From NCBI RefSeq assembly GCF_006494775.1, contig NZ_CP041146.1, positions 3,162,001 to 3,226,000 of the forward strand: 64,000 bases of DNA, written 5' to 3'. The DNA is from Nocardioides humi. GTDB lineage: Bacteria; Actinomycetota; Actinomycetes; Propionibacteriales; Nocardioidaceae. Below are positions 1 to 64,000 of this stretch, piece after piece. Position 1 is the first letter of the stretch. Each line of letters starts with the position of its first letter. A program made the position numbers and the translations under genes. A model generated the notes under the pieces. The model made no database searches. It was not told the origin of the DNA and was given only the letters and a program-made list of their open reading frames with translations.

Positions 1-564
1 CTCGACGGCTACCCGTACGCCGGCACCGAGGTGCACGCCTTCGACGACGAGCGCAGGATGCTGCCGCCCGGCGAGGTCGGGGAGGCCGGCGTTCGCGGGC
101 CCTCCCTCATGCAGGGCTACCTCGGCGACACCGACCCCGACAGCCGGATGGCGCCGGGCGGGTACTTCCTGACCGGCGACTGGATCCGGATGACCGACGA
201 CGGGCACGTCAAGGTGGTGGGCCGCAAGAAGGACCTGATCATCCGCGGCGGCTACAACATCGACCCGAGCGAGATCGAGAACCTGGTGCGAGCGCGGGCC
301 GACGTCCTCGAGGCGTCGGTGTTCGGCCTGCCCGACGAGCGCCTGGGCGAGATCGTGTGCCTGTGCGTCGTCCCCCAGCCGGGAGCGGCGCCCGGCCTCG
401 ACGAGATCGTCGACGACCTGCGCGCCCGCGGCCTGTCGACGCAGAAGCTCCCGCAGGTCTACGCCACCCGGGACGCCTTCCCGCTCTCGCCCGACGGCAA
501 GGTCCTCAAGGAGGTCATCCGGCGCGAGGTGCAGGCGGAGCGGGAGACGGAGGCGGCGCGATGA
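1..564 (+). CDS. AMP-dependent acyl-CoA ligase, C-terminal part (5' end outside window)
   Basis: The reading frame is open from the first base of the window, so only the last ~187 residues of an adenylate-forming ligase are present. Visible family motifs are the TGDW segment, the hinge motif GRKKDLIIRGGYNI and the C-terminal lysine region PLSPDGKVLK, which in this family holds the adenylation-half-reaction lysine. These enzymes activate carboxylic acids to acyl-AMP and then acyl-CoA in the cytoplasm. The stop overlaps the ATG of the next gene (ATGA), so the two are very probably co-transcribed. The substrate cannot be read from this fragment. Confidence 0.9.
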   Translation, partial: LDGYPYAGTEVHAFDDERRMLPPGEVGEAGVRGPSLMQGYLGDTDPDSRMAPGGYFLTGDWIRMTDDGHVKVVGRKKDLIIRGGYNIDPSEIENLVRARADVLEASVFGLPDERLGEIVCLCVVPQPGAAPGLDEIVDDLRARGLSTQKLPQVYATRDAFPLSPDGKVLKEVIRREVQAERETEAAR

Positions 565-1340
565 GCGCGGAGCGGGTCGACCGGCTCGACGGGCGCTGCG
601 CGGTGGTGACCGGCAGCAGCGCGGGGATCGGGCGCGGGATCGCGGAGAGCCTGGTGCGCTCCGGCGCCGACGTCGTCCTCTCCGGACGGACCCCCGAGAC
701 CCTGGCCGCCGCCGTCGAGGAGCTCCGTGCCCTCGCCGGTCCGGGCCAGCAGGTCCTCGGCCTGAACGCCGACCTGTCGCAGGAGGAGCAGATCGACGAC
801 TTCTTCGATCGGGTGCGCGCCGAGGTGGGGCGCCTCGACATCCTGGTCGCCAATATCGGCGGCGGTCAGGTCAAGCCGTTCTTCGACCTGACCCGCGAGG
901 ACTGGACCTCGGTGTTCGACCTGAACCTCCTCGGTCCGTTCCTGGTCTCCCAGCGGGGCGCGCGACTGATGCGTGAGTGCGGCAGCGAGCACGCCAGCAT
1001 CACGCTCGTCTCGTCCATCCGCGCCCACACCGCCAAGCCCGGCCGGGCGGTCTACGCCTCCACCAAGGCGGCGATGAACCAGCTGATGCGGGTGATGGCC
1101 CGCGAGCTCGCGCCGTTCGGGATCCGGGTCAACGCGCTGCTGCCCGGCATCACCGACACGCCGCTGACCCGCCGCAACCCCGAGGCCTTCGCCGAGGCGA
1201 TCAAGCAGGTCCCGCTCGAGGGGGCCGCCACCCCGGCGGACATGGGACGCGCCGTGGCCTTCCTCGCCAGCGACGCGGCCCGGTTCATCACCGGCCAGGA
1301 GCTGGCCGTCGACGGCGGCGAGCTGCTGCACGGCGACTGA
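561..1340 (+). CDS. SDR-family oxidoreductase
   Basis: This is a 259-residue classical short-chain dehydrogenase. It has the N-terminal dinucleotide-binding motif TGSSAGIG, a variant NxxG segment (VANIGGG in place of NAG), and the catalytic YASTK (Tyr-x-x-x-Lys), followed by the usual NALLPG and VDGGELL stretches. The ATG at 561 is chosen because it overlaps the upstream ligase stop by four bases; a longer frame upstream would run through the ligase gene. It probably oxidises or reduces an intermediate of the same pathway as the ligase, using NAD(P)H. The substrate is unknown. Confidence 0.9.
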   Translation: MSAERVDRLDGRCAVVTGSSAGIGRGIAESLVRSGADVVLSGRTPETLAAAVEELRALAGPGQQVLGLNADLSQEEQIDDFFDRVRAEVGRLDILVANIGGGQVKPFFDLTREDWTSVFDLNLLGPFLVSQRGARLMRECGSEHASITLVSSIRAHTAKPGRAVYASTKAAMNQLMRVMARELAPFGIRVNALLPGITDTPLTRRNPEAFAEAIKQVPLEGAATPADMGRAVAFLASDAARFITGQELAVDGGELLHGD

Positions 1341-1366
1341 GCGGGAGCAGCGAGCGGGGTGATCGC

Positions 1367-2131
1367 TCACAGGACGGCGGAGATGCCGCCGTCGACCACG
1401 ACCGATGATCCGTGCAGGAAGCCGCTCGCGCGGTGGTCGGCCAGGAACAGCACGGCCGCGGCCATGTCGTCGGGCCGGCCCACCCGGCGGATCGGGATCC
1501 GCTCGGCCGAGGAGGCGACCTTGTCCTCGGTGGCGATGTCGGCGCGGGTCATGGCGGTGTCCACGTAGCCGGGAACCAGGCAGTTGACCCGGACGCCCGC
1601 GGGACCCAGCTCGGCGGCGAGGGCGCGGGTCATGGCCGTGACGGCCCCCTTGGAGGCGGCGTACGCCGCGTAGCCGCGCGCGCCGCGCAGTGCGGCCACG
1701 CTGGCCACGTTGACGATGGTGCCGTGGCCTCGGGCGACCATGACCCGGGCCGCCTCCCGGCAGCCGAGGAACGTGCCGCGGGCGTTGACGGCGTGGATCC
1801 GGTCGAAGTCCTCGCAGCTCAGCTCGGTGATCGGCGCCAGGTGGAGCACGCCGGCGTTGTTGACCATGACGTCCAGGTCGCCGAAGGACCGGGTCGCCTC
1901 GACGGCGCTCACCATCGCGGCCTCGTCGGCGACGTCGCAGCGTACGAACAGCGCCTGGTGTCCCTCGGCCTGGAGCTGCTCGGCGGTCGGGACCCCGGAC
2001 TCGCGGGGCTCCGGGCGCAGATCGGCGACGACGACGCTCGCGCCGGCCCTGCCGAGAGCCAGCGCGATGGCCCGTCCGTTGCCGCTCGAGCCCCCGGTCA
2101 CCAGTGCCGTTCGGCCGGTCAGATCGGTCAT
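1367..2131 (-). CDS. SDR-family oxidoreductase
   Basis: This 254-residue SDR has the cofactor motif TGGSSGNG (Asn in place of the usual Ile before the last Gly), NNAG, and the active-site YAASK. It also ends in the usual VVDGG segment. The ATG at 2131 is preferred over the GTG six bases upstream because AGGAG lies five bases before this ATG and would overlap the GTG. The gene is divergent from the LacI-type regulator, with about 60 bp between them, which makes it a plausible direct target of that regulator. The substrate is not predictable. Confidence 0.88.
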   Translation of the reverse strand: MTDLTGRTALVTGGSSGNGRAIALALGRAGASVVVADLRPEPRESGVPTAEQLQAEGHQALFVRCDVADEAAMVSAVEATRSFGDLDVMVNNAGVLHLAPITELSCEDFDRIHAVNARGTFLGCREAARVMVARGHGTIVNVASVAALRGARGYAAYAASKGAVTAMTRALAAELGPAGVRVNCLVPGYVDTAMTRADIATEDKVASSAERIPIRRVGRPDDMAAAVLFLADHRASGFLHGSSVVVDGGISAVL

Positions 2132-2193
2132 CTCCACTCCTGTGGGTCGTGTGGTGGTGCTGCATAATCCCCGGCAACGATCGAGGAGGATCC
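2132..2193. promoter_or_regulatory. divergent promoter region between SDR and LacI-type genes
   Basis: The 62-bp gap contains CATAAT at 2163-2168, a reasonable -10 element for the plus-strand regulator gene, and GAGGAGGA at 2183-2190 as its ribosome site. I see no clear palindrome for the LacI protein here. Confidence 0.3.
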
Positions 2194-3194
2194 GTGAAGC
2201 CGGTGACGATGCGCCAGGTGGCCCAGCAGGCGGGCGTCGACGTCAGCGTCGTGTCCCGGCTCCTCAACGAGGATCCGCGGCTGAGCATCTCGCCGGCCAC
2301 GAGGGACCGCGTGCTGCAGGCGATCACGGACCTCGACTACCGCCCGAACCTCGCGGCACGTGCGCTGCGCACCAACCACGGGGGGATGATCGCCTTCGTC
2401 GTCCCGGACTTCACGAGCTCCGTCTACGCCCACGTGATCAGCGGCGCGCACCAGCGCGCGCAGGAGATCGGGTACGCCGTCGTGGTGGACGCGCTCGACC
2501 CCGATCTCGCGCGAACGGCCCGGCGCTACCGCGCGCGCGGCATCGACGGCGCCCTGCTCGCGGGTGCCACGCTGCCGGATCGCGACGTGGTCTCCCTGGA
2601 GGACCTCAGCATCCCGATGGTGCTGCTGAACCGTCGCGTGCCGGGCCTCACCCGCACCGCGTGCGTCGACTACGCCGCGGCCTCGCGACTCGCGATCGAC
2701 CACCTCGCCGACCTCGGGCACCGTGACGTCATGGTGTTGTCCAGCCCGCGCAACGCCGACTTCACCGAGCGGCTCAAGGCCTTCCGGTCTCGTGCCCGGT
2801 CGCGACGCGTGACGACCAGCACCGCCACCGCCGGGGGATCTCGGCGCAGGCCGGCTACGACACCGGCCGCCGGATCCTGGGAGGCGACGGGCTCGGCGAG
2901 GTGACCGCGGTCTTCTGCCCGACGCTGATGCTCGCGGTCGGCTTCCTGGCGGCGGCGCACGCCACGGGGGTGCGGGTTCCCGACGAGCTCTCGGTGATCG
3001 CGATGCACGATGCCGAGATCGCGAGCTTCACCACTCCGGCGCTGACGACCGTCGCCCTGCCGATGGCGGAGCTCGGCGCGCTCGCGATCGACCACCTGCG
3101 GGCCCTGGTCGACCAGCGGCACCCGGGGCCGACGGTGGTCGACGTCGCGCCCCGGCTCGAGGTCCGCGGCTCGACGGCGCCGCCGCGCACCTGA
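2194..3194 (+). CDS. LacI-family transcriptional regulator (apparent frameshift)
   Basis: The GTG at 2194 follows GAGGAGGA. The N-terminus is a LacI helix-turn-helix (TMRQVAQQAGVDVSVVSRLL, then YRPN and ARALRT hinge residues), and the periplasmic-binding-protein-like sensor domain follows (GMIAFVVPDFTSSVYA). After about residue 213 the frame shifts by one base at the G5 run 2833-2837. Adding one G gives AGGISAQAGYDTGRRIL and continues into the normal C-terminus, which ends at 3194. With one base added the length is 333 residues, the normal family size. The gene is probably intact in the organism. Likely targets are the divergent SDR or the palindrome at 6267-6296. Confidence 0.85.
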
Positions 3195-3223
3195 GGCCCG
3201 TTCCACGCCAGCACTCACCGCGG

Positions 3224-4354
3224 TCACTGCTGGGCCTCGAGCACCATCACGACGGCGGTATTGCCGTCCAGGCCGCTCGCTCCGCCACCCATCGTCTCCA
3301 CCAGCCCGATCCGCGGCGCGGCGACCTGTCGCTCCCCGGACCGCCCGGTCAGCTGCTCATAGACCTCCGCGATCTGGGCGACGCCCGTCGCGCCGAGGGC
3401 GTGCCCACGGGAGAGCAGACCCCCGGACGTGTTCACGGGCCAGCGTCCGCCGGGGCCGAGCTCGCCGTCGGCCAGCAGCCGCGGCGCGGTTCCGGGCGCG
3501 CACAGTCCGAGGGCCTCCACCGTCAGCACCTCGCCGATCGTGAACGCGTCGTGGACCTCGAGCACATCCACCTCCGGCGCCGATCGTCGGCTCGCGGCGA
3601 ACGCCTCCTCGGCGGCTCGGGTCACCGACGCCATGCCCCAGGGCAGGTCGTCGACCCCGGGCCATGCCAAGCCGCTGGACCAGCCCGTGCCGGTGACGAG
3701 GACGTCGTCGGCTCGGCGTGACAGGCCGATCACGGCGGCCGCGGCACCGTCGCCGACCGGGCAGCACTGGTCGAGGGTCAGCGGCTCGGCGATCGGACGG
3801 CTGCCGAGCACCTGCTCGAGCGTGACGGGGGTGCGCTTCTGGGCGGCGGGGTTCAGCGCACCCTGCGCGCGGTTCTTGACCGCGACCCGGGCGATGTCGG
3901 CGACGTCGAGCCCGTGGACCGAGAGATAGCGGTGTGCCTGCAGCGCGTACAGGCCCGGCAGGGGCAGCCCCAGCGAGCCCTCGGGGTCGGTGCGCTCCGG
4001 CACGATCGGGCCGTCGAACAGCTCCGACATCATCTCCACGCCCAGGGCGAGCACGGTGCGGTGCCGGCCGGCGACCACGTCGCGGACCGCCTGGTGCGCC
4101 GCCAGCGTCCCGCTCGCGCATGCCGCCTCCAGGCGCAGGCTGGGGACACCGGTGATCCCCGCGTCGCGCAGCACGCGGGGCACGACGCCCGAGGGGCCGA
4201 ACACGTTGCCGACGTACACCGCCTCGATCTCGCCGGGCTCGACACCGGCCGCGGTGATCGCGTCCAGGATCGCCCGGGACGTCAGGGCGTAGAGCCCGCC
4301 GGACGCCTGTCGTACGAACGGGCTGGTGGCCGCGCCCAGCACCGCCGCCCTCAT
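3224..4354 (-). CDS. thiolase-like acyltransferase / lipid-transfer-type protein
   Basis: This 376-residue protein has the thiolase fold. The nucleophile region is EAACASGT, the HDAF and GHALGATG histidine motifs are present, and the C-terminus is glycine-rich (ETMGGGASG). The second catalytic cysteine of true thiolases, which lies in that last segment, is missing. This places it with SCPx/Ltp2- or PhlC-like proteins, which work as complexes with DUF35 partners in retro-aldol or acyl-transfer reactions. The ATG at 4354 overlaps the stop of the DUF35 gene (ATGA), which supports a complex. It is the last gene of a ligase-DUF35-thiolase operon. Confidence 0.85.
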   Translation of the reverse strand: MRAAVLGAATSPFVRQASGGLYALTSRAILDAITAAGVEPGEIEAVYVGNVFGPSGVVPRVLRDAGITGVPSLRLEAACASGTLAAHQAVRDVVAGRHRTVLALGVEMMSELFDGPIVPERTDPEGSLGLPLPGLYALQAHRYLSVHGLDVADIARVAVKNRAQGALNPAAQKRTPVTLEQVLGSRPIAEPLTLDQCCPVGDGAAAAVIGLSRRADDVLVTGTGWSSGLAWPGVDDLPWGMASVTRAAEEAFAASRRSAPEVDVLEVHDAFTIGEVLTVEALGLCAPGTAPRLLADGELGPGGRWPVNTSGGLLSRGHALGATGVAQIAEVYEQLTGRSGERQVAAPRIGLVETMGGGASGLDGNTAVVMVLEAQQ

Positions 4355-4719
4355 CGCCGGCCCCGGTGGGCGAGGGCCCAGTCCGCCGCGACCGTGGCCG
4401 CGCCGAGCGTCACCGGCGTGCCGACGGGCCAGACGACGGCCTCCGCCTGCGACACCAGCACCCTGGGCCCGTCGTCCAGGTCGACGTAGGCCAGCGCCCG
4501 GGGTACGGCGCGGCCCGCGGAGTCGAGGTGAACGACCGTCGAGGCCCAGACGACGCCTCGGGGCGCGAAGTCGGCGAACTCGACGACAGCACCGCACCAG
4601 GGGCAGCGGTGGGTCGCGGGCGCCGTCGCCCGGCCGCAGGACAGGCACCGGCCTCCGGCCACGCCGGTGGCCGTGAGGGACGGCTGGTACTCGGTCGGAT
4701 CGATCTCCCGGCGCGTCAT
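4351..4719 (-). CDS. DUF35 / OB-fold zinc-ribbon protein, partner of the thiolase-like protein
   Basis: The 122-residue product has an N-terminal zinc ribbon (GGRCLSCGR followed by HRCPWCG, i.e. two CxxC pairs) and then an OB-fold-like acyl-CoA-binding segment (FAPRGVVWASTVVHLD, ALAYVDLDDG). This is the domain order of DUF35 proteins that bind thiolase-like partners. Both ends overlap neighbours by four bases (ligase stop at 4716, thiolase ATG at 4354), so expression is tightly coupled. The function is inferred from family and context: a scaffold or acyl-CoA channel for the thiolase-like enzyme. Confidence 0.88.
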   Translation of the reverse strand: MTRREIDPTEYQPSLTATGVAGGRCLSCGRATAPATHRCPWCGAVVEFADFAPRGVVWASTVVHLDSAGRAVPRALAYVDLDDGPRVLVSQAEAVVWPVGTPVTLGAATVAADWALAHRGRR

Positions 4720-6215
4720 CCGCGGGCCTCCGCGAGCGCCGCGCGCAGCGCCTTCTTGTCCAGCTTCCCGTACGCCGTGAGGGGGAGCTCCGCGCGCAGC
4801 TCGACGCTCTTGGGCACCTTGTACGCCGCGAGCTGCTCCCGGCAGTGGGCGAGGAGCTCCTCGATGCTCACCTCGCCGGCGACGACGACGGCATGGACGG
4901 ACTCGCCCCAGTCGGGATGCGGCACGCCCACGACCGCCGCCTGGAGCACCGCCGGGTGCCGGGTCAGCGCCTGCTCGACCTCGACCGAGTAGACGTTCAT
5001 CCCTCCGCTGATGATCATGTCGTTGCGACGGTCGACGACGTAGAGGAAGTGCTCCTCGTCCATGCGGCCGATGTCGCCGGTCAGCAGCCACGATCCGGCG
5101 AACCGCGAGCGGTGGCCCTCCAGGTCGCGCCAGTAGCCGGTCATGACGTACGGCGAGCGGAGGGCGATCTCGCCCTCCGTGCCGGGAGGGACGACGGACC
5201 CGTCGCCGTCGAGCACGGCCACGTCGCACAGGATCGACGCCCGGCCGCAGGACGTGAGGAGGTGTGGCTCCCGCAGTGCCCGCACGTGGTCCTCCTTGCG
5301 CAGCACCGTCGCGTAGTTCGGGTTCTCGGTCTGGGCGTAGAGCTGCTGCAGCACTGGACCGAAGGTGTCCAGGGCGCGAGCCAGCTGCTCCGGCGCGATC
5401 GGCGCGGCGCCGTACTGGAGGGTGCGCAGCGACGTGGGCGCCACGCCGCTCTCGTCGCTGGCGTCGAGCAGGCGGTAGATCATCGTGGGGACGGCGAAGG
5501 TCCACGTCGTCGCGTCCTCCCGCATCAGCCGCAGCGCCCGCCGCGCGTCGAAGCCGGGCTCGATGCGCGCGTGGGCGCCGCGGAGCAGGGCCGCCAGCGT
5601 GAACAGGCCGGCGGCGTGGGCGAGCGGTGTGGTGAGGAGGAGTCGTTCGTCGCGACGGATGTCGCCTTCGAGCAGGTGCGCGAGCAGGTTGGAGAGGGTG
5701 CCCTCCTGCGAGTGCACGACGCCCTTCGGCGCGCCGGTCGTGCCGCCGGTGAAGTAGATGACGGCGGCGTCGCCGGGCTCGGCCACCGCACCGTCGGGCA
5801 GCTCCGAGGCTCGGCCGGGGCGGACGTCGTACTCCGCGCGCAGTACGGGCGTCCGCCCCTGGCCGGCGAGCAGGTCGACGAGGTCGTCGGTGACTACCAC
5901 GGCAGCCGGCTCGGTGCGGTCGAGCACCTGGCGCACGTCGCCGGCCGAGGACATCGGGTTGAGCGGCACCTTGACCGCTCCGATGCTCATCACCGCGAGG
6001 TCGTAGACCGGGAACGCCAGGCCGCTGGACTGCAGCAGGACGACTCGGGAGCCACCGCGGACGCCCGTCGCGACGAGGCGTGCGCGGGCGTCGGCGACGG
6101 CCGACGCCAGCTCCGCATAGGTCAGCTCCTCGGCTCCGTACGCCAGTGCCGGCCGCTCCGCGTTGGTGGTGAGGGAGCGGTGGAAGGCCTCCCAGAGCGT
6201 GACAGGCAGATTCAT
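4716..6215 (-). CDS. AMP-dependent acyl-CoA synthetase
   Basis: This is a full-length 499-residue adenylate-forming ligase. It has the phosphate-binding loop FTGGTTGAPKGV, a YAQTEN core motif, LLTGDIG, the hinge VDRRNDMIISGGMNV, and the C-terminal lysine in TAYGKLDKK. It is the first gene of the minus-strand operon with the DUF35 and thiolase-like genes, which suggests that it loads CoA onto the acid that those proteins later cleave or transfer. Its promoter faces the 30-bp palindrome at 6267-6296. Confidence 0.92.
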   Translation of the reverse strand: MNLPVTLWEAFHRSLTTNAERPALAYGAEELTYAELASAVADARARLVATGVRGGSRVVLLQSSGLAFPVYDLAVMSIGAVKVPLNPMSSAGDVRQVLDRTEPAAVVVTDDLVDLLAGQGRTPVLRAEYDVRPGRASELPDGAVAEPGDAAVIYFTGGTTGAPKGVVHSQEGTLSNLLAHLLEGDIRRDERLLLTTPLAHAAGLFTLAALLRGAHARIEPGFDARRALRLMREDATTWTFAVPTMIYRLLDASDESGVAPTSLRTLQYGAAPIAPEQLARALDTFGPVLQQLYAQTENPNYATVLRKEDHVRALREPHLLTSCGRASILCDVAVLDGDGSVVPPGTEGEIALRSPYVMTGYWRDLEGHRSRFAGSWLLTGDIGRMDEEHFLYVVDRRNDMIISGGMNVYSVEVEQALTRHPAVLQAAVVGVPHPDWGESVHAVVVAGEVSIEELLAHCREQLAAYKVPKSVELRAELPLTAYGKLDKKALRAALAEARG

Positions 6216-6266
6216 CGTTCGTCTCCTCGCGCCGTGGCTGAACCCCCCGATTGTCGGACCGCGTGT

Positions 6267-6296
6267 CGCCTTTAGTCAATCGATTGACTAAAGGCG
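6267..6296. promoter_or_regulatory. perfect 30-bp palindrome (operator candidate)
   Basis: The left half CGCCTTTAGTCAATC is followed without a spacer by its exact reverse complement; the dyad axis falls on the central CG at 6281/6282. It lies between two divergent operons (ligase start 6215, cupin start 6365). A TANNNT -10 candidate, TAGTGT, sits at 6307-6312, so bound protein would cover the plus-strand -35 region. A central CpG is typical of LacI-family operators, and a LacI-type gene lies 4 kb away; a TetR-type regulator is also possible. Confidence 0.7.
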
Positions 6297-6364
6297 CGGA
6301 AGGGCCTAGTGTCCTGCGTCACAGCCTGGATTCGTCTGGTACCCGACACGCCTCGGAGGCGCCC

Positions 6365-7200
6365 GTGAACACCCGCGTAGTAGACCCGCAGACCAGTGCC
6401 TGGGAGGAGGCATCGACCCACCGCACGCCCGGGATCGACATCAAGCAGCTCCTCCAGCGCGACGGCGAGGGTCGCAGCTTCGAGTTCAACGTCGTGCGCT
6501 TCGGGGGGAGGACTTCTGGAGCCCGCGCCACCGCCACAACTTCGACCAGATCCGGATCGGCCTCGAGGGCGTGACCCACTACGGCCCCCACAAGAAGCTG
6601 CCCGCCCGGACCGTCGGCTACTACCCGGAGGGCACCTACTACGGGCCGCTCAGCGTGGACGGCGGACCGTCGGTCCAGGCGATCCTCCAGTTCGACGGCG
6701 CCGGCCGCGGCGGCTATGTCAACTACGTGCACCTCGACAAGGCGACCGAGCAGCTCAAGGAGCGGGGCGAGTTCCGCAAGGGCTACTTCCATCCCTCCGA
6801 CGGAGGCAAGGCGGTGGACGGCTACCAGGCGTCCTGGGAGCTGGCCACCGGGCGGAGCATGGTGTACCCCGAGCCGCGCTACGACGAGGCCGTCTACATG
6901 CACCTCGACGCCTTCGCCTGGGTGGGAGCACCCGAGGGCGTCCGGTCGAAGCACCTCGGCTCCTTCGGTGAGCGCGGCTTGCGCATCGAGAGCCTCCTGG
7001 TCCCCGGCGGCGCGACCTTCGACCTCGGCACCACCGGGCGCACCACCGTCGCCCTCGTGGTCGACGGCGAGATCTCGGCCGACGGCGCAACCGCCGGCAA
7101 GTACGGCGCGCTGCTCGCCGACGACGGATCCCTGACCTGCGCCGGCGTGGCCGGCGCCTCGGAGCTCGTCGTCATCACCCTGCCTCAGTTCGAGGACTGA
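6365..7200 (+). CDS. cupin-like protein (apparent frameshift)
   Basis: The GTG at 6365 has GGAGG six bases upstream. The first ~46 residues are in one frame, and the rest (THYGPHKKLPARTVGYYPEG onward) is in another. At the G6 run 6503-6508 one extra G would give RFGGEDFWSPRHRHNFDQIR, which restores a single 278-residue protein. HRHNFDQ looks like the metal-binding histidine cluster of a cupin, and the closing segment (LLVPGGATFDLGT, VALVVDGEI) fits a second beta-barrel half. It is the first gene of the transporter operon. The enzymatic role is unknown. The break is probably a sequence error. Confidence 0.65.
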
Positions 7201-7247
7201 ACCACCGCTGCCGTCCGGGGGCAGCAGCCCACCAAAGAGGAGTCACC

Positions 7248-8480
7248 GTGAAGCACATCGTCCGCAGGGCCGCCATCGGCGCCTGCGCCCTCTCCCTGGC
7301 CTCCGGCCTCACCGCCTGCGCCGACAGCTCCGACGAAGCCGGCGGAGACGACGACGTCATCACCATCGCCGTCGTGGCCGACCGCACCGGCGGCCTCGCC
7401 TTCTTCGGCGAGCGCGCCCAGCAGGGCTGGGACCTGGCACTCGAGGCGATCGACGCCGAGATCGCCGGCCACAAGGTGGAGTACGTCGAGGTCCAGTGCG
7501 ACACGCCGGCGAACTGCGGCGCCGACACCACGCGAGTGATCAACGAGAAGGGCGTCGACATCGTGATGGGCACGCCCGGCAGCGCGCTCGCGCTCGCGAT
7601 CGCCGAGGCCGCCGCCCGCGCCGAGGTGCCGTACTTCGAGACCGCCTCGCTCGTCAACACGCTGCTGCCCGACGGCGAGGCCGAGTACATCTTCCGCGGC
7701 GCGATGGACGAGACGCAGCTCAACGCCGGCGTCCGGCCCGCGCTCGAGGCCTGGTACGACGCGCTCGGGGAGGACGTCGCCGGCAAGACCGCGGTCGTCG
7801 TCAACGAGAGCAGCGCGGCCAACCACAACGCCGCCGAGCTGCAGAAGTCGATCCTCGACGAGATGGGGGTCGAGGTGCTCGACCAGTTCGAGTACGAGGT
7901 CGACTCCACCGACTTCGCGCCGCTGGCGGCGCGGGTCAAGCAGGCCGACGCCGACATCGTGCTGGAGACCAGCTACGTCGCCGACATGATCGCGCTCAAC
8001 ACCGAGCTCTCCCGGGTCAAGCTCGACCCCGAGGTGCACGTGATCGTCGGGGCGCCCTCGCCCACCGAGCAGGCCGAGGCCCTCGGCGCGGACTACCTCG
8101 AGGGCGTCGTCCACGTGACCTTCCCCTCGCTCGACGTCAACGAGGAGGGCGCTCAGGGCATCGACGAGTTCCTCTCCGCCTACCGGGAGGAGTTCGGCGA
8201 GGACCCGGACTCGTCGTACGCGCTCACCTACTACTCGAGCGCCCGGATCCTGTTCGCGGTGCTCGAGCTGGCCGACGGCGCCACCGACGCCGAGAGCTTC
8301 CGCGAGGCGATCGCGCAGATCGACGAGCCGACGGGCAGCTTCGCCAACGGGTGGGGCGCGAAGTTCGACGAGCGCGGGCAGAACCAGAACGCCGCACCGG
8401 ACACCGTGCAGTGGCAGGGTGGCCAGGTGTGCACGGTCCTTCCCGCCGAGGCGGCGGCCTGCGAGCTCGAGGTCGGCTGA
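7248..8480 (+). CDS. ABC transporter substrate-binding lipoprotein, branched-chain amino acid type
   Basis: The 410-residue protein begins with a signal peptide and lipobox (ASGLTAC), so it should be anchored outside the membrane. The mature part (ITIAVVADRTGGLAFFGE, GVDIVMGTPGSALALAIAE) is a type I periplasmic binding fold of the Leu/Ile/Val-binding family. GAGGAG precedes the GTG start. The next three genes encode the permeases and ATPases of the same transporter. LIV-type systems in catabolic operons often carry aromatic or other carboxylates rather than amino acids; the ligand is not known here. Confidence 0.9.
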   Translation: MKHIVRRAAIGACALSLASGLTACADSSDEAGGDDDVITIAVVADRTGGLAFFGERAQQGWDLALEAIDAEIAGHKVEYVEVQCDTPANCGADTTRVINEKGVDIVMGTPGSALALAIAEAAARAEVPYFETASLVNTLLPDGEAEYIFRGAMDETQLNAGVRPALEAWYDALGEDVAGKTAVVVNESSAANHNAAELQKSILDEMGVEVLDQFEYEVDSTDFAPLAARVKQADADIVLETSYVADMIALNTELSRVKLDPEVHVIVGAPSPTEQAEALGADYLEGVVHVTFPSLDVNEEGAQGIDEFLSAYREEFGEDPDSSYALTYYSSARILFAVLELADGATDAESFREAIAQIDEPTGSFANGWGAKFDERGQNQNAAPDTVQWQGGQVCTVLPAEAAACELEVG

Positions 8481-8481
8481 G

Positions 8482-9366
8482 GTGACCCTGCTGCTGTCCA
8501 CGGTGATCGCGGGCCTGCTGATGGGCGCGGTCTACGCCCTCGTCTCGGTCGGGCTGGCCCTGGAGTTCGGGGTCATGCGGATCATCAACTTCGCCCACGG
8601 CTACTTCGTGATGCTCGCGATGTTCGTGGCCGCGGTCCTGTGGCGGCAGTGGGGCATCACCCCGTACGAGGCGCTCGTCGTCTTGGTCCCGGCGGGGTTC
8701 GTCCTGGGCGTGCTGGTGCACGGCCTGGTCATCCACCCGTTCGTGCGCCGGGGCTCGACCGGACTGGTCATCGCCCTGGTGACGCTGGCGCTGTCCGTGG
8801 TGGTCGAGCAGGGCGTCGTCGCCCTGCTCGGCTCGGCGCCGCGCAGCGTCGCGGTCTCGACGGCCGGCTTCTCGCTCCTCGGCATCGACGTCAGCGGACC
8901 CCGCCTCGTGGCGGCCGTCGTCGCCCTGGCCGCCCTGGTCGTGCTGGGCCTCGTCCTGGGCCGTACGCGCTGGGGCAGGTTCGCCCGCGCCGTCGCCCAG
9001 GACGCCGAGTCGGCCCGCACCCAGGGGATCGACCCCACCCGGGTCGCGGCCGTCGTCTTCGGCGTCGGCACGGCGATGGCCGCGGTGGCCGGAGCCGCGC
9101 TGGTCACCTTCCTGCCCGCGACCGCCGAGGGCGGCCTCACCCTGTCCCTGGTGTCCTTCGTGATCGTCGTCCTCGGCGGTCTGAGCAGCTTCGCCGGCGC
9201 CCTGGTCGCCGGACTGGTCATCGGCGTGACCACGAGCCTGGTCGGCTTCTACTGGGACCCGGCGCTCCAGGTGCCCAGCTACCTGGTGATCCTGGTCCTC
9301 GTCCTGGCCCTGAGACCACAGGGACTGTTCGGAGACAAGGCGGACGCGGGTGAGATCCATGCCTGA
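8482..9366 (+). CDS. branched-chain amino acid-type ABC transporter permease (LivH-like)
   Basis: The 294-residue protein is almost entirely hydrophobic with about eight membrane segments, beginning LLLSTVIAGLLMGAVYALVS. The family signature FGVMRIINFAHG is present. The GTG at 8482 starts one base after the upstream stop; a longer frame would run into the binding-protein gene. It forms one half of the membrane channel, with the LivM half in the next gene. Confidence 0.92.
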   Translation: MTLLLSTVIAGLLMGAVYALVSVGLALEFGVMRIINFAHGYFVMLAMFVAAVLWRQWGITPYEALVVLVPAGFVLGVLVHGLVIHPFVRRGSTGLVIALVTLALSVVVEQGVVALLGSAPRSVAVSTAGFSLLGIDVSGPRLVAAVVALAALVVLGLVLGRTRWGRFARAVAQDAESARTQGIDPTRVAAVVFGVGTAMAAVAGAALVTFLPATAEGGLTLSLVSFVIVVLGGLSSFAGALVAGLVIGVTTSLVGFYWDPALQVPSYLVILVLVLALRPQGLFGDKADAGEIHA

Positions 9367-11227
9367 GCGCGTCAGCCGACCCCGGCTCGCCCGTCGGGTG
9401 CGCACCTCCCACGGCGTGGCCTTCGGGCTGGCGGTCGCCGTCGTGTGCGTCCTGGTGCTCGCCAACGTGAGGTTCGTCTACGCGTTCCAGCACACCCTGC
9501 TCCTGACGGTGGTGTTCGGGACCGCCGCGACCGCCTGGGGCCTGTTCGCGGGCTTCGGCGGCCAGTTCTCCTTCGGCCACGCGGCCCTCTTCGGGCTGCC
9601 GAGCTACCTGGCTGTCGTCATCGGCGAGGACCTCGGGATCCCGCCCCTCGTGGCCCTGGTCGGCGCGGCCGCTCTCACGGCTCTCGTGACCGCCCTCGTC
9701 GTGTTCCCCGCGCTCCGCCTGCGGGGCCCGTACTTCGCACTGGTCACCTTGGCGCTGGCCGAGCTCACCCGACGCCTGGTCAACCTGGAGCGGGCCCACA
9801 CCGGCGGCGAGGACGGTCGACTGATCGCCGACACCGGTGACGGCCTGCTTCATCTGGCAGCGCCCAGCGAGCAGTCGTACCTGGTGTGGGGCTCGGTTCT
9901 CCTCACGCTGAGCGTCACGGGCTGCTGGGTCTTCCTGCGGACCAGGACCGGGCGCGAGCTGCAGGCGCTGCGCGACGACCCGGACGTCGCGTCGACCACG
10001 GGCGTCGACACCACGCGGGTCAAGCTCGTCGCGTACGTCATCTCGGCGTTCCTGACCGGACTGGCCGGAGGGATCCTCGCCTACAGCTCGCGGATCATCG
10101 CCTCCGACGCCCTGCTCGGTCCGGCGATCTCGATCTCCATCCTGATCTTCGCCGGCGTCGGCGGCATGCGCTCGGTGTTCGGGCCGGTGATCGGAGCCTT
10201 CGCCCTCGTCAACCTCGAGGAGCTGCTGCGGGTCGGCGTGGGCGCCGAGGAGCCGCAGCTCTACCGGATCACCTACGCCGTGCTCTTCGCCCTGGTGCTG
10301 TACTTCCTGCCACGAGGCCTGGCGAGCATCCGCGTCCCCGAGCGGGTCCTGCGTCGGCTGCGAGAGGAGGAGCCGCCGAGCACGGGAGGTCATCCGGACC
10401 TGTCGGCGTCGGCGGTGCGGGACCTGCTCGACGACCTGAGCGAGCTGGAGCGGCGCCCGCAGGGGGACGACCGGTCCAGCCACCTCACGGTGCGCGGCCT
10501 GACCAAGCGGTTCGGCGCACAGACGGTCAACGCCGACATCGACGTCGAGATCCCGCAAGGCAGCTGTCTGGCGGTGTGGGGCCACAACGGGAGCGGCAAG
10601 TCGACGCTGGTGAACCAGCTCGGAGGCCAGCTGCGCCCCAGCGCCGGCCAGATCCTGGTCGGCACGGACGACATCACCACGCTCCCGCCCCACCGCCGTG
10701 CGCGGCTCGGCATCGTCCGCGCCTCGCAGCAGGCCCGCCACTACGACGAGCAGACGGTCCTCGACAACCTGCTCACCACCCTCTACACGACCAAGAGGCT
10801 CCGGCCGCTGGTGCAGGCCGACCACCGGCGCGCCGTCGGCCTGGTCGAGCGGGCGGTGGCGGCCGTCGGCCTGCCGGCGCAGGCCATCACCAAGAAGGCC
10901 GGCGAGCTCAGCACCGGACAGCGCAAGAAGCTCGAGCTGGCGCGGGTCCTCGTCGGACACCGGCCGCGGGTGATCCTGCTGGACGAGCCGACGGCGGGCG
11001 TCGACCGCGCGGGCGTGCCGCAGATGGCGGAGACCCTGCGAGCGCTGAGGGACGGGACCGGGGCGACGATGGTCGTCGTCGACCACGACCGGGAGTTCCT
11101 GCTCGCTCTCAGCACCCACGTGCTGACCCTGGCCGGCGGGCGGGTCGTCAACCACGAGGCGACGAAGGACCTCGGACCGGACGACTGGCCCGAGCTGGTC
11201 CTGCAGTCCTCGGGAGGAGCATCATGA
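9359..11227 (+). CDS. fused LivM-like permease and LivG-like ATPase
   Basis: One continuous 622-residue protein carries two parts. Residues ~15-320 are a membrane permease of the LivM type (FGGQFSFGHAALFGLPSYL signature). Residues ~375-615 are an ABC ATPase with Walker A GHNGSGKST, signature LSTGQRKKLELAR, Walker B VILLDEPTAGVD and the switch histidine in VVDHD. A charged linker (EEEPPSTGG) joins them. The ATG at 9359 overlaps the LivH stop by eight bases. LivM and LivG are usually separate genes, so the fusion fixes their stoichiometry and places the ATPase at the permease C-terminus. Confidence 0.92.
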   Translation: MPERVSRPRLARRVRTSHGVAFGLAVAVVCVLVLANVRFVYAFQHTLLLTVVFGTAATAWGLFAGFGGQFSFGHAALFGLPSYLAVVIGEDLGIPPLVALVGAAALTALVTALVVFPALRLRGPYFALVTLALAELTRRLVNLERAHTGGEDGRLIADTGDGLLHLAAPSEQSYLVWGSVLLTLSVTGCWVFLRTRTGRELQALRDDPDVASTTGVDTTRVKLVAYVISAFLTGLAGGILAYSSRIIASDALLGPAISISILIFAGVGGMRSVFGPVIGAFALVNLEELLRVGVGAEEPQLYRITYAVLFALVLYFLPRGLASIRVPERVLRRLREEEPPSTGGHPDLSASAVRDLLDDLSELERRPQGDDRSSHLTVRGLTKRFGAQTVNADIDVEIPQGSCLAVWGHNGSGKSTLVNQLGGQLRPSAGQILVGTDDITTLPPHRRARLGIVRASQQARHYDEQTVLDNLLTTLYTTKRLRPLVQADHRRAVGLVERAVAAVGLPAQAITKKAGELSTGQRKKLELARVLVGHRPRVILLDEPTAGVDRAGVPQMAETLRALRDGTGATMVVVDHDREFLLALSTHVLTLAGGRVVNHEATKDLGPDDWPELVLQSSGGAS

Positions 11228-11913
11228 GCGAGCTGCTCAGGGTCGAGCACCTGGCCGCCGGGTACGGCCGGCTGCCCGTGCTCTTCGACGTCAGCTTCAG
11301 CCTCGAAGCGGGCGAGGTCGTCGCCCTCGCGGCGGGCAACGGCGCCGGCAAGAGCACCCTGCTGGCCGCGATGTCCGGTGTGCTGCGGCCGGTCACCGGA
11401 GGGCGCGTCGAGTTCCGCGGCCGTGACCTGAGCCGGGTGCCGGCCCACCTCATCGCGCGGCAGGGCCTGGTCCACGTCCTCGAGCGACGGCGTCTCGCGC
11501 CGTTCATGACGGTGCTCGACAACCTGCGGCTCAGCGAGGCGACCGTCGCCCGTGTCCGACGCGCCGCCTGGCGCCGGCGGTTCGAGGAGGCTCGGGAGAG
11601 TCACGAGCTGCTCCGCTCGCACGGCGAGCGCAAGGCGGGCGAGCTCTCCGGCGGACAGCAGCAGCTGGTGGCGGTGGTGCGCGGACTGCTCGCCGAGCCC
11701 GCCGTGATCCTGCTGGACGAGCCCTTCCAGGGCCTCGACCTGCACGCGGCGAGCCAGGTGTGCGCCGTCCTCGAGCAGGCCGCGGGTGCGGGCACCGCGG
11801 TGCTGCTCACCGAGCACCGGGCCGAGGTCGTCACGGGTCTGGCCCACCGCACGCTGCACATGGACCGTGGCCGGATCGTCGACGAGGAGTCCCATGTCGC
11901 CCAACCCGTCTGA
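11224..11913 (+). CDS. LivF-like ABC transporter ATPase
   Basis: The 229-residue ATPase has Walker A GNGAGKST, signature LSGGQQQLVAVVRGL, Walker B VILLDEPFQGLD and a switch histidine in LLTEH. It starts within the stop of the fused LivMG gene (ATGA) and completes the transporter of this operon. The C-terminus ends soon after the nucleotide-binding domain, as in other LivF proteins. Confidence 0.92.
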   Translation: MSELLRVEHLAAGYGRLPVLFDVSFSLEAGEVVALAAGNGAGKSTLLAAMSGVLRPVTGGRVEFRGRDLSRVPAHLIARQGLVHVLERRRLAPFMTVLDNLRLSEATVARVRRAAWRRRFEEARESHELLRSHGERKAGELSGGQQQLVAVVRGLLAEPAVILLDEPFQGLDLHAASQVCAVLEQAAGAGTAVLLTEHRAEVVTGLAHRTLHMDRGRIVDEESHVAQPV

Positions 11914-12310
11914 GAGCCGGACCGTGCCCGCCTACGACGCCGTCGTGGAGCTGCACGCCCGCTACGCCGACACGCTCGACCGCAAGGACGTCGCCGGACT
12001 GGCGGCCTGCTTCGCGCCGGACGCCGTCCTGGTCGTCGGTGAGCAGGTGGCCGCCGAGGGCGGGAGGACGATCGCGGAGCGTCTGACGTCCCGCTCCGAC
12101 CCCGCCGTCCTGCACATCCCGTTCCCGCCGGCCGTGTGCGGCGTCGAGGGCTCCCGGCTGCGGACCCGCTCCTACTTCCAGCTCGTCGACACCCGCACCG
12201 GGCGGATCACGGCGCTGGGGACCTACGAGGACGAGATGACCTCCACCGACCAGGCCGTGGTGCTCACCCGCCGCTCGGTGACCTATGCGTGGAAGGAAGC
12301 GACACCATGA
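11894..12310 (+). CDS. SnoaL-like (NTF2-fold) protein
   Basis: The 138-residue product shows the SnoaL pattern: an N-terminal helix (VVELHARYADTLDRKD), then LAACFAPDAVLVV and a beta-rich C-terminal half (RSYFQLVDTRTGRI). This fold serves small-molecule cyclases, isomerases and the beta subunit of ring-hydroxylating oxygenases. The ATG at 11894 has GAGGAG upstream and overlaps the LivF gene by 20 bases. It is co-transcribed with the transporter and the nitroreductase; the exact reaction is unknown. Confidence 0.75.
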   Translation: MSPNPSESRTVPAYDAVVELHARYADTLDRKDVAGLAACFAPDAVLVVGEQVAAEGGRTIAERLTSRSDPAVLHIPFPPAVCGVEGSRLRTRSYFQLVDTRTGRITALGTYEDEMTSTDQAVVLTRRSVTYAWKEATP

Positions 12311-12969
12311 CCGAGCCGGCATCCCTGGACGCCCACGAGCTGCTCACCACCACCCGAGCCGTTCGCCGGCGCCTGGACCTGGAGCGCGCCGTACCGCGTG
12401 AGCTGGTCGAGGAGTGCGTGCAGATCGCGCTGCAGGCCCCCTCGGGCGGCAACCGCCGCGCGTACCGCTTCGTGGTCGTCGACGATCCCGAGCAGCGTGA
12501 GCGGGTCGCCGCGGTCTACCGCAAGGCGTTCGAGATCTACCGGGCCGGACCCACCGTCGCCACGAAGGCGTTCGAGGGCGACGCGGAGCGCACGGCCGTG
12601 CAGGAGCGGGTCTTCGACTCCGTCGAGCATCTCGCGCGCAACCTGCACCGGGTCCCTGCCCTCGTCATTCCCTGCATGGCCGGGCGCGCCCAGGACAAGC
12701 AGACCGTACGGGCGCAGGCCGGCTTCTGGGGGTCGGTGTTCCCGGCCGTCTGGAGCTTCCAGCTGGCCGCGCGCCAACGCGGCCTCGGCACGGCCCTGAC
12801 GACCATGCACCTGGAGTTCGAGCGCGAGGTCGCCGACGTGCTCGCGATCCCCCATGACGAGTACACCCAGGTCTGCCTGCTGCCGCTCGCCTTCACGACC
12901 GGAGGCGGATTCCGCCCGGCGCAGCGGGAGCCGGCCGAGCACTTCCTGCGATGGAACAGCTGGACGTGA
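12307..12969 (+). CDS. nitroreductase-family FMN protein
   Basis: The 220-residue protein has the family N-terminus (TTTRAVRRRLDLERAVPREL) and the FMN-contact region (ALQAPSGGNRRAYRFVVV). The C-terminal half (SFQLAARQRGLGTALTT) is also typical. Members reduce nitro groups, quinones or enones, or act on iodotyrosine-like substrates, with NAD(P)H. It overlaps the upstream gene by four bases and the downstream SDR by 19 bases, so it is part of the same operon. Confidence 0.85.
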   Translation: MTEPASLDAHELLTTTRAVRRRLDLERAVPRELVEECVQIALQAPSGGNRRAYRFVVVDDPEQRERVAAVYRKAFEIYRAGPTVATKAFEGDAERTAVQERVFDSVEHLARNLHRVPALVIPCMAGRAQDKQTVRAQAGFWGSVFPAVWSFQLAARQRGLGTALTTMHLEFEREVADVLAIPHDEYTQVCLLPLAFTTGGGFRPAQREPAEHFLRWNSWT

Positions 12970-13703
12970 GTCGTCTGGCGGGTCGCGTCGCCCTGGTCAC
13001 CGGCGGCGCTTCCGGGATCGGGCGCGCCTGCGCGACCCGACTGGCCGGGGAGGGCGCGCGGGTCGTGGTCGCCGACGTCGACGAGGACGGCGCGCGCCGT
13101 ACCGCCGGCATGCTGGCGGGCGAGGAGCACCGTGCCGTCCGCGTCGACGTCACCTCCGAGGCGGAGGTGAGCGCGCTGGCGGCGAACCTCGCCGAGACGG
13201 AGGGCACGCTGCACGTCGCCGTCAACTGTGCCGGTCGCGGTGGTCCACGCCGAGCGCTCGCCGACACCGGCCTCGACGAGTGGCGTGGAGTGCTCTCCCT
13301 CAACCTCGACGGGGTCTTCCTGTGCCTGCGGGCAGAGCTGTCGCTCATGCCTCCCGGAGGCAGCATCGTCAACATCGCCTCGGTCATGGGCGTCGTCGGC
13401 AATCCGGGATCGGCCGCCTACACGGCCTCGAAGCATGCCGTCGTGGGGCTGACGAAGGCCGTGGCGTGGGAGTACGCCGACCACGGCGTACGCGTCAACG
13501 CGGTCGGGCCCGGGTTCACCGACACCCCGCTCCTGTCCGCCGACTCCGTCGCGCACCGCGAGCAGATCGCCGAGCGCCACGCCCTGGACCGGTTCGCCGC
13601 TCCCGAGGAGATCGCCGGCGCGGTCGCGTTCCTGTGCTCGGACGACGCCTCGTTCGTCACGGGCGCGTTCCTGCCGGTGGACGGCGGCTTCACAGCCCGT
13701 TGA
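12951..13703 (+). CDS. SDR-family oxidoreductase
   Basis: This 250-residue classical SDR has TGGASGIG, VNCAG (NCAG in place of NNAG), the catalytic YTASK, and ends in FLPVDGG. The ATG at 12951 lies inside the end of the nitroreductase gene. It is the last gene of the left accessory operon; the gap to the next gene is only 27 bp, but the next gene looks like core chromosome content rather than a catabolic gene. Confidence 0.88.
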   Translation: MEQLDVSRLAGRVALVTGGASGIGRACATRLAGEGARVVVADVDEDGARRTAGMLAGEEHRAVRVDVTSEAEVSALAANLAETEGTLHVAVNCAGRGGPRRALADTGLDEWRGVLSLNLDGVFLCLRAELSLMPPGGSIVNIASVMGVVGNPGSAAYTASKHAVVGLTKAVAWEYADHGVRVNAVGPGFTDTPLLSADSVAHREQIAERHALDRFAAPEEIAGAVAFLCSDDASFVTGAFLPVDGGFTAR

Positions 13704-13730
13704 GGTCGGCGTCATGGCAAGATTCGGCGC

Positions 13731-14696
13731 GTGAGTCGTGTGGGGAGTCTCGGTGCAGCGCTGGCCGGTGCCCTCCTCCTGACGGCGTGCAGCGGCGACC
13801 CCGAGCCGGTGCACCAGGCGGTGCCGAAGCCGGAGGTCGCCGTCACCGAGTACGACGCCTCGAAGGAGCCCTCCGCGGCGGTGCTCGCGCTCGTGCCCGC
13901 GGCCGCGACGACGCTCGAGGTCACCGACTTCGACCAGCTCCGCCTGGTGCTGGGGTTCTCGACGCTCGGCGAGGCCACGCCGCCGCCGGAGCGTGAGCGG
14001 TTCTGGCAGCGGGTCCCGCGGACGGCCGCCCTCTCCGAGGGGCTGCTGCGCCCGGTCGACCAGCGGCTGCGCAACCAGTTCGGGATCAGCCAGGACGATG
14101 TCGCCTGGGAGGCCGCCTGGTCCGCCGACGGCGCCGACCGGGGCTGGGTGCTCGCCTTCCACGACGACGTGCCGATGGCCGCGATCCGGCGCGCCGTCGA
14201 GGCGGGGGTCGGGCCGCTCGCGGGCGCGGTCGTCGACGACGACCGGCACCTGGTGACCTCGGCCGCGCCACCGGCGGCGGCCGACTCGTGGGGCGCCGAC
14301 CCAGCGCTGGTCGCGCTCACCGGCGCCGAGGCCGTGTCGACGTACGTCGAGCGCGGGTGCACGCCCTTCGACACCGTCTTCGGCGCCGGCATGGAGGAGC
14401 AGCTCGCCGCCGCGCCGGCCGCGGCGCTGCACGGGCTCGACGAGCTCGACGCCTGGTCGGTGGCGCTCGGGACCGAGCTGGTGACCGTCCAGCTGGGCGA
14501 GGGCCGCAGCGACGCCTTCGACCGGGTCCGGCTGGCCGACGTGATGCCGCCGACGGACCCGGAGTTCGGGCTGGTGATGAGCCGCGGCGTCGCGGATCCG
14601 TCGACCGGGCGGCTGGGCTACGTGCTCGCCGATCCGCCCGCCGCGGCGCGCCTGACCCGCGAACGGCACCTGCCCTTCACCGTCTGCCCGAGCTGA
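13731..14696 (+). CDS. lipoprotein of unknown function
   Basis: The 321-residue product starts with a short signal peptide and lipobox (ALLLTAC), so it is probably a membrane-anchored extracytoplasmic protein. The rest is acidic and Ala-rich without a motif I recognise (for example LVPAAATTLEVTDFDQLRL, FGISQDDVAWEAAW). I know no function. It is transcribed towards the convergent MBL gene, with only three bases between the two stops. Confidence 0.75.
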   Translation: MSRVGSLGAALAGALLLTACSGDPEPVHQAVPKPEVAVTEYDASKEPSAAVLALVPAAATTLEVTDFDQLRLVLGFSTLGEATPPPERERFWQRVPRTAALSEGLLRPVDQRLRNQFGISQDDVAWEAAWSADGADRGWVLAFHDDVPMAAIRRAVEAGVGPLAGAVVDDDRHLVTSAAPPAAADSWGADPALVALTGAEAVSTYVERGCTPFDTVFGAGMEEQLAAAPAAALHGLDELDAWSVALGTELVTVQLGEGRSDAFDRVRLADVMPPTDPEFGLVMSRGVADPSTGRLGYVLADPPAAARLTRERHLPFTVCPS

Positions 14697-14699
14697 GCG

Positions 14700-15482
14700 T
14701 CAGCCCGCGGCGTGGGCCGCCAGCTCGTCGTACTGCGCCTTGTCGTGGGCGCAGATCACGGTGACCTCGTCCGTGCCGCGGGCCAGGTCCTGGAGCCGCT
14801 CGAGGTTGGCCACGCGCTGCCGGTTGTCGACGGCCATCAGCCGCTGGAAGGCGGCCAGCGACACCGGGCAGGTCGGCGGGTCCTGCAGCTGGCCGCCGTG
14901 GAAGAGCGCGTCCCCGGCGTGGAGCAGCCAGTGCCCGTCGTCGCGGCGTACGGCGACGCCGGCGTGGCCGCGCGTGTGACCGTGCAGCGGGATGACGACG
15001 ACGTCGTCGCCGAGCGCCGTGACCGACGCGAAGCCGTACCAGTCGTCGCCGCCCTCCTCGTGCAGCGTCCACTGCGGGGAGTGCGCCCACTGGCCGGCGA
15101 CGTAGCGGGCCCTCTCGCGCAGCGAGGGCCGGGTGGCGGCCGCGTGCTCGGTGGCGTGGACGTGCACCCGGGCGTTCGGGAAGTCGCCGATGCCGCCGGC
15201 GTGGTCGAGGTCGAGGTGGGTGAGCACGATGTCGGTGACGTCGGCCGGGTCGTGGCCGCGGGCCCGCACCTGCGCCAGGGCGGTCTCGCCCGGGTCGAGG
15301 GCGGGCCGCACGGTGGTGAGGAACGGCCGGCCGAGCCGCCTGCGGTCGGCGAGGTCGCCGGTGCCGAAGCCGGTGTCGACCAGGGCGAGCCCGTCGGGGC
15401 GCTCGAGGAGCAGCACGTGGGCGACCATCGTGGGAGCGAGGGCGGGCCTCATGGTCGCGCAGTTGAGGTGGGAGATCCGCAC
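14700..15482 (-). CDS. metallo-beta-lactamase-fold hydrolase
   Basis: The 260-residue protein carries the zinc motif THLDLDHAGG (HxHxDH variant HLDLDH), a later metal His in PLHGHTRGHAG, an Asp in HAGDALFHGG, and a final ICAHD. These are the ligands of glyoxalase II or lactonase-like enzymes that hydrolyse thioesters or lactones. The first Met follows the start of a beta strand typical for the fold. There is no clear operon partner; the nearest upstream gene is about 95 bp away on the same strand. Confidence 0.85.
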   Translation of the reverse strand: MRISHLNCATMRPALAPTMVAHVLLLERPDGLALVDTGFGTGDLADRRRLGRPFLTTVRPALDPGETALAQVRARGHDPADVTDIVLTHLDLDHAGGIGDFPNARVHVHATEHAAATRPSLRERARYVAGQWAHSPQWTLHEEGGDDWYGFASVTALGDDVVVIPLHGHTRGHAGVAVRRDDGHWLLHAGDALFHGGQLQDPPTCPVSLAAFQRLMAVDNRQRVANLERLQDLARGTDEVTVICAHDKAQYDELAAHAAG

Positions 15483-15577
15483 GGCGTCAGCGTGTCATGG
15501 TTTGGCCGAGCGCGTCTGCGACGCAGCGCAGGAAGCAAGCTTCTGGCGATCGTCTCCCGCCGCGCTGCCGGCGCGTG

Positions 15578-16276
15578 TCACAGCTGGAGGTCGTGGAGGC
15601 GCTGGACCGTCGGCGAGGTGGGCACCGTGCTCGGGTCGGGCGCGGTGCCGAACAGCCGGTCCGCCGTACCCGCGCTGGTGACGGTGAACCAGTAGTGCTC
15701 GCTCTTGTAGTGGTGGAGCCGGTGGTTGCGCCAGATCGTGCGGTACCACGCGGACTTCGGGCGGTAGTCGCTGTGCAGCAGGTAGTGGGTCCACTCGTAG
15801 CCGGACTTGATCGCGTAGACGGCGGTGAGCAGGGTGAGCATGGCGGTGGTCGTGGGGGTGACCAGCCAGGCGAGCAGGGTCCAGGTCGGGGCGAGCCAGA
15901 GCTGAGCCTGCCAGGGGATGAAGACGAGCGGGATCGCGCGCGGGTCGGCGTGGTGCGCGCGGTGCTTGCGCGCGAGCAGGGGGTCGAGGGTGAGCGGGCC
16001 GAGGCGGCGCGGCCTCCAGTGCAGGATGAAGACGTGGACCACCCACTCCACGACCGGCAGGATCGCCACCAGCCCGAGCGGGATCGCCAGCTCCCACCAC
16101 GACCCGGGGCCGGCGAGCACGCGGCCGGTGACGGCGGCGGCCAGGCACGTGCCGAGGAGGTACGGGCTCGGGTGGTGCCAGAACTCGCGGAGCACCCGGC
16201 CCATCGAGAGGCTGGTACGACGGGCGTCGGTCTCGACCTGTCGGGCGGCGTACGCCTCGACCTCGCGGGGGCTCAC
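15578..16276 (-). CDS. fatty acid hydroxylase / sterol desaturase-superfamily membrane protein
   Basis: The 232-residue protein has about four membrane segments and the histidine clusters of the membrane di-iron family: HRAHH near residue 110 and NHRLHHYKSEHYWF near residue 190. The GTG at 16276 overlaps the stop of the GntR-type gene (GTGA), so both are expressed together. It probably hydroxylates a lipid or carotenoid in the membrane; the substrate is not visible. Confidence 0.85.
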   Translation of the reverse strand: MSPREVEAYAARQVETDARRTSLSMGRVLREFWHHPSPYLLGTCLAAAVTGRVLAGPGSWWELAIPLGLVAILPVVEWVVHVFILHWRPRRLGPLTLDPLLARKHRAHHADPRAIPLVFIPWQAQLWLAPTWTLLAWLVTPTTTAMLTLLTAVYAIKSGYEWTHYLLHSDYRPKSAWYRTIWRNHRLHHYKSEHYWFTVTSAGTADRLFGTAPDPSTVPTSPTVQRLHDLQL

Positions 16277-16995
16277 CGGTCGTCCCCCATCGCGGCGAAC
16301 GCGCCGAGCAGCGTGTCGGCCGTCGGCGTGAGCACCCGGGACGCCGCGGCGCGGGCCGTGGGGGCGTCGCCCGCGCGGACGGCCGCGGCGAGCAGCCGGT
16401 AGGGCTCGGCCTGGCCGACCTCGCCGGCGAGGATCGTCGCGAGCGCGGGCAGCGCGGGCTCGTAGGCGGCGCGCAGGCTGTTGAACATCATCCGGAACAC
16501 CATCGAGTCGGCCCCGTCGACGAGCAGGTCCCAGTAGTCGAGCGCGAGCACCTGCCAGCGGACCGCGTCGGTCGTGCTCGCCATCTCCTCGGTGACGGCG
16601 TCCAGGCTCGTCGCCAGCGCCGGTCCGCCGCGCTCGGCAGCGAGCGCCGCGATCCCGGGACCGACCTCCGCCCGGGCCTCGATGATGCTGCGCCCGATCG
16701 AGGTGTCGAGCGTGCCGCCGCGGACCAGCAGCCACGGCAGCAGGTCGAGGCCGGCGGCGCGGCGGAAGTCGCGGACCAGGGTGGTGCCACCGTGGCGTAC
16801 CTCCACCAGCCCGGTCTGCGCGATCCGCTGCAGCGCCTCGCGCACGGCGGGCCGGGAGATGCCGAGCACCTCGGCCAGCCGGCGCTCGCTGGGCAGCGGC
16901 TCGCCGGCCGCGAGCTCGCCGTCGACGACATCGTCGAGGAGCTGGTCGAAGACCTGGTCGGAGACCGAGCGTCGGGTCACGGGTCGGAGGGCCAT
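16273..16995 (-). CDS. GntR-family regulator, FadR/FCD type
   Basis: This 240-residue regulator begins with a winged helix (SVSDQVFDQLLDDVVDGELA, LPSERRLAEVLGISRPAVRE) and continues with an all-helical FCD-like effector domain. The ATG at 16995 is chosen because the DNA-binding domain starts directly behind it. Two copies of TGGTCNGACCA, the FadR/LldR-type operator core, lie in the promoter region it shares with SURF1. The simplest model is autoregulation plus control of the co-transcribed hydroxylase and possibly SURF1. Confidence 0.9.
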   Translation of the reverse strand: MALRPVTRRSVSDQVFDQLLDDVVDGELAAGEPLPSERRLAEVLGISRPAVREALQRIAQTGLVEVRHGGTTLVRDFRRAAGLDLLPWLLVRGGTLDTSIGRSIIEARAEVGPGIAALAAERGGPALATSLDAVTEEMASTTDAVRWQVLALDYWDLLVDGADSMVFRMMFNSLRAAYEPALPALATILAGEVGQAEPYRLLAAAVRAGDAPTARAAASRVLTPTADTLLGAFAAMGDDR

Positions 16996-17032
16996 GCCGG
17001 CCACCGTAGGCCGTCGTGGTCCGGTGGTCAAG

Positions 17033-17043
17033 TGGTCTGACCA
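17033..17043. promoter_or_regulatory. FadR-type operator, copy 1
   Basis: TGGTCTGACCA is a perfect palindrome around one central base and lies 38 bp before the GntR-type start. It matches the TGGTNNNACCA core bound by FCD-type GntR proteins. Confidence 0.7.
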
Positions 17044-17110
17044 GTGCACGAATGGGCGGAGACTGCAGGTCCGCGGCCCTGAATTGCGCGGTTTGGTCCC
17101 CAACCGCACA

Positions 17111-17121
17111 TGGTCAGACCA
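17111..17121. promoter_or_regulatory. FadR-type operator, copy 2
   Basis: TGGTCAGACCA has the same half-sites as copy 1, centred 78 bp away and 19 bases before the SURF1 start, where binding would block its transcription. Confidence 0.7.
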
Positions 17122-17139
17122 GCCACGTAGGCTGCTGGC

Positions 17140-17934
17140 GTGGTGCGCTGGTGGAGCATGCGGTTGTGGGTCGCCCACCTACTCGGGCTCCTCTGCGTCG
17201 GGATCGCGATCGGCATGGGCGGGTGGCAGTACGACGCCTGGCAGGCCCGCCGGGCCGCCGAGCGGGTCGACCTGACCCACGCCGCCCCGGTCCCGATCGG
17301 CGACGTGATCGGGCCCGACGACCCGTTCCCGACCGCCGGGCTCGGCCGCCCCGTCGAGGTGCGCGGCACCTTCCTGCCCGAGGGCACCGTCCTGGTGTCC
17401 GGCCGCGCCGACGCGGCCGGCGCGGACGGCGACTGGCTGGTCACCCCGCTCACCGTCGGCGACCCGGCCGCTCCCGCCGTACCCGTCGTCCGCGGCTGGG
17501 TCCCCACCGGCACCGACCTCACCGCCCTGCCCGCCCCTCCGGCCGACGAGGTCGAGCTGCGCGGCTGGCTCCAACCGCCGGAGGGCAGCGGCCAGGTCGA
17601 CGACGACCGGAGCGACGACGTCCTGCCGGAGCTGCGGATCGCGGAACTCGTACAGCGCGTCGACCAGGACCTGTACGGCGCCTACGTGGTCGCCGAGGAG
17701 CCGCTGGCCGACGACGCGGCCGCCGGGGTGGCCGGCGCGACGCTCGACCAGCTGCCGCAGGCCAGCCGGTTCACCGGGCTGCGCAACATCCTGTACGCCG
17801 TCGAGTGGTGGGTCTTCGCGGCCTTCGCGGCGTTTCTGTGGTTCCGCTACGTGCGCGACGCCACGTCCGGCGGGGACGCCGAGGAGGCCGACGCGGCGGC
17901 GGCCGAGGGCGCCGTCGTACCCTCGGACCCGTGA
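17140..17934 (+). CDS. SURF1-family cytochrome oxidase biogenesis protein
   Basis: The 264-residue protein has one membrane segment at each end (LWVAHLLGLLCVGIAIG and VEWWVFAAFAAFLWFRYV) with a periplasm-facing domain between them, the SURF1 layout. The GWQYDAWQARR motif follows the first segment, and VVRGWVPTG matches the conserved core. SURF1 proteins help assemble heme-copper oxidase. The short C-terminal tail is Ala/Glu-rich. It overlaps the DUF3817 gene by four bases. Confidence 0.88.
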   Translation: MVRWWSMRLWVAHLLGLLCVGIAIGMGGWQYDAWQARRAAERVDLTHAAPVPIGDVIGPDDPFPTAGLGRPVEVRGTFLPEGTVLVSGRADAAGADGDWLVTPLTVGDPAAPAVPVVRGWVPTGTDLTALPAPPADEVELRGWLQPPEGSGQVDDDRSDDVLPELRIAELVQRVDQDLYGAYVVAEEPLADDAAAGVAGATLDQLPQASRFTGLRNILYAVEWWVFAAFAAFLWFRYVRDATSGGDAEEADAAAAEGAVVPSDP

Positions 17935-18278
17935 CCAAGCTCTTCAACGTCTACCGCGTGCTCGCGCTCGTGGTCGGCGTGCTCCTGCTCGTCGGCACCG
18001 TCGGCTCGCTGCTGAAGTACCTGCTCGAGGACGGCACCACGCTGCAGCGGCTCGGTGACGACCTCACCCCGATCTGGCTGGTCCACGGCTGGATCTACAT
18101 CGTCTACGTCGTCGTCGCCTTCCTGCTCACGCAGAAGGCGCGCTGGACGATCCCCCAGCTGCTGCTGATGCTGGTGGCCGGGCTGGTGCCGGGCCTGATC
18201 TTCTGGGTCGAGCGCCGGGTCGCCCACCAGTTGCGGGCGGACCACCCGGAGCTCGCCCAGGACCAGGACGCGCGCTAG
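17931..18278 (+). CDS. DUF3817 membrane protein
   Basis: The 115-residue protein has three membrane segments (LALVVGVLLLVGTVGSLL, HGWIYIVYVVVAFLLT, and LLLMLVAGLVPGLIFWV). The HGWIYIVYV stretch is the conserved part of DUF3817, common in actinobacteria near SURF1. The GTG at 17931 overlaps the SURF1 stop. The function is unknown. Its last four bases overlap the end of the convergent downstream gene. Confidence 0.85.
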   Translation: MTKLFNVYRVLALVVGVLLLVGTVGSLLKYLLEDGTTLQRLGDDLTPIWLVHGWIYIVYVVVAFLLTQKARWTIPQLLLMLVAGLVPGLIFWVERRVAHQLRADHPELAQDQDAR

Positions 18279-18625
18279 CTCTGCGGCTCCTCCGGGAGCG
18301 GGTCGGTCAGCGGGTCCGGCGGCGGCGGGACCTGGTCGGGCAGGTCCTGCGGTACGTCGTCGGGTGCGTCGATCGCCGGGTCGACCGCCTCGGGGGCGTT
18401 GTCGACGAGCAGCTCGTCGGGCGCCGAGGTCTCCGGGACGGGCGGCGCGGGCGGTGCGGGCGGGGTCGGCGGCTCGGGGGGCAGCGGCGGCGTGGGCGGG
18501 ACCGGGTCCGGCGCCGACTGCCACAGCGACGCCTCGTCGGCGCCGCCGCCCTGCAGCCTCTTCGCCACCGCCGCCACGAGCGCCCCCAGCGCTCCGAGGA
18601 CCACCAGCTTCTTCAGCGTCTTCAT
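18275..18625 (-). CDS. small membrane-anchored Pro/Asp-rich protein, DLW-39-like N-terminus
   Basis: The ATG at 18625 follows AAGGAG. The first ~25 residues form a membrane segment (LKKLVVLGALGALVAAVAKR) followed by a stretch ending in SLWQSAPDPV, which recalls the DLW-39 family of small actinobacterial proteins near gyrA/ppiA. The remaining ~75 residues are Pro-, Asp- and Glu-rich low complexity. I cannot name a function. The base composition is biased by the proline codons but the reading frame is convincing. Confidence 0.65.
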   Translation of the reverse strand: MKTLKKLVVLGALGALVAAVAKRLQGGGADEASLWQSAPDPVPPTPPLPPEPPTPPAPPAPPVPETSAPDELLVDNAPEAVDPAIDAPDDVPQDLPDQVPPPPDPLTDPLPEEPQS

Positions 18626-18700
18626 CCCGAGCTCTCCTTCGCCGTGCCGTGATCTCAGCCCCGGGTCGGGCCGACGGCTCCATCCCACCACGTCCCCCGC

Positions 18701-18740
18701 GGCAGGTACACCCGACCTGCCTGTGGGCCGTCAGTAGGAT
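18701..18740 (+). promoter_or_regulatory. promoter candidate of ppiA with inverted repeat
   Basis: TAGGAT at 18735-18740 fits an actinobacterial TANNNT -10 element. Upstream, GGCAGGT (18701-18707) and ACCTGCC (18715-18721) form a 7-bp inverted repeat over the -35 position, so it may be an operator. Confidence 0.4.
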
Positions 18741-18790
18741 CGAGGTCGTTCCGCATCACATCCCCGACCAGCCGGAGACGAGGCACTTTC

Positions 18791-19300
18791 ATGGCAGAGC
18801 AGCAGGCCGTCCTGAAGACCAACAAGGGCGACATCACGCTCAACCTGTTCCCGAACCACGCGCCGGAGACGGTGGCCAACTTCACCGGCCTCGCCTCGGG
18901 GGAGAAGGCGTACGACGCCGGCAACGGCCGCAGCGGCAAGTTCTACGACGGGCTCACCTTCCACCGGGTCATCCCGGGCTTCATGATCCAGGGCGGCTGC
19001 CCGCTCGGCACCGGCACCGGCGGCCCGGGCTACACCTTCAAGGACGAGCCGCACCCCGAGCTGGTCTTCGACAAGCCGTACCTGCTCGCGATGGCCAACG
19101 CCGGCCCGGGCACGAACGGCTCGCAGTTCTTCATCACCGTCGGCCCGACCACGTGGCTGAACTTCAAGCACACCATCTTCGGTGAGGTCGCCGACCAGGC
19201 CGGGCGCGACGTCGTGGACGCCATCGCGGCCGTCCAGACCGGTCGCAACGACGCCCCGGTCGAGCCGGTCGTCATCGAGTCCGTCGAGCTCGTCGGCTGA
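18791..19300 (+). CDS. ppiA: peptidyl-prolyl cis-trans isomerase, cyclophilin type
   Basis: The 169-residue cytoplasmic cyclophilin contains the catalytic region FHRVIPGFMIQGG and the substrate-pocket motif GTNGSQFFIT. There is no signal peptide. It accelerates proline isomerisation in protein folding. Its position next to the rhomboid and crgA genes is conserved in Streptomyces and Mycobacterium. In most cyclophilins the second core motif is followed by a Trp-containing segment, and here TWLNFKHTIFGEV is present. Confidence 0.95.
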   Translation: MAEQQAVLKTNKGDITLNLFPNHAPETVANFTGLASGEKAYDAGNGRSGKFYDGLTFHRVIPGFMIQGGCPLGTGTGGPGYTFKDEPHPELVFDKPYLLAMANAGPGTNGSQFFITVGPTTWLNFKHTIFGEVADQAGRDVVDAIAAVQTGRNDAPVEPVVIESVELVG

Positions 19301-19310
19301 CCCACCTCCC

Positions 19311-20231
19311 ATGAGCACCCCTCCGGTCGGAGTGCCGACCTGCTACCGGCACTCCGATCGCGAGACCTGGATCCGCTGCCAGCGCTGTGATCGTCCGATC
19401 TGTCCGGACTGCATGCGCGAGGCCGCCGTCGGCTTCCAGTGCCCCGACTGCGTCGCCGAGGGCCGGCGCTCGGTGCGCCAGGCGCGGACGGCGTACGGCG
19501 GCCAGATCTCCGCCAACCCCGGCGTCGTCTCGATGGTGCTGATCGGCATCAACGTCGTCGTCTGGGTGGCCGTGATGGCCACCGGGCGCTACGGCGGCCG
19601 GCTCTACGAGCTGTTCGCGCTCGCCCCCGCGGGCTCGTGCCGGGAGAGCGACGGCGGCTACTACCCGTTCGTCGACCAGGCGAGCTGCCAGGCCGGCGCG
19701 ACCGCGCACTGGGTCGACGGGGTCAGCGACGGCGCCTTCTGGCAGCTGCTCACCTCGATGTTCACCCACGTCGAGCCCTGGCACCTCGGCTTCAACATGG
19801 TCGCCCTGTGGGTGCTCGGCCCGCAGCTGGAGTCCCTGCTCGGCCGCGGCCGCTATCTCGCGCTGTACCTCGTCTCCGGCCTGGTCGGCTCGGTCACCGT
19901 GTACTGGCTCTCCGCCGAGCAGACCACCACCGTCGGCGCCTCGGGCGCGATCTTCGGCCTGATGGGCGCGCTGGTGGTCGTCGGCCTCAAGGTCGGCGGC
20001 AACGTGCAGACCCTGCTGGTGTGGATCGGCATCAACGTCGTGCTCACCTTCACCCTCGCCAATGTGTCCTGGCAGGGCCACTTCGGCGGGCTGGTCGGCG
20101 GCGCCGCGATCGCCGCGGTCCTGGTGTTCGCCCCCAAGGAGCGGCGTACGACGGTCCAGGCGGTCGGTCTCGGCGCCATCGGCGTCGCGCTCGTCGTCGC
20201 CGCGGTCCTCCGCACCCTCGCCCTCGCCTGA
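19311..20231 (+). CDS. rhomboid-family intramembrane serine protease with N-terminal zinc finger
   Basis: The 306-residue protein starts with a Cys/His-rich B-box-like module (CYRHSDRETWIRCQRC, CPDCMRE, CPDCVAEG, residues ~10-45), followed by about six membrane segments. The rhomboid catalytic serine is in GASGAIFGL, the catalytic His in GHFGGLVGG, and HLGFNMVALWVLG supplies the oxyanion His/Asn. The ATG at 19311 is 11 bases after the ppiA stop, so both form one operon. Substrates are unknown. Confidence 0.92.
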   Translation: MSTPPVGVPTCYRHSDRETWIRCQRCDRPICPDCMREAAVGFQCPDCVAEGRRSVRQARTAYGGQISANPGVVSMVLIGINVVVWVAVMATGRYGGRLYELFALAPAGSCRESDGGYYPFVDQASCQAGATAHWVDGVSDGAFWQLLTSMFTHVEPWHLGFNMVALWVLGPQLESLLGRGRYLALYLVSGLVGSVTVYWLSAEQTTTVGASGAIFGLMGALVVVGLKVGGNVQTLLVWIGINVVLTFTLANVSWQGHFGGLVGGAAIAAVLVFAPKERRTTVQAVGLGAIGVALVVAAVLRTLALA

Positions 20232-20257
20232 CCCGGCGCGAACTGACCCGCCAAACG

Positions 20258-20344
20258 CGCTGACCCGGCTCATCCTTACCTCCGTGCGAGGTAAGGATGA
20301 GCCGGGTCAGCGTCATTCCGAGGTAAGGATGAGCCGGGTCAGCG
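20258..20344. repeat. three exact copies of a 25-bp repeat, two forming a perfect hairpin
   Basis: Unit CGCTGACCCGGCTCATCC... occurs at 20258-20282, as its exact reverse complement at 20288-20312, and again in that second orientation at 20320-20344. The first two form a 25-bp stem with a 5-base loop, which may act as a terminator for ppiA-rhomboid and, in reverse, for crgA. The third copy lies seven bases further. Exact conservation of three copies points to recent duplication or to a dispersed repeat family. Confidence 0.85.
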
Positions 20345-20424
20345 GTTCTCCCCAGGATTGTCCACACCTGGGGAGAACTACACGCATGTGATTCCTCCAC
20401 ATCGGTGGACAACTCTGTGGAAAA
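20345..20424. other. second hairpin and cluster of three DnaA-box-like 9-mers
   Basis: GTTCTCCCCAG (20345-20355) pairs with CTGGGGAGAAC (20368-20378). The loop holds TTGTCCACA (20358-20366), the consensus DnaA box of actinobacteria. Two more near-matches lie on the opposite strand: TTGTCCACC at 20404-20412 and TTTTCCACA at 20416-20424. Neither dnaA nor dnaN is near, so this is not the full origin; a DnaA-binding regulatory locus is possible. Confidence 0.4.
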
Positions 20425-20482
20425 ACAGACCGCGCCGGCCGGACCGCGAGGGTCCGCCGGCGCGGCGCACGCCAGGGGCCGG

Positions 20483-20989
20483 CTATTCCCAGCGGGTGGC
20501 GAAGGCGAAGCCGACGGCCATGAAGGCGATGCCGACGAAGAGGTTCTTCTGCCCGAGGTCGTTGAAGATCGGGATGTCCTTGGGGTCGTTGCCCGTCAGG
20601 AAGATGTAGAAGACGCAGATCCACAGCAGCCCGATGACGAAGCAGGCGAGCATGCTGACCACGACGCCGCGGCCGCGGCCGAGCGGGGTCTTGGGGTGCG
20701 CGGCGACCATCAGGCCGAGGAAGAACGCGATGAACCCGATCAGGTAGTTCTTGCCCTCGAGGTCGGCGAGGAAGGAGGGACCGCCCGGCTGGCGCACCTT
20801 GCCCTTGGCGTCGATGCTGCCGAAGCCGTCGGTGGGGCGGATGCCGAAGTAGTAGTAGAGGATCAGGGCGATGCCGCCGAGGATCAGCAGCAGCGCGATG
20901 GCGAACCTCACGCTGATCAGCGGGCCGCGATCCGGGTCGCCGAAGACCTCGCGCTCCTTGCGCTTCGACAGGCGGGACGACTTCGCCAC
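20483..20989 (-). CDS. crgA: cell division protein CrgA, long form
   Basis: The 168-residue product has four membrane segments. Its C-terminal half (SMLACFVIGLLWICVFYIFL ... NDLGQKNLFVGIAF ... FATRWE) matches CrgA, which in other species has about 85-95 residues and two membrane segments. The N-terminal half adds two more segments (FAIALLLILGGIALILYYYF, YLIGFIAFFLGLM). The GTG at 20989 is chosen over the ATG at 21013 because GAGGAG lies six bases before it and the family N-terminus is a short Lys/Arg-rich stretch. CrgA recruits septal cell-wall enzymes at the division site. Confidence 0.85.
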   Translation of the reverse strand: MAKSSRLSKRKEREVFGDPDRGPLISVRFAIALLLILGGIALILYYYFGIRPTDGFGSIDAKGKVRQPGGPSFLADLEGKNYLIGFIAFFLGLMVAAHPKTPLGRGRGVVVSMLACFVIGLLWICVFYIFLTGNDPKDIPIFNDLGQKNLFVGIAFMAVGFAFATRWE

Positions 20990-21033
20990 GGGTGGCTCCT
21001 CGATCAGGTTCATGGGTGGTGGACACTGTCAGT

Positions 21034-21840
21034 ATGACGGGTGCCCACGCCGGAGGTACGACGGGCCGCCGCCCCGAGGCGAGCCGGCGCTCACGCGCGT
21101 GGCGGGTGGGCACGCCGGTCGTCGTCCTCCTGAGTGGTGCGCTGCTCGCCGTGTCCGCCACCAACAGCGAGGGCTCCGACCTGCGGCCGGGACGCTACGC
21201 CGACCTCGCGAGCCTGGTCGAGGGCGAGGCGGCGGACTACCGCAAGGTCGAGGACCGCTACCAGGACCTGTCCGACCAGGTCGACCGGCTCACCGCCGCG
21301 GTCGGCGACAAGGGCGTCAAGCAGGCGCGGCGCGAGATCGCCAGCCTGCGCGACCCGGCCGGGATGACCCCCCGGACCGGGGAGGGCCTGCGGATCACCC
21401 TGTCCGACGCCCCGGAGGACCAGCTCGAGGAGGCGGTCGAGCGCAACAAGCACCTCGACCCGGAGGAGCGCCTCAACCTCAACCGGTTCGTGGTGCACCA
21501 GCAGGACATCCAGGCCGTCGTCAACGCCCTGTGGGTGGGCGGCGCCAGCGCCGTCACCATCGCCGGGCAGCGGGTCATCTCGACCACCGGCATCCGCTGC
21601 AAGGGCCCGGTGGTCCAGCTGCAGGGCCGTCCGTTCCCGCAGCCCTACGTCATCGAGGCGGTCGGCGACCCGAGCGAGCTGTACGCCTCGGTCGCCGGCG
21701 ACCCCATCGTCAGCGGCTACCGCAAGGACGCCGACAACCCGCTGATCAGGATCGGCTGGGACCTGGACTTCGAGGACCGGGTCGAGGCGCCGGCGTACGA
21801 CGGCGTGGTCGACCTGCAGTACGCCCGGCCGCTGCGCTGA
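21034..21840 (+). CDS. DUF881 membrane-anchored protein
   Basis: The 268-residue product has one N-terminal membrane segment (VGTPVVVLLSGALLAVSA), then a coiled-coil-prone stretch (EDRYQDLSDQVDRLTAAVGD), and the DUF881 core (GMTPRTGEGLRITLSDAPE ... RFVVHQQDIQAVVNALWVGG). The ATG at 21034 is chosen because it places the membrane segment about 20 residues in; an upstream frame would overlap the divergent crgA start. Proteins of this family lie beside division genes; the function is unknown. Confidence 0.88.
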   Translation: MTGAHAGGTTGRRPEASRRSRAWRVGTPVVVLLSGALLAVSATNSEGSDLRPGRYADLASLVEGEAADYRKVEDRYQDLSDQVDRLTAAVGDKGVKQARREIASLRDPAGMTPRTGEGLRITLSDAPEDQLEEAVERNKHLDPEERLNLNRFVVHQQDIQAVVNALWVGGASAVTIAGQRVISTTGIRCKGPVVQLQGRPFPQPYVIEAVGDPSELYASVAGDPIVSGYRKDADNPLIRIGWDLDFEDRVEAPAYDGVVDLQYARPLR

Positions 21841-21857
21841 GCTGTGCGGGCCGGCGC

Positions 21858-23765
21858 TCAGCCGCGTCCCCGCCGGCCGGGCCACGACCGGCCCAGCGGG
21901 TTGAGCGGGTCCGTCCCGGCGGCGACCTCGTCGCCGTCGCTGACGCCGTCGCCGTCGGTGTCCGGGTTGGTCGGGTCGGTGCCCCGGGTGACCTCGTCGT
22001 CGTCGGGCAGGCCGTCGCCGTCGGTGTCGGTGGGCGGGGCCGGCGGCGGCTCGTAGGTGGAGATGAAGATGATGATCTCCGTGCCCTGGGGCCGGGTGCC
22101 GTTGGCGGGGATCTGCTCGGTGACCCGGCCCTTCTTCTGGCTGGAGTCGTCCGCCGAGGCGTTGCGGACGACGGGGACGAACCCGGCGTCCTTGATCGCC
22201 TTCTCCGCGGCGGCCTGCTTCATCCCGACCACGCTCGGCACCGTCTCCGGGCCGTCGGACACGCACAGCTCGACGGTCGCGTCCCGGTCGACCATGGTGT
22301 TGGGCGCGGGGGTCTGCTCGACGACGGTGCCCTTCTCGTCGTCGGTGTCGCACTCCTTCTCGGTGATATTGCGACGGGTGATCCCGGCGCCGGTGAGGGT
22401 CTGGATGGCGTCCTTGCGCTTCATCTCGATGACCGACGGCAGCGCGAACTGCCCGGGACCGAGCGAGACGACGAGGTTGATCTTCGAGTCCGCCGGCACG
22501 TAGTCGTCGCCCTCGGGATCCTGCTCGATCACCAGGCCGGCCTCGATGACGTCGTCGTTGCGGACGGTGACGGTGCCGACCTCGAAGCCGGCGTCGCCGA
22601 TGGCGTTGCGGGCGTCGTCCTCGGTCATCCGCACCACATTGGGCACCCGCACCGGCGGCGGCGTGTTGTCGAAGAGCCGCGGCCAGACGAGGTACGCCGT
22701 GGCGATGATCGCCGCGATCAGCAGCCCGAGCACGACCCACAGGCCGACCCGGCTGCGGCGCTCGTCGTCGCGGTTCGGGGGCAGCGGGGCCCGGATCGCG
22801 GTCTCGGTGTGGCTCGCCGGCGCCTCGGCGCGCGGCGCGACCACCGAGGTCTCGTTGGTCACCGGCGGCAGCACGGCCTGCACCGGCCGGCCGGCGAGAT
22901 AGCGCTCGATGTCGGCCCGCATCTGCGCCGCCGACTGGTAGCGGTCTTCGACCCGCTTGGCGAGCGCCTTCATCACGATGGCGTCGACCTCGGGTGGGAG
23001 GTCGTCCTCGTGCCGTGAGGGGGGTACGGCGGGCTCCCGGACGTGCTGGTAGGCGACCGCCACGGGGGAGTCGCCGACGAACGGAGGCCGTCCGGTCAGC
23101 AGCTCGTAGAGCAGGCAGCCGGCGGAGTAGACGTCGGAGCGGGAGTCGACGGTCTCGCCGCGGGCCTGCTCGGGCGAGAGATACTGCGCGGTGCCGACCA
23201 CGGCCGCGGTCTGGGTCATCGAGGACTGGGCGTCGCTCATCGCGCGGGCGATGCCGAAGTCCATCACCTTGACGTCGCCGGACGGGGTGAGCATCACGTT
23301 GCCGGGCTTGATGTCGCGGTGGATGATGCCGGCGCGGTGGCTGTAGTCGAGGGCCGAGAGCACGCCGCTGGTGATCTCCAGCGCGCGCTCGGGCAGGATC
23401 TTGCGGCCCTCGCGGAGGATGTCGCGCAGGGTCCGCCCGGCGACGTACTCCATCACGATGTAGGGGACGACCTCGGTGCTGCCGTCGGCGTGGCCGGTCC
23501 GCTCCTCGCCGGTGTCGTAGACCGCGACGATCGCCGGGTGGTTGAGCGAGGCGGACGACTGGGCCTCCCGCCGGAACCGGGCCTGGAAGGTCGCGTCGCT
23601 GGCCAGGTCGGTGCGCAGCCGCTTGACCGCGACGACGCGGCCGAGCCGGGTGTCGGTGCCCTTGCGGACCTCGGCCATGCCGCCGCGCCCGAGCAGCTCG
23701 CCGAGCTCGTACCGCCCGCCCACGACGGGCCGGTCGGCCCCGGGCTCGTGCGGAGGTGTGGTCAC
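21858..23765 (-). CDS. pknB: Ser/Thr protein kinase PknB with PASTA repeats and calcium-binding-type tail
   Basis: The 635-residue kinase has its catalytic domain at ~18-290 (glycine loop GRGGMAEV, Lys48, HRD at 149-151, DFG at 169-171, GTAQYLSPEQ activation segment), a membrane helix at 340-361, and three PASTA domains at ~371-436, 441-504 and 508-571. It then has residues 580-622 with two DTDGDGxxDxxE repeats of the TSP3 calcium-binding type, and a basic end. PASTA domains bind peptidoglycan fragments; the added repeats are unusual. The GTG at 23765 overlaps the upstream kinase stop. It is the last gene of the fhaA-pknB operon. Confidence 0.95.
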   Translation of the reverse strand: MTTPPHEPGADRPVVGGRYELGELLGRGGMAEVRKGTDTRLGRVVAVKRLRTDLASDATFQARFRREAQSSASLNHPAIVAVYDTGEERTGHADGSTEVVPYIVMEYVAGRTLRDILREGRKILPERALEITSGVLSALDYSHRAGIIHRDIKPGNVMLTPSGDVKVMDFGIARAMSDAQSSMTQTAAVVGTAQYLSPEQARGETVDSRSDVYSAGCLLYELLTGRPPFVGDSPVAVAYQHVREPAVPPSRHEDDLPPEVDAIVMKALAKRVEDRYQSAAQMRADIERYLAGRPVQAVLPPVTNETSVVAPRAEAPASHTETAIRAPLPPNRDDERRSRVGLWVVLGLLIAAIIATAYLVWPRLFDNTPPPVRVPNVVRMTEDDARNAIGDAGFEVGTVTVRNDDVIEAGLVIEQDPEGDDYVPADSKINLVVSLGPGQFALPSVIEMKRKDAIQTLTGAGITRRNITEKECDTDDEKGTVVEQTPAPNTMVDRDATVELCVSDGPETVPSVVGMKQAAAEKAIKDAGFVPVVRNASADDSSQKKGRVTEQIPANGTRPQGTEIIIFISTYEPPPAPPTDTDGDGLPDDDEVTRGTDPTNPDTDGDGVSDGDEVAAGTDPLNPLGRSWPGRRGRG

Positions 23766-25300
23766 TGGGCACCGCCCGTCGGGGTCGTGGGAGCGGTGGT
23801 CGGGGTGGTCGGCTCGGTGGGCTGGGTCGGCTGCGTGGTCGGCGTCGACGGCTTCGGCCCCCAGTAGTAGACGACGACCGCGTCGCCCTCCTCGAGCGTG
23901 CCGTTGCGGGAGAACCGGGACACGGTGCCCTCGTCGCAGTCCCCGTCGTTGGCCTGCGAGTCCTGCTCCCAGGTGACCTTGAGGCCCTTGCCCCGCAGGT
24001 CGCTGACGGCGTCGCGGTAGTTGCTGAAGCAGGTGTACTGGTCCTCGTCGACGTCGACCGTGCGGGGCGCCTCGGAGGTCGGCTCCGTCGTCGGCTCGGT
24101 GGTGGGCTCGGAGGACTCGGTGGTGGCCTCGGACGTGGGCGCGGAGCTGGTCGTGTCGTCGACGACCGGGGTGTCGTCGTCCTTGTTGCCGAGCAGCAGG
24201 ATCGCCGCGATCACCGCGATGACGACCACCACGATCACCGCGATCGCGATCGGCCAGGGGGACTTCCGCTCGTCGTCGCCGGACTCGTCGCCGGCGTACG
24301 CCGACGGGCTGTCCAGGCGCTGCATCGGCTCGGAGCCGTGCGCGGCCGAGGTCGCCGAGGTCGGCGTCGGCACGGGGGCGGGCACCGGCGGCACCACGCC
24401 GGTCAGCACCCGGGTGTGGCCGTCGTCGGGCTCGTCCGTGGCGGCAGCGGCGGCCACCTCGGGGGCGCGGAGGGCGGCGGCGAAGGCCGCGCCGTCGGCG
24501 TACCGCTCGGCGGGGTCCTTGGCCAGCGCCCGCCGGACCACCGCGGCCAGCGGACCGGGCACGCTGGGCGGCAGCTGCGGCACGGGCTGCTGGAGGTGCG
24601 CGAGCGCGGTCGCGACCGGCGTCTCGGCCTCGAACGGACGGCGCCCGGCCAGGCACTCGAAGGCGACCACGCCGAGGGAGTAGACGTCGGAGGCGGGCGT
24701 CGAGGGGTTGCCGCGGGCCTGCTCGGGGCTGAGGTACTGCGGCGTGCCCATCACCGAGCCGGTGCGGGTCAGCGCGACCGAGTCGAGGGCGCGGGCGATG
24801 CCGAAGTCGGTGATCTTGACCGTACGGTCGGAGGTGACCAGCAGGTTGGCGGGCTTCACGTCGCGGTGCACGATCCCGGCCCGGTGGGCGACGCCGAGCG
24901 CGTCGGCGGCCTGCGCCATCAGATCCTGCACGACCCCGGTGTCGAGGGTGCGGCCGCTCGCGCGGGCGTTGGAGAGCAGCGTGGACAGCGGCTGCCCGTC
25001 GACCAGCTCCATGACGAGGTACGGCGGCAGGTCGTCGCCGTCCTCGCCGGCGCCGTAGTCGTAGACCCCCGCGATGCCCGGGTGGTGGAGCGCCGCGGCG
25101 CTGCGCGCCTCGCCCTCGAAGCGACTGCGGAAGGTCGCGTCGTCGGCGTACTCCGGCTTGAGCACCTTGACCGCCACCGGCCGGCTCAGCCGGGTGTCGG
25201 TCCCACGCCACACCACGCCCATCCCGCCCGTGGCGATCATGGAGTCCAGGCGATAGCGACCGGCCCGGTCGGCGTACCTGCTCTGCCCAGCGTCGGTCAC
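23762..25300 (-). CDS. pknA: Ser/Thr protein kinase (PknA position) with an extracellular PASTA-like domain
   Basis: The 512-residue kinase has its catalytic domain at ~14-280 (Lys45, HRD at 145-147, DFG at 165-167, GTPQYLSPEQ), a membrane helix at 348-371, and a Thr/Pro/Glu-rich linker. One compact domain (~418-480) with Cys424 and Cys455 follows, ending VVVYYWGPK in PASTA style, and a final Thr/Pro-rich tail. The gene order gives the pknA name, but PknA in Mycobacterium lacks such an outer domain, so the name is by position. It overlaps pbpA by four bases. Confidence 0.92.
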   Translation of the reverse strand: MTDAGQSRYADRAGRYRLDSMIATGGMGVVWRGTDTRLSRPVAVKVLKPEYADDATFRSRFEGEARSAAALHHPGIAGVYDYGAGEDGDDLPPYLVMELVDGQPLSTLLSNARASGRTLDTGVVQDLMAQAADALGVAHRAGIVHRDVKPANLLVTSDRTVKITDFGIARALDSVALTRTGSVMGTPQYLSPEQARGNPSTPASDVYSLGVVAFECLAGRRPFEAETPVATALAHLQQPVPQLPPSVPGPLAAVVRRALAKDPAERYADGAAFAAALRAPEVAAAAATDEPDDGHTRVLTGVVPPVPAPVPTPTSATSAAHGSEPMQRLDSPSAYAGDESGDDERKSPWPIAIAVIVVVVIAVIAAILLLGNKDDDTPVVDDTTSSAPTSEATTESSEPTTEPTTEPTSEAPRTVDVDEDQYTCFSNYRDAVSDLRGKGLKVTWEQDSQANDGDCDEGTVSRFSRNGTLEEGDAVVVYYWGPKPSTPTTQPTQPTEPTTPTTAPTTPTGGAQ

Positions 25301-26829
25301 TTGTTCAACACCGCTTCCATCACTGCCTTCGCGATCGGACCACCGAGCTGGCCGCCCGCGATCTCACCGCACGCCCGGTCGGGCGCCTCTTCGATCATGA
25401 CTGCCACCGCCACCTCCGCGTTGTCGGCGGGGGCGAAGGAGACGAACCACGCGTACGGCGGCTTGCCGCCCGCACTGCACAGGGAGTCGCCGCGCTGGGC
25501 GGTGCCGGTCTTGCCGGCGACCTTCACGTCGTCGATCCGCGCGGGGGAGGCGGTGCCGCTCTCCACGGTGGCGACGAGCAGGTCGGTGAGCTCGCCGGCG
25601 GTCCGCGCCGACACGGCGTGGTCGTTGAGGACCTCGGGCTCGGTCGTGCGCAGCACGTCGAACCCGGCGGTCTGCACCTGCTCGACCAGGTAGGGCCGCA
25701 TCAGCGTGCCCTGGTTGGCGATCGCGGCGGTGACCATGGCCATCTGCAGCGGCGTCGCCTGGACGGTGTTCTGGCCGATGCCGGTCTGCGCGGTCTCGGC
25801 GAGGCTCAGCTCGCGGGTCCCGCCGCCCTCGGACTCCGGCACGTCGACGCCGGTGGGGTACACCGACTGCACCTGTCCCTGGAGGTCGAGCAGGGAGGAG
25901 TTGTTGAAGCCGAACGCCTCGGCCTGCTCCCGCATCTTCTCCGGGCCGACCTCGACCGCGAGCTGCGCGAAGGTCGTGTTGCAGGAGAACTCCATCGCCG
26001 TCGCGAAGCCGATCTTGGCGGGGCTGCACTGGCCGCGGCCGTCGTTGCCGATCCGGTGGGTCGTGCCGGGCGGCTGGTAGGTCGCGCCCGCGGGGACGTC
26101 GTCGCCGACGTGGTACTTCCCCGACTCGATCGCCGCCGCCGCGGTCACCAGCTTGAACGTGGAGCCCGGGAACAGCCGGGTCCGGATCGCCCGGTTCAGC
26201 AGCGGCTCGCGGTCGTCGCCGTCGAGCGCCTGATAGGTCTCCGACGCCTTCGCGGAGTCGTGGGTCGCCAGCTCGTTGGGGTCGTACGACGGGTAGCTGG
26301 CCATCGCGAGGACGCGACCGGTCTTCGGCTGGATCGCCACGACCGAGCCCTCGCCCTTGGGGCCGAGGGTGTCGCGGAGCCCCTCGAACGCGGCCTTCTG
26401 CGCGTCGGCGTCGAGCGTGAGCACGACATTGCCGCCCTGGGCGGTCTCGCCCTTGAGCAGGTCGACCAGCCGGGTCACGAACAGCTGGGGGTCCTCGCCG
26501 GTGAGCACGGCGTTCTGGCTGCGCTCGATCCCGGTCTGGCTGCCGAGCTGGAGATAGCCGGTGACCGGCGCGAACATCCGGGCGCCCGCCTCGGGGTAGA
26601 CCCGCAGGTACTTGTAGCGGTCGTCGGACGGCTTGCTCGTCGCCACCGGCTGGTCGCCGACCAGGATCTGGCCGCGCTCGCGGCTGTACGACGCCTCGGC
26701 CACGCGGGCGTTGCGGGGGTCGGTGTTGTAGTCGTCGGACTTCCAGAACTGCACGTAGGTCACGTTCGCCATCAGGGCGAGGAACAGGAACATGCAGAAG
26801 ATGGAGACGGCGCGGATCGGCTTGTTCAT
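25297..26829 (-). CDS. pbpA: penicillin-binding protein, class B transpeptidase
   Basis: The 510-residue protein has an N-terminal membrane anchor (AVSIFCMFLFLALMANVTYV), a short dimerisation/pedestal part, and a transpeptidase domain with Ser223-Thr-Phe-Lys226 (catalytic SxxK), Ser282-Cys-Asn284 (SxN) and Lys440-Thr-Gly442 (KTG). It crosslinks peptidoglycan outside the membrane, paired with the RodA-type polymerase encoded just upstream. GAAGGAG precedes the start. The operon with pstP and the kinases suggests that its activity is set by phosphorylation of partners. Confidence 0.95.
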   Translation of the reverse strand: MNKPIRAVSIFCMFLFLALMANVTYVQFWKSDDYNTDPRNARVAEASYSRERGQILVGDQPVATSKPSDDRYKYLRVYPEAGARMFAPVTGYLQLGSQTGIERSQNAVLTGEDPQLFVTRLVDLLKGETAQGGNVVLTLDADAQKAAFEGLRDTLGPKGEGSVVAIQPKTGRVLAMASYPSYDPNELATHDSAKASETYQALDGDDREPLLNRAIRTRLFPGSTFKLVTAAAAIESGKYHVGDDVPAGATYQPPGTTHRIGNDGRGQCSPAKIGFATAMEFSCNTTFAQLAVEVGPEKMREQAEAFGFNNSSLLDLQGQVQSVYPTGVDVPESEGGGTRELSLAETAQTGIGQNTVQATPLQMAMVTAAIANQGTLMRPYLVEQVQTAGFDVLRTTEPEVLNDHAVSARTAGELTDLLVATVESGTASPARIDDVKVAGKTGTAQRGDSLCSAGGKPPYAWFVSFAPADNAEVAVAVMIEEAPDRACGEIAGGQLGGPIAKAVMEAVLNK

Positions 26830-26884
26830 CGCAGCGATGCCCTCCTTCCGCGGGGCGTCGCGTAGCAGGACGTGCGGGAGGAGG

Positions 26885-28275
26885 TCATCGCTCTGACACG
26901 ACCTTGACGACCTGGGTGGCCTGCTCGTCGGGGTCCGTCTCGGCCTCGGCGGCGAGATCGGGCAGCGGCCGCCGGGCCTGGTCGGAGATGCGCAGCAGGA
27001 TCGCGATGATCACCCAGTTCGCGACGAGGGACGAGCCGCCGTACGACAGGAAGGGCGTGGTGAGACCGGTCAGCGGGATCAGCCGGGTGACGCCGCCGAT
27101 GACGACGAAGACCTGGAGCGCGAAGACCGCGGCCAGGCCGGTGGCGACCAGCTTGCCGAAGCCGTCGCGGGAGATCAGCGCCGCGCGCAGGGCGCGCTCG
27201 ACGACGAGTCCGTAGAGCAGCAGGACGGCCATCACGGCGGTCAGGCCGAGCTCCTCGCCGATGGCGGCGAGGATGAAGTCGGACTCGACGTACGGCACCC
27301 GCTGGGGCATGCCCTCGCCGAGGCCGCGCCCGACCAGGCCGCCCCAGGCGAAGCCGTAGAGCGCCTGGACCAGCTGGTAGCCGCTGCCGTCGGGGTCGGC
27401 GAACGGGTCGAGCCAGATGTCGACGCGGCTCTGCACGTGCCCGAAGATCCGGAACGCGGCGGTCGCGCCGCCGAAGAACAGCAGGCCGCCGACGATCAGC
27501 CAGCCCGGCCGCTCGGTGGCGACGTAGAGCATGACGAGGAACAGGCCGAAGAACAGCAGGCTGGAGCCGAGGTCGCGCTGCAGCACGAGGATCCCGAGGC
27601 TGACCACCCACATCATCAGGACCGGGCCGAGGTCGCGGCCGCGCGGCAGGTCGACGAACACCACGCGGCGGCCGGCCAGGGCGAGCGCGTCGCGGTGGAC
27701 CACGAGGTAGCCCGCGAAGGTGATGACGAGCAGCATCTTCGCGATCTCGCCGGGCTGGAAGCTGAACGGGCCGAGCGAGATCCAGATCCGGGCGCCGTTG
27801 ATCTGGGTGCCGAGGCCCGGGAGCATGGGCAGGATCAGCAGCACGATCGCCGCCAGGCCCGAGGTGTAGGTGAACCGGGCGAGCAGCCGGTGGTCCGGCA
27901 GTGCGATGAGCGTGCCGACGAAGAGCGCGACGCCGAGGGTCATCCAGGTCAGCTGCTGGCTGGCAAGGCCGGTGTCCTTGGCCAGGTCGATCCGGTGGAT
28001 CACCGCCAGGCCGAGGCCGTTGAGGGCCGCCACGACGGGCAGCAGCACCGGGTCGGCGTACGGCGCGACGATCCGCACCACCACGTGGGCCGCGACGACG
28101 AGGATGGTCAGCCAGCCGCCGTACCCGATCAGGTTGGTGGGCACCTCCCGTCGACGCCGAGGCCGACGGCGGCGTAGGCGCCGATGCCGACGATCAGGGC
28201 GAGGACGAGCAGGAAGAGCTCCGCGCCCCGCCGGCGGCGGTGCACGAATCCCATCAGCGCGGAGTTGGTGGCCAT
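26885..28275 (-). CDS. rodA: RodA/FtsW-family peptidoglycan polymerase (apparent frameshift near N-terminus)
   Basis: The first 41 residues (MATNSALMGFVHRRRRG, then the first membrane segment) are read from 28275, and the rest of the protein is in another frame. At CCC 28147-28149 (GGG on the coding strand) one extra base gives VDGEVPTNLIGYGG, which joins both parts into 463 residues, the normal SEDS size. Later conserved features include LGPFSFQPGEIAKM, QRDLGSSLLFF, and TTPFLSYGGSSL. It polymerises glycan strands with PbpA. In such a conserved gene the break is almost certainly a sequence error. Confidence 0.9.
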
Positions 28276-28286
28276 GGCTGCGCGCC

Positions 28287-29792
28287 TCACCGACCGTCGG
28301 GGGTGAGGGTCGTCAGGTCGGCCGCGCCGCCCTCCGCCGGCGGCGAGAACGGGGACGCGTCGTCCGGGTTGGTCGTGGTGGGCGCGGCCGGCGTCGTCGG
28401 GCTCGGGGTGGTCGTGCCGCTGCCGGACTGCCGGCCGTTGGCGCCGATCCGGGTGATCGCCTCCCGGGCCCGCTCGACGCTGCTGTAGATCATCGCGCCG
28501 TTGCGGACCTCCTCCTGCGTGGACTCCTGGAGGTCCGCGACCTCCAGGTCGGAGACCTCGTAGACGTGGGAGAGCCCGGGGACGTCGACGCCGCGGTAGA
28601 TCACGACATAGCCGTCGTCCACGCCCACGTAGTACTTCTGCTGGCTCCACCAGTACGCCGTGCCGAGGGCGATCCAGGCGATGCCGAGCACGATCGCGGC
28701 CGCCAGCAGCCGGCGCGCCCAGGCGAACCGCGGCGGAGCCTGCGGGGCGTAGCGCAGCGCCTCGGGGTCGACCAGCGGGTCCTCGGGGATGGCGTACTCG
28801 ACGCCCTCCGGGATCTCCGCGGTGATCGGCTCGAGCTCGCCGGTGTCGCCCGAGCGGTGGCCGCGGAACAGGCCGCGGGGACCGCGGCGCTGCCGGAGGT
28901 CCGCCGCCGCGCCGACCACCATCGGATCGGCCGGCGCGTGCTCGGAGGGGTCGACCACGTCGGCCACCACGCAGGTCACGTTGTCGGAGCTGCCGGCGTC
29001 GAGGCTCGCGCGGACCAGCTCGATCGAGGTGAACTCCGGGGTGCCGTCGGTCAGCAGCGTGGTGATCCGGTCGTCCTCGAGCACCCCGCACGCGCCGTCG
29101 CTGCACAGGAACAGCCGGTCGCCGGGCAGCAGCTCGAGCGCGAACAGGTCGGGCTCCACGTCGTGCAGGCCGTCGAGCGCCTTGAGGATCAGGTTGCGGT
29201 GGGGGTGGACCCGCGCCTCGGCCTCGGTGATCCGGCCCTCGTCGATCAGGCTCTGCACGAAGGTGTGGTCGTTGGTCAGCTGCGACAGCTCGCCGTCGCG
29301 CAGCAGGTAGGCCCGCGAGTCGCCCACGTGGCCCACCGCCAGCCGCTGCCCGTCGAAGAGGGCGACCGTGGCCGTCGTGCTCGTGCCGTTGAGAGCGGGG
29401 TCCTGGTCGACCTGCGCGCCGATCGAGACGTGCGCCTCGTGGAGGCCGTCGTTGACCCGGTCGATCACGTCGACCGAGCCGGGCGGCTCGTCGAGCTGGC
29501 GCAGCTCGCCGATCGCCGTACCGGAGGCGATGTCGCCGCGCGCCGCGCCGCCCACGCCGTCGCAGACGGCCAGCAGCCACGGCCCGGAGTACCCCGAGTC
29601 CTGGTTGTCCTTGCGCACCCGGCCGACGTCGGAGACGGCGTACCCGTCGAGCTGGAGCAGCGGCCGCGTCGACGGCAGGGGTACGTCGATCGTGTCGGGC
29701 TGCGGGTCGTGCGGCAGCTCCGGCTGGGCGTCGGGGACGGGCACCTCTTCCGTCTCCGGGGCGGCCGAGGCGTCGTTGCCGGGGTCGGTCAT
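28287..29792 (-). CDS. pstP: PP2C-type Ser/Thr phosphatase PstP
   Basis: The 501-residue protein has a cytoplasmic PP2C domain at ~50-285 with metal-binding motifs DNQDSG, VCDGVGG, GHVGDSRAYL, and GSSDNVTCVV. A membrane helix (RRLLAAAIVLGIAWIALGTAYWW) near residue 355 follows, and then an outer domain with a Thr/Pro-rich tail. The N-terminal ~45 residues are an acidic, Pro-rich extension ahead of the usual start. It dephosphorylates the kinases PknA/PknB and their substrates. Gene order fhaA-fhaB-pstP-rodA-pbpA-pknA-pknB is the conserved one. Confidence 0.95.
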   Translation of the reverse strand: MTDPGNDASAAPETEEVPVPDAQPELPHDPQPDTIDVPLPSTRPLLQLDGYAVSDVGRVRKDNQDSGYSGPWLLAVCDGVGGAARGDIASGTAIGELRQLDEPPGSVDVIDRVNDGLHEAHVSIGAQVDQDPALNGTSTTATVALFDGQRLAVGHVGDSRAYLLRDGELSQLTNDHTFVQSLIDEGRITEAEARVHPHRNLILKALDGLHDVEPDLFALELLPGDRLFLCSDGACGVLEDDRITTLLTDGTPEFTSIELVRASLDAGSSDNVTCVVADVVDPSEHAPADPMVVGAAADLRQRRGPRGLFRGHRSGDTGELEPITAEIPEGVEYAIPEDPLVDPEALRYAPQAPPRFAWARRLLAAAIVLGIAWIALGTAYWWSQQKYYVGVDDGYVVIYRGVDVPGLSHVYEVSDLEVADLQESTQEEVRNGAMIYSSVERAREAITRIGANGRQSGSGTTTPSPTTPAAPTTTNPDDASPFSPPAEGGAADLTTLTPDGR

Positions 29793-29802
29793 GCGGCCAT
29801 GC

Positions 29803-30267
29803 CTACTTCCTCAGCTCCACGATGGTCTTTCCGATCCGGATCTGCGAGCCGAGCCCCACCGGGACGGGCTGGGTGAGCCGCTGGCTGCCGAGATAGGTGC
29901 CGTTGGTGGAGCCGAGGTCCTCGACGTACCACTGGCCGCCGGACTCCACGATCCGGGCGTGGCGGGTGGACACATAGTCGTCGTCGAGGCGGATGGCGGC
30001 GTCGTTGCCGCGGCCGATGAGGACCGGGGCCTGGGAGAGGTCGGCGACGATGCCGGTGTTGACGCCCTGGACCACCTCGACCTTGGTCGGCTGGCCGCGG
30101 CGGGGGCTCGCCGGCTTCGGCGCGCGCGGCTGCTTGCCGGGGGCCGCGGGCGCGGGCACCCGGGCCCCGAACATGTCGGAGCGGATCACCGAGATCGCCG
30201 ACAGCACGAAGATCCACAGGATCGCGAGGTAGGCGATCCGGACCAGGAACAGGGTCAGCTCAGACAC
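29803..30267 (-). CDS. fhaB: FHA-domain protein FhaB (FipA-interacting type)
   Basis: The 154-residue protein has a short N-terminal membrane helix (LFLVRIAYLAILWIFVLSAISV) and a C-terminal FHA domain (VLIGRGNDAAIRLDDDYVSTRHARI, EDLGSTNGTYL) that binds phosphothreonine peptides. It overlaps the fhaA end by eight bases. In mycobacteria the orthologue is phosphorylated by PknA/PknB and links them to division proteins. The linker is Pro/Ala-rich. Confidence 0.93.
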   Translation of the reverse strand: MSELTLFLVRIAYLAILWIFVLSAISVIRSDMFGARVPAPAAPGKQPRAPKPASPRRGQPTKVEVVQGVNTGIVADLSQAPVLIGRGNDAAIRLDDDYVSTRHARIVESGGQWYVEDLGSTNGTYLGSQRLTQPVPVGLGSQIRIGKTIVELRK

Positions 30268-31024
30268 CGTCCACCACCTGACCTGTCTCGTGGCTCGTCT
30301 CCTGGAGCAGTCGGAGGACGAGCGAGGTGTGGCCGATCTGGACGCGGGAGCCGTCGCGCAGGTGGGCCCGCGCGACCTTCTGCCCGTCGACCCGGATGCC
30401 GTTGGTGGATCCCATGTCGTGCACCTCGACCTGGACGGGGCGGTCGCCGGGCGTCGTACCGGAGGTGGGCGGGTCGGCGGTGATCAGGAACTCGGCGTGC
30501 CGCCGGCTCACGCCGGGGTCGTCGATCCGCAGGTCGGCCTCGCTGCCCCGCCCGACCACCAGCCCGGGCGCCTGCAGCGGGTGCTGGGTGCCGTTGACCT
30601 CCAGCACCGCGCGGGTCCGCTGGCTGCTGCTCCGCCGGCTCTGGTCGGTCACCGCCGCCTCGGCCTGGCTGCGCACCCGGAACCGCCCGGTCCCCAGGTC
30701 CTCCGCCGACTCGAACACGATCCGGATCGGCCCCGGGAAGACGTACGACTGCAGCTCCGCGTGCTCGGTCAGCTGCGTCGTCAGCTCCCGCTCCAGCGCC
30801 GAGTCGTACGGCGAGAGCCGCTCCAGGTCCCCGTCCGACAGCTCCACCACGAAGCTGTTCGGCACCAGCCGCCGCTGCCGCGACAGCACCTGCGCCTTGT
30901 TGTCGAGCTCCCGCTGCAGCGCGGCCGCCACCTCCACCGGCTGGACGGCACTGCGGAAGGTGCGCGCGAAGACGCCGGAGATCGCCTGCTCCAGGCGCTG
31001 CTCGAACCGCTGCAGTCCTCCCAC
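30260..31024 (-). CDS. fhaA: FhaA: DUF3662 plus C-terminal FHA domain
   Basis: The GTG at 31024 has GAGGAGGG upstream and gives 254 residues. Residues ~3-125 are the DUF3662 domain (RFEQRLEQAISGVFARTFRS, LPNSF-like VPNSFVVELS), and residues ~165-245 the FHA domain (LVVGRGSEADLRIDDPGVSRRH, HDMGSTNGIRV). In mycobacteria FhaA binds the phosphorylated pseudokinase MviN and regulates peptidoglycan synthesis. The linker between domains is shorter than in Mycobacterium. It is the first gene of the operon ending at pknB. Confidence 0.93.
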   Translation of the reverse strand: MGGLQRFEQRLEQAISGVFARTFRSAVQPVEVAAALQRELDNKAQVLSRQRRLVPNSFVVELSDGDLERLSPYDSALERELTTQLTEHAELQSYVFPGPIRIVFESAEDLGTGRFRVRSQAEAAVTDQSRRSSSQRTRAVLEVNGTQHPLQAPGLVVGRGSEADLRIDDPGVSRRHAEFLITADPPTSGTTPGDRPVQVEVHDMGSTNGIRVDGQKVARAHLRDGSRVQIGHTSLVLRLLQETSHETGQVVDGV

Positions 31025-31175
31025 GTCGCTGCCCTCCTCTCCGCACGGCTCGCTCGTTCGCCCGCCCGACCTGACGGGTCCCCCGATCGTATCGGTGGCC
31101 CCCCGCCCGCCCCGGGACCTTCGCCGCCTCCCCGCCTGCCACCCGGCGAGGCGGCGCAATGGTCGGCGCCCCGTT

Positions 31176-31205
31176 TTGGGTGACGGGTCGTGACTGGGAT
31201 AGCCT
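31176..31205 (+). promoter_or_regulatory. promoter of tRNA-Leu
   Basis: TTGGGT (31176-31181) and TAGCCT (31200-31205) with an 18-base spacer form a good sigma-70-type promoter, 13 bases before the mature tRNA start. Confidence 0.5.
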
Positions 31206-31218
31206 TGCCGGGCTTCAC

Positions 31219-31302
31219 GCGCGAGTGGCGGAATAGGCAGACGCGCACGGTTCAGGTCCGTGTGTCCGAAAGGACGTGGGGGTTCAACTCCCCCCTCGCG
31301 CA
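31219..31302 (+). tRNA. tRNA-Leu (anticodon CAG)
   Basis: The acceptor arms GCGCGAG (31219-31225) and CTCGCGC (31295-31301) pair perfectly, with discriminator A at 31302. The anticodon arm CACGG-TTCAGGT-CCGTG exposes CAG. A long variable arm (GTGTCCGAAAGGACGT region) and the T arm GGGGGTTCAACTCCCCC make it a class II tRNA, as expected for leucine. CCA is not encoded. tRNA-Leu genes are frequent integration sites, which is relevant to the accessory region that follows. Confidence 0.97.
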
Positions 31303-31312
31303 CGTCGAGCAA

Positions 31313-31352
31313 CAGGGGCCCTGACCAGCCAAGACGCCGGTCAGGGCCCCTG
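31313..31352 (+). terminator. strong hairpin terminator behind tRNA-Leu
   Basis: CAGGGGCCCTGACC (31313-31326) pairs with GGTCAGGGCCCCTG (31339-31352) without mismatch; the loop is 12 bases. It is followed by CATTTC rather than a long T tract, as is common in high-GC actinobacteria. Confidence 0.8.
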
Positions 31353-31440
31353 GCCATTTCCCCCGGATATACGCACTTGTGCCCATCGGGGATGTGCCGG
31401 ACCCGCGCTGCACCCTCAACGCAGCAGCGAAGGAGCACCG

Positions 31441-31520
31441 ATGCGCACCCCGAGAAGGTCAAGAACGCCGCCGGCCGGCCCAGCTTCCGGGTCCGGTTCA
31501 GGTACAGGCGACGCGCTGAC
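31441..31520 (+). pseudogene. possible N-terminal remnant of a phage-type integrase
   Basis: Behind GAAGGAG an ATG at 31441 starts MRTP; with one added base the frame continues EKVKNAAGRPSFRVRFRYR, which resembles the first beta strands of tyrosine-recombinase (phage integrase) N-termini. The similarity fades after about 25 residues and no catalytic domain follows. The position directly behind a tRNA gene is where such integrases lie. The rest of 31353-31725 shows no gene I can support. Confidence 0.25.
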
Positions 31521-31725
31521 CACCCCGAACGGACGGCCCGCACTGAACCTCAGCAGCCGGCGCTCTCCAGCCGCGCCAAGGGGCCGCACCGGCCGCCCGC
31601 CTGCACTGCAAACGACCGGGCGGGCGCCGTGGGCTGCGTCACACCCGTTGTCCGACTGACCGTCCACCTCCGCTGCAAGCAACCCGCTCCGCCCGCGCAG
31701 TGGGTACTGAGACGGAGCCGAGGAA

Positions 31726-32174
31726 CCTAGTGGGAGGCGGAGGAGAGGTCGCCGATCGCCATCACGGTCCCGAGCACCGGCGCCGATCAGCGCCCTGGGA
31801 TATCGGATGCCGCGTCGTCGTAGGCGGTTCGCGCTTATGTCGATGCCGCGAGCGACGACAACGTGGCTGACGACGCTGAGCGCCGTGGCCCCGCCCACGA
31901 TCAACCACTGCCGTCGGATGCCCCGCGGCTCCATACCCACCTGTCCGTTCGGGTCCTCGGCGATCTCGCGTAGGTCTTCCGACGCCGCCCGCGGGAGCGA
32001 CTGCGCGTCCTGATCACGCTCGGTGGGGATGAAGCCCGCGACAGCGACGCCGAGGATGCCGGTCTTCAACGCGATGCGCGCCGTCTTCCCTGAGGCGACA
32101 TCGGGAACTGCGATCCATGACGCGACGGCGGCGCCGTTGATCAGTGCTCGGGAGATATCGAACGCGGATCGCAC
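31726..32174 (-). CDS. small membrane protein of unknown function (apparent frameshift near C-terminus)
   Basis: The GTG at 32174 starts SAFDISRALINGAAVASWIA, and the frame continues through a first hydrophobic segment (ILGVAVAGFIP), an acidic loop, and a second segment (WLIVGGATALSVVSHVVVA). Near 31776-31780 one extra base converts the end to VLGTVMAIGDLSSASH and stop at 31726; with that base the length is exactly 149 codons plus stop. I do not recognise the family. It is the only convincing gene between the tRNA and the catabolic block. Confidence 0.5.
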
Positions 32175-32556
32175 AGCCCGGAGCCTACGAGCCGTCGCCA
32201 ATCCGTCACAACGCCGATGATGGCTCCGGCACGCGACCCCGGGTTGGTACCGGGTAGGTCCGTCACGCGACAGGTCCCGACGACCACGAGACGCCGGGAC
32301 CACTGTCGATCTTGACGCTGACAGACCACACCGCCCTGGCTTCGCTGGTCCCACACGCCAGGAGGGGACCCCGGCCGAGACGGTGGCCCATCACCCAGCC
32401 GGGGGACCCTCGACATCCAGTCCGTCACCGTCGCCGCGACCTGGTCGCCTCGATGACCATCCGCGAGGGATAGCGACCGAGGATCACCGGGAGGCCGCTG
32501 ATCCCGGCGACCCAGAATGCTAGGTGATCGGTAATGTATCAGAGTAGGGTGCGGCC
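32175..32556. other. 382-bp stretch without a recognisable gene
   Basis: I see no credible coding frame in this interval on either strand. It ends with the promoter region of the UbiX gene. Composition is slightly less GC-biased than the flanks, which would suit an old insertion boundary. Confidence 0.5.
32525..32548. promoter_or_regulatory. degenerate copy of the GntR-regulon operator
   Basis: Aligned on GTAATG, this site matches the 24-bp operator at 13 positions, including TGA at the left end and the core GTAATG.AT. It lies directly before the UbiX start at 32557. The match is weak; I list it because the gene belongs to the same pathway. Confidence 0.25.
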
Positions 32557-33207
32557 ATGGCCTCCTACGAAGAGCACCGCCGACCGCGCCGCATCGTCGT
32601 GGGCATCTCGGCGGCGACCGGTGCGGTCTACGGGGTCCGGGTGCTCGAGAAGCTCGCCGAGGCGGGCGTCGAGTCCCACCTGATCATCAGCACGTGGGCC
32701 CGCCGCACGATCGAGCACGAGACCGGGGCCACCGTCGCGAGCGTGGAACGCCTGGCGAGCGTGGTCCACCGGCCGGGGGACCAGGCCTCGGTCCTGTCGA
32801 GCGGCTCGTTCCGCACCGACGGGATGATCGTGGCGCCCTGCAGTGTCCGGTCGGTGGCCTCGATCGCGCACGGCGTCGCCGACAACCTGCTGCTCCGGGC
32901 GGCCGATGTGACCATCAAGGAGCGCAAGCCGCTGGTCCTGATGGTGCGCGAGACGCCGCTCAGCGTCATCCACCTCGAGAACCTGACGCTCCTCGCGCGC
33001 GCCGGCGTCACGATCTTCCCGCCGGTGCCGGCCTTCTACGGCCAGCCGGGCTCGATCCGGGACATCGTCGACCACACGGTGTCCCGTGCGCTCGACCAGC
33101 TGGGGGTCGAGGACGATCAGGCGCACCGATGGGACGGCCGACTGGACCGGCCGGCCCGGGTGGACGAACCGGCAGCGTCGCTGTGGCCACCGAAGACCGT
33201 CGGCTGA
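32557..33207 (+). CDS. UbiX-family flavin prenyltransferase
   Basis: The 216-residue protein has the UbiX hallmarks: GISAATGAVYGVRVLE (FMN/phosphate binding), SSGSFRTDGMIVAPCSVRSV, HGVADNLLLRAADV and ERKPLVLMVRETPLS. UbiX attaches a dimethylallyl unit to FMN; the prenylated FMN is the cofactor of UbiD decarboxylases, and a UbiD gene is 11 kb downstream in the same regulon. The C-terminal ~20 residues after the core (WDGRLDRPARVDEP) are an extension. Its end overlaps the MFS gene by 25 bases. Confidence 0.93.
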   Translation: MASYEEHRRPRRIVVGISAATGAVYGVRVLEKLAEAGVESHLIISTWARRTIEHETGATVASVERLASVVHRPGDQASVLSSGSFRTDGMIVAPCSVRSVASIAHGVADNLLLRAADVTIKERKPLVLMVRETPLSVIHLENLTLLARAGVTIFPPVPAFYGQPGSIRDIVDHTVSRALDQLGVEDDQAHRWDGRLDRPARVDEPAASLWPPKTVG

Positions 33208-34404
33208 GCCGACGGCAGCTCCTCCTCGCCTACGCGATCGGGGGGTTCGGGCTGTCGATGAACGCCCAGATCGTCCTGCTGATCCCGCTCCAGGCGCGGG
33301 CCATGGGCGCCGGATTCGACCAGGTCGGCCTGATCGTGGGCTCGGGCTCGCTCGCCGCCGCGTTGTCGTCGGTCGCCCTGGGCTCGCTCGTCGACCGGCT
33401 CGGGCCGCGGACGTGCTACCTCCTGGGCACGGGATCGTGCGCGATCCTCTCCGCGGCCTACATCGTGCCGTCCACGTTCTGGTGGTTCCTGGCCCTGCAG
33501 CCGTTCCTGGCCCTGAGCCGGACACTGGGCTGGGTCGCCTCCCAGGCCTACATCTCCGACGTGGGAGCGCCGTCGGAGCGCGCGACGCACGCGGGCCGCT
33601 TCAGCTTCTGCTCCAACGTCGGCCAGCTGGCGGGCCCGCTGCTCGCTGGCACGGCCGCGGAGACCGTCGGGCTCCGATGGGGACTGGCGGTCCCGGCGGC
33701 GTACGCCCTGGTCTTCTTCCTGCTCGGCCTGCGTCTCCCCAACGGCCATCGGGGCGGGGCTCGGGCCGGGCGGAGGCGGAGCAGGTCGAGCGGGCCAGTG
33801 CGCTGGAGCTGCTCCGCGAGCCCGGCCTCCGGTTCGTCCTCGTCGCGACCTTCGCGCGGATCTGGGTGACGATCGTGTTCACCACGTTCCTCCCGATCCT
33901 GCTGGCCGAGCGAGGTGTGGGCGCCGGCCTGATCGGCGTGGTCATGTCGCTGATGGGCATCGTGGCGACCGCGGCGGCGCCGATGGCGGGCCCGCTGTCG
34001 CGATGGACGGGCTCGGAGGCGCTGGTGGCGACGGCGAGCGTGGGGTGCGGCGCCGTGGCCCTGGTCCTGACGCCGGTCCTGGCGCCGACGTGGCTGGTGT
34101 TCGTGCTGCCGTGCCTGGTGGGCATCGGCGTCGGGCTGAGCCTGCCCTTGTTGATGGGGTCGTCGCCGACTCGACGCCGCCCAGCAGCCTGGGCGTCGCG
34201 ATGGGGCTGCGGAGCCTGGCGAACCAGACGGCGTCGACCTCGGGGCCGGTGATCATCGGACCGATGATCGGCGCCCTCGGCGTGGCGGTGGGGTTCGCCA
34301 CCGCTGGGGTCGGCGCTGGGTGTGTACTCGTGGCGGCGTACGCCGCCTTCGCCCGAGGGCGACACGGTTTCGATGCGCCGGCGGGACAAGAGAAGTCCCG
34401 TTGA
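33183..34404 (+). CDS. MFS transporter (two apparent frameshifts)
   Basis: The GTG at 33183 opens a typical MFS protein: LLAYAIGGFGLSMNAQIVLL, GSLVDRLGPRTCY (motif A-like), then further membrane helices. Two breaks, at 33766-33773 and at the G4 run 34156-34159, each disappear when one base is added. The joined frame has 407 residues and about twelve helices. It overlaps the UbiX gene and probably imports or exports the aromatic substrate or an intermediate. The stop codon lies within operator A. Confidence 0.8.
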
Positions 34405-34425
34405 CATGTAATGCATTAGATGTCA
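34402..34425. promoter_or_regulatory. operator A of the GntR regulon
   Basis: TGACATGTAATG is followed by CATTAGATGTCA, a 24-bp palindrome with one mismatch. It overlaps a TTGACA -35 element (34401-34406) and is followed after 17 bases by CAGGAT as a -10 candidate. It lies 32 bases before the GntR gene, so the regulator should control itself and the operon behind it. Confidence 0.85.
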
Positions 34426-34456
34426 GGATCACAACGACAGGAGAAGGAGGCTGCCG

Positions 34457-35131
34457 ATGACGACTCTCGGATCGTTCTCAGCGACCGACGCCGCCACGGA
34501 GCACATTCGCGAGCGGATCATCAGCGACGAGCTGCCGGCGGGCACCAAGATCAAGATCGACGAGCTGGCCGTCGAGCTCGGCATGAGCCGGACCCCGGTC
34601 CGCGACGCGCTGACCCGGCTGCAGTCCGAAGGCCTGGTCCGGATCGTCTCCCGCGTGGGCGTGTACGTCCGGGAGATCACGCCGGAGGAGGTGCTCGAGG
34701 TCTACACGCTCAAGGAGTCGCTCGAGCCCGTCATGGCCCGGTGGGCGACCGAGCGGTCGTCCGAGGAGGAACGGCAGGCCTTCTACGACAGCGCGGCGGA
34801 CCTGCCCCGGATCGCGGCCCAGGGCGACAGCGCGGCCTATATCGAGCTCGTCGTCAAGCGGCGCCTGCGCATGCTCGAGCTCGCCCGCAGCGAGGTGCTG
34901 TCCGGGATCATGCGCCAGATCGACGAGCGGGTCCGGATCCTGCGCAACCGCAACCTCAGCCAGCTGGAGCGGCTGGAGGCCTCCCACCGCGAGCACCAGG
35001 CGATCGCGGAGGCGGTCCGCGACGGCGACGCGGAGCGGGCCGGCGAGCTCATGGGCGACCACGTCCGCTCGGCGCGCACCTCGCTGATCGCCCTGATCGA
35101 GCACGGAACGTTCGGCAGCACATCCCCATGA
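34457..35131 (+). CDS. GntR-family regulator (FCD type), likely master of the regulon
   Basis: The 224-residue protein has a winged-helix domain at ~8-72 (ATEHIRERIISDELPAGTKI, DELAVELGMSRTPVRDALTR) and an FCD effector domain (ESLEPVMARWATER, SHREHQAIAEAV, GDHVRSAR with metal-ligand-type histidines). AGGAGAAGGAGG precedes the ATG. It is the only GntR gene in this block, and operators of one type lie before it and at three further promoter regions. It is therefore the best candidate for their binding protein. A catabolic intermediate probably releases it. Confidence 0.9.
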   Translation: MTTLGSFSATDAATEHIRERIISDELPAGTKIKIDELAVELGMSRTPVRDALTRLQSEGLVRIVSRVGVYVREITPEEVLEVYTLKESLEPVMARWATERSSEEERQAFYDSAADLPRIAAQGDSAAYIELVVKRRLRMLELARSEVLSGIMRQIDERVRILRNRNLSQLERLEASHREHQAIAEAVRDGDAERAGELMGDHVRSARTSLIALIEHGTFGSTSP

Positions 35132-35143
35132 GAAGGAGGAGCA

Positions 35144-36163
35144 GTGGCGTCATGTGAAGCGGTGGATGTCCACGGACACGCGGTGCCGGAGTCGGTGCTG
35201 GCGCTGATGGAGTCCAGCGGCGACGAGTACGGCGGCATCACGGTCGATCGCAGCGGCGACCGTGCCGTGATCACGCTGCCGGGGGGCAAGCAGCTCCGTC
35301 CCCTTCCGGTCGGCATGAGCGACGGCCCGTCCCGCGACCGCTGGATGACCCGGCAGGGCGTCGGCACCCAGCTGGTCGGCCCGTGGATGGACATCCAGGG
35401 CAACGGCTTCGAGCGGGAGGCCGGCATCGCCTGGTCGCGGGCGCTCAACGACGCCATGGCCGAGGGGCTGCCCACCATCGGCGACCGCGTCCGCCTGCTC
35501 GCCACCGTCTACCCGGCCGACCCGCAGGCGGCCGTCGCCGAGATGCTGCGCACCCGCGCCGACCTGGGCGCGGTGGGCGTCATGATGGCCACCCACTTCC
35601 CCCAGGGCTCGGCGGCCGACGAGGAGATGCTGCCGTTCTGGACCGCCGCCGCCGAGAACCGGATCCCGGTCGTCCTGCACCCGCCGATCGTCGGCCCGGC
35701 CTCGGCCATCGAGGGTGACAAGGACTTCCGCAGCCTCTACGGGCGGACCCTGGAGACCTCGCTGGTCGCGACCCGGATGATCGTCACCGGTCTCTTCGAG
35801 AAGCTGCCCGACCTGCAGATCGTGCTGGTGCACGGTGGCGGCTTCCTGCCCTTCCAGGCGGGCCGCCTGGACCAGCAGGTCGCCGACGACAAGATCGACG
35901 TGGCACTGCCGGCGGGCCGCGCACCGTCGTCGTACCTCAAGCACTTCCTGTACGACACCGCGATGCTGGACCCGGAGGTGGTCGCCTTCCTGGCCAGCCG
36001 CGTGCCGGACCGGGTCCTGGTCGGCACCGACTACCCCTTCACCGCTCGCACCTCCCTGGTGCCCGAGCAGCTGGCCGCGCTGTCCGCCGAGGACCAGGTC
36101 CGGATGAGCGCCGGGACGGCCGGCGCCGTCTTCGACCTGCGCCAGCCGGAGGCAGTGAGGTGA
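35144..36163 (+). CDS. amidohydrolase-2 / ACMSD-like metal-dependent decarboxylase or hydrolase
   Basis: The 339-residue protein has the AVDVHGHAVPE metal site near the N-terminus, a LHPPIVGP core strand with metal His, VLVHGGGFLPFQAGRL, and the final Asp in VLVGTDYPF. This is the pattern of the family of aminocarboxymuconate semialdehyde decarboxylase and related aromatic-acid decarboxylases, which also contains a decarboxylase of dihydroxypicolinate. AGGAGGAG precedes the GTG. Its place directly behind the regulator suggests an early step. It could be a hydrolase instead. Confidence 0.85.
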   Translation: MASCEAVDVHGHAVPESVLALMESSGDEYGGITVDRSGDRAVITLPGGKQLRPLPVGMSDGPSRDRWMTRQGVGTQLVGPWMDIQGNGFEREAGIAWSRALNDAMAEGLPTIGDRVRLLATVYPADPQAAVAEMLRTRADLGAVGVMMATHFPQGSAADEEMLPFWTAAAENRIPVVLHPPIVGPASAIEGDKDFRSLYGRTLETSLVATRMIVTGLFEKLPDLQIVLVHGGGFLPFQAGRLDQQVADDKIDVALPAGRAPSSYLKHFLYDTAMLDPEVVAFLASRVPDRVLVGTDYPFTARTSLVPEQLAALSAEDQVRMSAGTAGAVFDLRQPEAVR

Positions 36164-36657
36164 GGATCCAGTTCGGCGTCAACGGTGCCCCGGTCGCCGT
36201 GGACGCCGAGCCCCGCACCAGCCTGCTCGACGTGCTGCGGCGAGAGGTCGGGGCGACCGGCACCCACACCGGCTGCGAGCACGGGGTCTGCGGCTGCTGC
36301 AACGTCATGGTCGACGGCCGGACCGTCCGGTCCTGCCTGATGCTCGCGGTGCAGGCACGGGGCAGGGAGGTCACCACCGTCGAGGGGCTCGCAGCGCCGG
36401 ACGGCACGCTGACCCCGCTCCAGGAGGCCTTCCAGCGCCACCACGCCATGCAGTGCGGCTACTGCACGTCCGGCATCCTGATCGGCCTCACCGCGTTCCT
36501 GCGGGACAACCCCAAGCCGACCCGCGAGGAGGTCCAGGACAGTCTCTCGGCGAATCTGTGTCGCTGCACCGGCTACCAGCAGATCCTCGACGCGGTCGAC
36601 GACCTGGTCGCCGATCCCCAGGGACTGGAGAGCGAGGAGGAGGCAGCGGATGAGTGA
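36160..36657 (+). CDS. molybdenum hydroxylase small subunit, two [2Fe-2S] clusters
   Basis: The 165-residue protein has the plant-type ferredoxin cluster ligands in GCEHGVCGCCNVMVDG and a final Cys in VRSCLML. The second cluster comes from MQCGYCTSGIL and NLCRCTGYQQI. This is the electron-transfer subunit of the xanthine dehydrogenase / CO dehydrogenase / nicotinate dehydrogenase family. The GTG overlaps the amidohydrolase stop and its end overlaps the large-subunit gene by eight bases, which is usual for these operons. Confidence 0.95.
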   Translation: MRIQFGVNGAPVAVDAEPRTSLLDVLRREVGATGTHTGCEHGVCGCCNVMVDGRTVRSCLMLAVQARGREVTTVEGLAAPDGTLTPLQEAFQRHHAMQCGYCTSGILIGLTAFLRDNPKPTREEVQDSLSANLCRCTGYQQILDAVDDLVADPQGLESEEEAADE

Positions 36658-39061
36658 GCCGGCACCCGAACGCGAGTTCACCTACATCGGCAAGCCCTTC
36701 CCGCTGCGCGAGGACTTCCGCTACGTCCAGGGTCGCGGCCGCTACATCGACGACGTCGATCGGCCGGGCATGACCTATCTGGCGTTGGCCTCCACCTCGG
36801 TCGCCCACGCCCGGCTGATCGACGTCGACGTCAGCGAGGCGCTGGCCACCGAGGGCGTCCTGGCGGTGATCACCGGCCGCGAGCTGGCCGAGGCGATCCT
36901 GCCCGTCCCGCAGAACCTCGACCTTCCCGAGGTGCTCTGGTATCCGCTGGCCGTCGACAAGATCCGCTACTCGGGCGAGCCGGTGGCCGCGATCATCGCG
37001 ACCTCGCGCGCCATCGCCGAGGATGCCGCCGACCTGGTGGTGGCGGACTACGAGGAGCTCGACCCGGTCGTCGATCCCAAGGCGGCGATGGCCCCTGACG
37101 CGGCGGTCCTGCACGAGAAGATCGGCTCGAACGTCGTGTGGCACGACAGCTTCGACTGGGGCAGCGACGTCGACGAGATCTTCGCCTCCGCGGACCACGT
37201 CTTCGAGTTCGACTACCGGTGGAACCGCAACGGCGGCGTGCCGCTGGAGACCATGGGTGTGATCGCCGACTACGACGTCCGCCGTGACGTGCTCGAGGTC
37301 TGGGCGTCGCACCAGTCGCCCCACCTGGACTCTGAGATCGCCAAGGTGCTGCGGCTCAGTGACCGCCAGGTGCTGCTGCACCAGGACATCGAGGTCGGTG
37401 GCTCCTACGGTGCCAAGCGCGGGCGGAAGCAGGTCTTCCTGACCTCCTACGCCTCGCGCACGGTCAAGCGGCCGGTCAAGTACATCGAGGACCGCCGCGA
37501 CAACCTGATCGCCGGGGACGCGCACGGCCCCGACCGCTACTTCAGCGCTCGTTTCGCGGTCACCGAGGCCGGGGTCGTCAAGGGCTTCCAGCTCGACATC
37601 GTCGACGACGTGGGCGCGTACGTCGGCCGCGGACCCCTCCAGATGGGCAAGCCCGTGACCGCGGTCGTCGGCGCCTACACCATCGAGGCCGTGCGCTACA
37701 CCGGGACCGCGGTGACCACGAACAAGACCAACCAGGCGCCCTTCCGCGGCTTCGGCATGGGACCGCACAACTACGTGCTGGATCGCTCCATGGACCGGAT
37801 CGCGCGGGCTCTCGGGATCGACCGGGTGGAGATCCGCCGGCGCAACCTCATCCCCGCCGACGCCTTCCCCTACCGGATCCCGTCAGGCTCGACGTACGAC
37901 TCCGGCAACTTCCAGGGAGCCCTGGAGAAGGCGCTGAGCATGCCCGGGTGCCCGCTGGTGGAGCGCCCCGAGCCCACGCCCGGCACCCTGCTGGGGGTCG
38001 GCCTGTCCACCTGTGTCGAGCCGAGCGGCGGCAACCAGGCGATCTTCTCCTTCCTCAACCCCAAGGCGCCGGGCATGACGCCGGAGACGACCAAGCTCAC
38101 GATCACCAATGACGGCAGCCTGATCGCGACCATCGGGTTCCAGTCCACCGGCCAGAGCCACGAGTCGCTGGTCACCCAGCTGCTGTGCGAGGAGCTCGGC
38201 TTCCCCCGCGAGCGGATCGTGGTCGAGCGCGGCAACTCCCACTCCGGCATGGTCGGTGCGACGCCGATCGGCGACCGGATGACGCTGATGCTCGGCAGCG
38301 CCGTGCACAAGGCCGCGGCGAAGATGCGGGCCAAGCTCCTGCGGATCGCCGCGTTCCGGCTCGACCTCCCCGAGGACCGGCTGACGTACCGGGACATGGC
38401 GGTCACCGCCGACGGCGACGGCCGCCGGGTCACGGTCAAGGAGCTGATCCACGCGGCGTACCACGAGCAGCTCGGCATCCCCGAGGACGAGGAGCCCGGC
38501 CTCACCATCACCGCGATCGCCAAGCTGCCGGGCGGCGGTCTGGGCCTGGACGAGAAACGGCGCCTGCAGCACGGGTTCCCGTCCTACGGCTTCTCGGTCC
38601 ACATCCCCGTGGTCGAGATCGACAAGGAGACCTTCCGGGTCCGGCTGCGCGACTACTACGTCGTGCACGACTGCGGACAGGTCATCAACCCGCTCGTCGT
38701 CGACGGCATGGTCATCGGCGGGATCTCCCAGGCGATCGGCTCGATCCTGCTCGAGCACTTCGACTACTCCGAGGACGGCCAGCCGCTGTCCACCTCCTTC
38801 ATGGACTACATGCTGCCGACGGCGGACGTGATGCCCACCCGCATCCGGCTCGCCGAGCAGCGCACGCCGTCGCCCCTGCATCCGTACGGCGCCAAGGGGA
38901 CGGGCGAGGGCGGCTACCTCGGCGGCCCCGCCGCGATCGCGTCGGCGATCGACGATGCCCTGGCCCAGCTCGGGGTCGTCGTCGGCACCACGCCGATCAC
39001 CCCGGCCCGGATCTTCGCGGCCGTGCAGGAGGCCGGTGCGCTCGAGGAGGCGATCGCATGA
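36650..39061 (+). CDS. molybdenum hydroxylase large (molybdopterin-binding) subunit
   Basis: The 803-residue protein shows the family features in order: an N-terminal domain (REDFRYVQGRGRYIDDV), the glycine segment GGSYGAKRG, the cofactor-pocket NQAPFRGFGMGPHNYVLDR, STGQSHESL, and the active-site glutamate in GAKGTGEGGYLGGPAA. It hydroxylates an aromatic or aldehyde carbon with oxygen from water, using Mo-cytosine dinucleotide. The usual active-site Cys segment of CO dehydrogenase is not seen, so a ring-hydroxylating role is more likely. The specific substrate is inferred from the operon. Confidence 0.95.
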   Translation: MSEPAPEREFTYIGKPFPLREDFRYVQGRGRYIDDVDRPGMTYLALASTSVAHARLIDVDVSEALATEGVLAVITGRELAEAILPVPQNLDLPEVLWYPLAVDKIRYSGEPVAAIIATSRAIAEDAADLVVADYEELDPVVDPKAAMAPDAAVLHEKIGSNVVWHDSFDWGSDVDEIFASADHVFEFDYRWNRNGGVPLETMGVIADYDVRRDVLEVWASHQSPHLDSEIAKVLRLSDRQVLLHQDIEVGGSYGAKRGRKQVFLTSYASRTVKRPVKYIEDRRDNLIAGDAHGPDRYFSARFAVTEAGVVKGFQLDIVDDVGAYVGRGPLQMGKPVTAVVGAYTIEAVRYTGTAVTTNKTNQAPFRGFGMGPHNYVLDRSMDRIARALGIDRVEIRRRNLIPADAFPYRIPSGSTYDSGNFQGALEKALSMPGCPLVERPEPTPGTLLGVGLSTCVEPSGGNQAIFSFLNPKAPGMTPETTKLTITNDGSLIATIGFQSTGQSHESLVTQLLCEELGFPRERIVVERGNSHSGMVGATPIGDRMTLMLGSAVHKAAAKMRAKLLRIAAFRLDLPEDRLTYRDMAVTADGDGRRVTVKELIHAAYHEQLGIPEDEEPGLTITAIAKLPGGGLGLDEKRRLQHGFPSYGFSVHIPVVEIDKETFRVRLRDYYVVHDCGQVINPLVVDGMVIGGISQAIGSILLEHFDYSEDGQPLSTSFMDYMLPTADVMPTRIRLAEQRTPSPLHPYGAKGTGEGGYLGGPAAIASAIDDALAQLGVVVGTTPITPARIFAAVQEAGALEEAIA

Positions 39062-39939
39062 AGCCCGCCGCCTTCGACATCCGCACCCCGGCGTCGCTGG
39101 ACGAGGCGCTCGCGGATCTCGCCGAGCTCGCCGAGCGCGGCGACGACGTCCGGCCGCTCGCGGGCGGGCAGAGCCTGATCCCCCTGCTGAACTTCCGGAT
39201 GTCCCAGCCCGAGGTCCTGGTCGACCTGGGCGACCTGGACGAGCTCCGCTTCGTCCGGCGCGAGCCCGACGGCGGCCTGCGGATCGGCGCGATGACCACC
39301 ATGTCGTACCTCCTGGACTCCCCCCTGGTCGTGGAGTCGCACCCGATCCTGCGCGACACCCTGAGGTACGTCGCCCACGAGCCGATCCGCAACCGGGGGA
39401 CGATCGGCGGCAGCCTCTCGCACATGGACCCGGCGGCCGAGCTCCCCGCGCTCGCGCTCCTGCTCGAGGTCGAGATCGTGCTGAGCTCGGTGCGCGGTCG
39501 CCGTACCGTGCCGGCGGCCGACTTCCTCCAGGGCGCCTACATGACGTCCATCGAGGAGGGGGAGCTGCTCACCGAGGTCCGCATTCCCCCGCTCCCCGGC
39601 GGCGCTCGGACAGGCGTGGTCGAGGTCGCCCAGCGGACCGGGGACTTCGCTCTCGCCGGCGCCGCCTGCGTGCTGCGAGCCGACGTCGAGAACCGCGTGC
39701 AGGAGCTGCGCACGGTCGTGTTCGGCTCGAGCACCTCGCCCACCCGCCTGCCCGACGTCGACGCGCACGCCGTCGGCCGGGTCGCCGACGCCGACCTGGC
39801 GCTGGAGGTGGCCGGCGGGTACGCCGCGGGCATCCAGCCGCTGGACGACCGGCACGGACCGGCCGACTTCCGCCGGCACCTGACACGCGTCATGGTCACC
39901 CGCGCCATCCGCGACGCAGCAGGACTGAGGCTGCGATGA
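39058..39939 (+). CDS. molybdenum hydroxylase medium (FAD-binding) subunit
   Basis: The 293-residue protein contains the FAD-binding segments PLAGGQSLIPLLNFR and RNRGTIGGSLSHMDPAAELP of the CoxM/XDH family, and the C-terminal CO-dehydrogenase flavoprotein domain. The ATG overlaps the large-subunit stop (ATGA). It takes electrons from the iron-sulfur subunit to an acceptor. With the two preceding genes it forms a complete hydroxylase in S-L-M order. Confidence 0.95.
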   Translation: MKPAAFDIRTPASLDEALADLAELAERGDDVRPLAGGQSLIPLLNFRMSQPEVLVDLGDLDELRFVRREPDGGLRIGAMTTMSYLLDSPLVVESHPILRDTLRYVAHEPIRNRGTIGGSLSHMDPAAELPALALLLEVEIVLSSVRGRRTVPAADFLQGAYMTSIEEGELLTEVRIPPLPGGARTGVVEVAQRTGDFALAGAACVLRADVENRVQELRTVVFGSSTSPTRLPDVDAHAVGRVADADLALEVAGGYAAGIQPLDDRHGPADFRRHLTRVMVTRAIRDAAGLRLR

Positions 39940-39962
39940 CGACCGAGAACGAGGAGAAAGCA

Positions 39963-40361
39963 ATGACCAGCATCCACGACGCCACCGACGGCGCCGACAT
40001 CCGCCGCGCGATCATGGGCGGTGACTGGGTGGTGGCGGCCGAGGCCGGCAACGGCGACGCCATGGACCACTTCACCAAGATCAGCATCGACCACGTGTGG
40101 CGCAACGTCTGGCCGCGCCCGGGCCTGGAGCTGTCGTACCGCAGCGCCGTGACGATCGCCGCGCTGGCGTCGCTGGAGGCCGAGGGAGAGCTGGTCGCCC
40201 ACGTCAGGGGCGCGCTGCGCAACGGCCTGCTCGAACCCACCCAGATCCGCGAGATCCTGCTGCACCTGATCCCCTACATCGGGTTCCCGCGCGCCCGGCA
40301 CGCGGTCGAGGCGGTCAACGACATCCTCGCCGAGGCCGCGGCCGCGGAGGACGCCTCGTGA
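39963..40361 (+). CDS. carboxymuconolactone decarboxylase / AhpD-fold protein
   Basis: This 132-residue helical protein resembles the CMD family (YRSAVTIAALASLEAEGEL, HVRGALRNGLLEPTQIREIL, HLIPYIGFPRARHAVEAV). The peroxidase CxxC pair of AhpD is absent, which favours a decarboxylase- or lactonase-type role. ATG 39963 has GAGGAG six bases upstream; an ATG at 39936 overlaps the preceding stop and would add nine residues. The gene overlaps the aldehyde dehydrogenase by four bases. Confidence 0.85.
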   Translation: MTSIHDATDGADIRRAIMGGDWVVAAEAGNGDAMDHFTKISIDHVWRNVWPRPGLELSYRSAVTIAALASLEAEGELVAHVRGALRNGLLEPTQIREILLHLIPYIGFPRARHAVEAVNDILAEAAAAEDAS

Positions 40362-41866
40362 CCACCGTCGACGAGGTCGCCGCGTTCGTCGCCGGCCTGG
40401 ACCTCGACGATCGTTGCGCCGCCTTCGTGGGCGGCGAGGTCCTCCGGTCCGACGGGGACACGATCGACGTCGAGGACCCCGCGACCGGGAAGGTCCTGGT
40501 CGCGACCGGCGAGGCCGGGGCGGACCTCGTCGACCGGGCCGTGCTCGGTGCCGCCGAGGCCTTCCGCGGGCCCTGGGGGACGATGCGGCACTCCGAGCGG
40601 GGCCGGGCCCTGCGCCGGGTCGCGGACCTGCTCCGCGAGAACGCCGGCATGCTGGCCGACCTCGAGAGCATCGACACCGGCAAGCCGCTGAGCCAGGCCC
40701 GGTCCGACGTCGAGACCTCGGCCCGCTACTTCGAGTTCTACGCCGGAGTGGCCGACAAGAACCACGGCGAGACGATCCCGACCCGGTCCGACGAGCTGGT
40801 GTACACGGTCAGGGAGCCCTACGGCGTGGTCGCCCACGTCACGCCCTGGAACTCGCCGCTGAGCCAGCTGTGCCGCGGCGCCGCGCCGTCCCTGGCCTGC
40901 GGCAACACGGTCGTCGTGAAGCCGTCCGAGGTGACGCCGCTCTCGACCCTCGTGTTCGCGCGGCTGCTCGACCGGTCGGGCATCCTGCCCCGGGACGTGC
41001 TGACCGTCGCACTCGGCCGGGGGCCAACGACCGGCGCCGCCGTGGTCCAGCACCCCGCCGTCGGCCACATCGCGTTCACGGGCTCGGTGCCGACCGGAAC
41101 CGCCATCATGACCATGGCGGCCCAGCGGATGGTGGGCTGCAACCTCGAGCTCGGCGGCAAGTCGCCGACCATCGTGCTCGCCGACGCCGACCTGCAGAAG
41201 GCCGCCCGCGCCGGTGCCGCCGCCGCGATCCGCAACTCCGGCCAGTCCTGCTTCGCCACCACCCGGATGCTCGTGCACTCCTCGCGCTACGACGAGTTCG
41301 TCGAGCGCTGCGCCGAGGAGATGGGCAACCTGTCCGTCGGTCCCGGGCTGACCGACCCCGACCTCGGCCCGCTCTCGTCGGGTCCGCACCTGGCCAAGGT
41401 GCGCAGCATGGTGGAGGCGGCCGTGGGCGAGGGCGCCGAGGTGGCCGCGGGCGGTCCCGATGCGCTGGACCAGCCGACCGGCCACTTCCACGCGCCCACG
41501 CTGCTCGTCGGCGTCGACAACGCCATGACCATCGCCCAGAACGAGGTGTTCGGGCCGGTGCAGTCCGTGATCAGGTTCGACGACGTGGACGAGGCCGTCG
41601 CCATCGCCAACGACAGCCGGTACGGACTCGCGGCGGGGGTCTTCACCAACGACCTCACCTCGGCCCACGCCCTGGCCGGGCGACTGGAGGCCGGGCAGGT
41701 CCAGATCAACCGCTATCCGGCCGGGGACGTCTCCACGCCGTTCGGGGGCTACAAGGCCAGTGGCATCGGGCGCGAGAAGGGCGTCGAGGCCATGCACCAC
41801 TACAGCCAGCTCAAGACCGTGATCATCGACCTGCCCGAGGAGCGTTGGCGAGGGCGGACGGCATGA
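40358..41866 (+). CDS. NAD(P)-dependent aldehyde dehydrogenase
   Basis: The 502-residue protein has the ALDH motifs VTPWNSPL, the cofactor motif FTGSVPTG, catalytic Glu in LELGGKSP, catalytic Cys in NSGQSCFATTR, and PFGGYKASGIGREKG at the end. It oxidises an aldehyde such as a semialdehyde or aromatic aldehyde to the acid. The GTG at 40358 overlaps the CMD gene. It is one of the central genes of the operon led by the GntR gene. Confidence 0.95.
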   Translation: MTTVDEVAAFVAGLDLDDRCAAFVGGEVLRSDGDTIDVEDPATGKVLVATGEAGADLVDRAVLGAAEAFRGPWGTMRHSERGRALRRVADLLRENAGMLADLESIDTGKPLSQARSDVETSARYFEFYAGVADKNHGETIPTRSDELVYTVREPYGVVAHVTPWNSPLSQLCRGAAPSLACGNTVVVKPSEVTPLSTLVFARLLDRSGILPRDVLTVALGRGPTTGAAVVQHPAVGHIAFTGSVPTGTAIMTMAAQRMVGCNLELGGKSPTIVLADADLQKAARAGAAAAIRNSGQSCFATTRMLVHSSRYDEFVERCAEEMGNLSVGPGLTDPDLGPLSSGPHLAKVRSMVEAAVGEGAEVAAGGPDALDQPTGHFHAPTLLVGVDNAMTIAQNEVFGPVQSVIRFDDVDEAVAIANDSRYGLAAGVFTNDLTSAHALAGRLEAGQVQINRYPAGDVSTPFGGYKASGIGREKGVEAMHHYSQLKTVIIDLPEERWRGRTA

Positions 41867-42629
41867 GCGCCGAGATCTACGCGATCCGCTACTCCAGCCG
41901 GGAGGCGCAGGCGCACGAGCACTTCTACCGCGCGGCGCCCTGCCACGGCGACATGCCGATGGCCTACTACGTGTGGCTGGTCCGCACCGAGCAGGCCACG
42001 GTCCTGCTCGACACCGGCTTCACCGCCGCCAAGTCGGAGGCCCTCGGTCGTCCGTACCACGGTGCGCCGCTGGAGACGGCCGCCGAGCTCGGGCGGGGCG
42101 GATCGACCACCTCGTCCTCTCCCACCTCCACTTCGACCACACCGGCCACATCGGCGAGGTCGCCGACGCGACCGTGCACATCCAGCAGCGCGAGATGCAG
42201 TTCTGGCTGGGGCGCCACGCAGGGGTGGGGGAGTACGCCGCCCTGTGCGACCCGGACGACCTCTCCGCCCTGGTCCACGCCAACGTCGCCGGCCGGCTCC
42301 GGTGGCTGGACGGCGATGCCGACCTGGTCCCCGGGGTGACCCTCCACCTGGTGGGCGGTCACACCCCGGGATCCCAGGTGGTGCGCGTCGAGACCGACCG
42401 CGGGCCCGTCGTGCTGGCGGCCGACGCCAGTCACTTCTACGCCAACTACGAGAACCGGGCGCCGTACGCGATCGCCCACACGCTGCCGCTGATGTACGAC
42501 GCGTTCGAGCGTCTCGCCGAGCTGGCGGGACCCGAGGGCCTCGTGATCCCGGGCCACGACCCCCTGGTCATGGAGCGGTTCCCGTCGGCAGGCCCGGGCC
42601 TCGAGGGCCGCGCGGTCCGCATCGCCTGA
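41863..42629 (+). CDS. metallo-beta-lactamase-fold lactonase-like hydrolase (apparent frameshift)
   Basis: The first ~78 residues (SAEIYAIRYSSREAQAHEHF, then TVLLDTGFTAAKSEALG) end at the G run 42095-42098, where one extra base gives GRIDHLVLSHLHFDHTGH and joins the rest. The joined protein has 255 residues. It carries the HxHxDH zinc site and later ligands in VGGHTPGSQ and VLAADASHFY, as in N-acyl-homoserine-lactone and other lactonases. It overlaps the ALDH gene by four bases. In this operon it may open a lactone intermediate. The break is probably a sequence error. Confidence 0.85.
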
Positions 42630-42657
42630 CCCACGTCAAAGAAGAAGGAAGACTCCC

Positions 42658-44141
42658 TTGGAACAGAACAAGCCTGCCCGGCGCGTCGTCGTCGTGGGCG
42701 GTGGCAACGCGGCCCTGTGCGCCGCGATCTCCGCTCGCGAGAACGGCGCCGAGGTCATCGTCCTGGAACGGGCGCCGAAGGACCTGCGGGGCGGCAACTC
42801 GGCCTTCACCGCCGGCGCCATGCGCTTCGCCTACGAGGGCGAGGAGGACATCCGGGAGCTGGTGACCGACCTGTCCGAGGCGGAGCTGGAGATCACCGAC
42901 TTCGGCACCTACCCCGCCGCCACCTTCCTCGACGACCTGGCCAGGGTCACCGACTACCGAACGGATCCGGAGCTGGCGACCACCCTGGTGGACAACAGCT
43001 TCGAGACCCTGAAGTGGATGCGTGACCACGGGGTCCGCTTCCTGCCCATCTACGGTCGCCAGGCCTTCAAGGTCGACGGACGGTTCAAGTTCTGGGGCGG
43101 CCTGACACTGGAGACCGTGGGCGGTGGCCCGGGCCTGATCCAGATGCTCACCGACGAGGCGGACCGCCTGGACATCGACATCCGCTACCACACCCGTGCG
43201 GTCCGGCTCCGTCGCGGCGCCCAGGGCGTGCACGGCGTGGTCGTCGTCCAGGACGGAGCCGAGTCGGAGATCGAGTGCGACGCGGTCGTGCTGGCCGCGG
43301 GCGGCTTCCAGTCCAACGCCGAGTGGCGCACCCGCTACCTGGGCACCGGCTGGGACGTCGCCAAGGTGCGTGGCACCCGCTACAACACCGGCGACGGCAT
43401 CCGGATGGCCCTGGACATCGGCGCCTCGGCGGCCGGCAACTGGTCCGGCGCGCATGCCGTCCAGTGGGACGCGAACGCTCCCGAGTTCGGCGACCTCGAG
43501 GTCGGCGACGGCTTCCAGAAGCACTCCTACCCCTTCGGCATCCTCGTCAACGCGGACGGGAGGCGGTTCCTCGACGAGGGCTACGACTTCCGCAACTACA
43601 CCTACGCCCGCTACGGCCGCGAGGTCCTCGCCCAGCCCGGCCTGCGGGCCTGGCAGGTCTTCGACCAGAAGGTGGTCCACCTGCTGCGCGACGAGTACCG
43701 GATCAAGCAGGTCACGAAGATCAAGGGCGACACGATCGAGGAGCTGGCCCGCAAGATGGTCGGCATCGACGAGGAGCAGTTCGTGGCCACCGTTCGCGAG
43801 TACAACGCGGCGGTCGACACCGGCACGCCCTTCGATCCCAACGTGAAGGACGGCCGGTCCACGTCCGGACTGGAGCCGAACAAGAGCAACTGGGCCAACA
43901 CGCTGACCGACGGGCCCTTCGAGGCCTACGAGGTCACCTGTGGGCTGACCTTCACCTTCGGCGGCGTGCGGGTCGACCCGGAGGCCCAGGTGCTCGACGA
44001 CGACGCGGCGCCCATTCCCGGGCTGTACGCCTGCGGCGAGATGGCCGCCGGGATCTTCTACTTCAACTATCCCGGGGGTCCGGCCTGACGAACGGGTCGG
44101 TCTTCGGGCGGATCGCCGGGCGCAACGCGGCCACGGCCTGA
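42658..44141 (+). CDS. FAD-dependent dehydrogenase, fumarate reductase/TcuA-like (apparent frameshift at C-terminus)
   Basis: The TTG at 42658 has GAAGAAGGAAG upstream. The N-terminus is a dinucleotide-binding fold (VVVVGGGNAALCAAISA, then VLERAPKDLRGGNSAFT). The middle (VLAAGGFQSNAEWRT, GDGIRMALDIGA) and the end (GLYACGEMAAGIFYFNYPGG) fit the fumarate reductase / tricarballylate dehydrogenase flavoproteins. At the G5 run 44074-44078 one added G gives YPGGSGLTNGSVFGRIAGR and ends at 44141 with 494 residues. It probably dehydrogenates or reduces an unsaturated acid. Confidence 0.88.
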
Positions 44142-44156
44142 GCGGAGGAGGACCAC

Positions 44157-45581
44157 ATGACGGACAACACCGGCGCGCCGGAGCGTTCGCTGGGCGACTA
44201 CCTGCGACGGATCAGCGGGCGCCCCGAGGAGTACCGGACCGTGAGCCGCCAGGTGAACCCGGTCGACTTCGAGGTGACCGCGCTCCTGGAGAAGCTGGAT
44301 CGCCAGAACCGATACGAGGCCGTCCACTTCCGCGACGCCCTCGACGTCACCGGCAAGCCCTCGCAGTTCGAGCTGGTCAGCAACCTCTTCTCGACCCGGC
44401 CGCGGATCGCCGAGATGCTGCACCTGTCCACCGAGGACGTCGGGCCCGAGCTCGGCCTGCAGTACGGCGAGCTGGTCAACGGCCGCGTCGCTCCGGAGGT
44501 GATCGGCAACGACGTCGCGCCCGTGCAGGAGAACGTGCTGCGCGGTGACGAGGCGACGATGAACATCCTGCCCACCGTGCGTCACTCGGAGATGGACCTC
44601 GGTCCGGTGCTCACCATGGCGCACGTGATGAAGGGACCGGAGGAGGACTTCTACAACGTCACCTTCGCCAAGACCTTCCCCGACGAGGCGGGCCGCCGGG
44701 GCGGCATCACGATCCACACGCCCGACCTGTCCCGCCTGCTGCGCGAGTGGGAGGCCCGCGGTCGCCGGTTCCCGGTCGTCAACGTCCTCGGTCATCACCC
44801 GGGCTTCTGGCTGGGGTCGCTGGCGGTCACGCCGTACGGCACGAACGAGTACGAGACGATCGGCGGCTTCCTCGGGCACCCGCTGCGGCTGACGCCGTCG
44901 GTGACCTGGGGCGAGGAGTTCCTGGTCCCCGCCGACGCGGAGATCATCATCGAGGGCGAGATCGTGCCCGGCGAGCGCACCGTGGTGAATCCGTTCGGGG
45001 AGATCAGCCGCCAGTACCAGGCCCAGGAGTTCGCGCCCGTCATGGAGGTCACTGCGATCACCTACCGCAGCGGCGCGATCCTGCAGGACGTCTTCAGCGG
45101 GCACCGGGAGCACATGCTGCTGGGCAGCATCCCGCGCGAGGGCAGCCTCCAACGGCACCTCCAGGCAACGACGGGCGCGGTCAAGGCCGTGCACCTGCCG
45201 TACTCCGGCGCCGGCCGGTTCGTCTGCTACATCTCGATGCGCAAGGCCTACGAGGGCCAGCCGAAGGAGGTCGCGATCGCCGCGCTCGCCCGCGTGCCGG
45301 CGCTGCAGACCGTGATCGTGGTCGACGAGGACATCGACGCCTTCAACGAGGAGGACGTGATGTGGGCGACCCACGTCTACGCCGATCCTGACAGCGACGT
45401 CGACGTCCTGCACAACCTCAAGCAGCCGACCGACTACCGCGCGCTCGGCGGCAGCAGGATCCTCATCGACGCGACCCGGCCGACGGATCGCGCCTTTCCG
45501 ACCAAGCTCCGAGTCCCCCCGGCCGCCGTCGACGCGGTCCGGCTCGACGAGTGGCTCGACCCGACCGACCAGGGAGCGTGA
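44157..45581 (+). CDS. UbiD-family decarboxylase
   Basis: The 474-residue protein has the family features (NLFSTRPRIAEML, the GPEEDFYNVTFAK stretch, PYGTNEYETIGGFLG, EIIIEGEIVPGERTVVNPFGE, VVDEDIDAFNEEDVMWA). Such enzymes use prenylated FMN from UbiX to remove or add a carboxyl group on aromatic, heteroaromatic or alpha,beta-unsaturated acids. The conserved acid/Arg pair of the active site should lie in the EGEIVPGER and INxxDED-like segments. It is followed by a small zinc-ribbon gene. Confidence 0.93.
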   Translation: MTDNTGAPERSLGDYLRRISGRPEEYRTVSRQVNPVDFEVTALLEKLDRQNRYEAVHFRDALDVTGKPSQFELVSNLFSTRPRIAEMLHLSTEDVGPELGLQYGELVNGRVAPEVIGNDVAPVQENVLRGDEATMNILPTVRHSEMDLGPVLTMAHVMKGPEEDFYNVTFAKTFPDEAGRRGGITIHTPDLSRLLREWEARGRRFPVVNVLGHHPGFWLGSLAVTPYGTNEYETIGGFLGHPLRLTPSVTWGEEFLVPADAEIIIEGEIVPGERTVVNPFGEISRQYQAQEFAPVMEVTAITYRSGAILQDVFSGHREHMLLGSIPREGSLQRHLQATTGAVKAVHLPYSGAGRFVCYISMRKAYEGQPKEVAIAALARVPALQTVIVVDEDIDAFNEEDVMWATHVYADPDSDVDVLHNLKQPTDYRALGGSRILIDATRPTDRAFPTKLRVPPAAVDAVRLDEWLDPTDQGA

Positions 45582-45587
45582 TCGCCG

Positions 45588-45740
45588 ATGCCGAGGATCT
45601 TCTGGGCCACCTGCCCGCAGTGCGACGAGCCGTTCCTGGTCTCCTGGGAGCTGCGGCACGCGGGCGTCGAGCTCATCTGCCCCTTCTGCAAGGACACGTT
45701 CCTGCCCGACGACGCCAAGGAACTGGACGAGCGCCTGTGA
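45588..45740 (+). CDS. 50-residue zinc-ribbon protein, likely small subunit of the decarboxylase
   Basis: This short gene encodes a protein starting MPRIFWATCPQCDEPF, with a second pair in ICPFCKDTF, so it has two CxxC motifs about 20 residues apart, and an acidic C-terminus. It begins six bases after the UbiD stop and its stop overlaps the next GTG (GTGA), so it is translated in the operon. The three-part layout UbiX, UbiD, small CxxC protein resembles BsdB-BsdC-BsdD hydroxyarylic acid decarboxylases, where the D subunit is a small Cys-rich protein. Zinc binding is inferred. Confidence 0.8.
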   Translation: MPRIFWATCPQCDEPFLVSWELRHAGVELICPFCKDTFLPDDAKELDERL

Positions 45741-47176
45741 GCGCAGACGCGCCCGGGCGCTTCGACGTCGCCGTCGTGGGCGCCGGCGTCGCCGGCCTCT
45801 CCTGTGCCATCGAGGCGGCGACCGCGGGAGCGACCGTGGCCGTGGTGGACGCTGCCCCTGAGCCCGGTGGCACGGCCGGCGTCGCCGGCGGCGGCACCTG
45901 CATCGCCGGGTCCGACCTCCAGCTGCGCCAGGGCATCGAGGACTCCGCCGACCAGGCGCTGGAGGACTGGATCGCCTGGGGCGGCGACAGCGTGGACGTC
46001 GCCTGGGCGGAGCGCTACCTGCGCGACAGCAGGGTCGAGCTCTTCGACCGGCTCGGCGCCGCGGGCGTCGAATGGGTCGCCGTCCACGCCCGCGAGGGGA
46101 ACCGCCATCCGCGATGGCACCAGCCGGCCGGGGGAGGCGCGAGGGTGATGAGCCTGCTCTCCGCTCACGCGCGGACCCTGCCCGGCATCACCTGGCTGAC
46201 CGGCCATCGGGTCACGCGGCTGGTCTCGGCGGGGGGCCGGGTCACCGGCCTGACCGCCGACGGGCCGACCGGCGAGGTCGAGGTCGTGGCGGGCCGGACC
46301 GTCGTGGCGAGCGGCGGCTTCAACAACAACCACGCCATGGTGAGTGAGCTCGCCGCGGAGGCGGCGGGCGCCGAGCGCGTGCTCCTCGGCGGCGGCCTCG
46401 GCGCCGTCGGCGAGGGGCACCGGATGCTGGCCGATGTCGGCGCGCAGTTCAGTCAGCTGGACGCGGTCTGGATGTTCCCCTACGGCACTCCCGACCATCG
46501 GGCGCCCGCGGGGCACCGGGGACTGGCGGTGCGGGGGATCGACGACGACATCTGGGTCAACGACGAGGGCAACCGGTTCCACGACGAGTCGCTGCGCAGC
46601 GGCGCGACCGGCACGAAGGCGCTGCTGGCCCAGCCGAACGGGCGCTGCTGGTCGGTGATCGACGCGCGCCTGGCCGCCACCATGACCATCGCCGACCCGT
46701 ACTACCGGAACGGGAGCACGCCCCTGCGCGAGCGGATCGAGGAGTTCCTCCGCACCTCGCCCCACGTGGTGAGCGCCCGCTCCCTCGACGAGCTCGCCGC
46801 CCGGATGGATGTCGACCGGGTCAATCTCCGCGACGCCGTGGGCGAGCTCAATACCGCGGTGACCGCGGGTGAGCAGCGCGAGCGCTCCTTCGGCAAGGAC
46901 ATGACCGGGCGCGGGACGGTCGCGCAGGCGCCCTTCCACGCCATCCGGTTCCACCCGGTGGCGCGCAAGAACCTGGGCGGCGTCCGCACGGACCTGTCGT
47001 GCCAGGTGCTCGACAGGTCCGGCCGCGCCATCGAGGGCCTCTACGCCGCGGGCGAGGTGGCGGGCATGGCCGGCGGACGGATCAACGGCCGGGCCGCACT
47101 GGAGGGCACGTCCTTCGGGCCGAGCATGTACAGCGGGCTGGTCGCGGGACGCTCCGTCGTCGACCGGAGCAGCTGA
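45737..47176 (+). CDS. FAD-dependent dehydrogenase, fumarate reductase / ketosteroid dehydrogenase-like
   Basis: This 479-residue flavoprotein has the nucleotide fold DVAVVGAGVAGLSCAIEA, EPGGTAGVAGGG, VASGGFNNNHAMV, IDDDIWVNDEGNRF, and the closing GLYAAGEVAGMAGGRINGRAA. It is a distant relative of the flavoprotein at 42658, so the operon holds two such enzymes around the decarboxylase. The GTG overlaps the zinc-ribbon stop. It is the last gene of the GntR operon, followed by a terminator. The substrate is unknown. Confidence 0.9.
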   Translation: MSADAPGRFDVAVVGAGVAGLSCAIEAATAGATVAVVDAAPEPGGTAGVAGGGTCIAGSDLQLRQGIEDSADQALEDWIAWGGDSVDVAWAERYLRDSRVELFDRLGAAGVEWVAVHAREGNRHPRWHQPAGGGARVMSLLSAHARTLPGITWLTGHRVTRLVSAGGRVTGLTADGPTGEVEVVAGRTVVASGGFNNNHAMVSELAAEAAGAERVLLGGGLGAVGEGHRMLADVGAQFSQLDAVWMFPYGTPDHRAPAGHRGLAVRGIDDDIWVNDEGNRFHDESLRSGATGTKALLAQPNGRCWSVIDARLAATMTIADPYYRNGSTPLRERIEEFLRTSPHVVSARSLDELAARMDVDRVNLRDAVGELNTAVTAGEQRERSFGKDMTGRGTVAQAPFHAIRFHPVARKNLGGVRTDLSCQVLDRSGRAIEGLYAAGEVAGMAGGRINGRAALEGTSFGPSMYSGLVAGRSVVDRSS

Positions 47177-47218
47177 CCTCCGCGCCTGCGTGACTCTTCG
47201 TCGACGTCGCGACGCCGC

Positions 47219-47251
47219 GAGCCCGGCGGCCACCGGGTGACCGCCGGGCTC
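47219..47251. terminator. bidirectional terminator hairpin
   Basis: GAGCCCGGCGG (47219-47229) pairs with CCGCCGGGCTC (47241-47251). It lies between two convergent genes (stops at 47176 and 47303) and can end both transcripts. Confidence 0.7.
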
Positions 47252-47302
47252 GAGGACGCTGCTCGGTCAGTGCCGTCCGGCACCGGCTACCGGGCAGGAC
47301 CC

Positions 47303-48358
47303 TCAGTTGATCAGGTAGCGGTCGATGAGCTCGCCCCACTCCTTGATCGCCTCCGAATAGGCGTCGGAGTCCTGCTCGCCGAGGATCTCCCAGATGCCGG
47401 CCGGCTCCAGGCCCGCCAGCACGCCGGTCGCCTCGACGTCGTCGCGGGGCGAGATGTACTCGGTGCTGAGCATCTGCCCCTCCTTCGACAAGGAGAAGTC
47501 CACGTAGAGCATGGCGGCGCAGGGGTGGGGGGCGGCCTTGGCGATCGCGACGGTGTCCTCGGCCATGGTCGGGTCGATCGGGACCCACTCCAGCGGCGCG
47601 TCCTTGAGCCCGGTGAAGCCGGAGAGGTTGATCGCGGGGGCGATCCAGGCCTCACCCGAGGCCACCTGGCCGCTGATCGCGTTGGTGTTCGCCTCGGTGG
47701 TGTGGATGTCCTGCTCGCCGAACCTCTCGATCCACTCCTCGCCGTACAGGCTCTTCATCCAGCCGACCCACTGGGTCCCGGGCCCGGTGGTCGAGAGGGC
47801 GATCCGGCCCTTCCACTTCGGGTCGAGCAGGTCCTCGGAGGTCTGGGGCGCGTCGGCGGCCGAGACGAAGTCGGTGTTGTAGATGACGCCGTAGGGCACC
47901 TGGCCGACACTGACGTACTTGCCGTCGGTGCCGATGGCGTCGTCGCCGTAGGCGTCGAGCTCGGGCGAGTCGAAGTCGGTGAAGATGTCGAGCATCGTCT
48001 CGACGACCTCGATCTTGATGCTCACGACGTCGACCTTGTTCACCCGCGCCTGCGCCTCCTTCGTCACCGCCTCGGCGGTCGCGGGGGTCGTGCGCCGGGT
48101 GGCGTTGACCTTGAGGAACGGGTACTTCGCGGTGAAGGCCGCCGACAGCGCGTCGACCTGCACCGGGTTCTGGGCGGTATAGAGCTCCAGGACGCCTTCG
48201 TCCTTGGCGCAGTCGGTCAGGAACGACGTCCGGTCGTCCCCGGAGTAGTGCACGGCCTCCTCGACCGCTTCGGCTCCCTCCTTGTCCCCGCTGCCGCAGG
48301 CGGACAGGCCGGCCGTGGCCAGGCCGGTGGCGATGATCAACACAGGTGTTCGGCGCAT
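47303..48358 (-). CDS. ABC transporter substrate-binding lipoprotein (Fe3+/carboxylate-type), paralogue 1
   Basis: The 351-residue protein has a signal peptide with lipobox LSAC. Its mature part (VLELYTAQNPVQVDALSAAF, VPYGVIYNTDFV, GPGTQWVGWMKSLYG, APHPCAAMLYVDFSLS) belongs to the AfuA/FbpA-like binding proteins. It clearly resembles the two proteins at 54551 and 57174, although less than those two resemble each other. It is divergent from the ThDP enzyme gene, with operator B between them. No permease gene is next to it; it probably serves the transporter at 58263-61255. Confidence 0.9.
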   Translation of the reverse strand: MRRTPVLIIATGLATAGLSACGSGDKEGAEAVEEAVHYSGDDRTSFLTDCAKDEGVLELYTAQNPVQVDALSAAFTAKYPFLKVNATRRTTPATAEAVTKEAQARVNKVDVVSIKIEVVETMLDIFTDFDSPELDAYGDDAIGTDGKYVSVGQVPYGVIYNTDFVSAADAPQTSEDLLDPKWKGRIALSTTGPGTQWVGWMKSLYGEEWIERFGEQDIHTTEANTNAISGQVASGEAWIAPAINLSGFTGLKDAPLEWVPIDPTMAEDTVAIAKAAPHPCAAMLYVDFSLSKEGQMLSTEYISPRDDVEATGVLAGLEPAGIWEILGEQDSDAYSEAIKEWGELIDRYLIN

Positions 48359-48405
48359 GACTCCACTTTCTCGACGAGGTGACGGCTGTCACACGCTCTG
48401 AAATC

Positions 48406-48429
48406 TGACATGTGATACGTTACACGTCA
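48406..48429. promoter_or_regulatory. operator B of the GntR regulon
   Basis: The site TGACATGTGATA followed by CGTTACACGTCA matches the perfect operator at 20 of 24 positions. It lies between the divergent binding-protein gene (start 48358) and the ThDP-enzyme gene (start 48461), so one site can control both. Confidence 0.75.
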
Positions 48430-48460
48430 ATACGACCGGCCGAACCCGGAGGCGGAGACC

Positions 48461-50127
48461 GTGACGAGCACATCAGCTGACCCGGCCGCGGCAGTCGAGT
48501 CCGCGCCAGCGCTGCAGGGCTACCTGGCGATCCCGGAGCTGATCCGGCGGAGCGGCACCGGCGTCGTCTTCTCGATGCTCGGCGAGACGAACGTGCCCTG
48601 GATCGCGGCCGGCGCGGACAGCGGCGCCTTCCGCTTCGTCCGCACCCGCCACGAGGCCACGTCGGTGAGCGCCGCCGCCGGCTTCAGCCGGACGACCGGA
48701 GCGGTCGGCATCGCCTCGGTCACCCGCGGGCCCGGCTTCGCGAACGCCGTCAACGCACTGAAGGCGGCGACGCACGACCACGTTCCGCTGCTGCTGATCG
48801 TCGCCGAGTCACCGGCGACCAGGATCAAGATCAGCCCCTTCTACCAGAACCTCGACCAGCGCGGGATCACCGCGGCACTGGGTGCGGGCTTCCACCACGT
48901 CGCGAACGGGAGCCAGCTCGAGGAGACGTTCTGGGCGGCGTACCGCGGCGCGCGCTGGAACGGCCTGCCGCAGGTCCTCAGCGTCGCCGACGGCGTCATC
49001 GACGACCCGGTCCGGCTGGGGCCGACACCGGAGCTGGAGCGGGAGGCCGAGCTCCCCGACCCCGAGAGCGTCACGGCGATCGTGGACGTCCTGGAGGGTG
49101 CCCGCCGTCCCCTCGTGCTGGCCGGGCAGGGCGCCGTCCACGCCGACTGCCGTGCCGAGCTCGAACAGCTCGCCGACCTGATCGGAGCCCGGGTGGCGTC
49201 GACGCTCAACGTCAACCGCTACTTCTCGGGCCACCCGCACAATCTCGGTGTGTGCGGCCACTCCTCGCCCACGCTCGTCGCCGACCTGATCAGCCAGAGT
49301 GACGTCGTCGTGGCGGTCGGCGCCTCGCTGAACCCGTACACGACCGGGAAGGAGTCGCTGTTCACGAGCGCGACGATCGTCCAGGTCGAGATCGACGTCG
49401 ACCAGCCCTTCCACGCCTCGCGCGCCGAGCTGGGGCTGCTCTCCGACGCGCGGGAGGGAGTCCGCGCGCTGATCGCCGAGTGGCGACGGCGCGGCCTGTC
49501 CCCGCGCCCGGTCGAGGGTACGACGCCCAGCCGGGCGCAGATCGCGGCATCGGTCGCGGACGTCGACCTCGGCCACGACGCGGACCGCGGCATCGACCTG
49601 CGGCGCGCCTTCGCCGTCCTGGACGCCCGGCTGCCGGCCGATCGGATCGTGATCTCGGACTCGGGCAGGTGGTCGGGCACGCTGCCGACCTTCCTCGACG
49701 CACGGGACGGCCGCAGCTGGGTGATCAGCCGGGGGTACGGGTCGATCGGGCTGGGCCTCGGCAACGCCATCGGCGCGGCGGCGGGCAATCCCGATCGCCC
49801 CGTGGTGCTGTTCTGCGGCGACGGCGGCTTCATGATGTCGTCCCACGACGTCGACGCGATCCGGCTCAACGACCTGGATCTCACGGTCTTCATCGTCAAC
49901 GACGAGGCCTACGGCGCAGAGGTGCCCTACCTGACGCCGTACGGACTGCCCGCCGACGTCGCGCGCCAGAACCTGCCGGACATGGTGGCCTACGCGCAGG
50001 CATTCGGCGCCCGAGGGGTGGTCGTCCGCACCCTCGACGAGCTGGAGGCGCTCGAGCTGTCCCCCGCGGCCTGAGCATCGTCGACATCAGGATCGACCCG
50101 CTGGTCAACGGCCGAGCAGCGCTGTAG
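48461..50127 (+). CDS. ThDP-dependent enzyme, acetolactate synthase / benzoylformate decarboxylase-like (apparent frameshift at C-terminus)
   Basis: The protein has the three-domain ThDP layout. The N-terminal part has the catalytic Glu in VRTRHEATSV and the loop SVTRGPGFANAV. The C-terminal part has the cofactor motif GDGGFMMSSHDVDAIRLN ending in VFIVNDEAYG. At the C5 run 50061-50065 one extra C gives LSPRGLSIVDIRIDPLVNG and a total of 555 residues. It probably decarboxylates a 2-oxo acid or joins it to an aldehyde. GGAGGCGGAG precedes the GTG start. It is the first gene of operon B. Confidence 0.88.
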
Positions 50128-50161
50128 CTCACCCCGACCCACGAGAGCGAGGCAGGACGAG

Positions 50162-50671
50162 ATGGCCGCCCCGGCACCCAGGAGCACGGCAGACCTCTGC
50201 GACGAGTTCGGCGACCGGCTGGAGTCGTGCAGCCTGCCGCTGCGGCAGTACGGCGGTGAGCGGGCCTTCGGCGGCCCGATCGTCACCTTCCGATCGCCCG
50301 AGGACAACCTGATCCTCAAGCAGATCATCACCGAGCCCGGGGAGGGCCGGGTCATCGTCGTCGACGTCCACGGCTCGACCCGGGTGGCGATGATCGGCGA
50401 CAGCATGGCCGAGACGGCCGCCGCCAACGGCTGGTCCGGCTTCGTCATCAACGGCGCCGTCCGCGACGTCGGCCGGCTGGCCGAGCTGCCGATCGGCGTC
50501 AAGGCCCTGGGCAGCAATCCGCGGCGCAGCGTCAAGTCCGGCAACGGCGAGCGCGACGTGACGGTCTCCTTCGGCGGCGCGGTCTTCCGCCCGGGAGCCG
50601 TGCTCGCGAGTGACGACGACGGCATCGTCGTGCTGCCCGCCGCCGACGTCAGCGCAATCCCTAATAGCTGA
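50162..50671 (+). CDS. RraA-like / HMG-aldolase-type protein
   Basis: The 169-residue protein has the RraA family centre (GDSMAETAAANGWSGFVING, AVRDVGRLAELPIGVKALG) with the conserved Arg-Asp pair RD. Members with this pair are 4-hydroxy-4-methyl-2-oxoglutarate / oxaloacetate-releasing aldolases or decarboxylases; others regulate RNase E. Its place behind a ThDP enzyme in a catabolic operon favours the aldolase/decarboxylase role. It is 34 bases behind the restored end of the ThDP gene. Confidence 0.87.
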   Translation: MAAPAPRSTADLCDEFGDRLESCSLPLRQYGGERAFGGPIVTFRSPEDNLILKQIITEPGEGRVIVVDVHGSTRVAMIGDSMAETAAANGWSGFVINGAVRDVGRLAELPIGVKALGSNPRRSVKSGNGERDVTVSFGGAVFRPGAVLASDDDGIVVLPAADVSAIPNS

Positions 50672-50800
50672 CCCCAGCAACTCTCGCTGGTGGTGCGGGT
50701 GCACCGACCCTAGGTTCGAAGGGCAGGAGATTCCCCGGAATCCCTCGGCCACATCCACCGCGCGGCACGCGGCCGCGCGCACCACGAGAGGGCCCCTTCG

Positions 50801-52144
50801 ATGGCATCGGACAACAAGATCATCCTCACCGCCGCGTTGATGCACGGCCTCGGCATGGAGTACGGCGCGTGGCGGGTGAGGTCGGGGCCGGCGTCGGACT
50901 ACGTGTCCCCGCGGCTGTACGCCGAGATGGCGCAGGCGGCCGAGCGCGGCAAGCTGCACGTCCTCTTCCTGGCCGAGCAGATGACGAACCGCGACACGGG
51001 CACCGAGCGCCCGTGCGGGTCGCTGGACACCACCACCGTCCTCGGGTTCATGGCCGCCGCCAGCCAGCGGGTGGGCCTGGTGGGCACCGGGTCCACCACC
51101 TACAACCACCCCTACGACCTCGCGCGCCGCTTCGCGACGCTCGACCACCTCGCCGGCGGCAGGGTCGGCTGGAACGCCGTCACCACCGCCAACCCGGCGA
51201 CCGCGGAGATGTACGGCACCGACCCCCACCCGCCGGCCGGGGAGCGCTACGCCCGGGCGGACGAGTTCCTCGAGGTGGTCGCGGCACTGTGGGAGAGCTG
51301 GGAGCCGGACGCCCTCGTCGGCGACAAGGAGCGCGCGATCTTCGCCGACCCGGCGAAGGTCCACGAGATCAACCACGACGGCGCCCACTTCACGGTCCGG
51401 GGCCCGCTGCCCTTCCCCCGGTCGCGACAGGGACGGCCGGTGATCTTCCACGCGGGATCCTCACCGGCCGGCCGGGACCAGGCGGCGCGCGTCGCGGACG
51501 TCGTCTTCACCGCCCAGCACACGCTCGCCGCCGCCTGCGAGTTCCGCGCCGACATCCGCGCCCGCGCGGCGGCGTACGGACGCGACCCCGACCAGGTGAA
51601 GGTGCTGCCGGGCATGTCGGTGATCCTCGGCGCCACGGAGGAGGAGGCGCAGGCGAAGAAGGCCGCGGCGCACGAGGCGCTCACCCTCGACCAGCGGCTG
51701 CGCCTGATGTGGAAGCGCACCGGGGTCGGGGTGGACGTGCTGCGCGCGCACCTGGACCTTCCCTTCCCCGTCGACCTGCTGCCGCCCGACGAGACCTTCC
51801 AGTCGGGCACCGGCTGGCGTCGCAGCGTCGTCGACCTCGCGGTCACGGAGAACCTGACCGTCCGCGAGCTCCTCTCCCGCGCGCCCGGGCCGCACCACCA
51901 CCTCGTGGGCACGGCGGCCACCATCGCGGACGCGATGGAGGAGCGCATCGAGGCCGGTGCCGCCGACGGCTTCACGCTGATGGTCGACATCCTGCCCGAC
52001 GGGCTCCACGACATCGCCGACCTGCTGACGCCCGAGCTCCAGCGGCGAGGTCTCTTCCACGACGACTACGAGGGCGAGACGCTGCGCGACTCGCTCGGGA
52101 TCGGCGCCGCGGCGCCGATCCCCTCGGCCCTGGCGGCGGTGTGA
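50801..52144 (+). CDS. FMN-dependent monooxygenase, NtaA/SnaA/DszA family
   Basis: The 447-residue protein belongs to the large luciferase-like group (MASDNKIILTAALMHGLGM, FLAEQMTNRDTGTERP, GSTTYNHPYDLARRFATLDH, GRVGWNAVTTANPATAEMYG, FHAGSSPAGRDQAARVADVV). These enzymes use reduced FMN from a separate reductase; relatives cleave the ring of pyridine or uracil, or oxidise aminopolycarboxylates and sulfones. The next gene, one base away, is the likely reductase. It may catalyse ring opening or N-dealkylation in this pathway. GAGAGGG-type sequence precedes the ATG. Confidence 0.92.
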   Translation: MASDNKIILTAALMHGLGMEYGAWRVRSGPASDYVSPRLYAEMAQAAERGKLHVLFLAEQMTNRDTGTERPCGSLDTTTVLGFMAAASQRVGLVGTGSTTYNHPYDLARRFATLDHLAGGRVGWNAVTTANPATAEMYGTDPHPPAGERYARADEFLEVVAALWESWEPDALVGDKERAIFADPAKVHEINHDGAHFTVRGPLPFPRSRQGRPVIFHAGSSPAGRDQAARVADVVFTAQHTLAAACEFRADIRARAAAYGRDPDQVKVLPGMSVILGATEEEAQAKKAAAHEALTLDQRLRLMWKRTGVGVDVLRAHLDLPFPVDLLPPDETFQSGTGWRRSVVDLAVTENLTVRELLSRAPGPHHHLVGTAATIADAMEERIEAGAADGFTLMVDILPDGLHDIADLLTPELQRRGLFHDDYEGETLRDSLGIGAAAPIPSALAAV

Positions 52145-52145
52145 G

Positions 52146-52733
52146 ATGAGCATCGAGACGAACGGCGCCAACGTCCTGGGCATCGGCGGCACGCTGAGCC
52201 CCCGCTCGACCTCCGAGCTGGCCCTGCGGCACTGCCTCGCGGCCGCCGAGGAGCTCGGTGCGCGGACCAGGATGATCACGGCCGCGCAGCTGGAGATGCC
52301 GATGTACCAGTGGGGCGTGGCGGACGGCTGCGCGGCCGCGCAGGAGCTGCTCGATGCGGTGCGCTGGGCCGACCACGTAGTCATCTCGTCGCCCGGCTAC
52401 CACGGGGGGATGTCGGGACTGCTGAAGAACGCCCTCGACTACCTCCAGGAGCTGGCGGAGGAGAGCTCGCCCTACCTGGACGGCAAGGCGGTCGGCTGCA
52501 TCGTGACCGCCGCCGGCTGGCAGGCCGGTGCGACCGTGCTCGGCTCGCTCCGCGACACCATCCACGCACTGCGTGGGTGGGCGACGCCGCTCGGCGTGGT
52601 GGTCAACTCCTCCGTCTCCCCGTTCGCTCCCGACGGCTCCGTCATCGACCCCGGGCTGGACGCGAAGCTCCGGCTGCTGGCCGAGCAGGTCGCCGGGTTC
52701 CCGGTCGCGGCCCGCCGTAGCATCGCGGTGTGA
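52146..52733 (+). CDS. NAD(P)H-dependent FMN reductase
   Basis: The 195-residue flavodoxin-fold protein has the FMN phosphate loop GIGGTLSPRSTSELAL and ISSPGYHGGMSGLLKNALDYL. It starts one base after the stop of the monooxygenase, so it is the natural supplier of reduced FMN for that enzyme. It belongs to the SsuE/MsuE-like group rather than the Fre type. Confidence 0.92.
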   Translation: MSIETNGANVLGIGGTLSPRSTSELALRHCLAAAEELGARTRMITAAQLEMPMYQWGVADGCAAAQELLDAVRWADHVVISSPGYHGGMSGLLKNALDYLQELAEESSPYLDGKAVGCIVTAAGWQAGATVLGSLRDTIHALRGWATPLGVVVNSSVSPFAPDGSVIDPGLDAKLRLLAEQVAGFPVAARRSIAV

Positions 52734-52785
52734 GGACTCCTGGCCCGCCGGGCCTGCGGCCGGTCGTGACGAAGGTGCGCTGAGC

Positions 52786-53691
52786 GTGGACCTCCGGCAG
52801 CTGCGCATCCTCACCGCCGTGGCGGAGGTCGGGTCCTTCACCGCGGCCGCTGAGCGGCTCTACCTCACCCAGTCGGCCGTCTCCCAGCAGATGGCGCGCC
52901 TCGAGCGGGAGGTCGGCCGTCCCCTGTTCGCCCGGGGGCCGCGCGGTGTCGCGCTGACCGAGGTGGGCCGCGACGTTGCCTCGGGCGCCGCCGAGGTGCT
53001 GGCGAAGATGGACGAGTTCGAGCTCGCGGTGGGCGCCCTCAGCGACGCCCGGTCCCGGCTGCGGATCGGCGCCTTCTCCAGCGCCGGGGTCGAGCTCCTG
53101 CCGCGCACCGTGCGCAGGTTCCGTGCCGACCACCCGGACGTGGACGTGGCGATCCGCACGATGAACCCGGCGGATCCCCTCGAGCCGCTGCTGTCGGGCT
53201 CCCTGGACGTGCTGCTCGTGTTCGACTACAGCGTGGACCCGAGGGACTTCGGGACGTCCGTGGACCGCCTCCACCTCCTCGACGACCCCTTCCACGTGCT
53301 GCTCCCGCTGGAGCACCGCCTGGCCGGTGCCGACGAGCTGGACCTGATCGAGCTGGCCGACGCCGAATGGATCTTCCAGCGCCACTCCCCGCCGCACCAG
53401 GAGATCTACGAACGTGCCTGCCACCAGGCGGGCTTCACGCCGGACGTGGTCTTCTACGCCGACGACTTCCGGACCCTGCAGGGCCTGGTCGCGGTCGGCA
53501 TGGGCGTCAGCATCGCACCCCTGGGCGCCTCGTCCCCGGGCCGGAGCGATGTGGCGTCGGTGGCGGTCCGGACGCCGGACCTGGTCCGGCGGATCTCGGT
53601 GCTGACGCTGCCCAGCAGCCAGCGCGACGGCGCGGTGACCGGCTTCGTGGAGGCGCTCAGGAGCACCGCGGCGGGCGCTCCGGGGGCGTGA
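52786..53691 (+). CDS. LysR-family transcriptional regulator
   Basis: The 301-residue protein has an N-terminal winged helix (RQLRILTAVAEVGSFTAAAE, LTQSAVSQQMARLEREVG) and a substrate-binding domain of the type II periplasmic fold (RIGAFSSAGVELLPRTVRRF). The GTG at 52786 is the start that places the helix-turn-helix at residue 2, as usual. It lies 52 bases behind the FMN reductase in the same direction and is probably part of operon B. It gives the block a second layer of control, perhaps over the monooxygenase pair. Confidence 0.92.
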   Translation: MDLRQLRILTAVAEVGSFTAAAERLYLTQSAVSQQMARLEREVGRPLFARGPRGVALTEVGRDVASGAAEVLAKMDEFELAVGALSDARSRLRIGAFSSAGVELLPRTVRRFRADHPDVDVAIRTMNPADPLEPLLSGSLDVLLVFDYSVDPRDFGTSVDRLHLLDDPFHVLLPLEHRLAGADELDLIELADAEWIFQRHSPPHQEIYERACHQAGFTPDVVFYADDFRTLQGLVAVGMGVSIAPLGASSPGRSDVASVAVRTPDLVRRISVLTLPSSQRDGAVTGFVEALRSTAAGAPGA

Positions 53692-53693
53692 CG

Positions 53694-53732
53694 CGGGCCG
53701 GGGGCCCGGGGAGCGCGAGCTCCCTCGGCCCG
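53694..53732. terminator. terminator hairpin between convergent genes
   Basis: CGGGCCG (53694-53700) pairs with CGGCCCG (53726-53732), and inside it GGGAGC (53709-53714) pairs with GCTCCC (53719-53724). It lies between the LysR stop at 53691 and the stop of the minus-strand amidase at 53738. Confidence 0.6.
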
Positions 53733-53737
53733 TCGGC

Positions 53738-54442
53738 TCACCCGCGGCCGGTGAGCAGCTGCTCCACGCGGGCGACGTCGACCACGTCGGCGTACTTCTG
53801 GTGCATCTCGAAGGTGTTGACGGTGTGGGAGAACATCGACCGGTCGAAGACCGCGTCCTCGACCAGGAGGACCCGGTAGTCGTAGGCGGCCGCGTCGACC
53901 ACGGTCGCCCTGATGCAGCCCGAGGTGGTGCTGCCCGCGACCAGCACCGTGTCGATCCGGTTGCGGTTGAGGTAGGTCACCAGCGGGGTGCCGAAGAAGG
54001 CGCTGGGACGGGACTTCTCCAGCACGAACTCATCGTCCTTCGGCTGCAGCTCGGGAGGGAAGCCCCGGGAGTGGAGCAGTGCCGAGGTCGCCGGGGCCGC
54101 CGACGCCTTGACCGAGCCGCCGCAGAAGCGCTTGGCCATCAGGTTGCCCTTCACGAAGACCACCGGTACGCCGGCCTCCCGGGCGACGTCGACCAGCCGG
54201 ACGATGGCGGGCATGCGCGCCCAGCCGTGCGGCGCGCAGGACATGAAGTCGCCCGGCTGCGCCTGCTCCCCCGGACGCGGGCCGAGGAACGACTCGACGA
54301 CGTCGACGAGGATGAGGCAGGGGCGCTCGCCCATCTCCCGTGCCCCGCCGAAGCCGGCCTCCGCGTAGACCGCGAGGTCCTCGGGCGGCACGGTCCGGCG
54401 CCAGCGCTCCTCGATCGGGATGGGGGTGGGCTGGGTGTCCAT
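53738..54442 (-). CDS. isochorismatase-family cysteine hydrolase, copy 1
   Basis: The 234-residue protein has the catalytic triad segments of the family: Asp in LILVDVVESFLG, Lys in VLEKSRPSAFFGTPL, and Cys in AGSTTSGCIRATVVDA. Relatives include maleamate amidohydrolase (NicF/PicF) and N-carbamoylsarcosine amidase. It is divergent from a binding-protein gene and shares operator C with it. The protein at 55612 is a paralogue with the same motifs. An amidase role for a linear amide formed after ring opening is a reasonable inference. Confidence 0.9.
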   Translation of the reverse strand: MDTQPTPIPIEERWRRTVPPEDLAVYAEAGFGGAREMGERPCLILVDVVESFLGPRPGEQAQPGDFMSCAPHGWARMPAIVRLVDVAREAGVPVVFVKGNLMAKRFCGGSVKASAAPATSALLHSRGFPPELQPKDDEFVLEKSRPSAFFGTPLVTYLNRNRIDTVLVAGSTTSGCIRATVVDAAAYDYRVLLVEDAVFDRSMFSHTVNTFEMHQKYADVVDVARVEQLLTGRG

Positions 54443-54471
54443 GAGCGGCCTCCGGGTGTCCGATCGGTTCT

Positions 54472-54495
54472 AGACATGTAATGCATTACATGTCA
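54472..54495. promoter_or_regulatory. operator C of the GntR regulon
   Basis: A perfect 22-bp palindrome, GACATGTAATG and its reverse complement at 54473-54494, lies between the divergent amidase (start 54442) and the second binding-protein gene (start 54551). Confidence 0.88.
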
Positions 54496-54550
54496 CAGTA
54501 CCGGAGTGACTCCGGTCACGGGAGCCCCCGAGCGTGAGGTGACATTCGGA

Positions 54551-55615
54551 ATGAGCGGTGGACGCGTCGTCGGCGCGGTGACGTCCGTGGCAGCAGTGCT
54601 CGTGCTGGCCGGCTGTGGGGGCGGCTCGGACGAGTCGGCGCGGGTCGACCAGGCTGCGCGCTACGCAGGCGACGATCGGCAGGGCTACCTGGAGGAGTGC
54701 GCGAGGGAGGAGGGCTCGCTCTCGGTCTACACGGCGCAGAACACCGATCTGTGGCAGCCGCTGAAGGAGGGCTTCCAGAGGAAGTACCCCGGCATCAAGG
54801 TCGAGACGACCCGGCGCACCTCGGCCGAGACCGCCGAGACGTTGTCGAAGGAGGCCCGGGCCGGGGTGGACAAGGCCGACGTCGTCGACGTCAAGGTCGA
54901 GGTGGCCGAGAGCCTGCTCGAGCTGCTCGCGCCGTTCAGCTCGCCGGAGCTCGCGGCGTACCCGGAGGGCGCGATCGGCCCGGACGACAGGTACGTCATC
55001 AGCGACCAGATCCCCTACGGCATCGTCTACAACACCGACAAGGTGTCCGATCCTCCGAAGACCTCCGAGGACCTGCTGAGACCGGAGTTCAAGGGCCACA
55101 TCGCGATGTCCACGACCCTGCTCGGCACGCAGTGGGTCGGCTGGATGGAGAGCAGGTACGGCGAGGAGTTCCTCGAGCGCCTCGGCGAGCAGGACGTGCG
55201 GACCACCGACGCCAACGGCAACGCGATCATCGCCCAGGTCGCGGCCGGCGAGGCGCTGGTCGCGCCGGCCGTCGACCTCGCGGGCGTCGAGGCGCTGAAG
55301 AGCGGCGGCAAGGTCGCGCCCATCGCATGGCTCCCGATCGACTCCCACTGGACGCAGGGCGCGCTGTCGATGGCGGCGAAGGCGCCGCACCCGTGCGCGG
55401 CGATGTTGTACATCGACTACGAGCTCTCGGCCGAGGGCCAGACCATCAACCCCCTCTACCTCTCCGCCCGGGACGACGTGCCCGCACCGGAGGCGGTGCA
55501 GGGTGAGAACGAGCCGGTGGACATCTGGGAGATCGTCGGCGAGCACTCCGCCCAGGCCTACCAGGACGCCTCGCGCCGTTGGACCGAGCTCGTCGACAGG
55601 TACATCGTCAGGTGA
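54551..55615 (+). CDS. ABC transporter substrate-binding lipoprotein, paralogue 2
   Basis: The ATG at 54551 starts a 354-residue protein with signal peptide and lipobox (VLAGC); a GTG at 54506 would only add a non-signal extension. The mature protein (SLSVYTAQNTDLWQPLKEGF, QIPYGIVYNTDKV, LLGTQWVGWMESRYG, NPLYLSARDDV) is very similar to that at 57174 and more distantly to that at 47303. The C-run at NPLYL is intact here (five C), which exposes the lost base in the third copy. It is followed by an amidase and an alpha/beta hydrolase gene. Confidence 0.93.
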   Translation: MSGGRVVGAVTSVAAVLVLAGCGGGSDESARVDQAARYAGDDRQGYLEECAREEGSLSVYTAQNTDLWQPLKEGFQRKYPGIKVETTRRTSAETAETLSKEARAGVDKADVVDVKVEVAESLLELLAPFSSPELAAYPEGAIGPDDRYVISDQIPYGIVYNTDKVSDPPKTSEDLLRPEFKGHIAMSTTLLGTQWVGWMESRYGEEFLERLGEQDVRTTDANGNAIIAQVAAGEALVAPAVDLAGVEALKSGGKVAPIAWLPIDSHWTQGALSMAAKAPHPCAAMLYIDYELSAEGQTINPLYLSARDDVPAPEAVQGENEPVDIWEIVGEHSAQAYQDASRRWTELVDRYIVR

Positions 55616-56297
55616 GCACCGACGCCGCGCGGCGGTTCCTGAGTGAGCGCGATGCCCGGATCCTCGAGCTCGCCGGGTTCGGCGGGAGGGTCGGGCTGGG
55701 CGCGCGACCGGCCCTGCTGCTGGTCGACGTCAACGACTCCTTCTGCGGACCCGAGGAGCTGCCCGTCGAGGAGTCGGTCCGGCGCTGGCGGAGCAGCTGC
55801 GGGACCGCTGCCTGGGACGCCGTCCGCGCGATGGTGCCGCTCGTCGGCCTCGCGCGCTCGCGCGGCGTACCCGTCATCTACACGACCGGGCGGGTGGAGC
55901 CCGGAGGGCGCGGCCGCTGGAACGACAAGGTCAGCCCCGAGGTCGCCGGACGCCGACCGCCCCATCCCTTCCGCATCAACACGCTGGTGGCCCCCGGGAG
56001 GACGAGATCGTCCTGGAGAAGCCCAAGCCGAGCGCGTTCTTCGCCACGACGCTGCTGGCGCGGCTGATCGAGCGCGGCGTGGACAGCGTCGTGATCTGCG
56101 GGGGGACCACCAGCGGCTGCGTCCGGGCGACGGCCGTGGACGCGTTCTCCTACGACCTCCGGACAGTGGTCGTCGCGGACGCCACGTTCGACCGCCTCGA
56201 GCTCAGCCACGCCGCGTCGCTGCTCGACCTGTCCGCGAAGTACGCAGACGTCGCCACCTCCGCGGAGGTCGCGACGATGCTCGACGAGATGGAGTGA
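55612..56297 (+). CDS. isochorismatase-family cysteine hydrolase, copy 2 (apparent frameshift)
   Basis: The GTG at 55612 overlaps the binding-protein stop. The catalytic Asp is in LLLVDVNDSFCG. After VAP the frame breaks at 55991-55998 (CCCCCGGG); one added base gives GEDEIVLEKPKPSAFFATTL with the catalytic Lys, then GGTTSGCVRATAVDA with the catalytic Cys. The joined protein has 228 residues and is a paralogue of the minus-strand amidase at 53738. It is probably intact in the organism. A maleamate-amidase-like role is possible. Confidence 0.87.
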
Positions 56298-56303
56298 GAT
56301 GGG

Positions 56304-57092
56304 GTGACGTGGACGATGGCCGACGAGCGGCTCCCGGAGCTGGCATCGTGGGTGAGTGGCGACGCGAGGGATCCGGTGATGGTCTTCGTCCATCCCAATC
56401 CGCTGGACTCGTGGTCGTGGCTCTACCAGGTCTTCGAGTTCGCCGCGAGCCACCGATGCGTGGCGGTCGACCTGCCGGGCTACGGAGCCACGCCGCCGAT
56501 CCCGCCGGAGTGGACGATCGAGGACCTGGCCGCGGCGGTGTGGCGCGCGGTGGACCGCGAGACCCGGGGCGGGCCGGCGATCCTCGTCGGCTGCTCGATC
56601 GGCAGCCATCTCGTCGAGATCATGTACCACCAGCGTCCCGAGGCGGTGCGCGCGCTCGTGGTGAGCGGCACCGGCTGGGATCCGCACCGCCACTACATCG
56701 CGCGCCGGATCCGCGAGTACGCCGAGCTGGGCCGGGCCGCGCGCCGGCCCCATGCCCTCGACGTCCTCTCGCGGGACTTCGGGTCCAGCGATCTCGGCCG
56801 GTTCTTCGTGGAGACGACCTGCCGTCGTGGCGAGCACGCCGATCCGGCGGCGATCAGCCGGCTCTTCGAGATCAGGGCCGAGGTGGAGCCGGAGTCGTTC
56901 ATCGCCGGGATCCAGGCGCCGGCCCTGGTCGTCTCCGGCACCGAGGACGCGGCGCACGCGGGTGCCGCGCCCCTGGCCGAGCGGCTTCCCCGCGGGCAGA
57001 TGGTGGCGCTGCAGGGAGCGGGTCACGCCTGCTACCTGGAGCAGCCGGTCGCGTTCAACGCGGCCATGCGTTCGTTTCTGGAAACCTTGTAG
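56304..57092 (+). CDS. alpha/beta hydrolase
   Basis: The 262-residue protein has the oxyanion region VFVHPNPLDSWSW, the nucleophile elbow GCSIGSH, an acid in VSGTEDAAHAG and the final His in GAGHACYLEQP. It resembles the small hydrolases that deformylate N-formylmaleamate or cleave C-C bonds in aromatic catabolism. The GTG at 56304 has GGAG upstream; an ATG at 56316 is an alternative. It forms one unit with the binding protein and the amidase and ends eight bases before operator D. Confidence 0.88.
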   Translation: MTWTMADERLPELASWVSGDARDPVMVFVHPNPLDSWSWLYQVFEFAASHRCVAVDLPGYGATPPIPPEWTIEDLAAAVWRAVDRETRGGPAILVGCSIGSHLVEIMYHQRPEAVRALVVSGTGWDPHRHYIARRIREYAELGRAARRPHALDVLSRDFGSSDLGRFFVETTCRRGEHADPAAISRLFEIRAEVEPESFIAGIQAPALVVSGTEDAAHAGAAPLAERLPRGQMVALQGAGHACYLEQPVAFNAAMRSFLETL

Positions 57093-57099
57093 ACATCGT

Positions 57100-57123
57100 T
57101 GACATGTAATGCATTACATGTCA
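57100..57123. promoter_or_regulatory. operator D of the GntR regulon
   Basis: TGACATGTAATG is followed by its exact reverse complement, a perfect 24-bp palindrome. The left half contains TTGACA (57099-57104), a consensus -35 element, so the bound regulator would block RNA polymerase. It lies 50 bases before the third binding-protein gene. Confidence 0.9.
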
Positions 57124-57173
57124 CGGTACAGAAGTGACCTGGCTCACGGGTCCTGGAGAGAGGGTGGCAATCG

Positions 57174-58240
57174 ATGAAGGTGGGACGGTTCGTCGCAGTC
57201 GCGACGTCGGTGGCAGCGGTGGTGACACTGGCCGGCTGTGGCGACAGCTCCGAGGAGAACTCGGCGAAGGTGAAGGAGGCCGCGCAGTACTCGGGCGACG
57301 ACCGGCAGGGCTACCTGGAGGAGTGCGCGAAGGAGGAGGGCTCGCTCTCCGTCTACTCCGCCCAGCAGACCGATCTGTGGCAGCCGCTCAAGGAGGGCTT
57401 CCAGAAGAAGTACCCCGGCATCAAGGTCGAGACGACCCGGCGCACCTCCGCCGAGACCGCCGAGACGCTGTCGAAGGAGGCGCAGGCGGGCGTCAACAAG
57501 GCCGACGTCATCGACGTCAAGGTCGAGGTGGCCGAGAGCCTGCTGGACCTGTTCGCCCCGTTCAGCTCGCCGGAGCTCGAGGCCTATCCCGAGACCGCGA
57601 TCGGGCCGGACAGCAAGTACGTCATCAGCGACCAGATCCCCTACGGCATCATCTACAACACCGACAAGGTGCCCAACCCTCCGAAGACCTCCGAGGACCT
57701 GCTGAAGCCCGAGTTCAAGGGCCACATCGCGATGTCCACGACCCTGCTCGGCACGCAGTGGGTCGGCTGGATGGAGAACAAGTACGGCGAGGAGTTCCTC
57801 GAGCGCTTCGGCGAGCAGGACGTGCGGACCACCGACGCCAACACCGACGCGATCATCGCCCAGGTCGCGGCCGGCGAGGCGCTGGTGGCGCCCGGCGTCA
57901 ATCTCTCCGGCGTCGAGGCGCTGAAGCAGCAGAGCCCCAACGCACCGGTGGAGTGGCTTCCCGTGGACCCGCAGTGGACCCAGGGTGCGCTGTCGATGGC
58001 GGCGAAGGCGCCGCACCCGTGCGCGGCGATGCTGTACATCGACTACGAGCTCTCGGCCGAGGGCCAGACCATCAACCCCTCTACCTCTCCGCCCGGGAGG
58101 ACGCGCCCACGCCCGATGTGGTGCAGGGTGAGAACGAGCCGGTGGACATCTGGGAGATCGTCGGCGAGCACTCCGCCCAGGCCTACCAGGACGCCTCGCG
58201 CCGTTGGACCGAGCTCGTCGACCGCTACATCATCAAGTGA
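57174..58240 (+). CDS. ABC transporter substrate-binding lipoprotein, paralogue 3 (apparent frameshift near C-terminus)
   Basis: The protein starts with a signal peptide and lipobox (TLAGC) and is very similar to paralogue 2 throughout (SLSVYSAQQTDLWQPLKEGF, LLGTQWVGWMENKYG). At 58076-58079 four C stand where the paralogue has five; adding the C restores NPLYLSAREDAPTPDVVQGE and the end VDRYIIK at 58240 (355 residues). It is the binding protein located directly before the permease and ATPase genes. Confidence 0.92.
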
Positions 58241-58262
58241 ACCGTGAGAGCCGCCTCCTGAC

Positions 58263-60015
58263 ATGTCTGTCCTCACCAAGACCGATCCCGCGCCCGCGCA
58301 GCGGCCGCCGTCGGGACCCCGCCGATCCGGCCGTCTGCTGACGGCGATCCGTCGTCCCTCGTTCCTCGTCACCCTCGTCGTCGCGGTCGTCGTCGGATGG
58401 CTCGCGATCGGCCCGATCGTGGCGCTGGTGTGGGAGACGCTGTGGCGGGACGGGTCCTTCACCCTGGAGGGCGTCGAGGACGCCTACTCGGCCTACGGAT
58501 TCGGTGGCCTGGTCAAGGACTCCTTCGTCTTCGCCATCGGCACGACGATCTACGCGGTCCTCCAGGGTGGCGTCCTGGCCTACCTGGCCGCCCGGACCAA
58601 TCTCCCCTTCAAGGGGCTGATCTTCGCCTCCGCGCTGGTCCCCTGATCACGCCGGGCGTGCTCTCGACCATCGCCTGGATCTACCTCGGCAGCCCCGCGT
58701 GGGGCTGATCAACCACTGGCTGGAGCCGCTCTTCGGTCCCGGGGCCCTGGACATCTTCTCGATGCCCGGCATGATCTTCGTCGAGGGCCAGCACCTCGCC
58801 CCGCTGGTCTTCCTGCTCCTGTACGCCTCGTTCAAGAGCATGGATCCCTCGCTCGAGGAGTCCGCGTTGATGTGCGGCGCGAAGCGGCGCACCGTCATCC
58901 GGCGGATCACCATCCCGATGGCGGCCCCGGCGATCTACGCCTCCGTCGTGGTGATGATGGTCCGTGGCCTCGAGGCGTTCGAGGTTCCTGCCCTGATCGG
59001 ACTGCCGAACGGGATCACGGTCTTCACCGGCAGGATCTGGCGAGCGCTGAGCGACTACCCGCTGGACAAGGCGACGGCCGGGTCGTACTCGATCGGCCTG
59101 CTGCTGCTCACCGCCCTCGGCATGTGGTGGTACGGCCGGCTCACCCGCCGCAACCAGAAGTCGTACCAGACCGTGACCGGCAAGGGGTTCCGCTCCAGCA
59201 CGATGGACCTCGGCCGCGCGCGGTGGCCGATCGGCGCGCTGGTCATCCTCTACTTCGTCGTGGCCGTGGTCCTCCCGCTGTTCGTCCTCGCCTACGGCTC
59301 GACCCAGAGCTTCTACTCGCCGCCGACCTGGGACACCCTGACCAACCCGTCCCTCGCCAACTACCGCGACGTCTTCGGCGACGACACCATCCTCCGCTCG
59401 CTGCGCAACAGCATCCTGCTGGCGGTGCTGACGGCCACCGCCGTCATGCTGGTGATGGCGATCGCCTCCTGGGTCGTGATCCGCACCAAGGTGCGCGGCC
59501 GGGTGCTGATCGACCTCCTGGCCACCGCGCCGCTGGCGGTGCCGGGCATCGTCCTCGGCTTCTCACTGCTGACGATCTACCTGTGGGTGCCGCTGCCGAT
59601 CTACGGCACCATCTGGGTCCTGTTCATCGCGTACTTCACGCGGTTCATGCCCTACGGCATGCGCTACGCATCGACCTCCATGGTGCAGGTGGCCGGCGAG
59701 CTGGAGGAGTCGGCGCGGATGAGCGGGGCGACCTGGTGGCAGGTCTTCCGGAAGGTGATCCTGCCGCTGATCATGCCCGGGCTGATCGCGGGCTGGATCT
59801 ACGTCGTGACCGTCTCGCTCCGCGAGCTCTCCAGCTCCCTGCTGCTCTACTCGCCCGGCAACGAGGTGCTCTCGATCACGATCTGGGAGCTGTGGTCGAA
59901 CGGCCGGTTCCCGGCGGTGGCGGCGGTCGGCATGGTCATGATCGCCGTGCTGCTCGTCATCATCCTGGCCGCCCGCAAGCTGAGCAGCCGGTTCGGCATC
60001 GAGGACAACATATGA
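58263..60015 (+). CDS. ABC transporter permease with two fused membrane domains (two apparent frameshifts)
   Basis: The joined frame has 584 residues and about twelve membrane segments, with two copies of the inner-membrane transport motif (EESALMCGAKRRTVIRRITIPM and EESARMSGATWWQVFRKVILPL, each EExAxxxGA). This is the ThiP/FbpB-type fused permease. Breaks occur at the C run 58640-58643 and the G4 run 58701-58704; adding one base at each gives ALVPLITPGV and SPAWGLINHW. It is certainly meant as one protein. It is the only permease for the three binding proteins in the block. Confidence 0.9.
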
Positions 60016-60094
60016 GCGCGGACCAGCCGGCCTCGCCACGGCGACGTCCCGCTCGACAGCCCCTACCCGCGGAACCTCAAAGGACGAACGAACC

Positions 60095-61255
60095 ATGCTG
60101 AAGATCAAGGGACTGAACCGGACGTTCCCAGCCAACAAGAAGCTGGACCAGGCGGCCGTGGCGGCGGTGGACGATCTCTCGGTCGAGCTGGAGCCGGGCG
60201 AGCTGTTCACGATGCTCGGCCCGTCGGGATGCGGCAAGACGACCACCCTGCGGTGCGTCGCCGGCCTGGAGCGCCCCGACGCCGGCGAGATCACGCTGGG
60301 GGACCGGGTGCTGTTCAGCTCCGAGCGGAAGATCGACGTCGACGCCAACCAGCGCGGGCTGGGCATGGTCTTCCAGTCCTACGCGATCTGGCCGCACATG
60401 GATGTCTTCCGCAATATCGCCTTCCCGCTCGAGATCATGCCGCGCAAGTCGCGGCCGTCCAAGAAGGAGATCCGGGTGCGCGTCGAGCGGGTGCTGGACG
60501 TCGTCCAGCTCGGCCACCTGGCCGGACGACGGGCCACCGACCTGTCCGGCGGTCAGCAGCAGCGCCTCGCGCTGGCACGGGCCCTGGTGATGGAGCCGCC
60601 CCTCCTCCTGCTCGACGAGCCGCTGAGCAATCTGGACGCCAAGCTCCGCGAGGGGATGCGCTTCGAGCTCAAGCGGCTCCAGCGGGACCTCGGGGTGACC
60701 GCGGTCTACGTCACCCACGACCAGGTCGAGGCGCTCGCCATGTCCAACCGCATCGCGGTCATGCGCCACGGCCGCATCGAGCAGCTCGGCAAGCCGCGCG
60801 AGATCTACGGCTCGCCGACCACCCGCTTCGTCGCGGACTTCATCGGCTCGGCGAACTTCATCGAGGGCCAGGTCGTGGGCCCGGCGCCCCAGGGCACCGG
60901 GTTCGTGATCAGGACGGCCTTCGGCGAGGTGACGGCCGGATCCGCCCAGGAGCACACCGTCGGCGACGGCGTCCTCATCACCGTGCGGCCCGAGTCGATG
61001 AGCCTGGACACCGCGGCGGGAGGCGACTGGACCGGGGAGGTCGCGGCGCGGGCGTTCCTGGGCGACGGCGTCGACCACATGGTCAAGCTGGGCGAGGTGA
61101 CCCTGCGGGTCAAGACCTCGCCACGGATCTCGATCCCCGACGGCACCCCGGTGCGCGTCCTGTTCGAGGACGACGCGTGCGCCATCGTGCCGGACGGGGG
61201 TGGCGGCAGCCTGGCCTCGTTGGAGCCCCGTGAACCCGTGGGCTCGCCGGCATGA
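60095..61255 (+). CDS. ABC transporter ATPase (Fe3+/polyamine/carboxylate type)
   Basis: The 386-residue protein has Walker A GPSGCGKTTT, signature LSGGQQQRLALARAL, Walker B LLLLDEPLSNLD, switch His in VYVTHDQ, and a C-terminal TOBE-like regulatory domain (~280-360). It drives the fused permease of the preceding gene. Between them lies a 79-base stretch with a possible short coupling frame. The following dehydrogenase gene overlaps it by four bases. Confidence 0.94.
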   Translation: MLKIKGLNRTFPANKKLDQAAVAAVDDLSVELEPGELFTMLGPSGCGKTTTLRCVAGLERPDAGEITLGDRVLFSSERKIDVDANQRGLGMVFQSYAIWPHMDVFRNIAFPLEIMPRKSRPSKKEIRVRVERVLDVVQLGHLAGRRATDLSGGQQQRLALARALVMEPPLLLLDEPLSNLDAKLREGMRFELKRLQRDLGVTAVYVTHDQVEALAMSNRIAVMRHGRIEQLGKPREIYGSPTTRFVADFIGSANFIEGQVVGPAPQGTGFVIRTAFGEVTAGSAQEHTVGDGVLITVRPESMSLDTAAGGDWTGEVAARAFLGDGVDHMVKLGEVTLRVKTSPRISIPDGTPVRVLFEDDACAIVPDGGGGSLASLEPREPVGSPA

Positions 61256-62295
61256 GGGCATGGGTCACCCACGGCTACGACGACCTCCGCCTGGAGGAGG
61301 TGCCCGATCCCGAGCCGCGGCCGGGATGGCCGGTGGTGCGGGTCGGTGTCGTGCAGCCGGCCATCACCGAGGTCCAGCTGCTCAAGGGTGAGCGCTCCTC
61401 GGGGTACGACGTGGTCGCGCAGCGACTCGCGGAGGGCCCGCAGCTGCTGTTCGGCCACGAGTTCTGCGGCGAGGTCGTGGCGGTCGCGCCGGGCGAGAGC
61501 CAGGTCGCGGTGGGAGATCGCGTGACCGCGCTGCACAGCCGCCACGGCACCATCGGGCGGCACTTCCCCGGCTGCTTCTCCGAGCTGGCCGCCGTGCCCG
61601 CGGACGCCCTCGTGCCGGTCCCGGACAGCGTCGACGACTGGGAGGCGACCGCGCTCCAGCCGCTGTCCAGCTGCGTCCGGATCGTCCAGGACCTCGGGAT
61701 CGGTCTCGGCGACGTCGTCCTGGTGCTCGGCCAGGGGGTGATGGGCCTCAACTGCGCGCAGGTGGCGAAGGCCGCGGGCGCCCGGCTGGTGATCGGCGTC
61801 GACCGGCGTCCCGACCTCCTGGAGGTCGCCCGCCGGCTCGGTGTGGACGAGACCATCGACGCGAGCACCGAGGACGTCCCGGCGCGGGTGCAGGAGCTCA
61901 CCGGCGGCAGCGGCGCGCCCGTCGTGATCGAGGCGGCCAGCGGCAGTCCGAAGGTCGGCCTGTCCGGTGGCGCCACCGTGAGCGAGGCCGTCGCGTGCGT
62001 GGCGTCCGGGGGCACCATCCTGAGCCTCGCCCACTACCACGAGCCGGTGAGCCTGGACTTCAACGTCTGCCGCCGCAAGCGCCTGCGCTACCAGTTCCCG
62101 CCGAGCGGCGGTGGCCCGCAGGACATGGCGCTCGCCGCATCGCTGGTGGGGTCGCGACGAGTCGACCTCTCCTCGATGATCACCCACCGCCTGGACGGCC
62201 TCGAGAACCTGCCGGAGGCGATCGCGATCACCTCGGACAAGGCGCGCTACGGCGCCCTCAACCCCGCCCAGGTGCGCGTCTCCGGATCCGACTGA
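61252..62295 (+). CDS. zinc-type alcohol dehydrogenase-like (MDR) protein lacking usual zinc cysteines
   Basis: The 347-residue medium-chain dehydrogenase has GHEFCGEV, and the cofactor motif VLGQGVMGLNCAQVAKAAG. The usual first catalytic-zinc Cys (GICGTD segment) is replaced by VVQPAITEVQL, and the structural-zinc Cys cluster is reduced to a single Cys in HFPGCFSE. The enzyme may therefore work without zinc or with altered ligands. The ATG overlaps the ATPase stop. It probably oxidises an alcohol or reduces an enone of the pathway. Confidence 0.87.
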   Translation: MRAWVTHGYDDLRLEEVPDPEPRPGWPVVRVGVVQPAITEVQLLKGERSSGYDVVAQRLAEGPQLLFGHEFCGEVVAVAPGESQVAVGDRVTALHSRHGTIGRHFPGCFSELAAVPADALVPVPDSVDDWEATALQPLSSCVRIVQDLGIGLGDVVLVLGQGVMGLNCAQVAKAAGARLVIGVDRRPDLLEVARRLGVDETIDASTEDVPARVQELTGGSGAPVVIEAASGSPKVGLSGGATVSEAVACVASGGTILSLAHYHEPVSLDFNVCRRKRLRYQFPPSGGGPQDMALAASLVGSRRVDLSSMITHRLDGLENLPEAIAITSDKARYGALNPAQVRVSGSD

Positions 62296-62333
62296 CGAGC
62301 GCGACGACCCGCGCACAGGAAGGAAGTAGCCAC

Positions 62334-62966
62334 GTGAAGCTCGAGAACAGCTTCGAGATCCCCGTCGCGATCGACGAGGCCTGGCCCATTCTGCTGGACA
62401 TCGAGCGCATCGCGGTCTGCCTGCCCGGCGCCGCCATCGACAGCTCGGAGAACGACGTCTACACCGGCCGCGTGAAGATCAAGGCCGGACCGGTCACGGT
62501 CAGCTACGCCGGTGAGATGCAGATGCAGGACGTCGACCGGGTGAACCACAGCGTGAGGCTCGCCGCCCAGGGCAAGGAGCAGCGCGGATCCGGGACCGTC
62601 AAGGCCGACATCGCGGCCCGGGTCCTCCCGGCCGGCGACAGCGCCGCACGCGTCGAGCTGGTCACCGACCTGGCGATCACCGGCAAGCCGGCACAGCTCG
62701 GACGGGGGCTGATCGCCGACGTCGGGTCGAAGATCATCGCCCAGTTCGCCGACAACCTCGCCCGCGAGATGAGTGGCCCGCCGCCGGTCGAGGAGACCGC
62801 CGCGGCGCCGGGCGCACCGCGGCCGGCGGCCGCACCGGCGGCGGCGCCGGTCGACGACAGCCTCGATCTGCTCGCCGTGCTCAAGCCGCACCTGCTCCGC
62901 GCCGGCGGCGGCCTGCTGGGCCTGCTCGTGCTCGTCGCTCTCCTCAAGCGACTGCTGCGCCGGTGA
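62334..62966 (+). CDS. CoxG-like SRPBCC protein with C-terminal membrane anchor
   Basis: This 210-residue protein has the CoxG/SRPBCC fold (FEIPVAIDEAWPILLDIERI, CLPGAAIDS, GRVKIKAGPVTVSYAGE, GSGTVKADIAARVLP), a Pro/Ala linker, and a final membrane helix (LLGLLVLVALLKRLLRR). In carboxydotrophs CoxG anchors CO dehydrogenase to the membrane. Here it probably serves the molybdenum hydroxylase of the 36-40 kb operon, which links the two operons functionally. AGGAAGG precedes the GTG at 62334. Confidence 0.9.
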   Translation: MKLENSFEIPVAIDEAWPILLDIERIAVCLPGAAIDSSENDVYTGRVKIKAGPVTVSYAGEMQMQDVDRVNHSVRLAAQGKEQRGSGTVKADIAARVLPAGDSAARVELVTDLAITGKPAQLGRGLIADVGSKIIAQFADNLAREMSGPPPVEETAAAPGAPRPAAAPAAAPVDDSLDLLAVLKPHLLRAGGGLLGLLVLVALLKRLLRR

Positions 62967-63442
62967 CCAAGATCCTCGTCGCCTCCACCCGGCTCGCGGT
63001 GCAGCGTCTGCTCGGTGGCGACGAGCTCGCCCGGCACCTCGATCACGCGATCGAGCTGATCACCACCGACCCAGACGGCCGAGCCCACGTCGCGATGCTC
63101 AGCGTCGGCGAGGCGCTGGTCCTCGGCCCGACGCAGTGGCGGCTCGGACTGCACGGATCGAGCTCGACCGCCGCGCGCCTGGCGGAGCCCGGCGCGGAGG
63201 CGCTGTGCACGGTGGTGGCCGACGGCGCCCTCCACGGTCACCGGCTCGTGGTGGGTCGCAGCTGGGAGTTCGCCGTCGCGGGGCAGCGCCTCCGCGGCAT
63301 CGCCGCGACCGTGCGCGAGGTCAGCATCGACGAGGCCGACTACGCCACGCTCACCGGCGGCCCCACCTTCGAGCTCACGGTCCCCACGGGGCCGGTTCTC
63401 CAGCGGTGGGCGGACACCCTGTCCGCCCTCCGCCTCGGCTGA
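62963..63442 (+). CDS. FMN-binding split-barrel-like protein
   Basis: The 159-residue protein resembles the pyridoxamine-phosphate-oxidase / split-barrel flavin group (ELITTDPDGRAHVAMLSVGEA, WRLGLHGSSSTAARL, EALCTVVADGALHGHRLVV). The family assignment is tentative. The GTG overlaps the CoxG-like stop. Its role may be flavin reduction or binding of a pathway intermediate. Confidence 0.65.
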   Translation: MTKILVASTRLAVQRLLGGDELARHLDHAIELITTDPDGRAHVAMLSVGEALVLGPTQWRLGLHGSSSTAARLAEPGAEALCTVVADGALHGHRLVVGRSWEFAVAGQRLRGIAATVREVSIDEADYATLTGGPTFELTVPTGPVLQRWADTLSALRLG

Positions 63443-63459
63443 TACAGGAAGGAAATGAC

Positions 63460-64000
63460 ATGAGGCTCAGGCACGACGTACTCGAGGGCTTCCTCGGCGA
63501 GCTCTATCAGGCGTACGGCGTATCGCGCGAGGAGGCAGAGATCGTCGCCCGGAGCCAGGTCGAGTCCAACCTCGTCGGCCACGACTCGCACGGCGTGATC
63601 AAGACCGCCGACTACCTCGCTCGCATCGAGAAGGGACATATCGTTCCCGGCGCGCCGTTCGAGGTCGAGACGGAGGGGCCGACCACCGCCGTGGTCAACG
63701 GCAACTGGGGATTCGGCTTCGTCGTCACGGACCGCGCGATGAGGATGGCCATCGAGAAGGCCAGGGCGACCGGTGTCGCGGGCGTGACGATCCGGCACCA
63801 GGGGCACGTGGGCCGCCTCGGCGCCTACACCGCGATGGCCGCCGAGGCCGGCCTGATCGCGGTGATGACCGCCGACTCGGGGCTCGGACCGAAGTCCGTC
63901 ACGCCGTTCGGCGGCCGGGAGCGGCGCCTCGGGACGAACCCGATCTCCATCGCCGTGCCGTCCGGGCAGTCCGGCGTCGTCTGCATCGACATGGCGACCG
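63460..64000 (+). CDS. Ldh-family (malate/L-lactate dehydrogenase type 2) oxidoreductase, N-terminal part (3' end outside window)
   Basis: The ATG at 63460 follows AGGAAGGAA and the frame stays open to the window end (180 residues). The sequence shows the family start (LRHDVLEGFLGELYQAYGVS), SNLVGHDSHGVIKTADYL with the catalytic His, NGNWGFGFVVTDRAM, VTIRHQGHVGRLGAYT, and GTNPISIAVPS. Such NAD(P)H enzymes reduce 2-oxo acids, diketogulonate or cyclic imines. It continues the operon that starts at operator D. Confidence 0.9.
   Translation, partial: MRLRHDVLEGFLGELYQAYGVSREEAEIVARSQVESNLVGHDSHGVIKTADYLARIEKGHIVPGAPFEVETEGPTTAVVNGNWGFGFVVTDRAMRMAIEKARATGVAGVTIRHQGHVGRLGAYTAMAAEAGLIAVMTADSGLGPKSVTPFGGRERRLGTNPISIAVPSGQSGVVCIDMAT

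What the first reader, a model, noticed from the sequence alone, without database searches (positions are those of the whole stretch)
34402..57123. One 24-bp palindrome marks a five-unit GntR regulon
Nearly identical palindromes (half-site TGACATGTAATG) occur at 34402-34425, 48406-48429, 54472-54495 and 57100-57123, and in no other place that I noticed in the window. They precede the GntR gene and its 13-kb operon, two divergent promoter pairs, and the transporter operon. Several overlap TTGACA-like -35 elements. This ties uptake, hydroxylation, decarboxylation, ring opening and amide hydrolysis genes into one regulon with the regulator encoded inside it. The pattern is direct; the assignment of the GntR protein at 34457 as the binder is inference.
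Basis: partly seen in the sequence, partly recalled or inferred. Interest (0 to 1): 0.78.

Follow-up and report, generated by a model that had tools for sequence, protein, structure and literature searches.

The report
Repressor site for a catabolic island
A GC-rich bacterium, probably an actinobacterium, carries four near-identical 24-letter DNA palindromes, found nowhere else in its genome, that mark the promoters of one catabolic gene island and most likely let a single regulator encoded in the island switch all of it on and off.

Summary
Four near-identical 24-bp palindromes lie at 34402, 48406, 54472 and 57100. No other such sites were found in the 6.22-Mb genome, even at 3 mismatches, nor for the 12-bp half-site at 1 mismatch. 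They head six inferred units, not five. Sites 54472 and 57100, perhaps 48406, probably spread with duplicated solute-binding-protein genes, so they are not four independent inventions.

The GntR protein (winged helix plus FCD domain) is the likeliest binder, by inference. For: a site lies 31 bp before its gene, and a matrix from the four sites, run on 30 kb of a distant relative (G682) with a 47-50% identical GntR, hits best 26 bp upstream of its tcuA homologue (24 of 5000 permuted matrices score as high). Against: the palindrome lacks the usual FadR-subfamily core (GT-N2/3-AC); its core is GT-N8-AC between TGACAT/ATGTCA arms. The arms resemble part of the motif of HypR, a known FCD repressor.

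Best reading: an autoregulated, single-island catabolic regulon for an unidentified, probably N-heterocyclic substrate. It is a new member of a known kind with an atypical operator. Binding, effector and substrate are untested.

The parts
34402..34425 (.). Operator site A, 31 bp before the GntR start codon; TTGACA overlaps its left end
48406..48429 (.). Operator site B, between divergent genes 47303-48358 (-) and 48461-50074 (+); the most diverged copy
54472..54495 (.). Operator site C, between divergent genes 53738-54442 (-) and 54551-55615 (+)
57100..57123 (.). Operator site D, perfect palindrome, 50 bp before the third solute-binding-protein gene
34457..35131 (+). GntR-family regulator (PF00392 winged helix + PF07729 FCD), likely binder of the four sites
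35144..36163 (+). Amidohydrolase-2 protein, nearest solved relatives ACMSD-type decarboxylases
36160..39939 (+). Three-subunit molybdenum hydroxylase: Fe-S 36160-36657, Mo subunit 36650-39061, FAD subunit 39058-39939
38955..40361 (+). ORF whose C-terminal part is a carboxymuconolactone-decarboxylase-like protein (true start not determined, near 39.98 kb)
40097..41866 (+). Aldehyde dehydrogenase (true start probably near 40358)
41973..42629 (+). Metallo-beta-lactamase-fold hydrolase
42658..44088 (+). TcuA-like FAD-dependent dehydrogenase (above the NCBIfam NF006130 cut-off)
44157..45581 (+). UbiD-family decarboxylase
45551..47176 (+). FAD_binding_2 oxidoreductase, last gene of the 12.7-kb unit
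47303..48358 (-). Solute-binding protein 1
48461..50074 (+). Thiamine-diphosphate enzyme (2-oxoacid decarboxylase/acetolactate-synthase type)
50162..50671 (+). RraA-like protein
50801..52144 (+). NtaA/DmoA-family FMN monooxygenase, candidate ring-opening enzyme
52146..52733 (+). FMN reductase, presumed partner of the monooxygenase
52786..53691 (+). LysR-family regulator, rival binder
53738..54442 (-). Isochorismatase-family hydrolase, candidate amide hydrolase
54551..55615 (+). Solute-binding protein 2 (83% identical to protein 3 over 302 aa)
57174..58247 (+). Solute-binding protein 3, followed by permease, ATPase and dehydrogenase genes

Best explanation
The four palindromes are operators of the FCD-type GntR protein at 34457-35131, which acts as an autoregulated repressor of one catabolic island. 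In the absence of inducer it sits on the palindrome, which fills the stretch just downstream of a TTGACA-like element, so RNA polymerase is shut out. At the two divergent regions one symmetric site would block both promoters. When the substrate or an intermediate (probably a carboxylate) enters through one of the solute-binding proteins and binds the FCD pocket, the protein lets go, and uptake, Mo-dependent hydroxylation, decarboxylation, flavin-dependent ring opening and amide hydrolysis genes come on together. Shown here: the sites, their exclusivity, their positions, the gene families and the motif match in one relative. Inferred: binding by GntR, repression rather than activation, the inducer, the operons and the pathway.
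Against: No canonical FadR-subfamily core GT-N2/3-AC in the palindrome; GT and AC are 8 apart (consensus from PMC4494728 passages). The relative's GntR is only 47-50% identical and its own gene has only a weak upstream hit (5.6 bits, L015:18647). Among genomes sampled in family (294), order (391), class (394) and phylum (396), overlapping sets, only G682 besides the own genome held a homologue at the thresholds used, so the comparative test rests on one case, noticed by eye before the test was set up. Sites C and D, and perhaps B, may be co-duplicates. No sigma-70 promoter scored in 47100-57300. A LysR gene lies in the same island.
Confidence: 0.72

Rival explanations
1. The palindrome is the operator of another regulator: the LysR protein at 52786-53691 or an unlinked factor. 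GntR would then only be one of its targets.
For: The LysR gene lies within the unit headed by site B. The palindrome lacks the classical FadR-subfamily core.
Against: The even-centred 24-bp dyad cannot hold a symmetric 13-bp T-N11-A LysR box (box recalled, not from a call). None of the four sites lies directly before the LysR gene. The G682 match is near a GntR homologue, and no other regulator was recognised among the 9 ORFs of L015/L016 that I scanned (the other ORFs of those 30 kb were not scanned).
Confidence: 0.15
2. GntR binds the sites but works as an activator or dual regulator rather than as a plain repressor.
For: The sites abut -35-like elements and no strong -10 is seen. For FadR the exact site position decides between repression and activation (HypR paper passage).
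Against: The site lies 29-55 bp before start codons in all six units, inside the presumed promoter rather than upstream of it. FCD repressors Atu1419 and HypR use such positions in their own promoters to repress.
Confidence: 0.09
3. The copies are mere by-products of duplicating a solute-binding-protein gene with its promoter, with no regulatory meaning.
For: Binding proteins 2 and 3 are 83% identical and the DNA beside their sites is alike; protein 1 is 52-54% identical to both.
Against: Site A stands before gntR with no binding-protein gene. The palindrome has at most one mismatch between its halves at three of four sites. A similar element lies before the tcuA homologue in G682.
Confidence: 0.04

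Closest known systems
HypR of Streptomyces coelicolor (FCD GntR repressor of hydroxyproline genes; PMC6608401, abstract and passages seen)
   Same: FCD-type GntR, autorepressor, motif containing ATGTCAC like the outer arm here, controls catabolic enzymes
   Different: HypR's 14-nt motif has unclear symmetry, its bound sites are spread over the chromosome, and it keeps the three metal-binding histidines
Atu1419 of Agrobacterium fabrum (VanR group; PMC7797058, passages seen)
   Same: FCD regulator, autorepression, palindromes overlapping promoter elements of a catabolic cluster
   Different: 10-bp ATGTATACAT operator with GT-N2-AC core, Zn site present, tetramer shown; here a 24-bp palindrome with GT-N8-AC
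PmiR of Pseudomonas aeruginosa (PDB 7xp0/7xp1)
   Different: Reported to sense 2-methylisocitrate (only a title in a reference list seen); effector here unknown
SdhR, HutC subfamily (operator quoted in PMC4494728, passage seen)
   Same: 26-bp GntR-family palindrome with additional internal symmetry
   Different: HutC, not FCD, subfamily; different sequence

Membership tests
GntR family, FadR/FCD subfamily (protein) | N-terminal GntR winged helix | tested here: met
   PF00392 E 6.1e-18, residues 11-71
GntR family, FadR/FCD subfamily (protein) | C-terminal all-helical FCD domain | tested here: met
   PF07729 E 4.5e-20, residues 81-204; model with seven helices in residues 76-215, one of only 7 residues; structural matches to FCD proteins
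GntR family, FadR/FCD subfamily (operator, typical but with known exceptions) | Palindrome with GT-N2/3-AC core | tested here: not met
   Site core is GTAATGCATTAC, GT-N8-AC; consensus and exceptions from PMC4494728 passages
Metal-binding FCD regulators (TM0439, Atu1419, HypR) | Three metal-ligand histidines with an Asp/Asn | tested here: not met
   In the phmmer alignment TM0439 His134 falls on Arg136 and Asp130 on Val132 (my reading of the alignment); Arg135, Arg136, His180 and His202 are invariant in 26 of 26 aligned sequences (TM0439 numbering)
Autoregulated FCD repressor | Operator in own promoter | tested here: met
   Site A 31 bp before gntR; repression itself not tested
Autoregulated FCD repressor | Protein binds the site and releases it with an effector | not testable with these tools
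   Needs EMSA or footprinting
YtrA subfamily | Short C-terminal domain of about 50 residues with two helices | tested here: not met
   Helical C-terminal domain spanning residues 76-215 instead; definition from PMC4494728 passage

The most novel reading that the evidence does not exclude
An FCD-type GntR lineage that has lost the canonical metal site reads an unusually wide operator (GT-N8-AC inside TGACAT...ATGTCA, 24 bp), perhaps as two dimers or a splayed dimer, and with it runs a new N-heterocyclic-carboxylate pathway as a single-island regulon.
Probability: 0.33. Interest if true: 0.52.

Novelty: new member of a known kind. Interest (0 to 1): 0.42.

Why it matters
The sites define, from sequence alone, which genes belong to one otherwise unassigned catabolic pathway, and give an operator that could be tested in one gel-shift experiment. 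If GntR binds it, the operator rule for the FCD subfamily needs widening.

Tried and rejected
Searches for the palindrome elsewhere: an exact pattern with 20 of 24 bases fixed, run on the genome-contig collection (84,980 species by its description), gave 8 stretches, all in Roseovarius azorensis. I read three: L006 and L010 are built of repeated ATGACATGTCAT units and L005 of a variant of them, so I set them aside as unrelated; the other five were not read. No match in viral contigs and no confirmed relative of GntR there. On plasmids GntR has only two weak relatives at E 1e-20 (32-34%), and the monooxygenase only relatives under 60% (451 records).

Island transfer: a tRNA-Leu lies at 31219-31303 just left of the island, but no copy of its last 14 or more bases was found to the right, up to 30 kb beyond the window. 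So tRNA integration was not supported.

Other motif readings: a LysR T-N11-A box was rejected on symmetry. The 12-bp pattern GTRAYRYRTYAC was designed after I had seen the G682 sequence and after symmetrising the sites, so it is partly circular. It gives 4 places in the own genome (3 of them sites B, C and D) and 7 in G682 (one at tcuA), but also 3, 10, 8 and 8 in four genus mates of G682, which have no GntR homologue at E 1e-35. The reversed control pattern gives 1, 2, 4, 7, 2 and 2, so the pattern is not specific. In the 30-kb locus it gave 1 exact place (0.05 expected) and 4 at one mismatch or fewer (2.0 expected, up to 6 in 60 shuffles). The whole-site matrix test is the one I rely on. It too was set up after I had noticed the tcuA site, but its matrix uses window sites only.

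Substrate: paper searches for isonicotinate/citrazinate, pyridine, dipicolinate and UbiD clusters and for FCD operators showed no title in the listings that describes this regulon. The library lacks most subscription journals.

Full report
OBSERVATION. The four palindromes are at the stated coordinates. The perfect copy is 57100-57123; the other three differ between their halves by 1, 4 and 1 positions of 12 (34402, 48406, 54472). In the 6,220,618-base single-contig genome the 24-mer with up to 3 mismatches is found only at 34402, 54472 and 57100. A degenerate form finds only the four. The half-site with up to one mismatch occurs only inside sites A, C and D, and the arms alone, TGACAT-N12-ATGTCA, occur with up to one mismatch only at the four. 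Under a simple 72%-GC background about 8e-6 such 24-mers would be expected at up to 3 mismatches. The window-only scan is much weaker evidence (11 half-site matches at 3 mismatches against 7.6 in shuffles).

UNITS. Site A precedes gntR and a run of same-strand genes to 47176. Site B lies between a solute-binding-protein gene (47303-48358, minus) and a plus-strand run: thiamine-diphosphate enzyme, RraA-like protein, NtaA/DmoA monooxygenase, FMN reductase, LysR. Site C lies between an isochorismatase-family hydrolase (minus) and a second binding-protein gene. Site D precedes the third binding-protein gene with permease, ATPase and dehydrogenase genes. That makes six units, not five. Gaps from palindrome to start codon are 31, 47, 31, 29, 55 and 50 bp. 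Operon structure and some start codons are inferred from strand, spacing and reading frame only.

INDEPENDENCE. Binding proteins 2 and 3 are 83% identical over 302 residues and the DNA beside sites C and D is alike; protein 1 is 52-54% identical to both. Sites B, C and D may therefore have travelled with gene duplication. Site A has no such partner.

PROMOTER GEOMETRY. TTGACA overlaps the left end of the palindrome exactly in front of gntR and of the third binding protein; the other four units have TTGACG, CTGACA, GTGACA and TAGACA at that place. Hexamers 16-18 bp further on match TATAAT at no more than 3 of 6 positions, except one with 4 of 6 before the isochorismatase gene. The consensus scanner reports no sigma-70 promoter in 47100-57300, with 0.2 expected by chance; site A was outside that scan. 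A repressor bound there would be well placed to exclude RNA polymerase, but the promoters are not demonstrated.

OPERATOR TYPE. PMC4494728 (passages) gives the FadR-subfamily sites as having GT and AC 2-3 bases apart, with exceptions. The palindrome here has no such core. It reads TGACAT-GTAATGCATTAC-ATGTCA with GT and AC 8 apart. HypR, an FCD repressor of Streptomyces, binds CTNTGC(A/C)ATGTCAC (PMC6608401, abstract and passages), whose ATGTCAC equals the right arm plus the next base at sites C and D. An FCD protein reading such arms is therefore not unprecedented.

COMPARATIVE TEST. The protein search lists 27 homologues of the GntR besides its own entry at E 1e-40 (47-76% identity). Their sources (jgi, lgn, ena, ncbi) and mostly short contigs suggest metagenomes, and their DNA could not be fetched. 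In sampled genomes (family 294, order 391, class 394, phylum 396, overlapping sets, E limits 1e-40 or 1e-35) only G682 has one besides the own genome (47%). Its four genus mates lack one, and its own GntR as query finds none in the 21 other genomes searched in its family, those mates included. In G682 a 63% identical tcuA homologue lies on the opposite strand, its 3' end about 0.9 kb and its start about 2.3 kb beyond the gntR gene. A matrix built from the four window sites and their reverse complements scores highest, over 30 kb of that locus, at L016:1801-1824 (TAACCGGTAATATATCACGCGTCA), 26 bp from the in-frame ATG that I take as the tcuA start. The score of 19.0 bits is not reached in 40 Markov shuffles (best 16.1). 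It is reached by 24 of 5000 column-permuted matrices over the locus, and by 2 of 5000 in that intergenic stretch. Weaker hits lie before the transporter genes that precede gntR there (L015:14406-14443, 10.2, 9.6 and 5.5 bits) and near tcuA (L016:1874, 6.0 bits). Against it: the second-best hit (13.5 bits, L015:8497) lies far from these genes and was not examined; AT-rich intergenic DNA favours such hits, which the permutation controls in part (236 of 5000 permuted matrices also have their best hit in the tcuA intergenic stretch); and the hit before the G682 gntR itself is weak (5.6 bits, L015:18647).

PATHWAY. Mo hydroxylase, UbiD, an ACMSD-like decarboxylase, an NtaA/DmoA-type FMN monooxygenase with FMN reductase and an isochorismatase-family hydrolase suggest hydroxylation, decarboxylation, ring opening and deamidation of a nitrogen heterocycle (the chemistry is inference). 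The nearest solved relatives of the hydrolase are a putative isochorismatase (3ot4) and N-carbamoylsarcosine amidohydrolase. A TcuA-like dehydrogenase passes its NCBIfam cut-off (563.7 against 369 bits). A flavoprotein-domain (UbiX-like) gene and an MFS gene lie just left of site A. I cannot name the substrate.

VERDICT. A real, island-specific set of operators; GntR the likeliest binder at about 0.7; ordinary in kind, unusual in operator shape.

Noticed in passing
48379-48392, 54506-54519, 57134-57147: A second dyad, GTGAC-N5-TCAC (CRP/GlxR-like GTGA-N6-TCAC, resemblance recalled), lies 10-13 bp downstream of the palindrome in all three binding-protein promoters and, as an exact match, nowhere else in the window (5 matches at 3 places; mean 0.8, 0 of 100 shuffles reach 5). 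It may add catabolite control or reflect co-duplication.
   Followed up: partly
33180-34404, 55616-56294, 57980-58247, 58263-60015: Reading frames appear broken in an MFS transporter, a second isochorismatase-family gene (Pfam hit for its second piece only), the C-terminus of binding protein 3 and its permease. Sequencing indels or decay; not distinguished.
   Followed up: partly
32525-32548: Weak, one-mismatch match to the operator core (GTAATGTATCAG, 32531-32542), 14 bp before the UbiX-like gene at 32557; matrix score only 7.4 bits.
   Followed up: partly
31219-31303: tRNA-Leu beside the FHA/PP2C/RodA/PBP/protein-kinase gene cluster may mark the left edge of the island; no repeat of its 3' end found to the right.
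   Followed up: partly
6270-6293: A perfect, unrelated 24-bp palindrome CTTTAGTCAATCGATTGACTAAAG between ORFs 4716-6215 (-) and 6571-7200 (+).
   Followed up: no
L005, L006, L010: Roseovarius azorensis carries ATGACATGTCAT-type palindromes or variants at scattered places (8 stretches found, 3 read).
   Followed up: no
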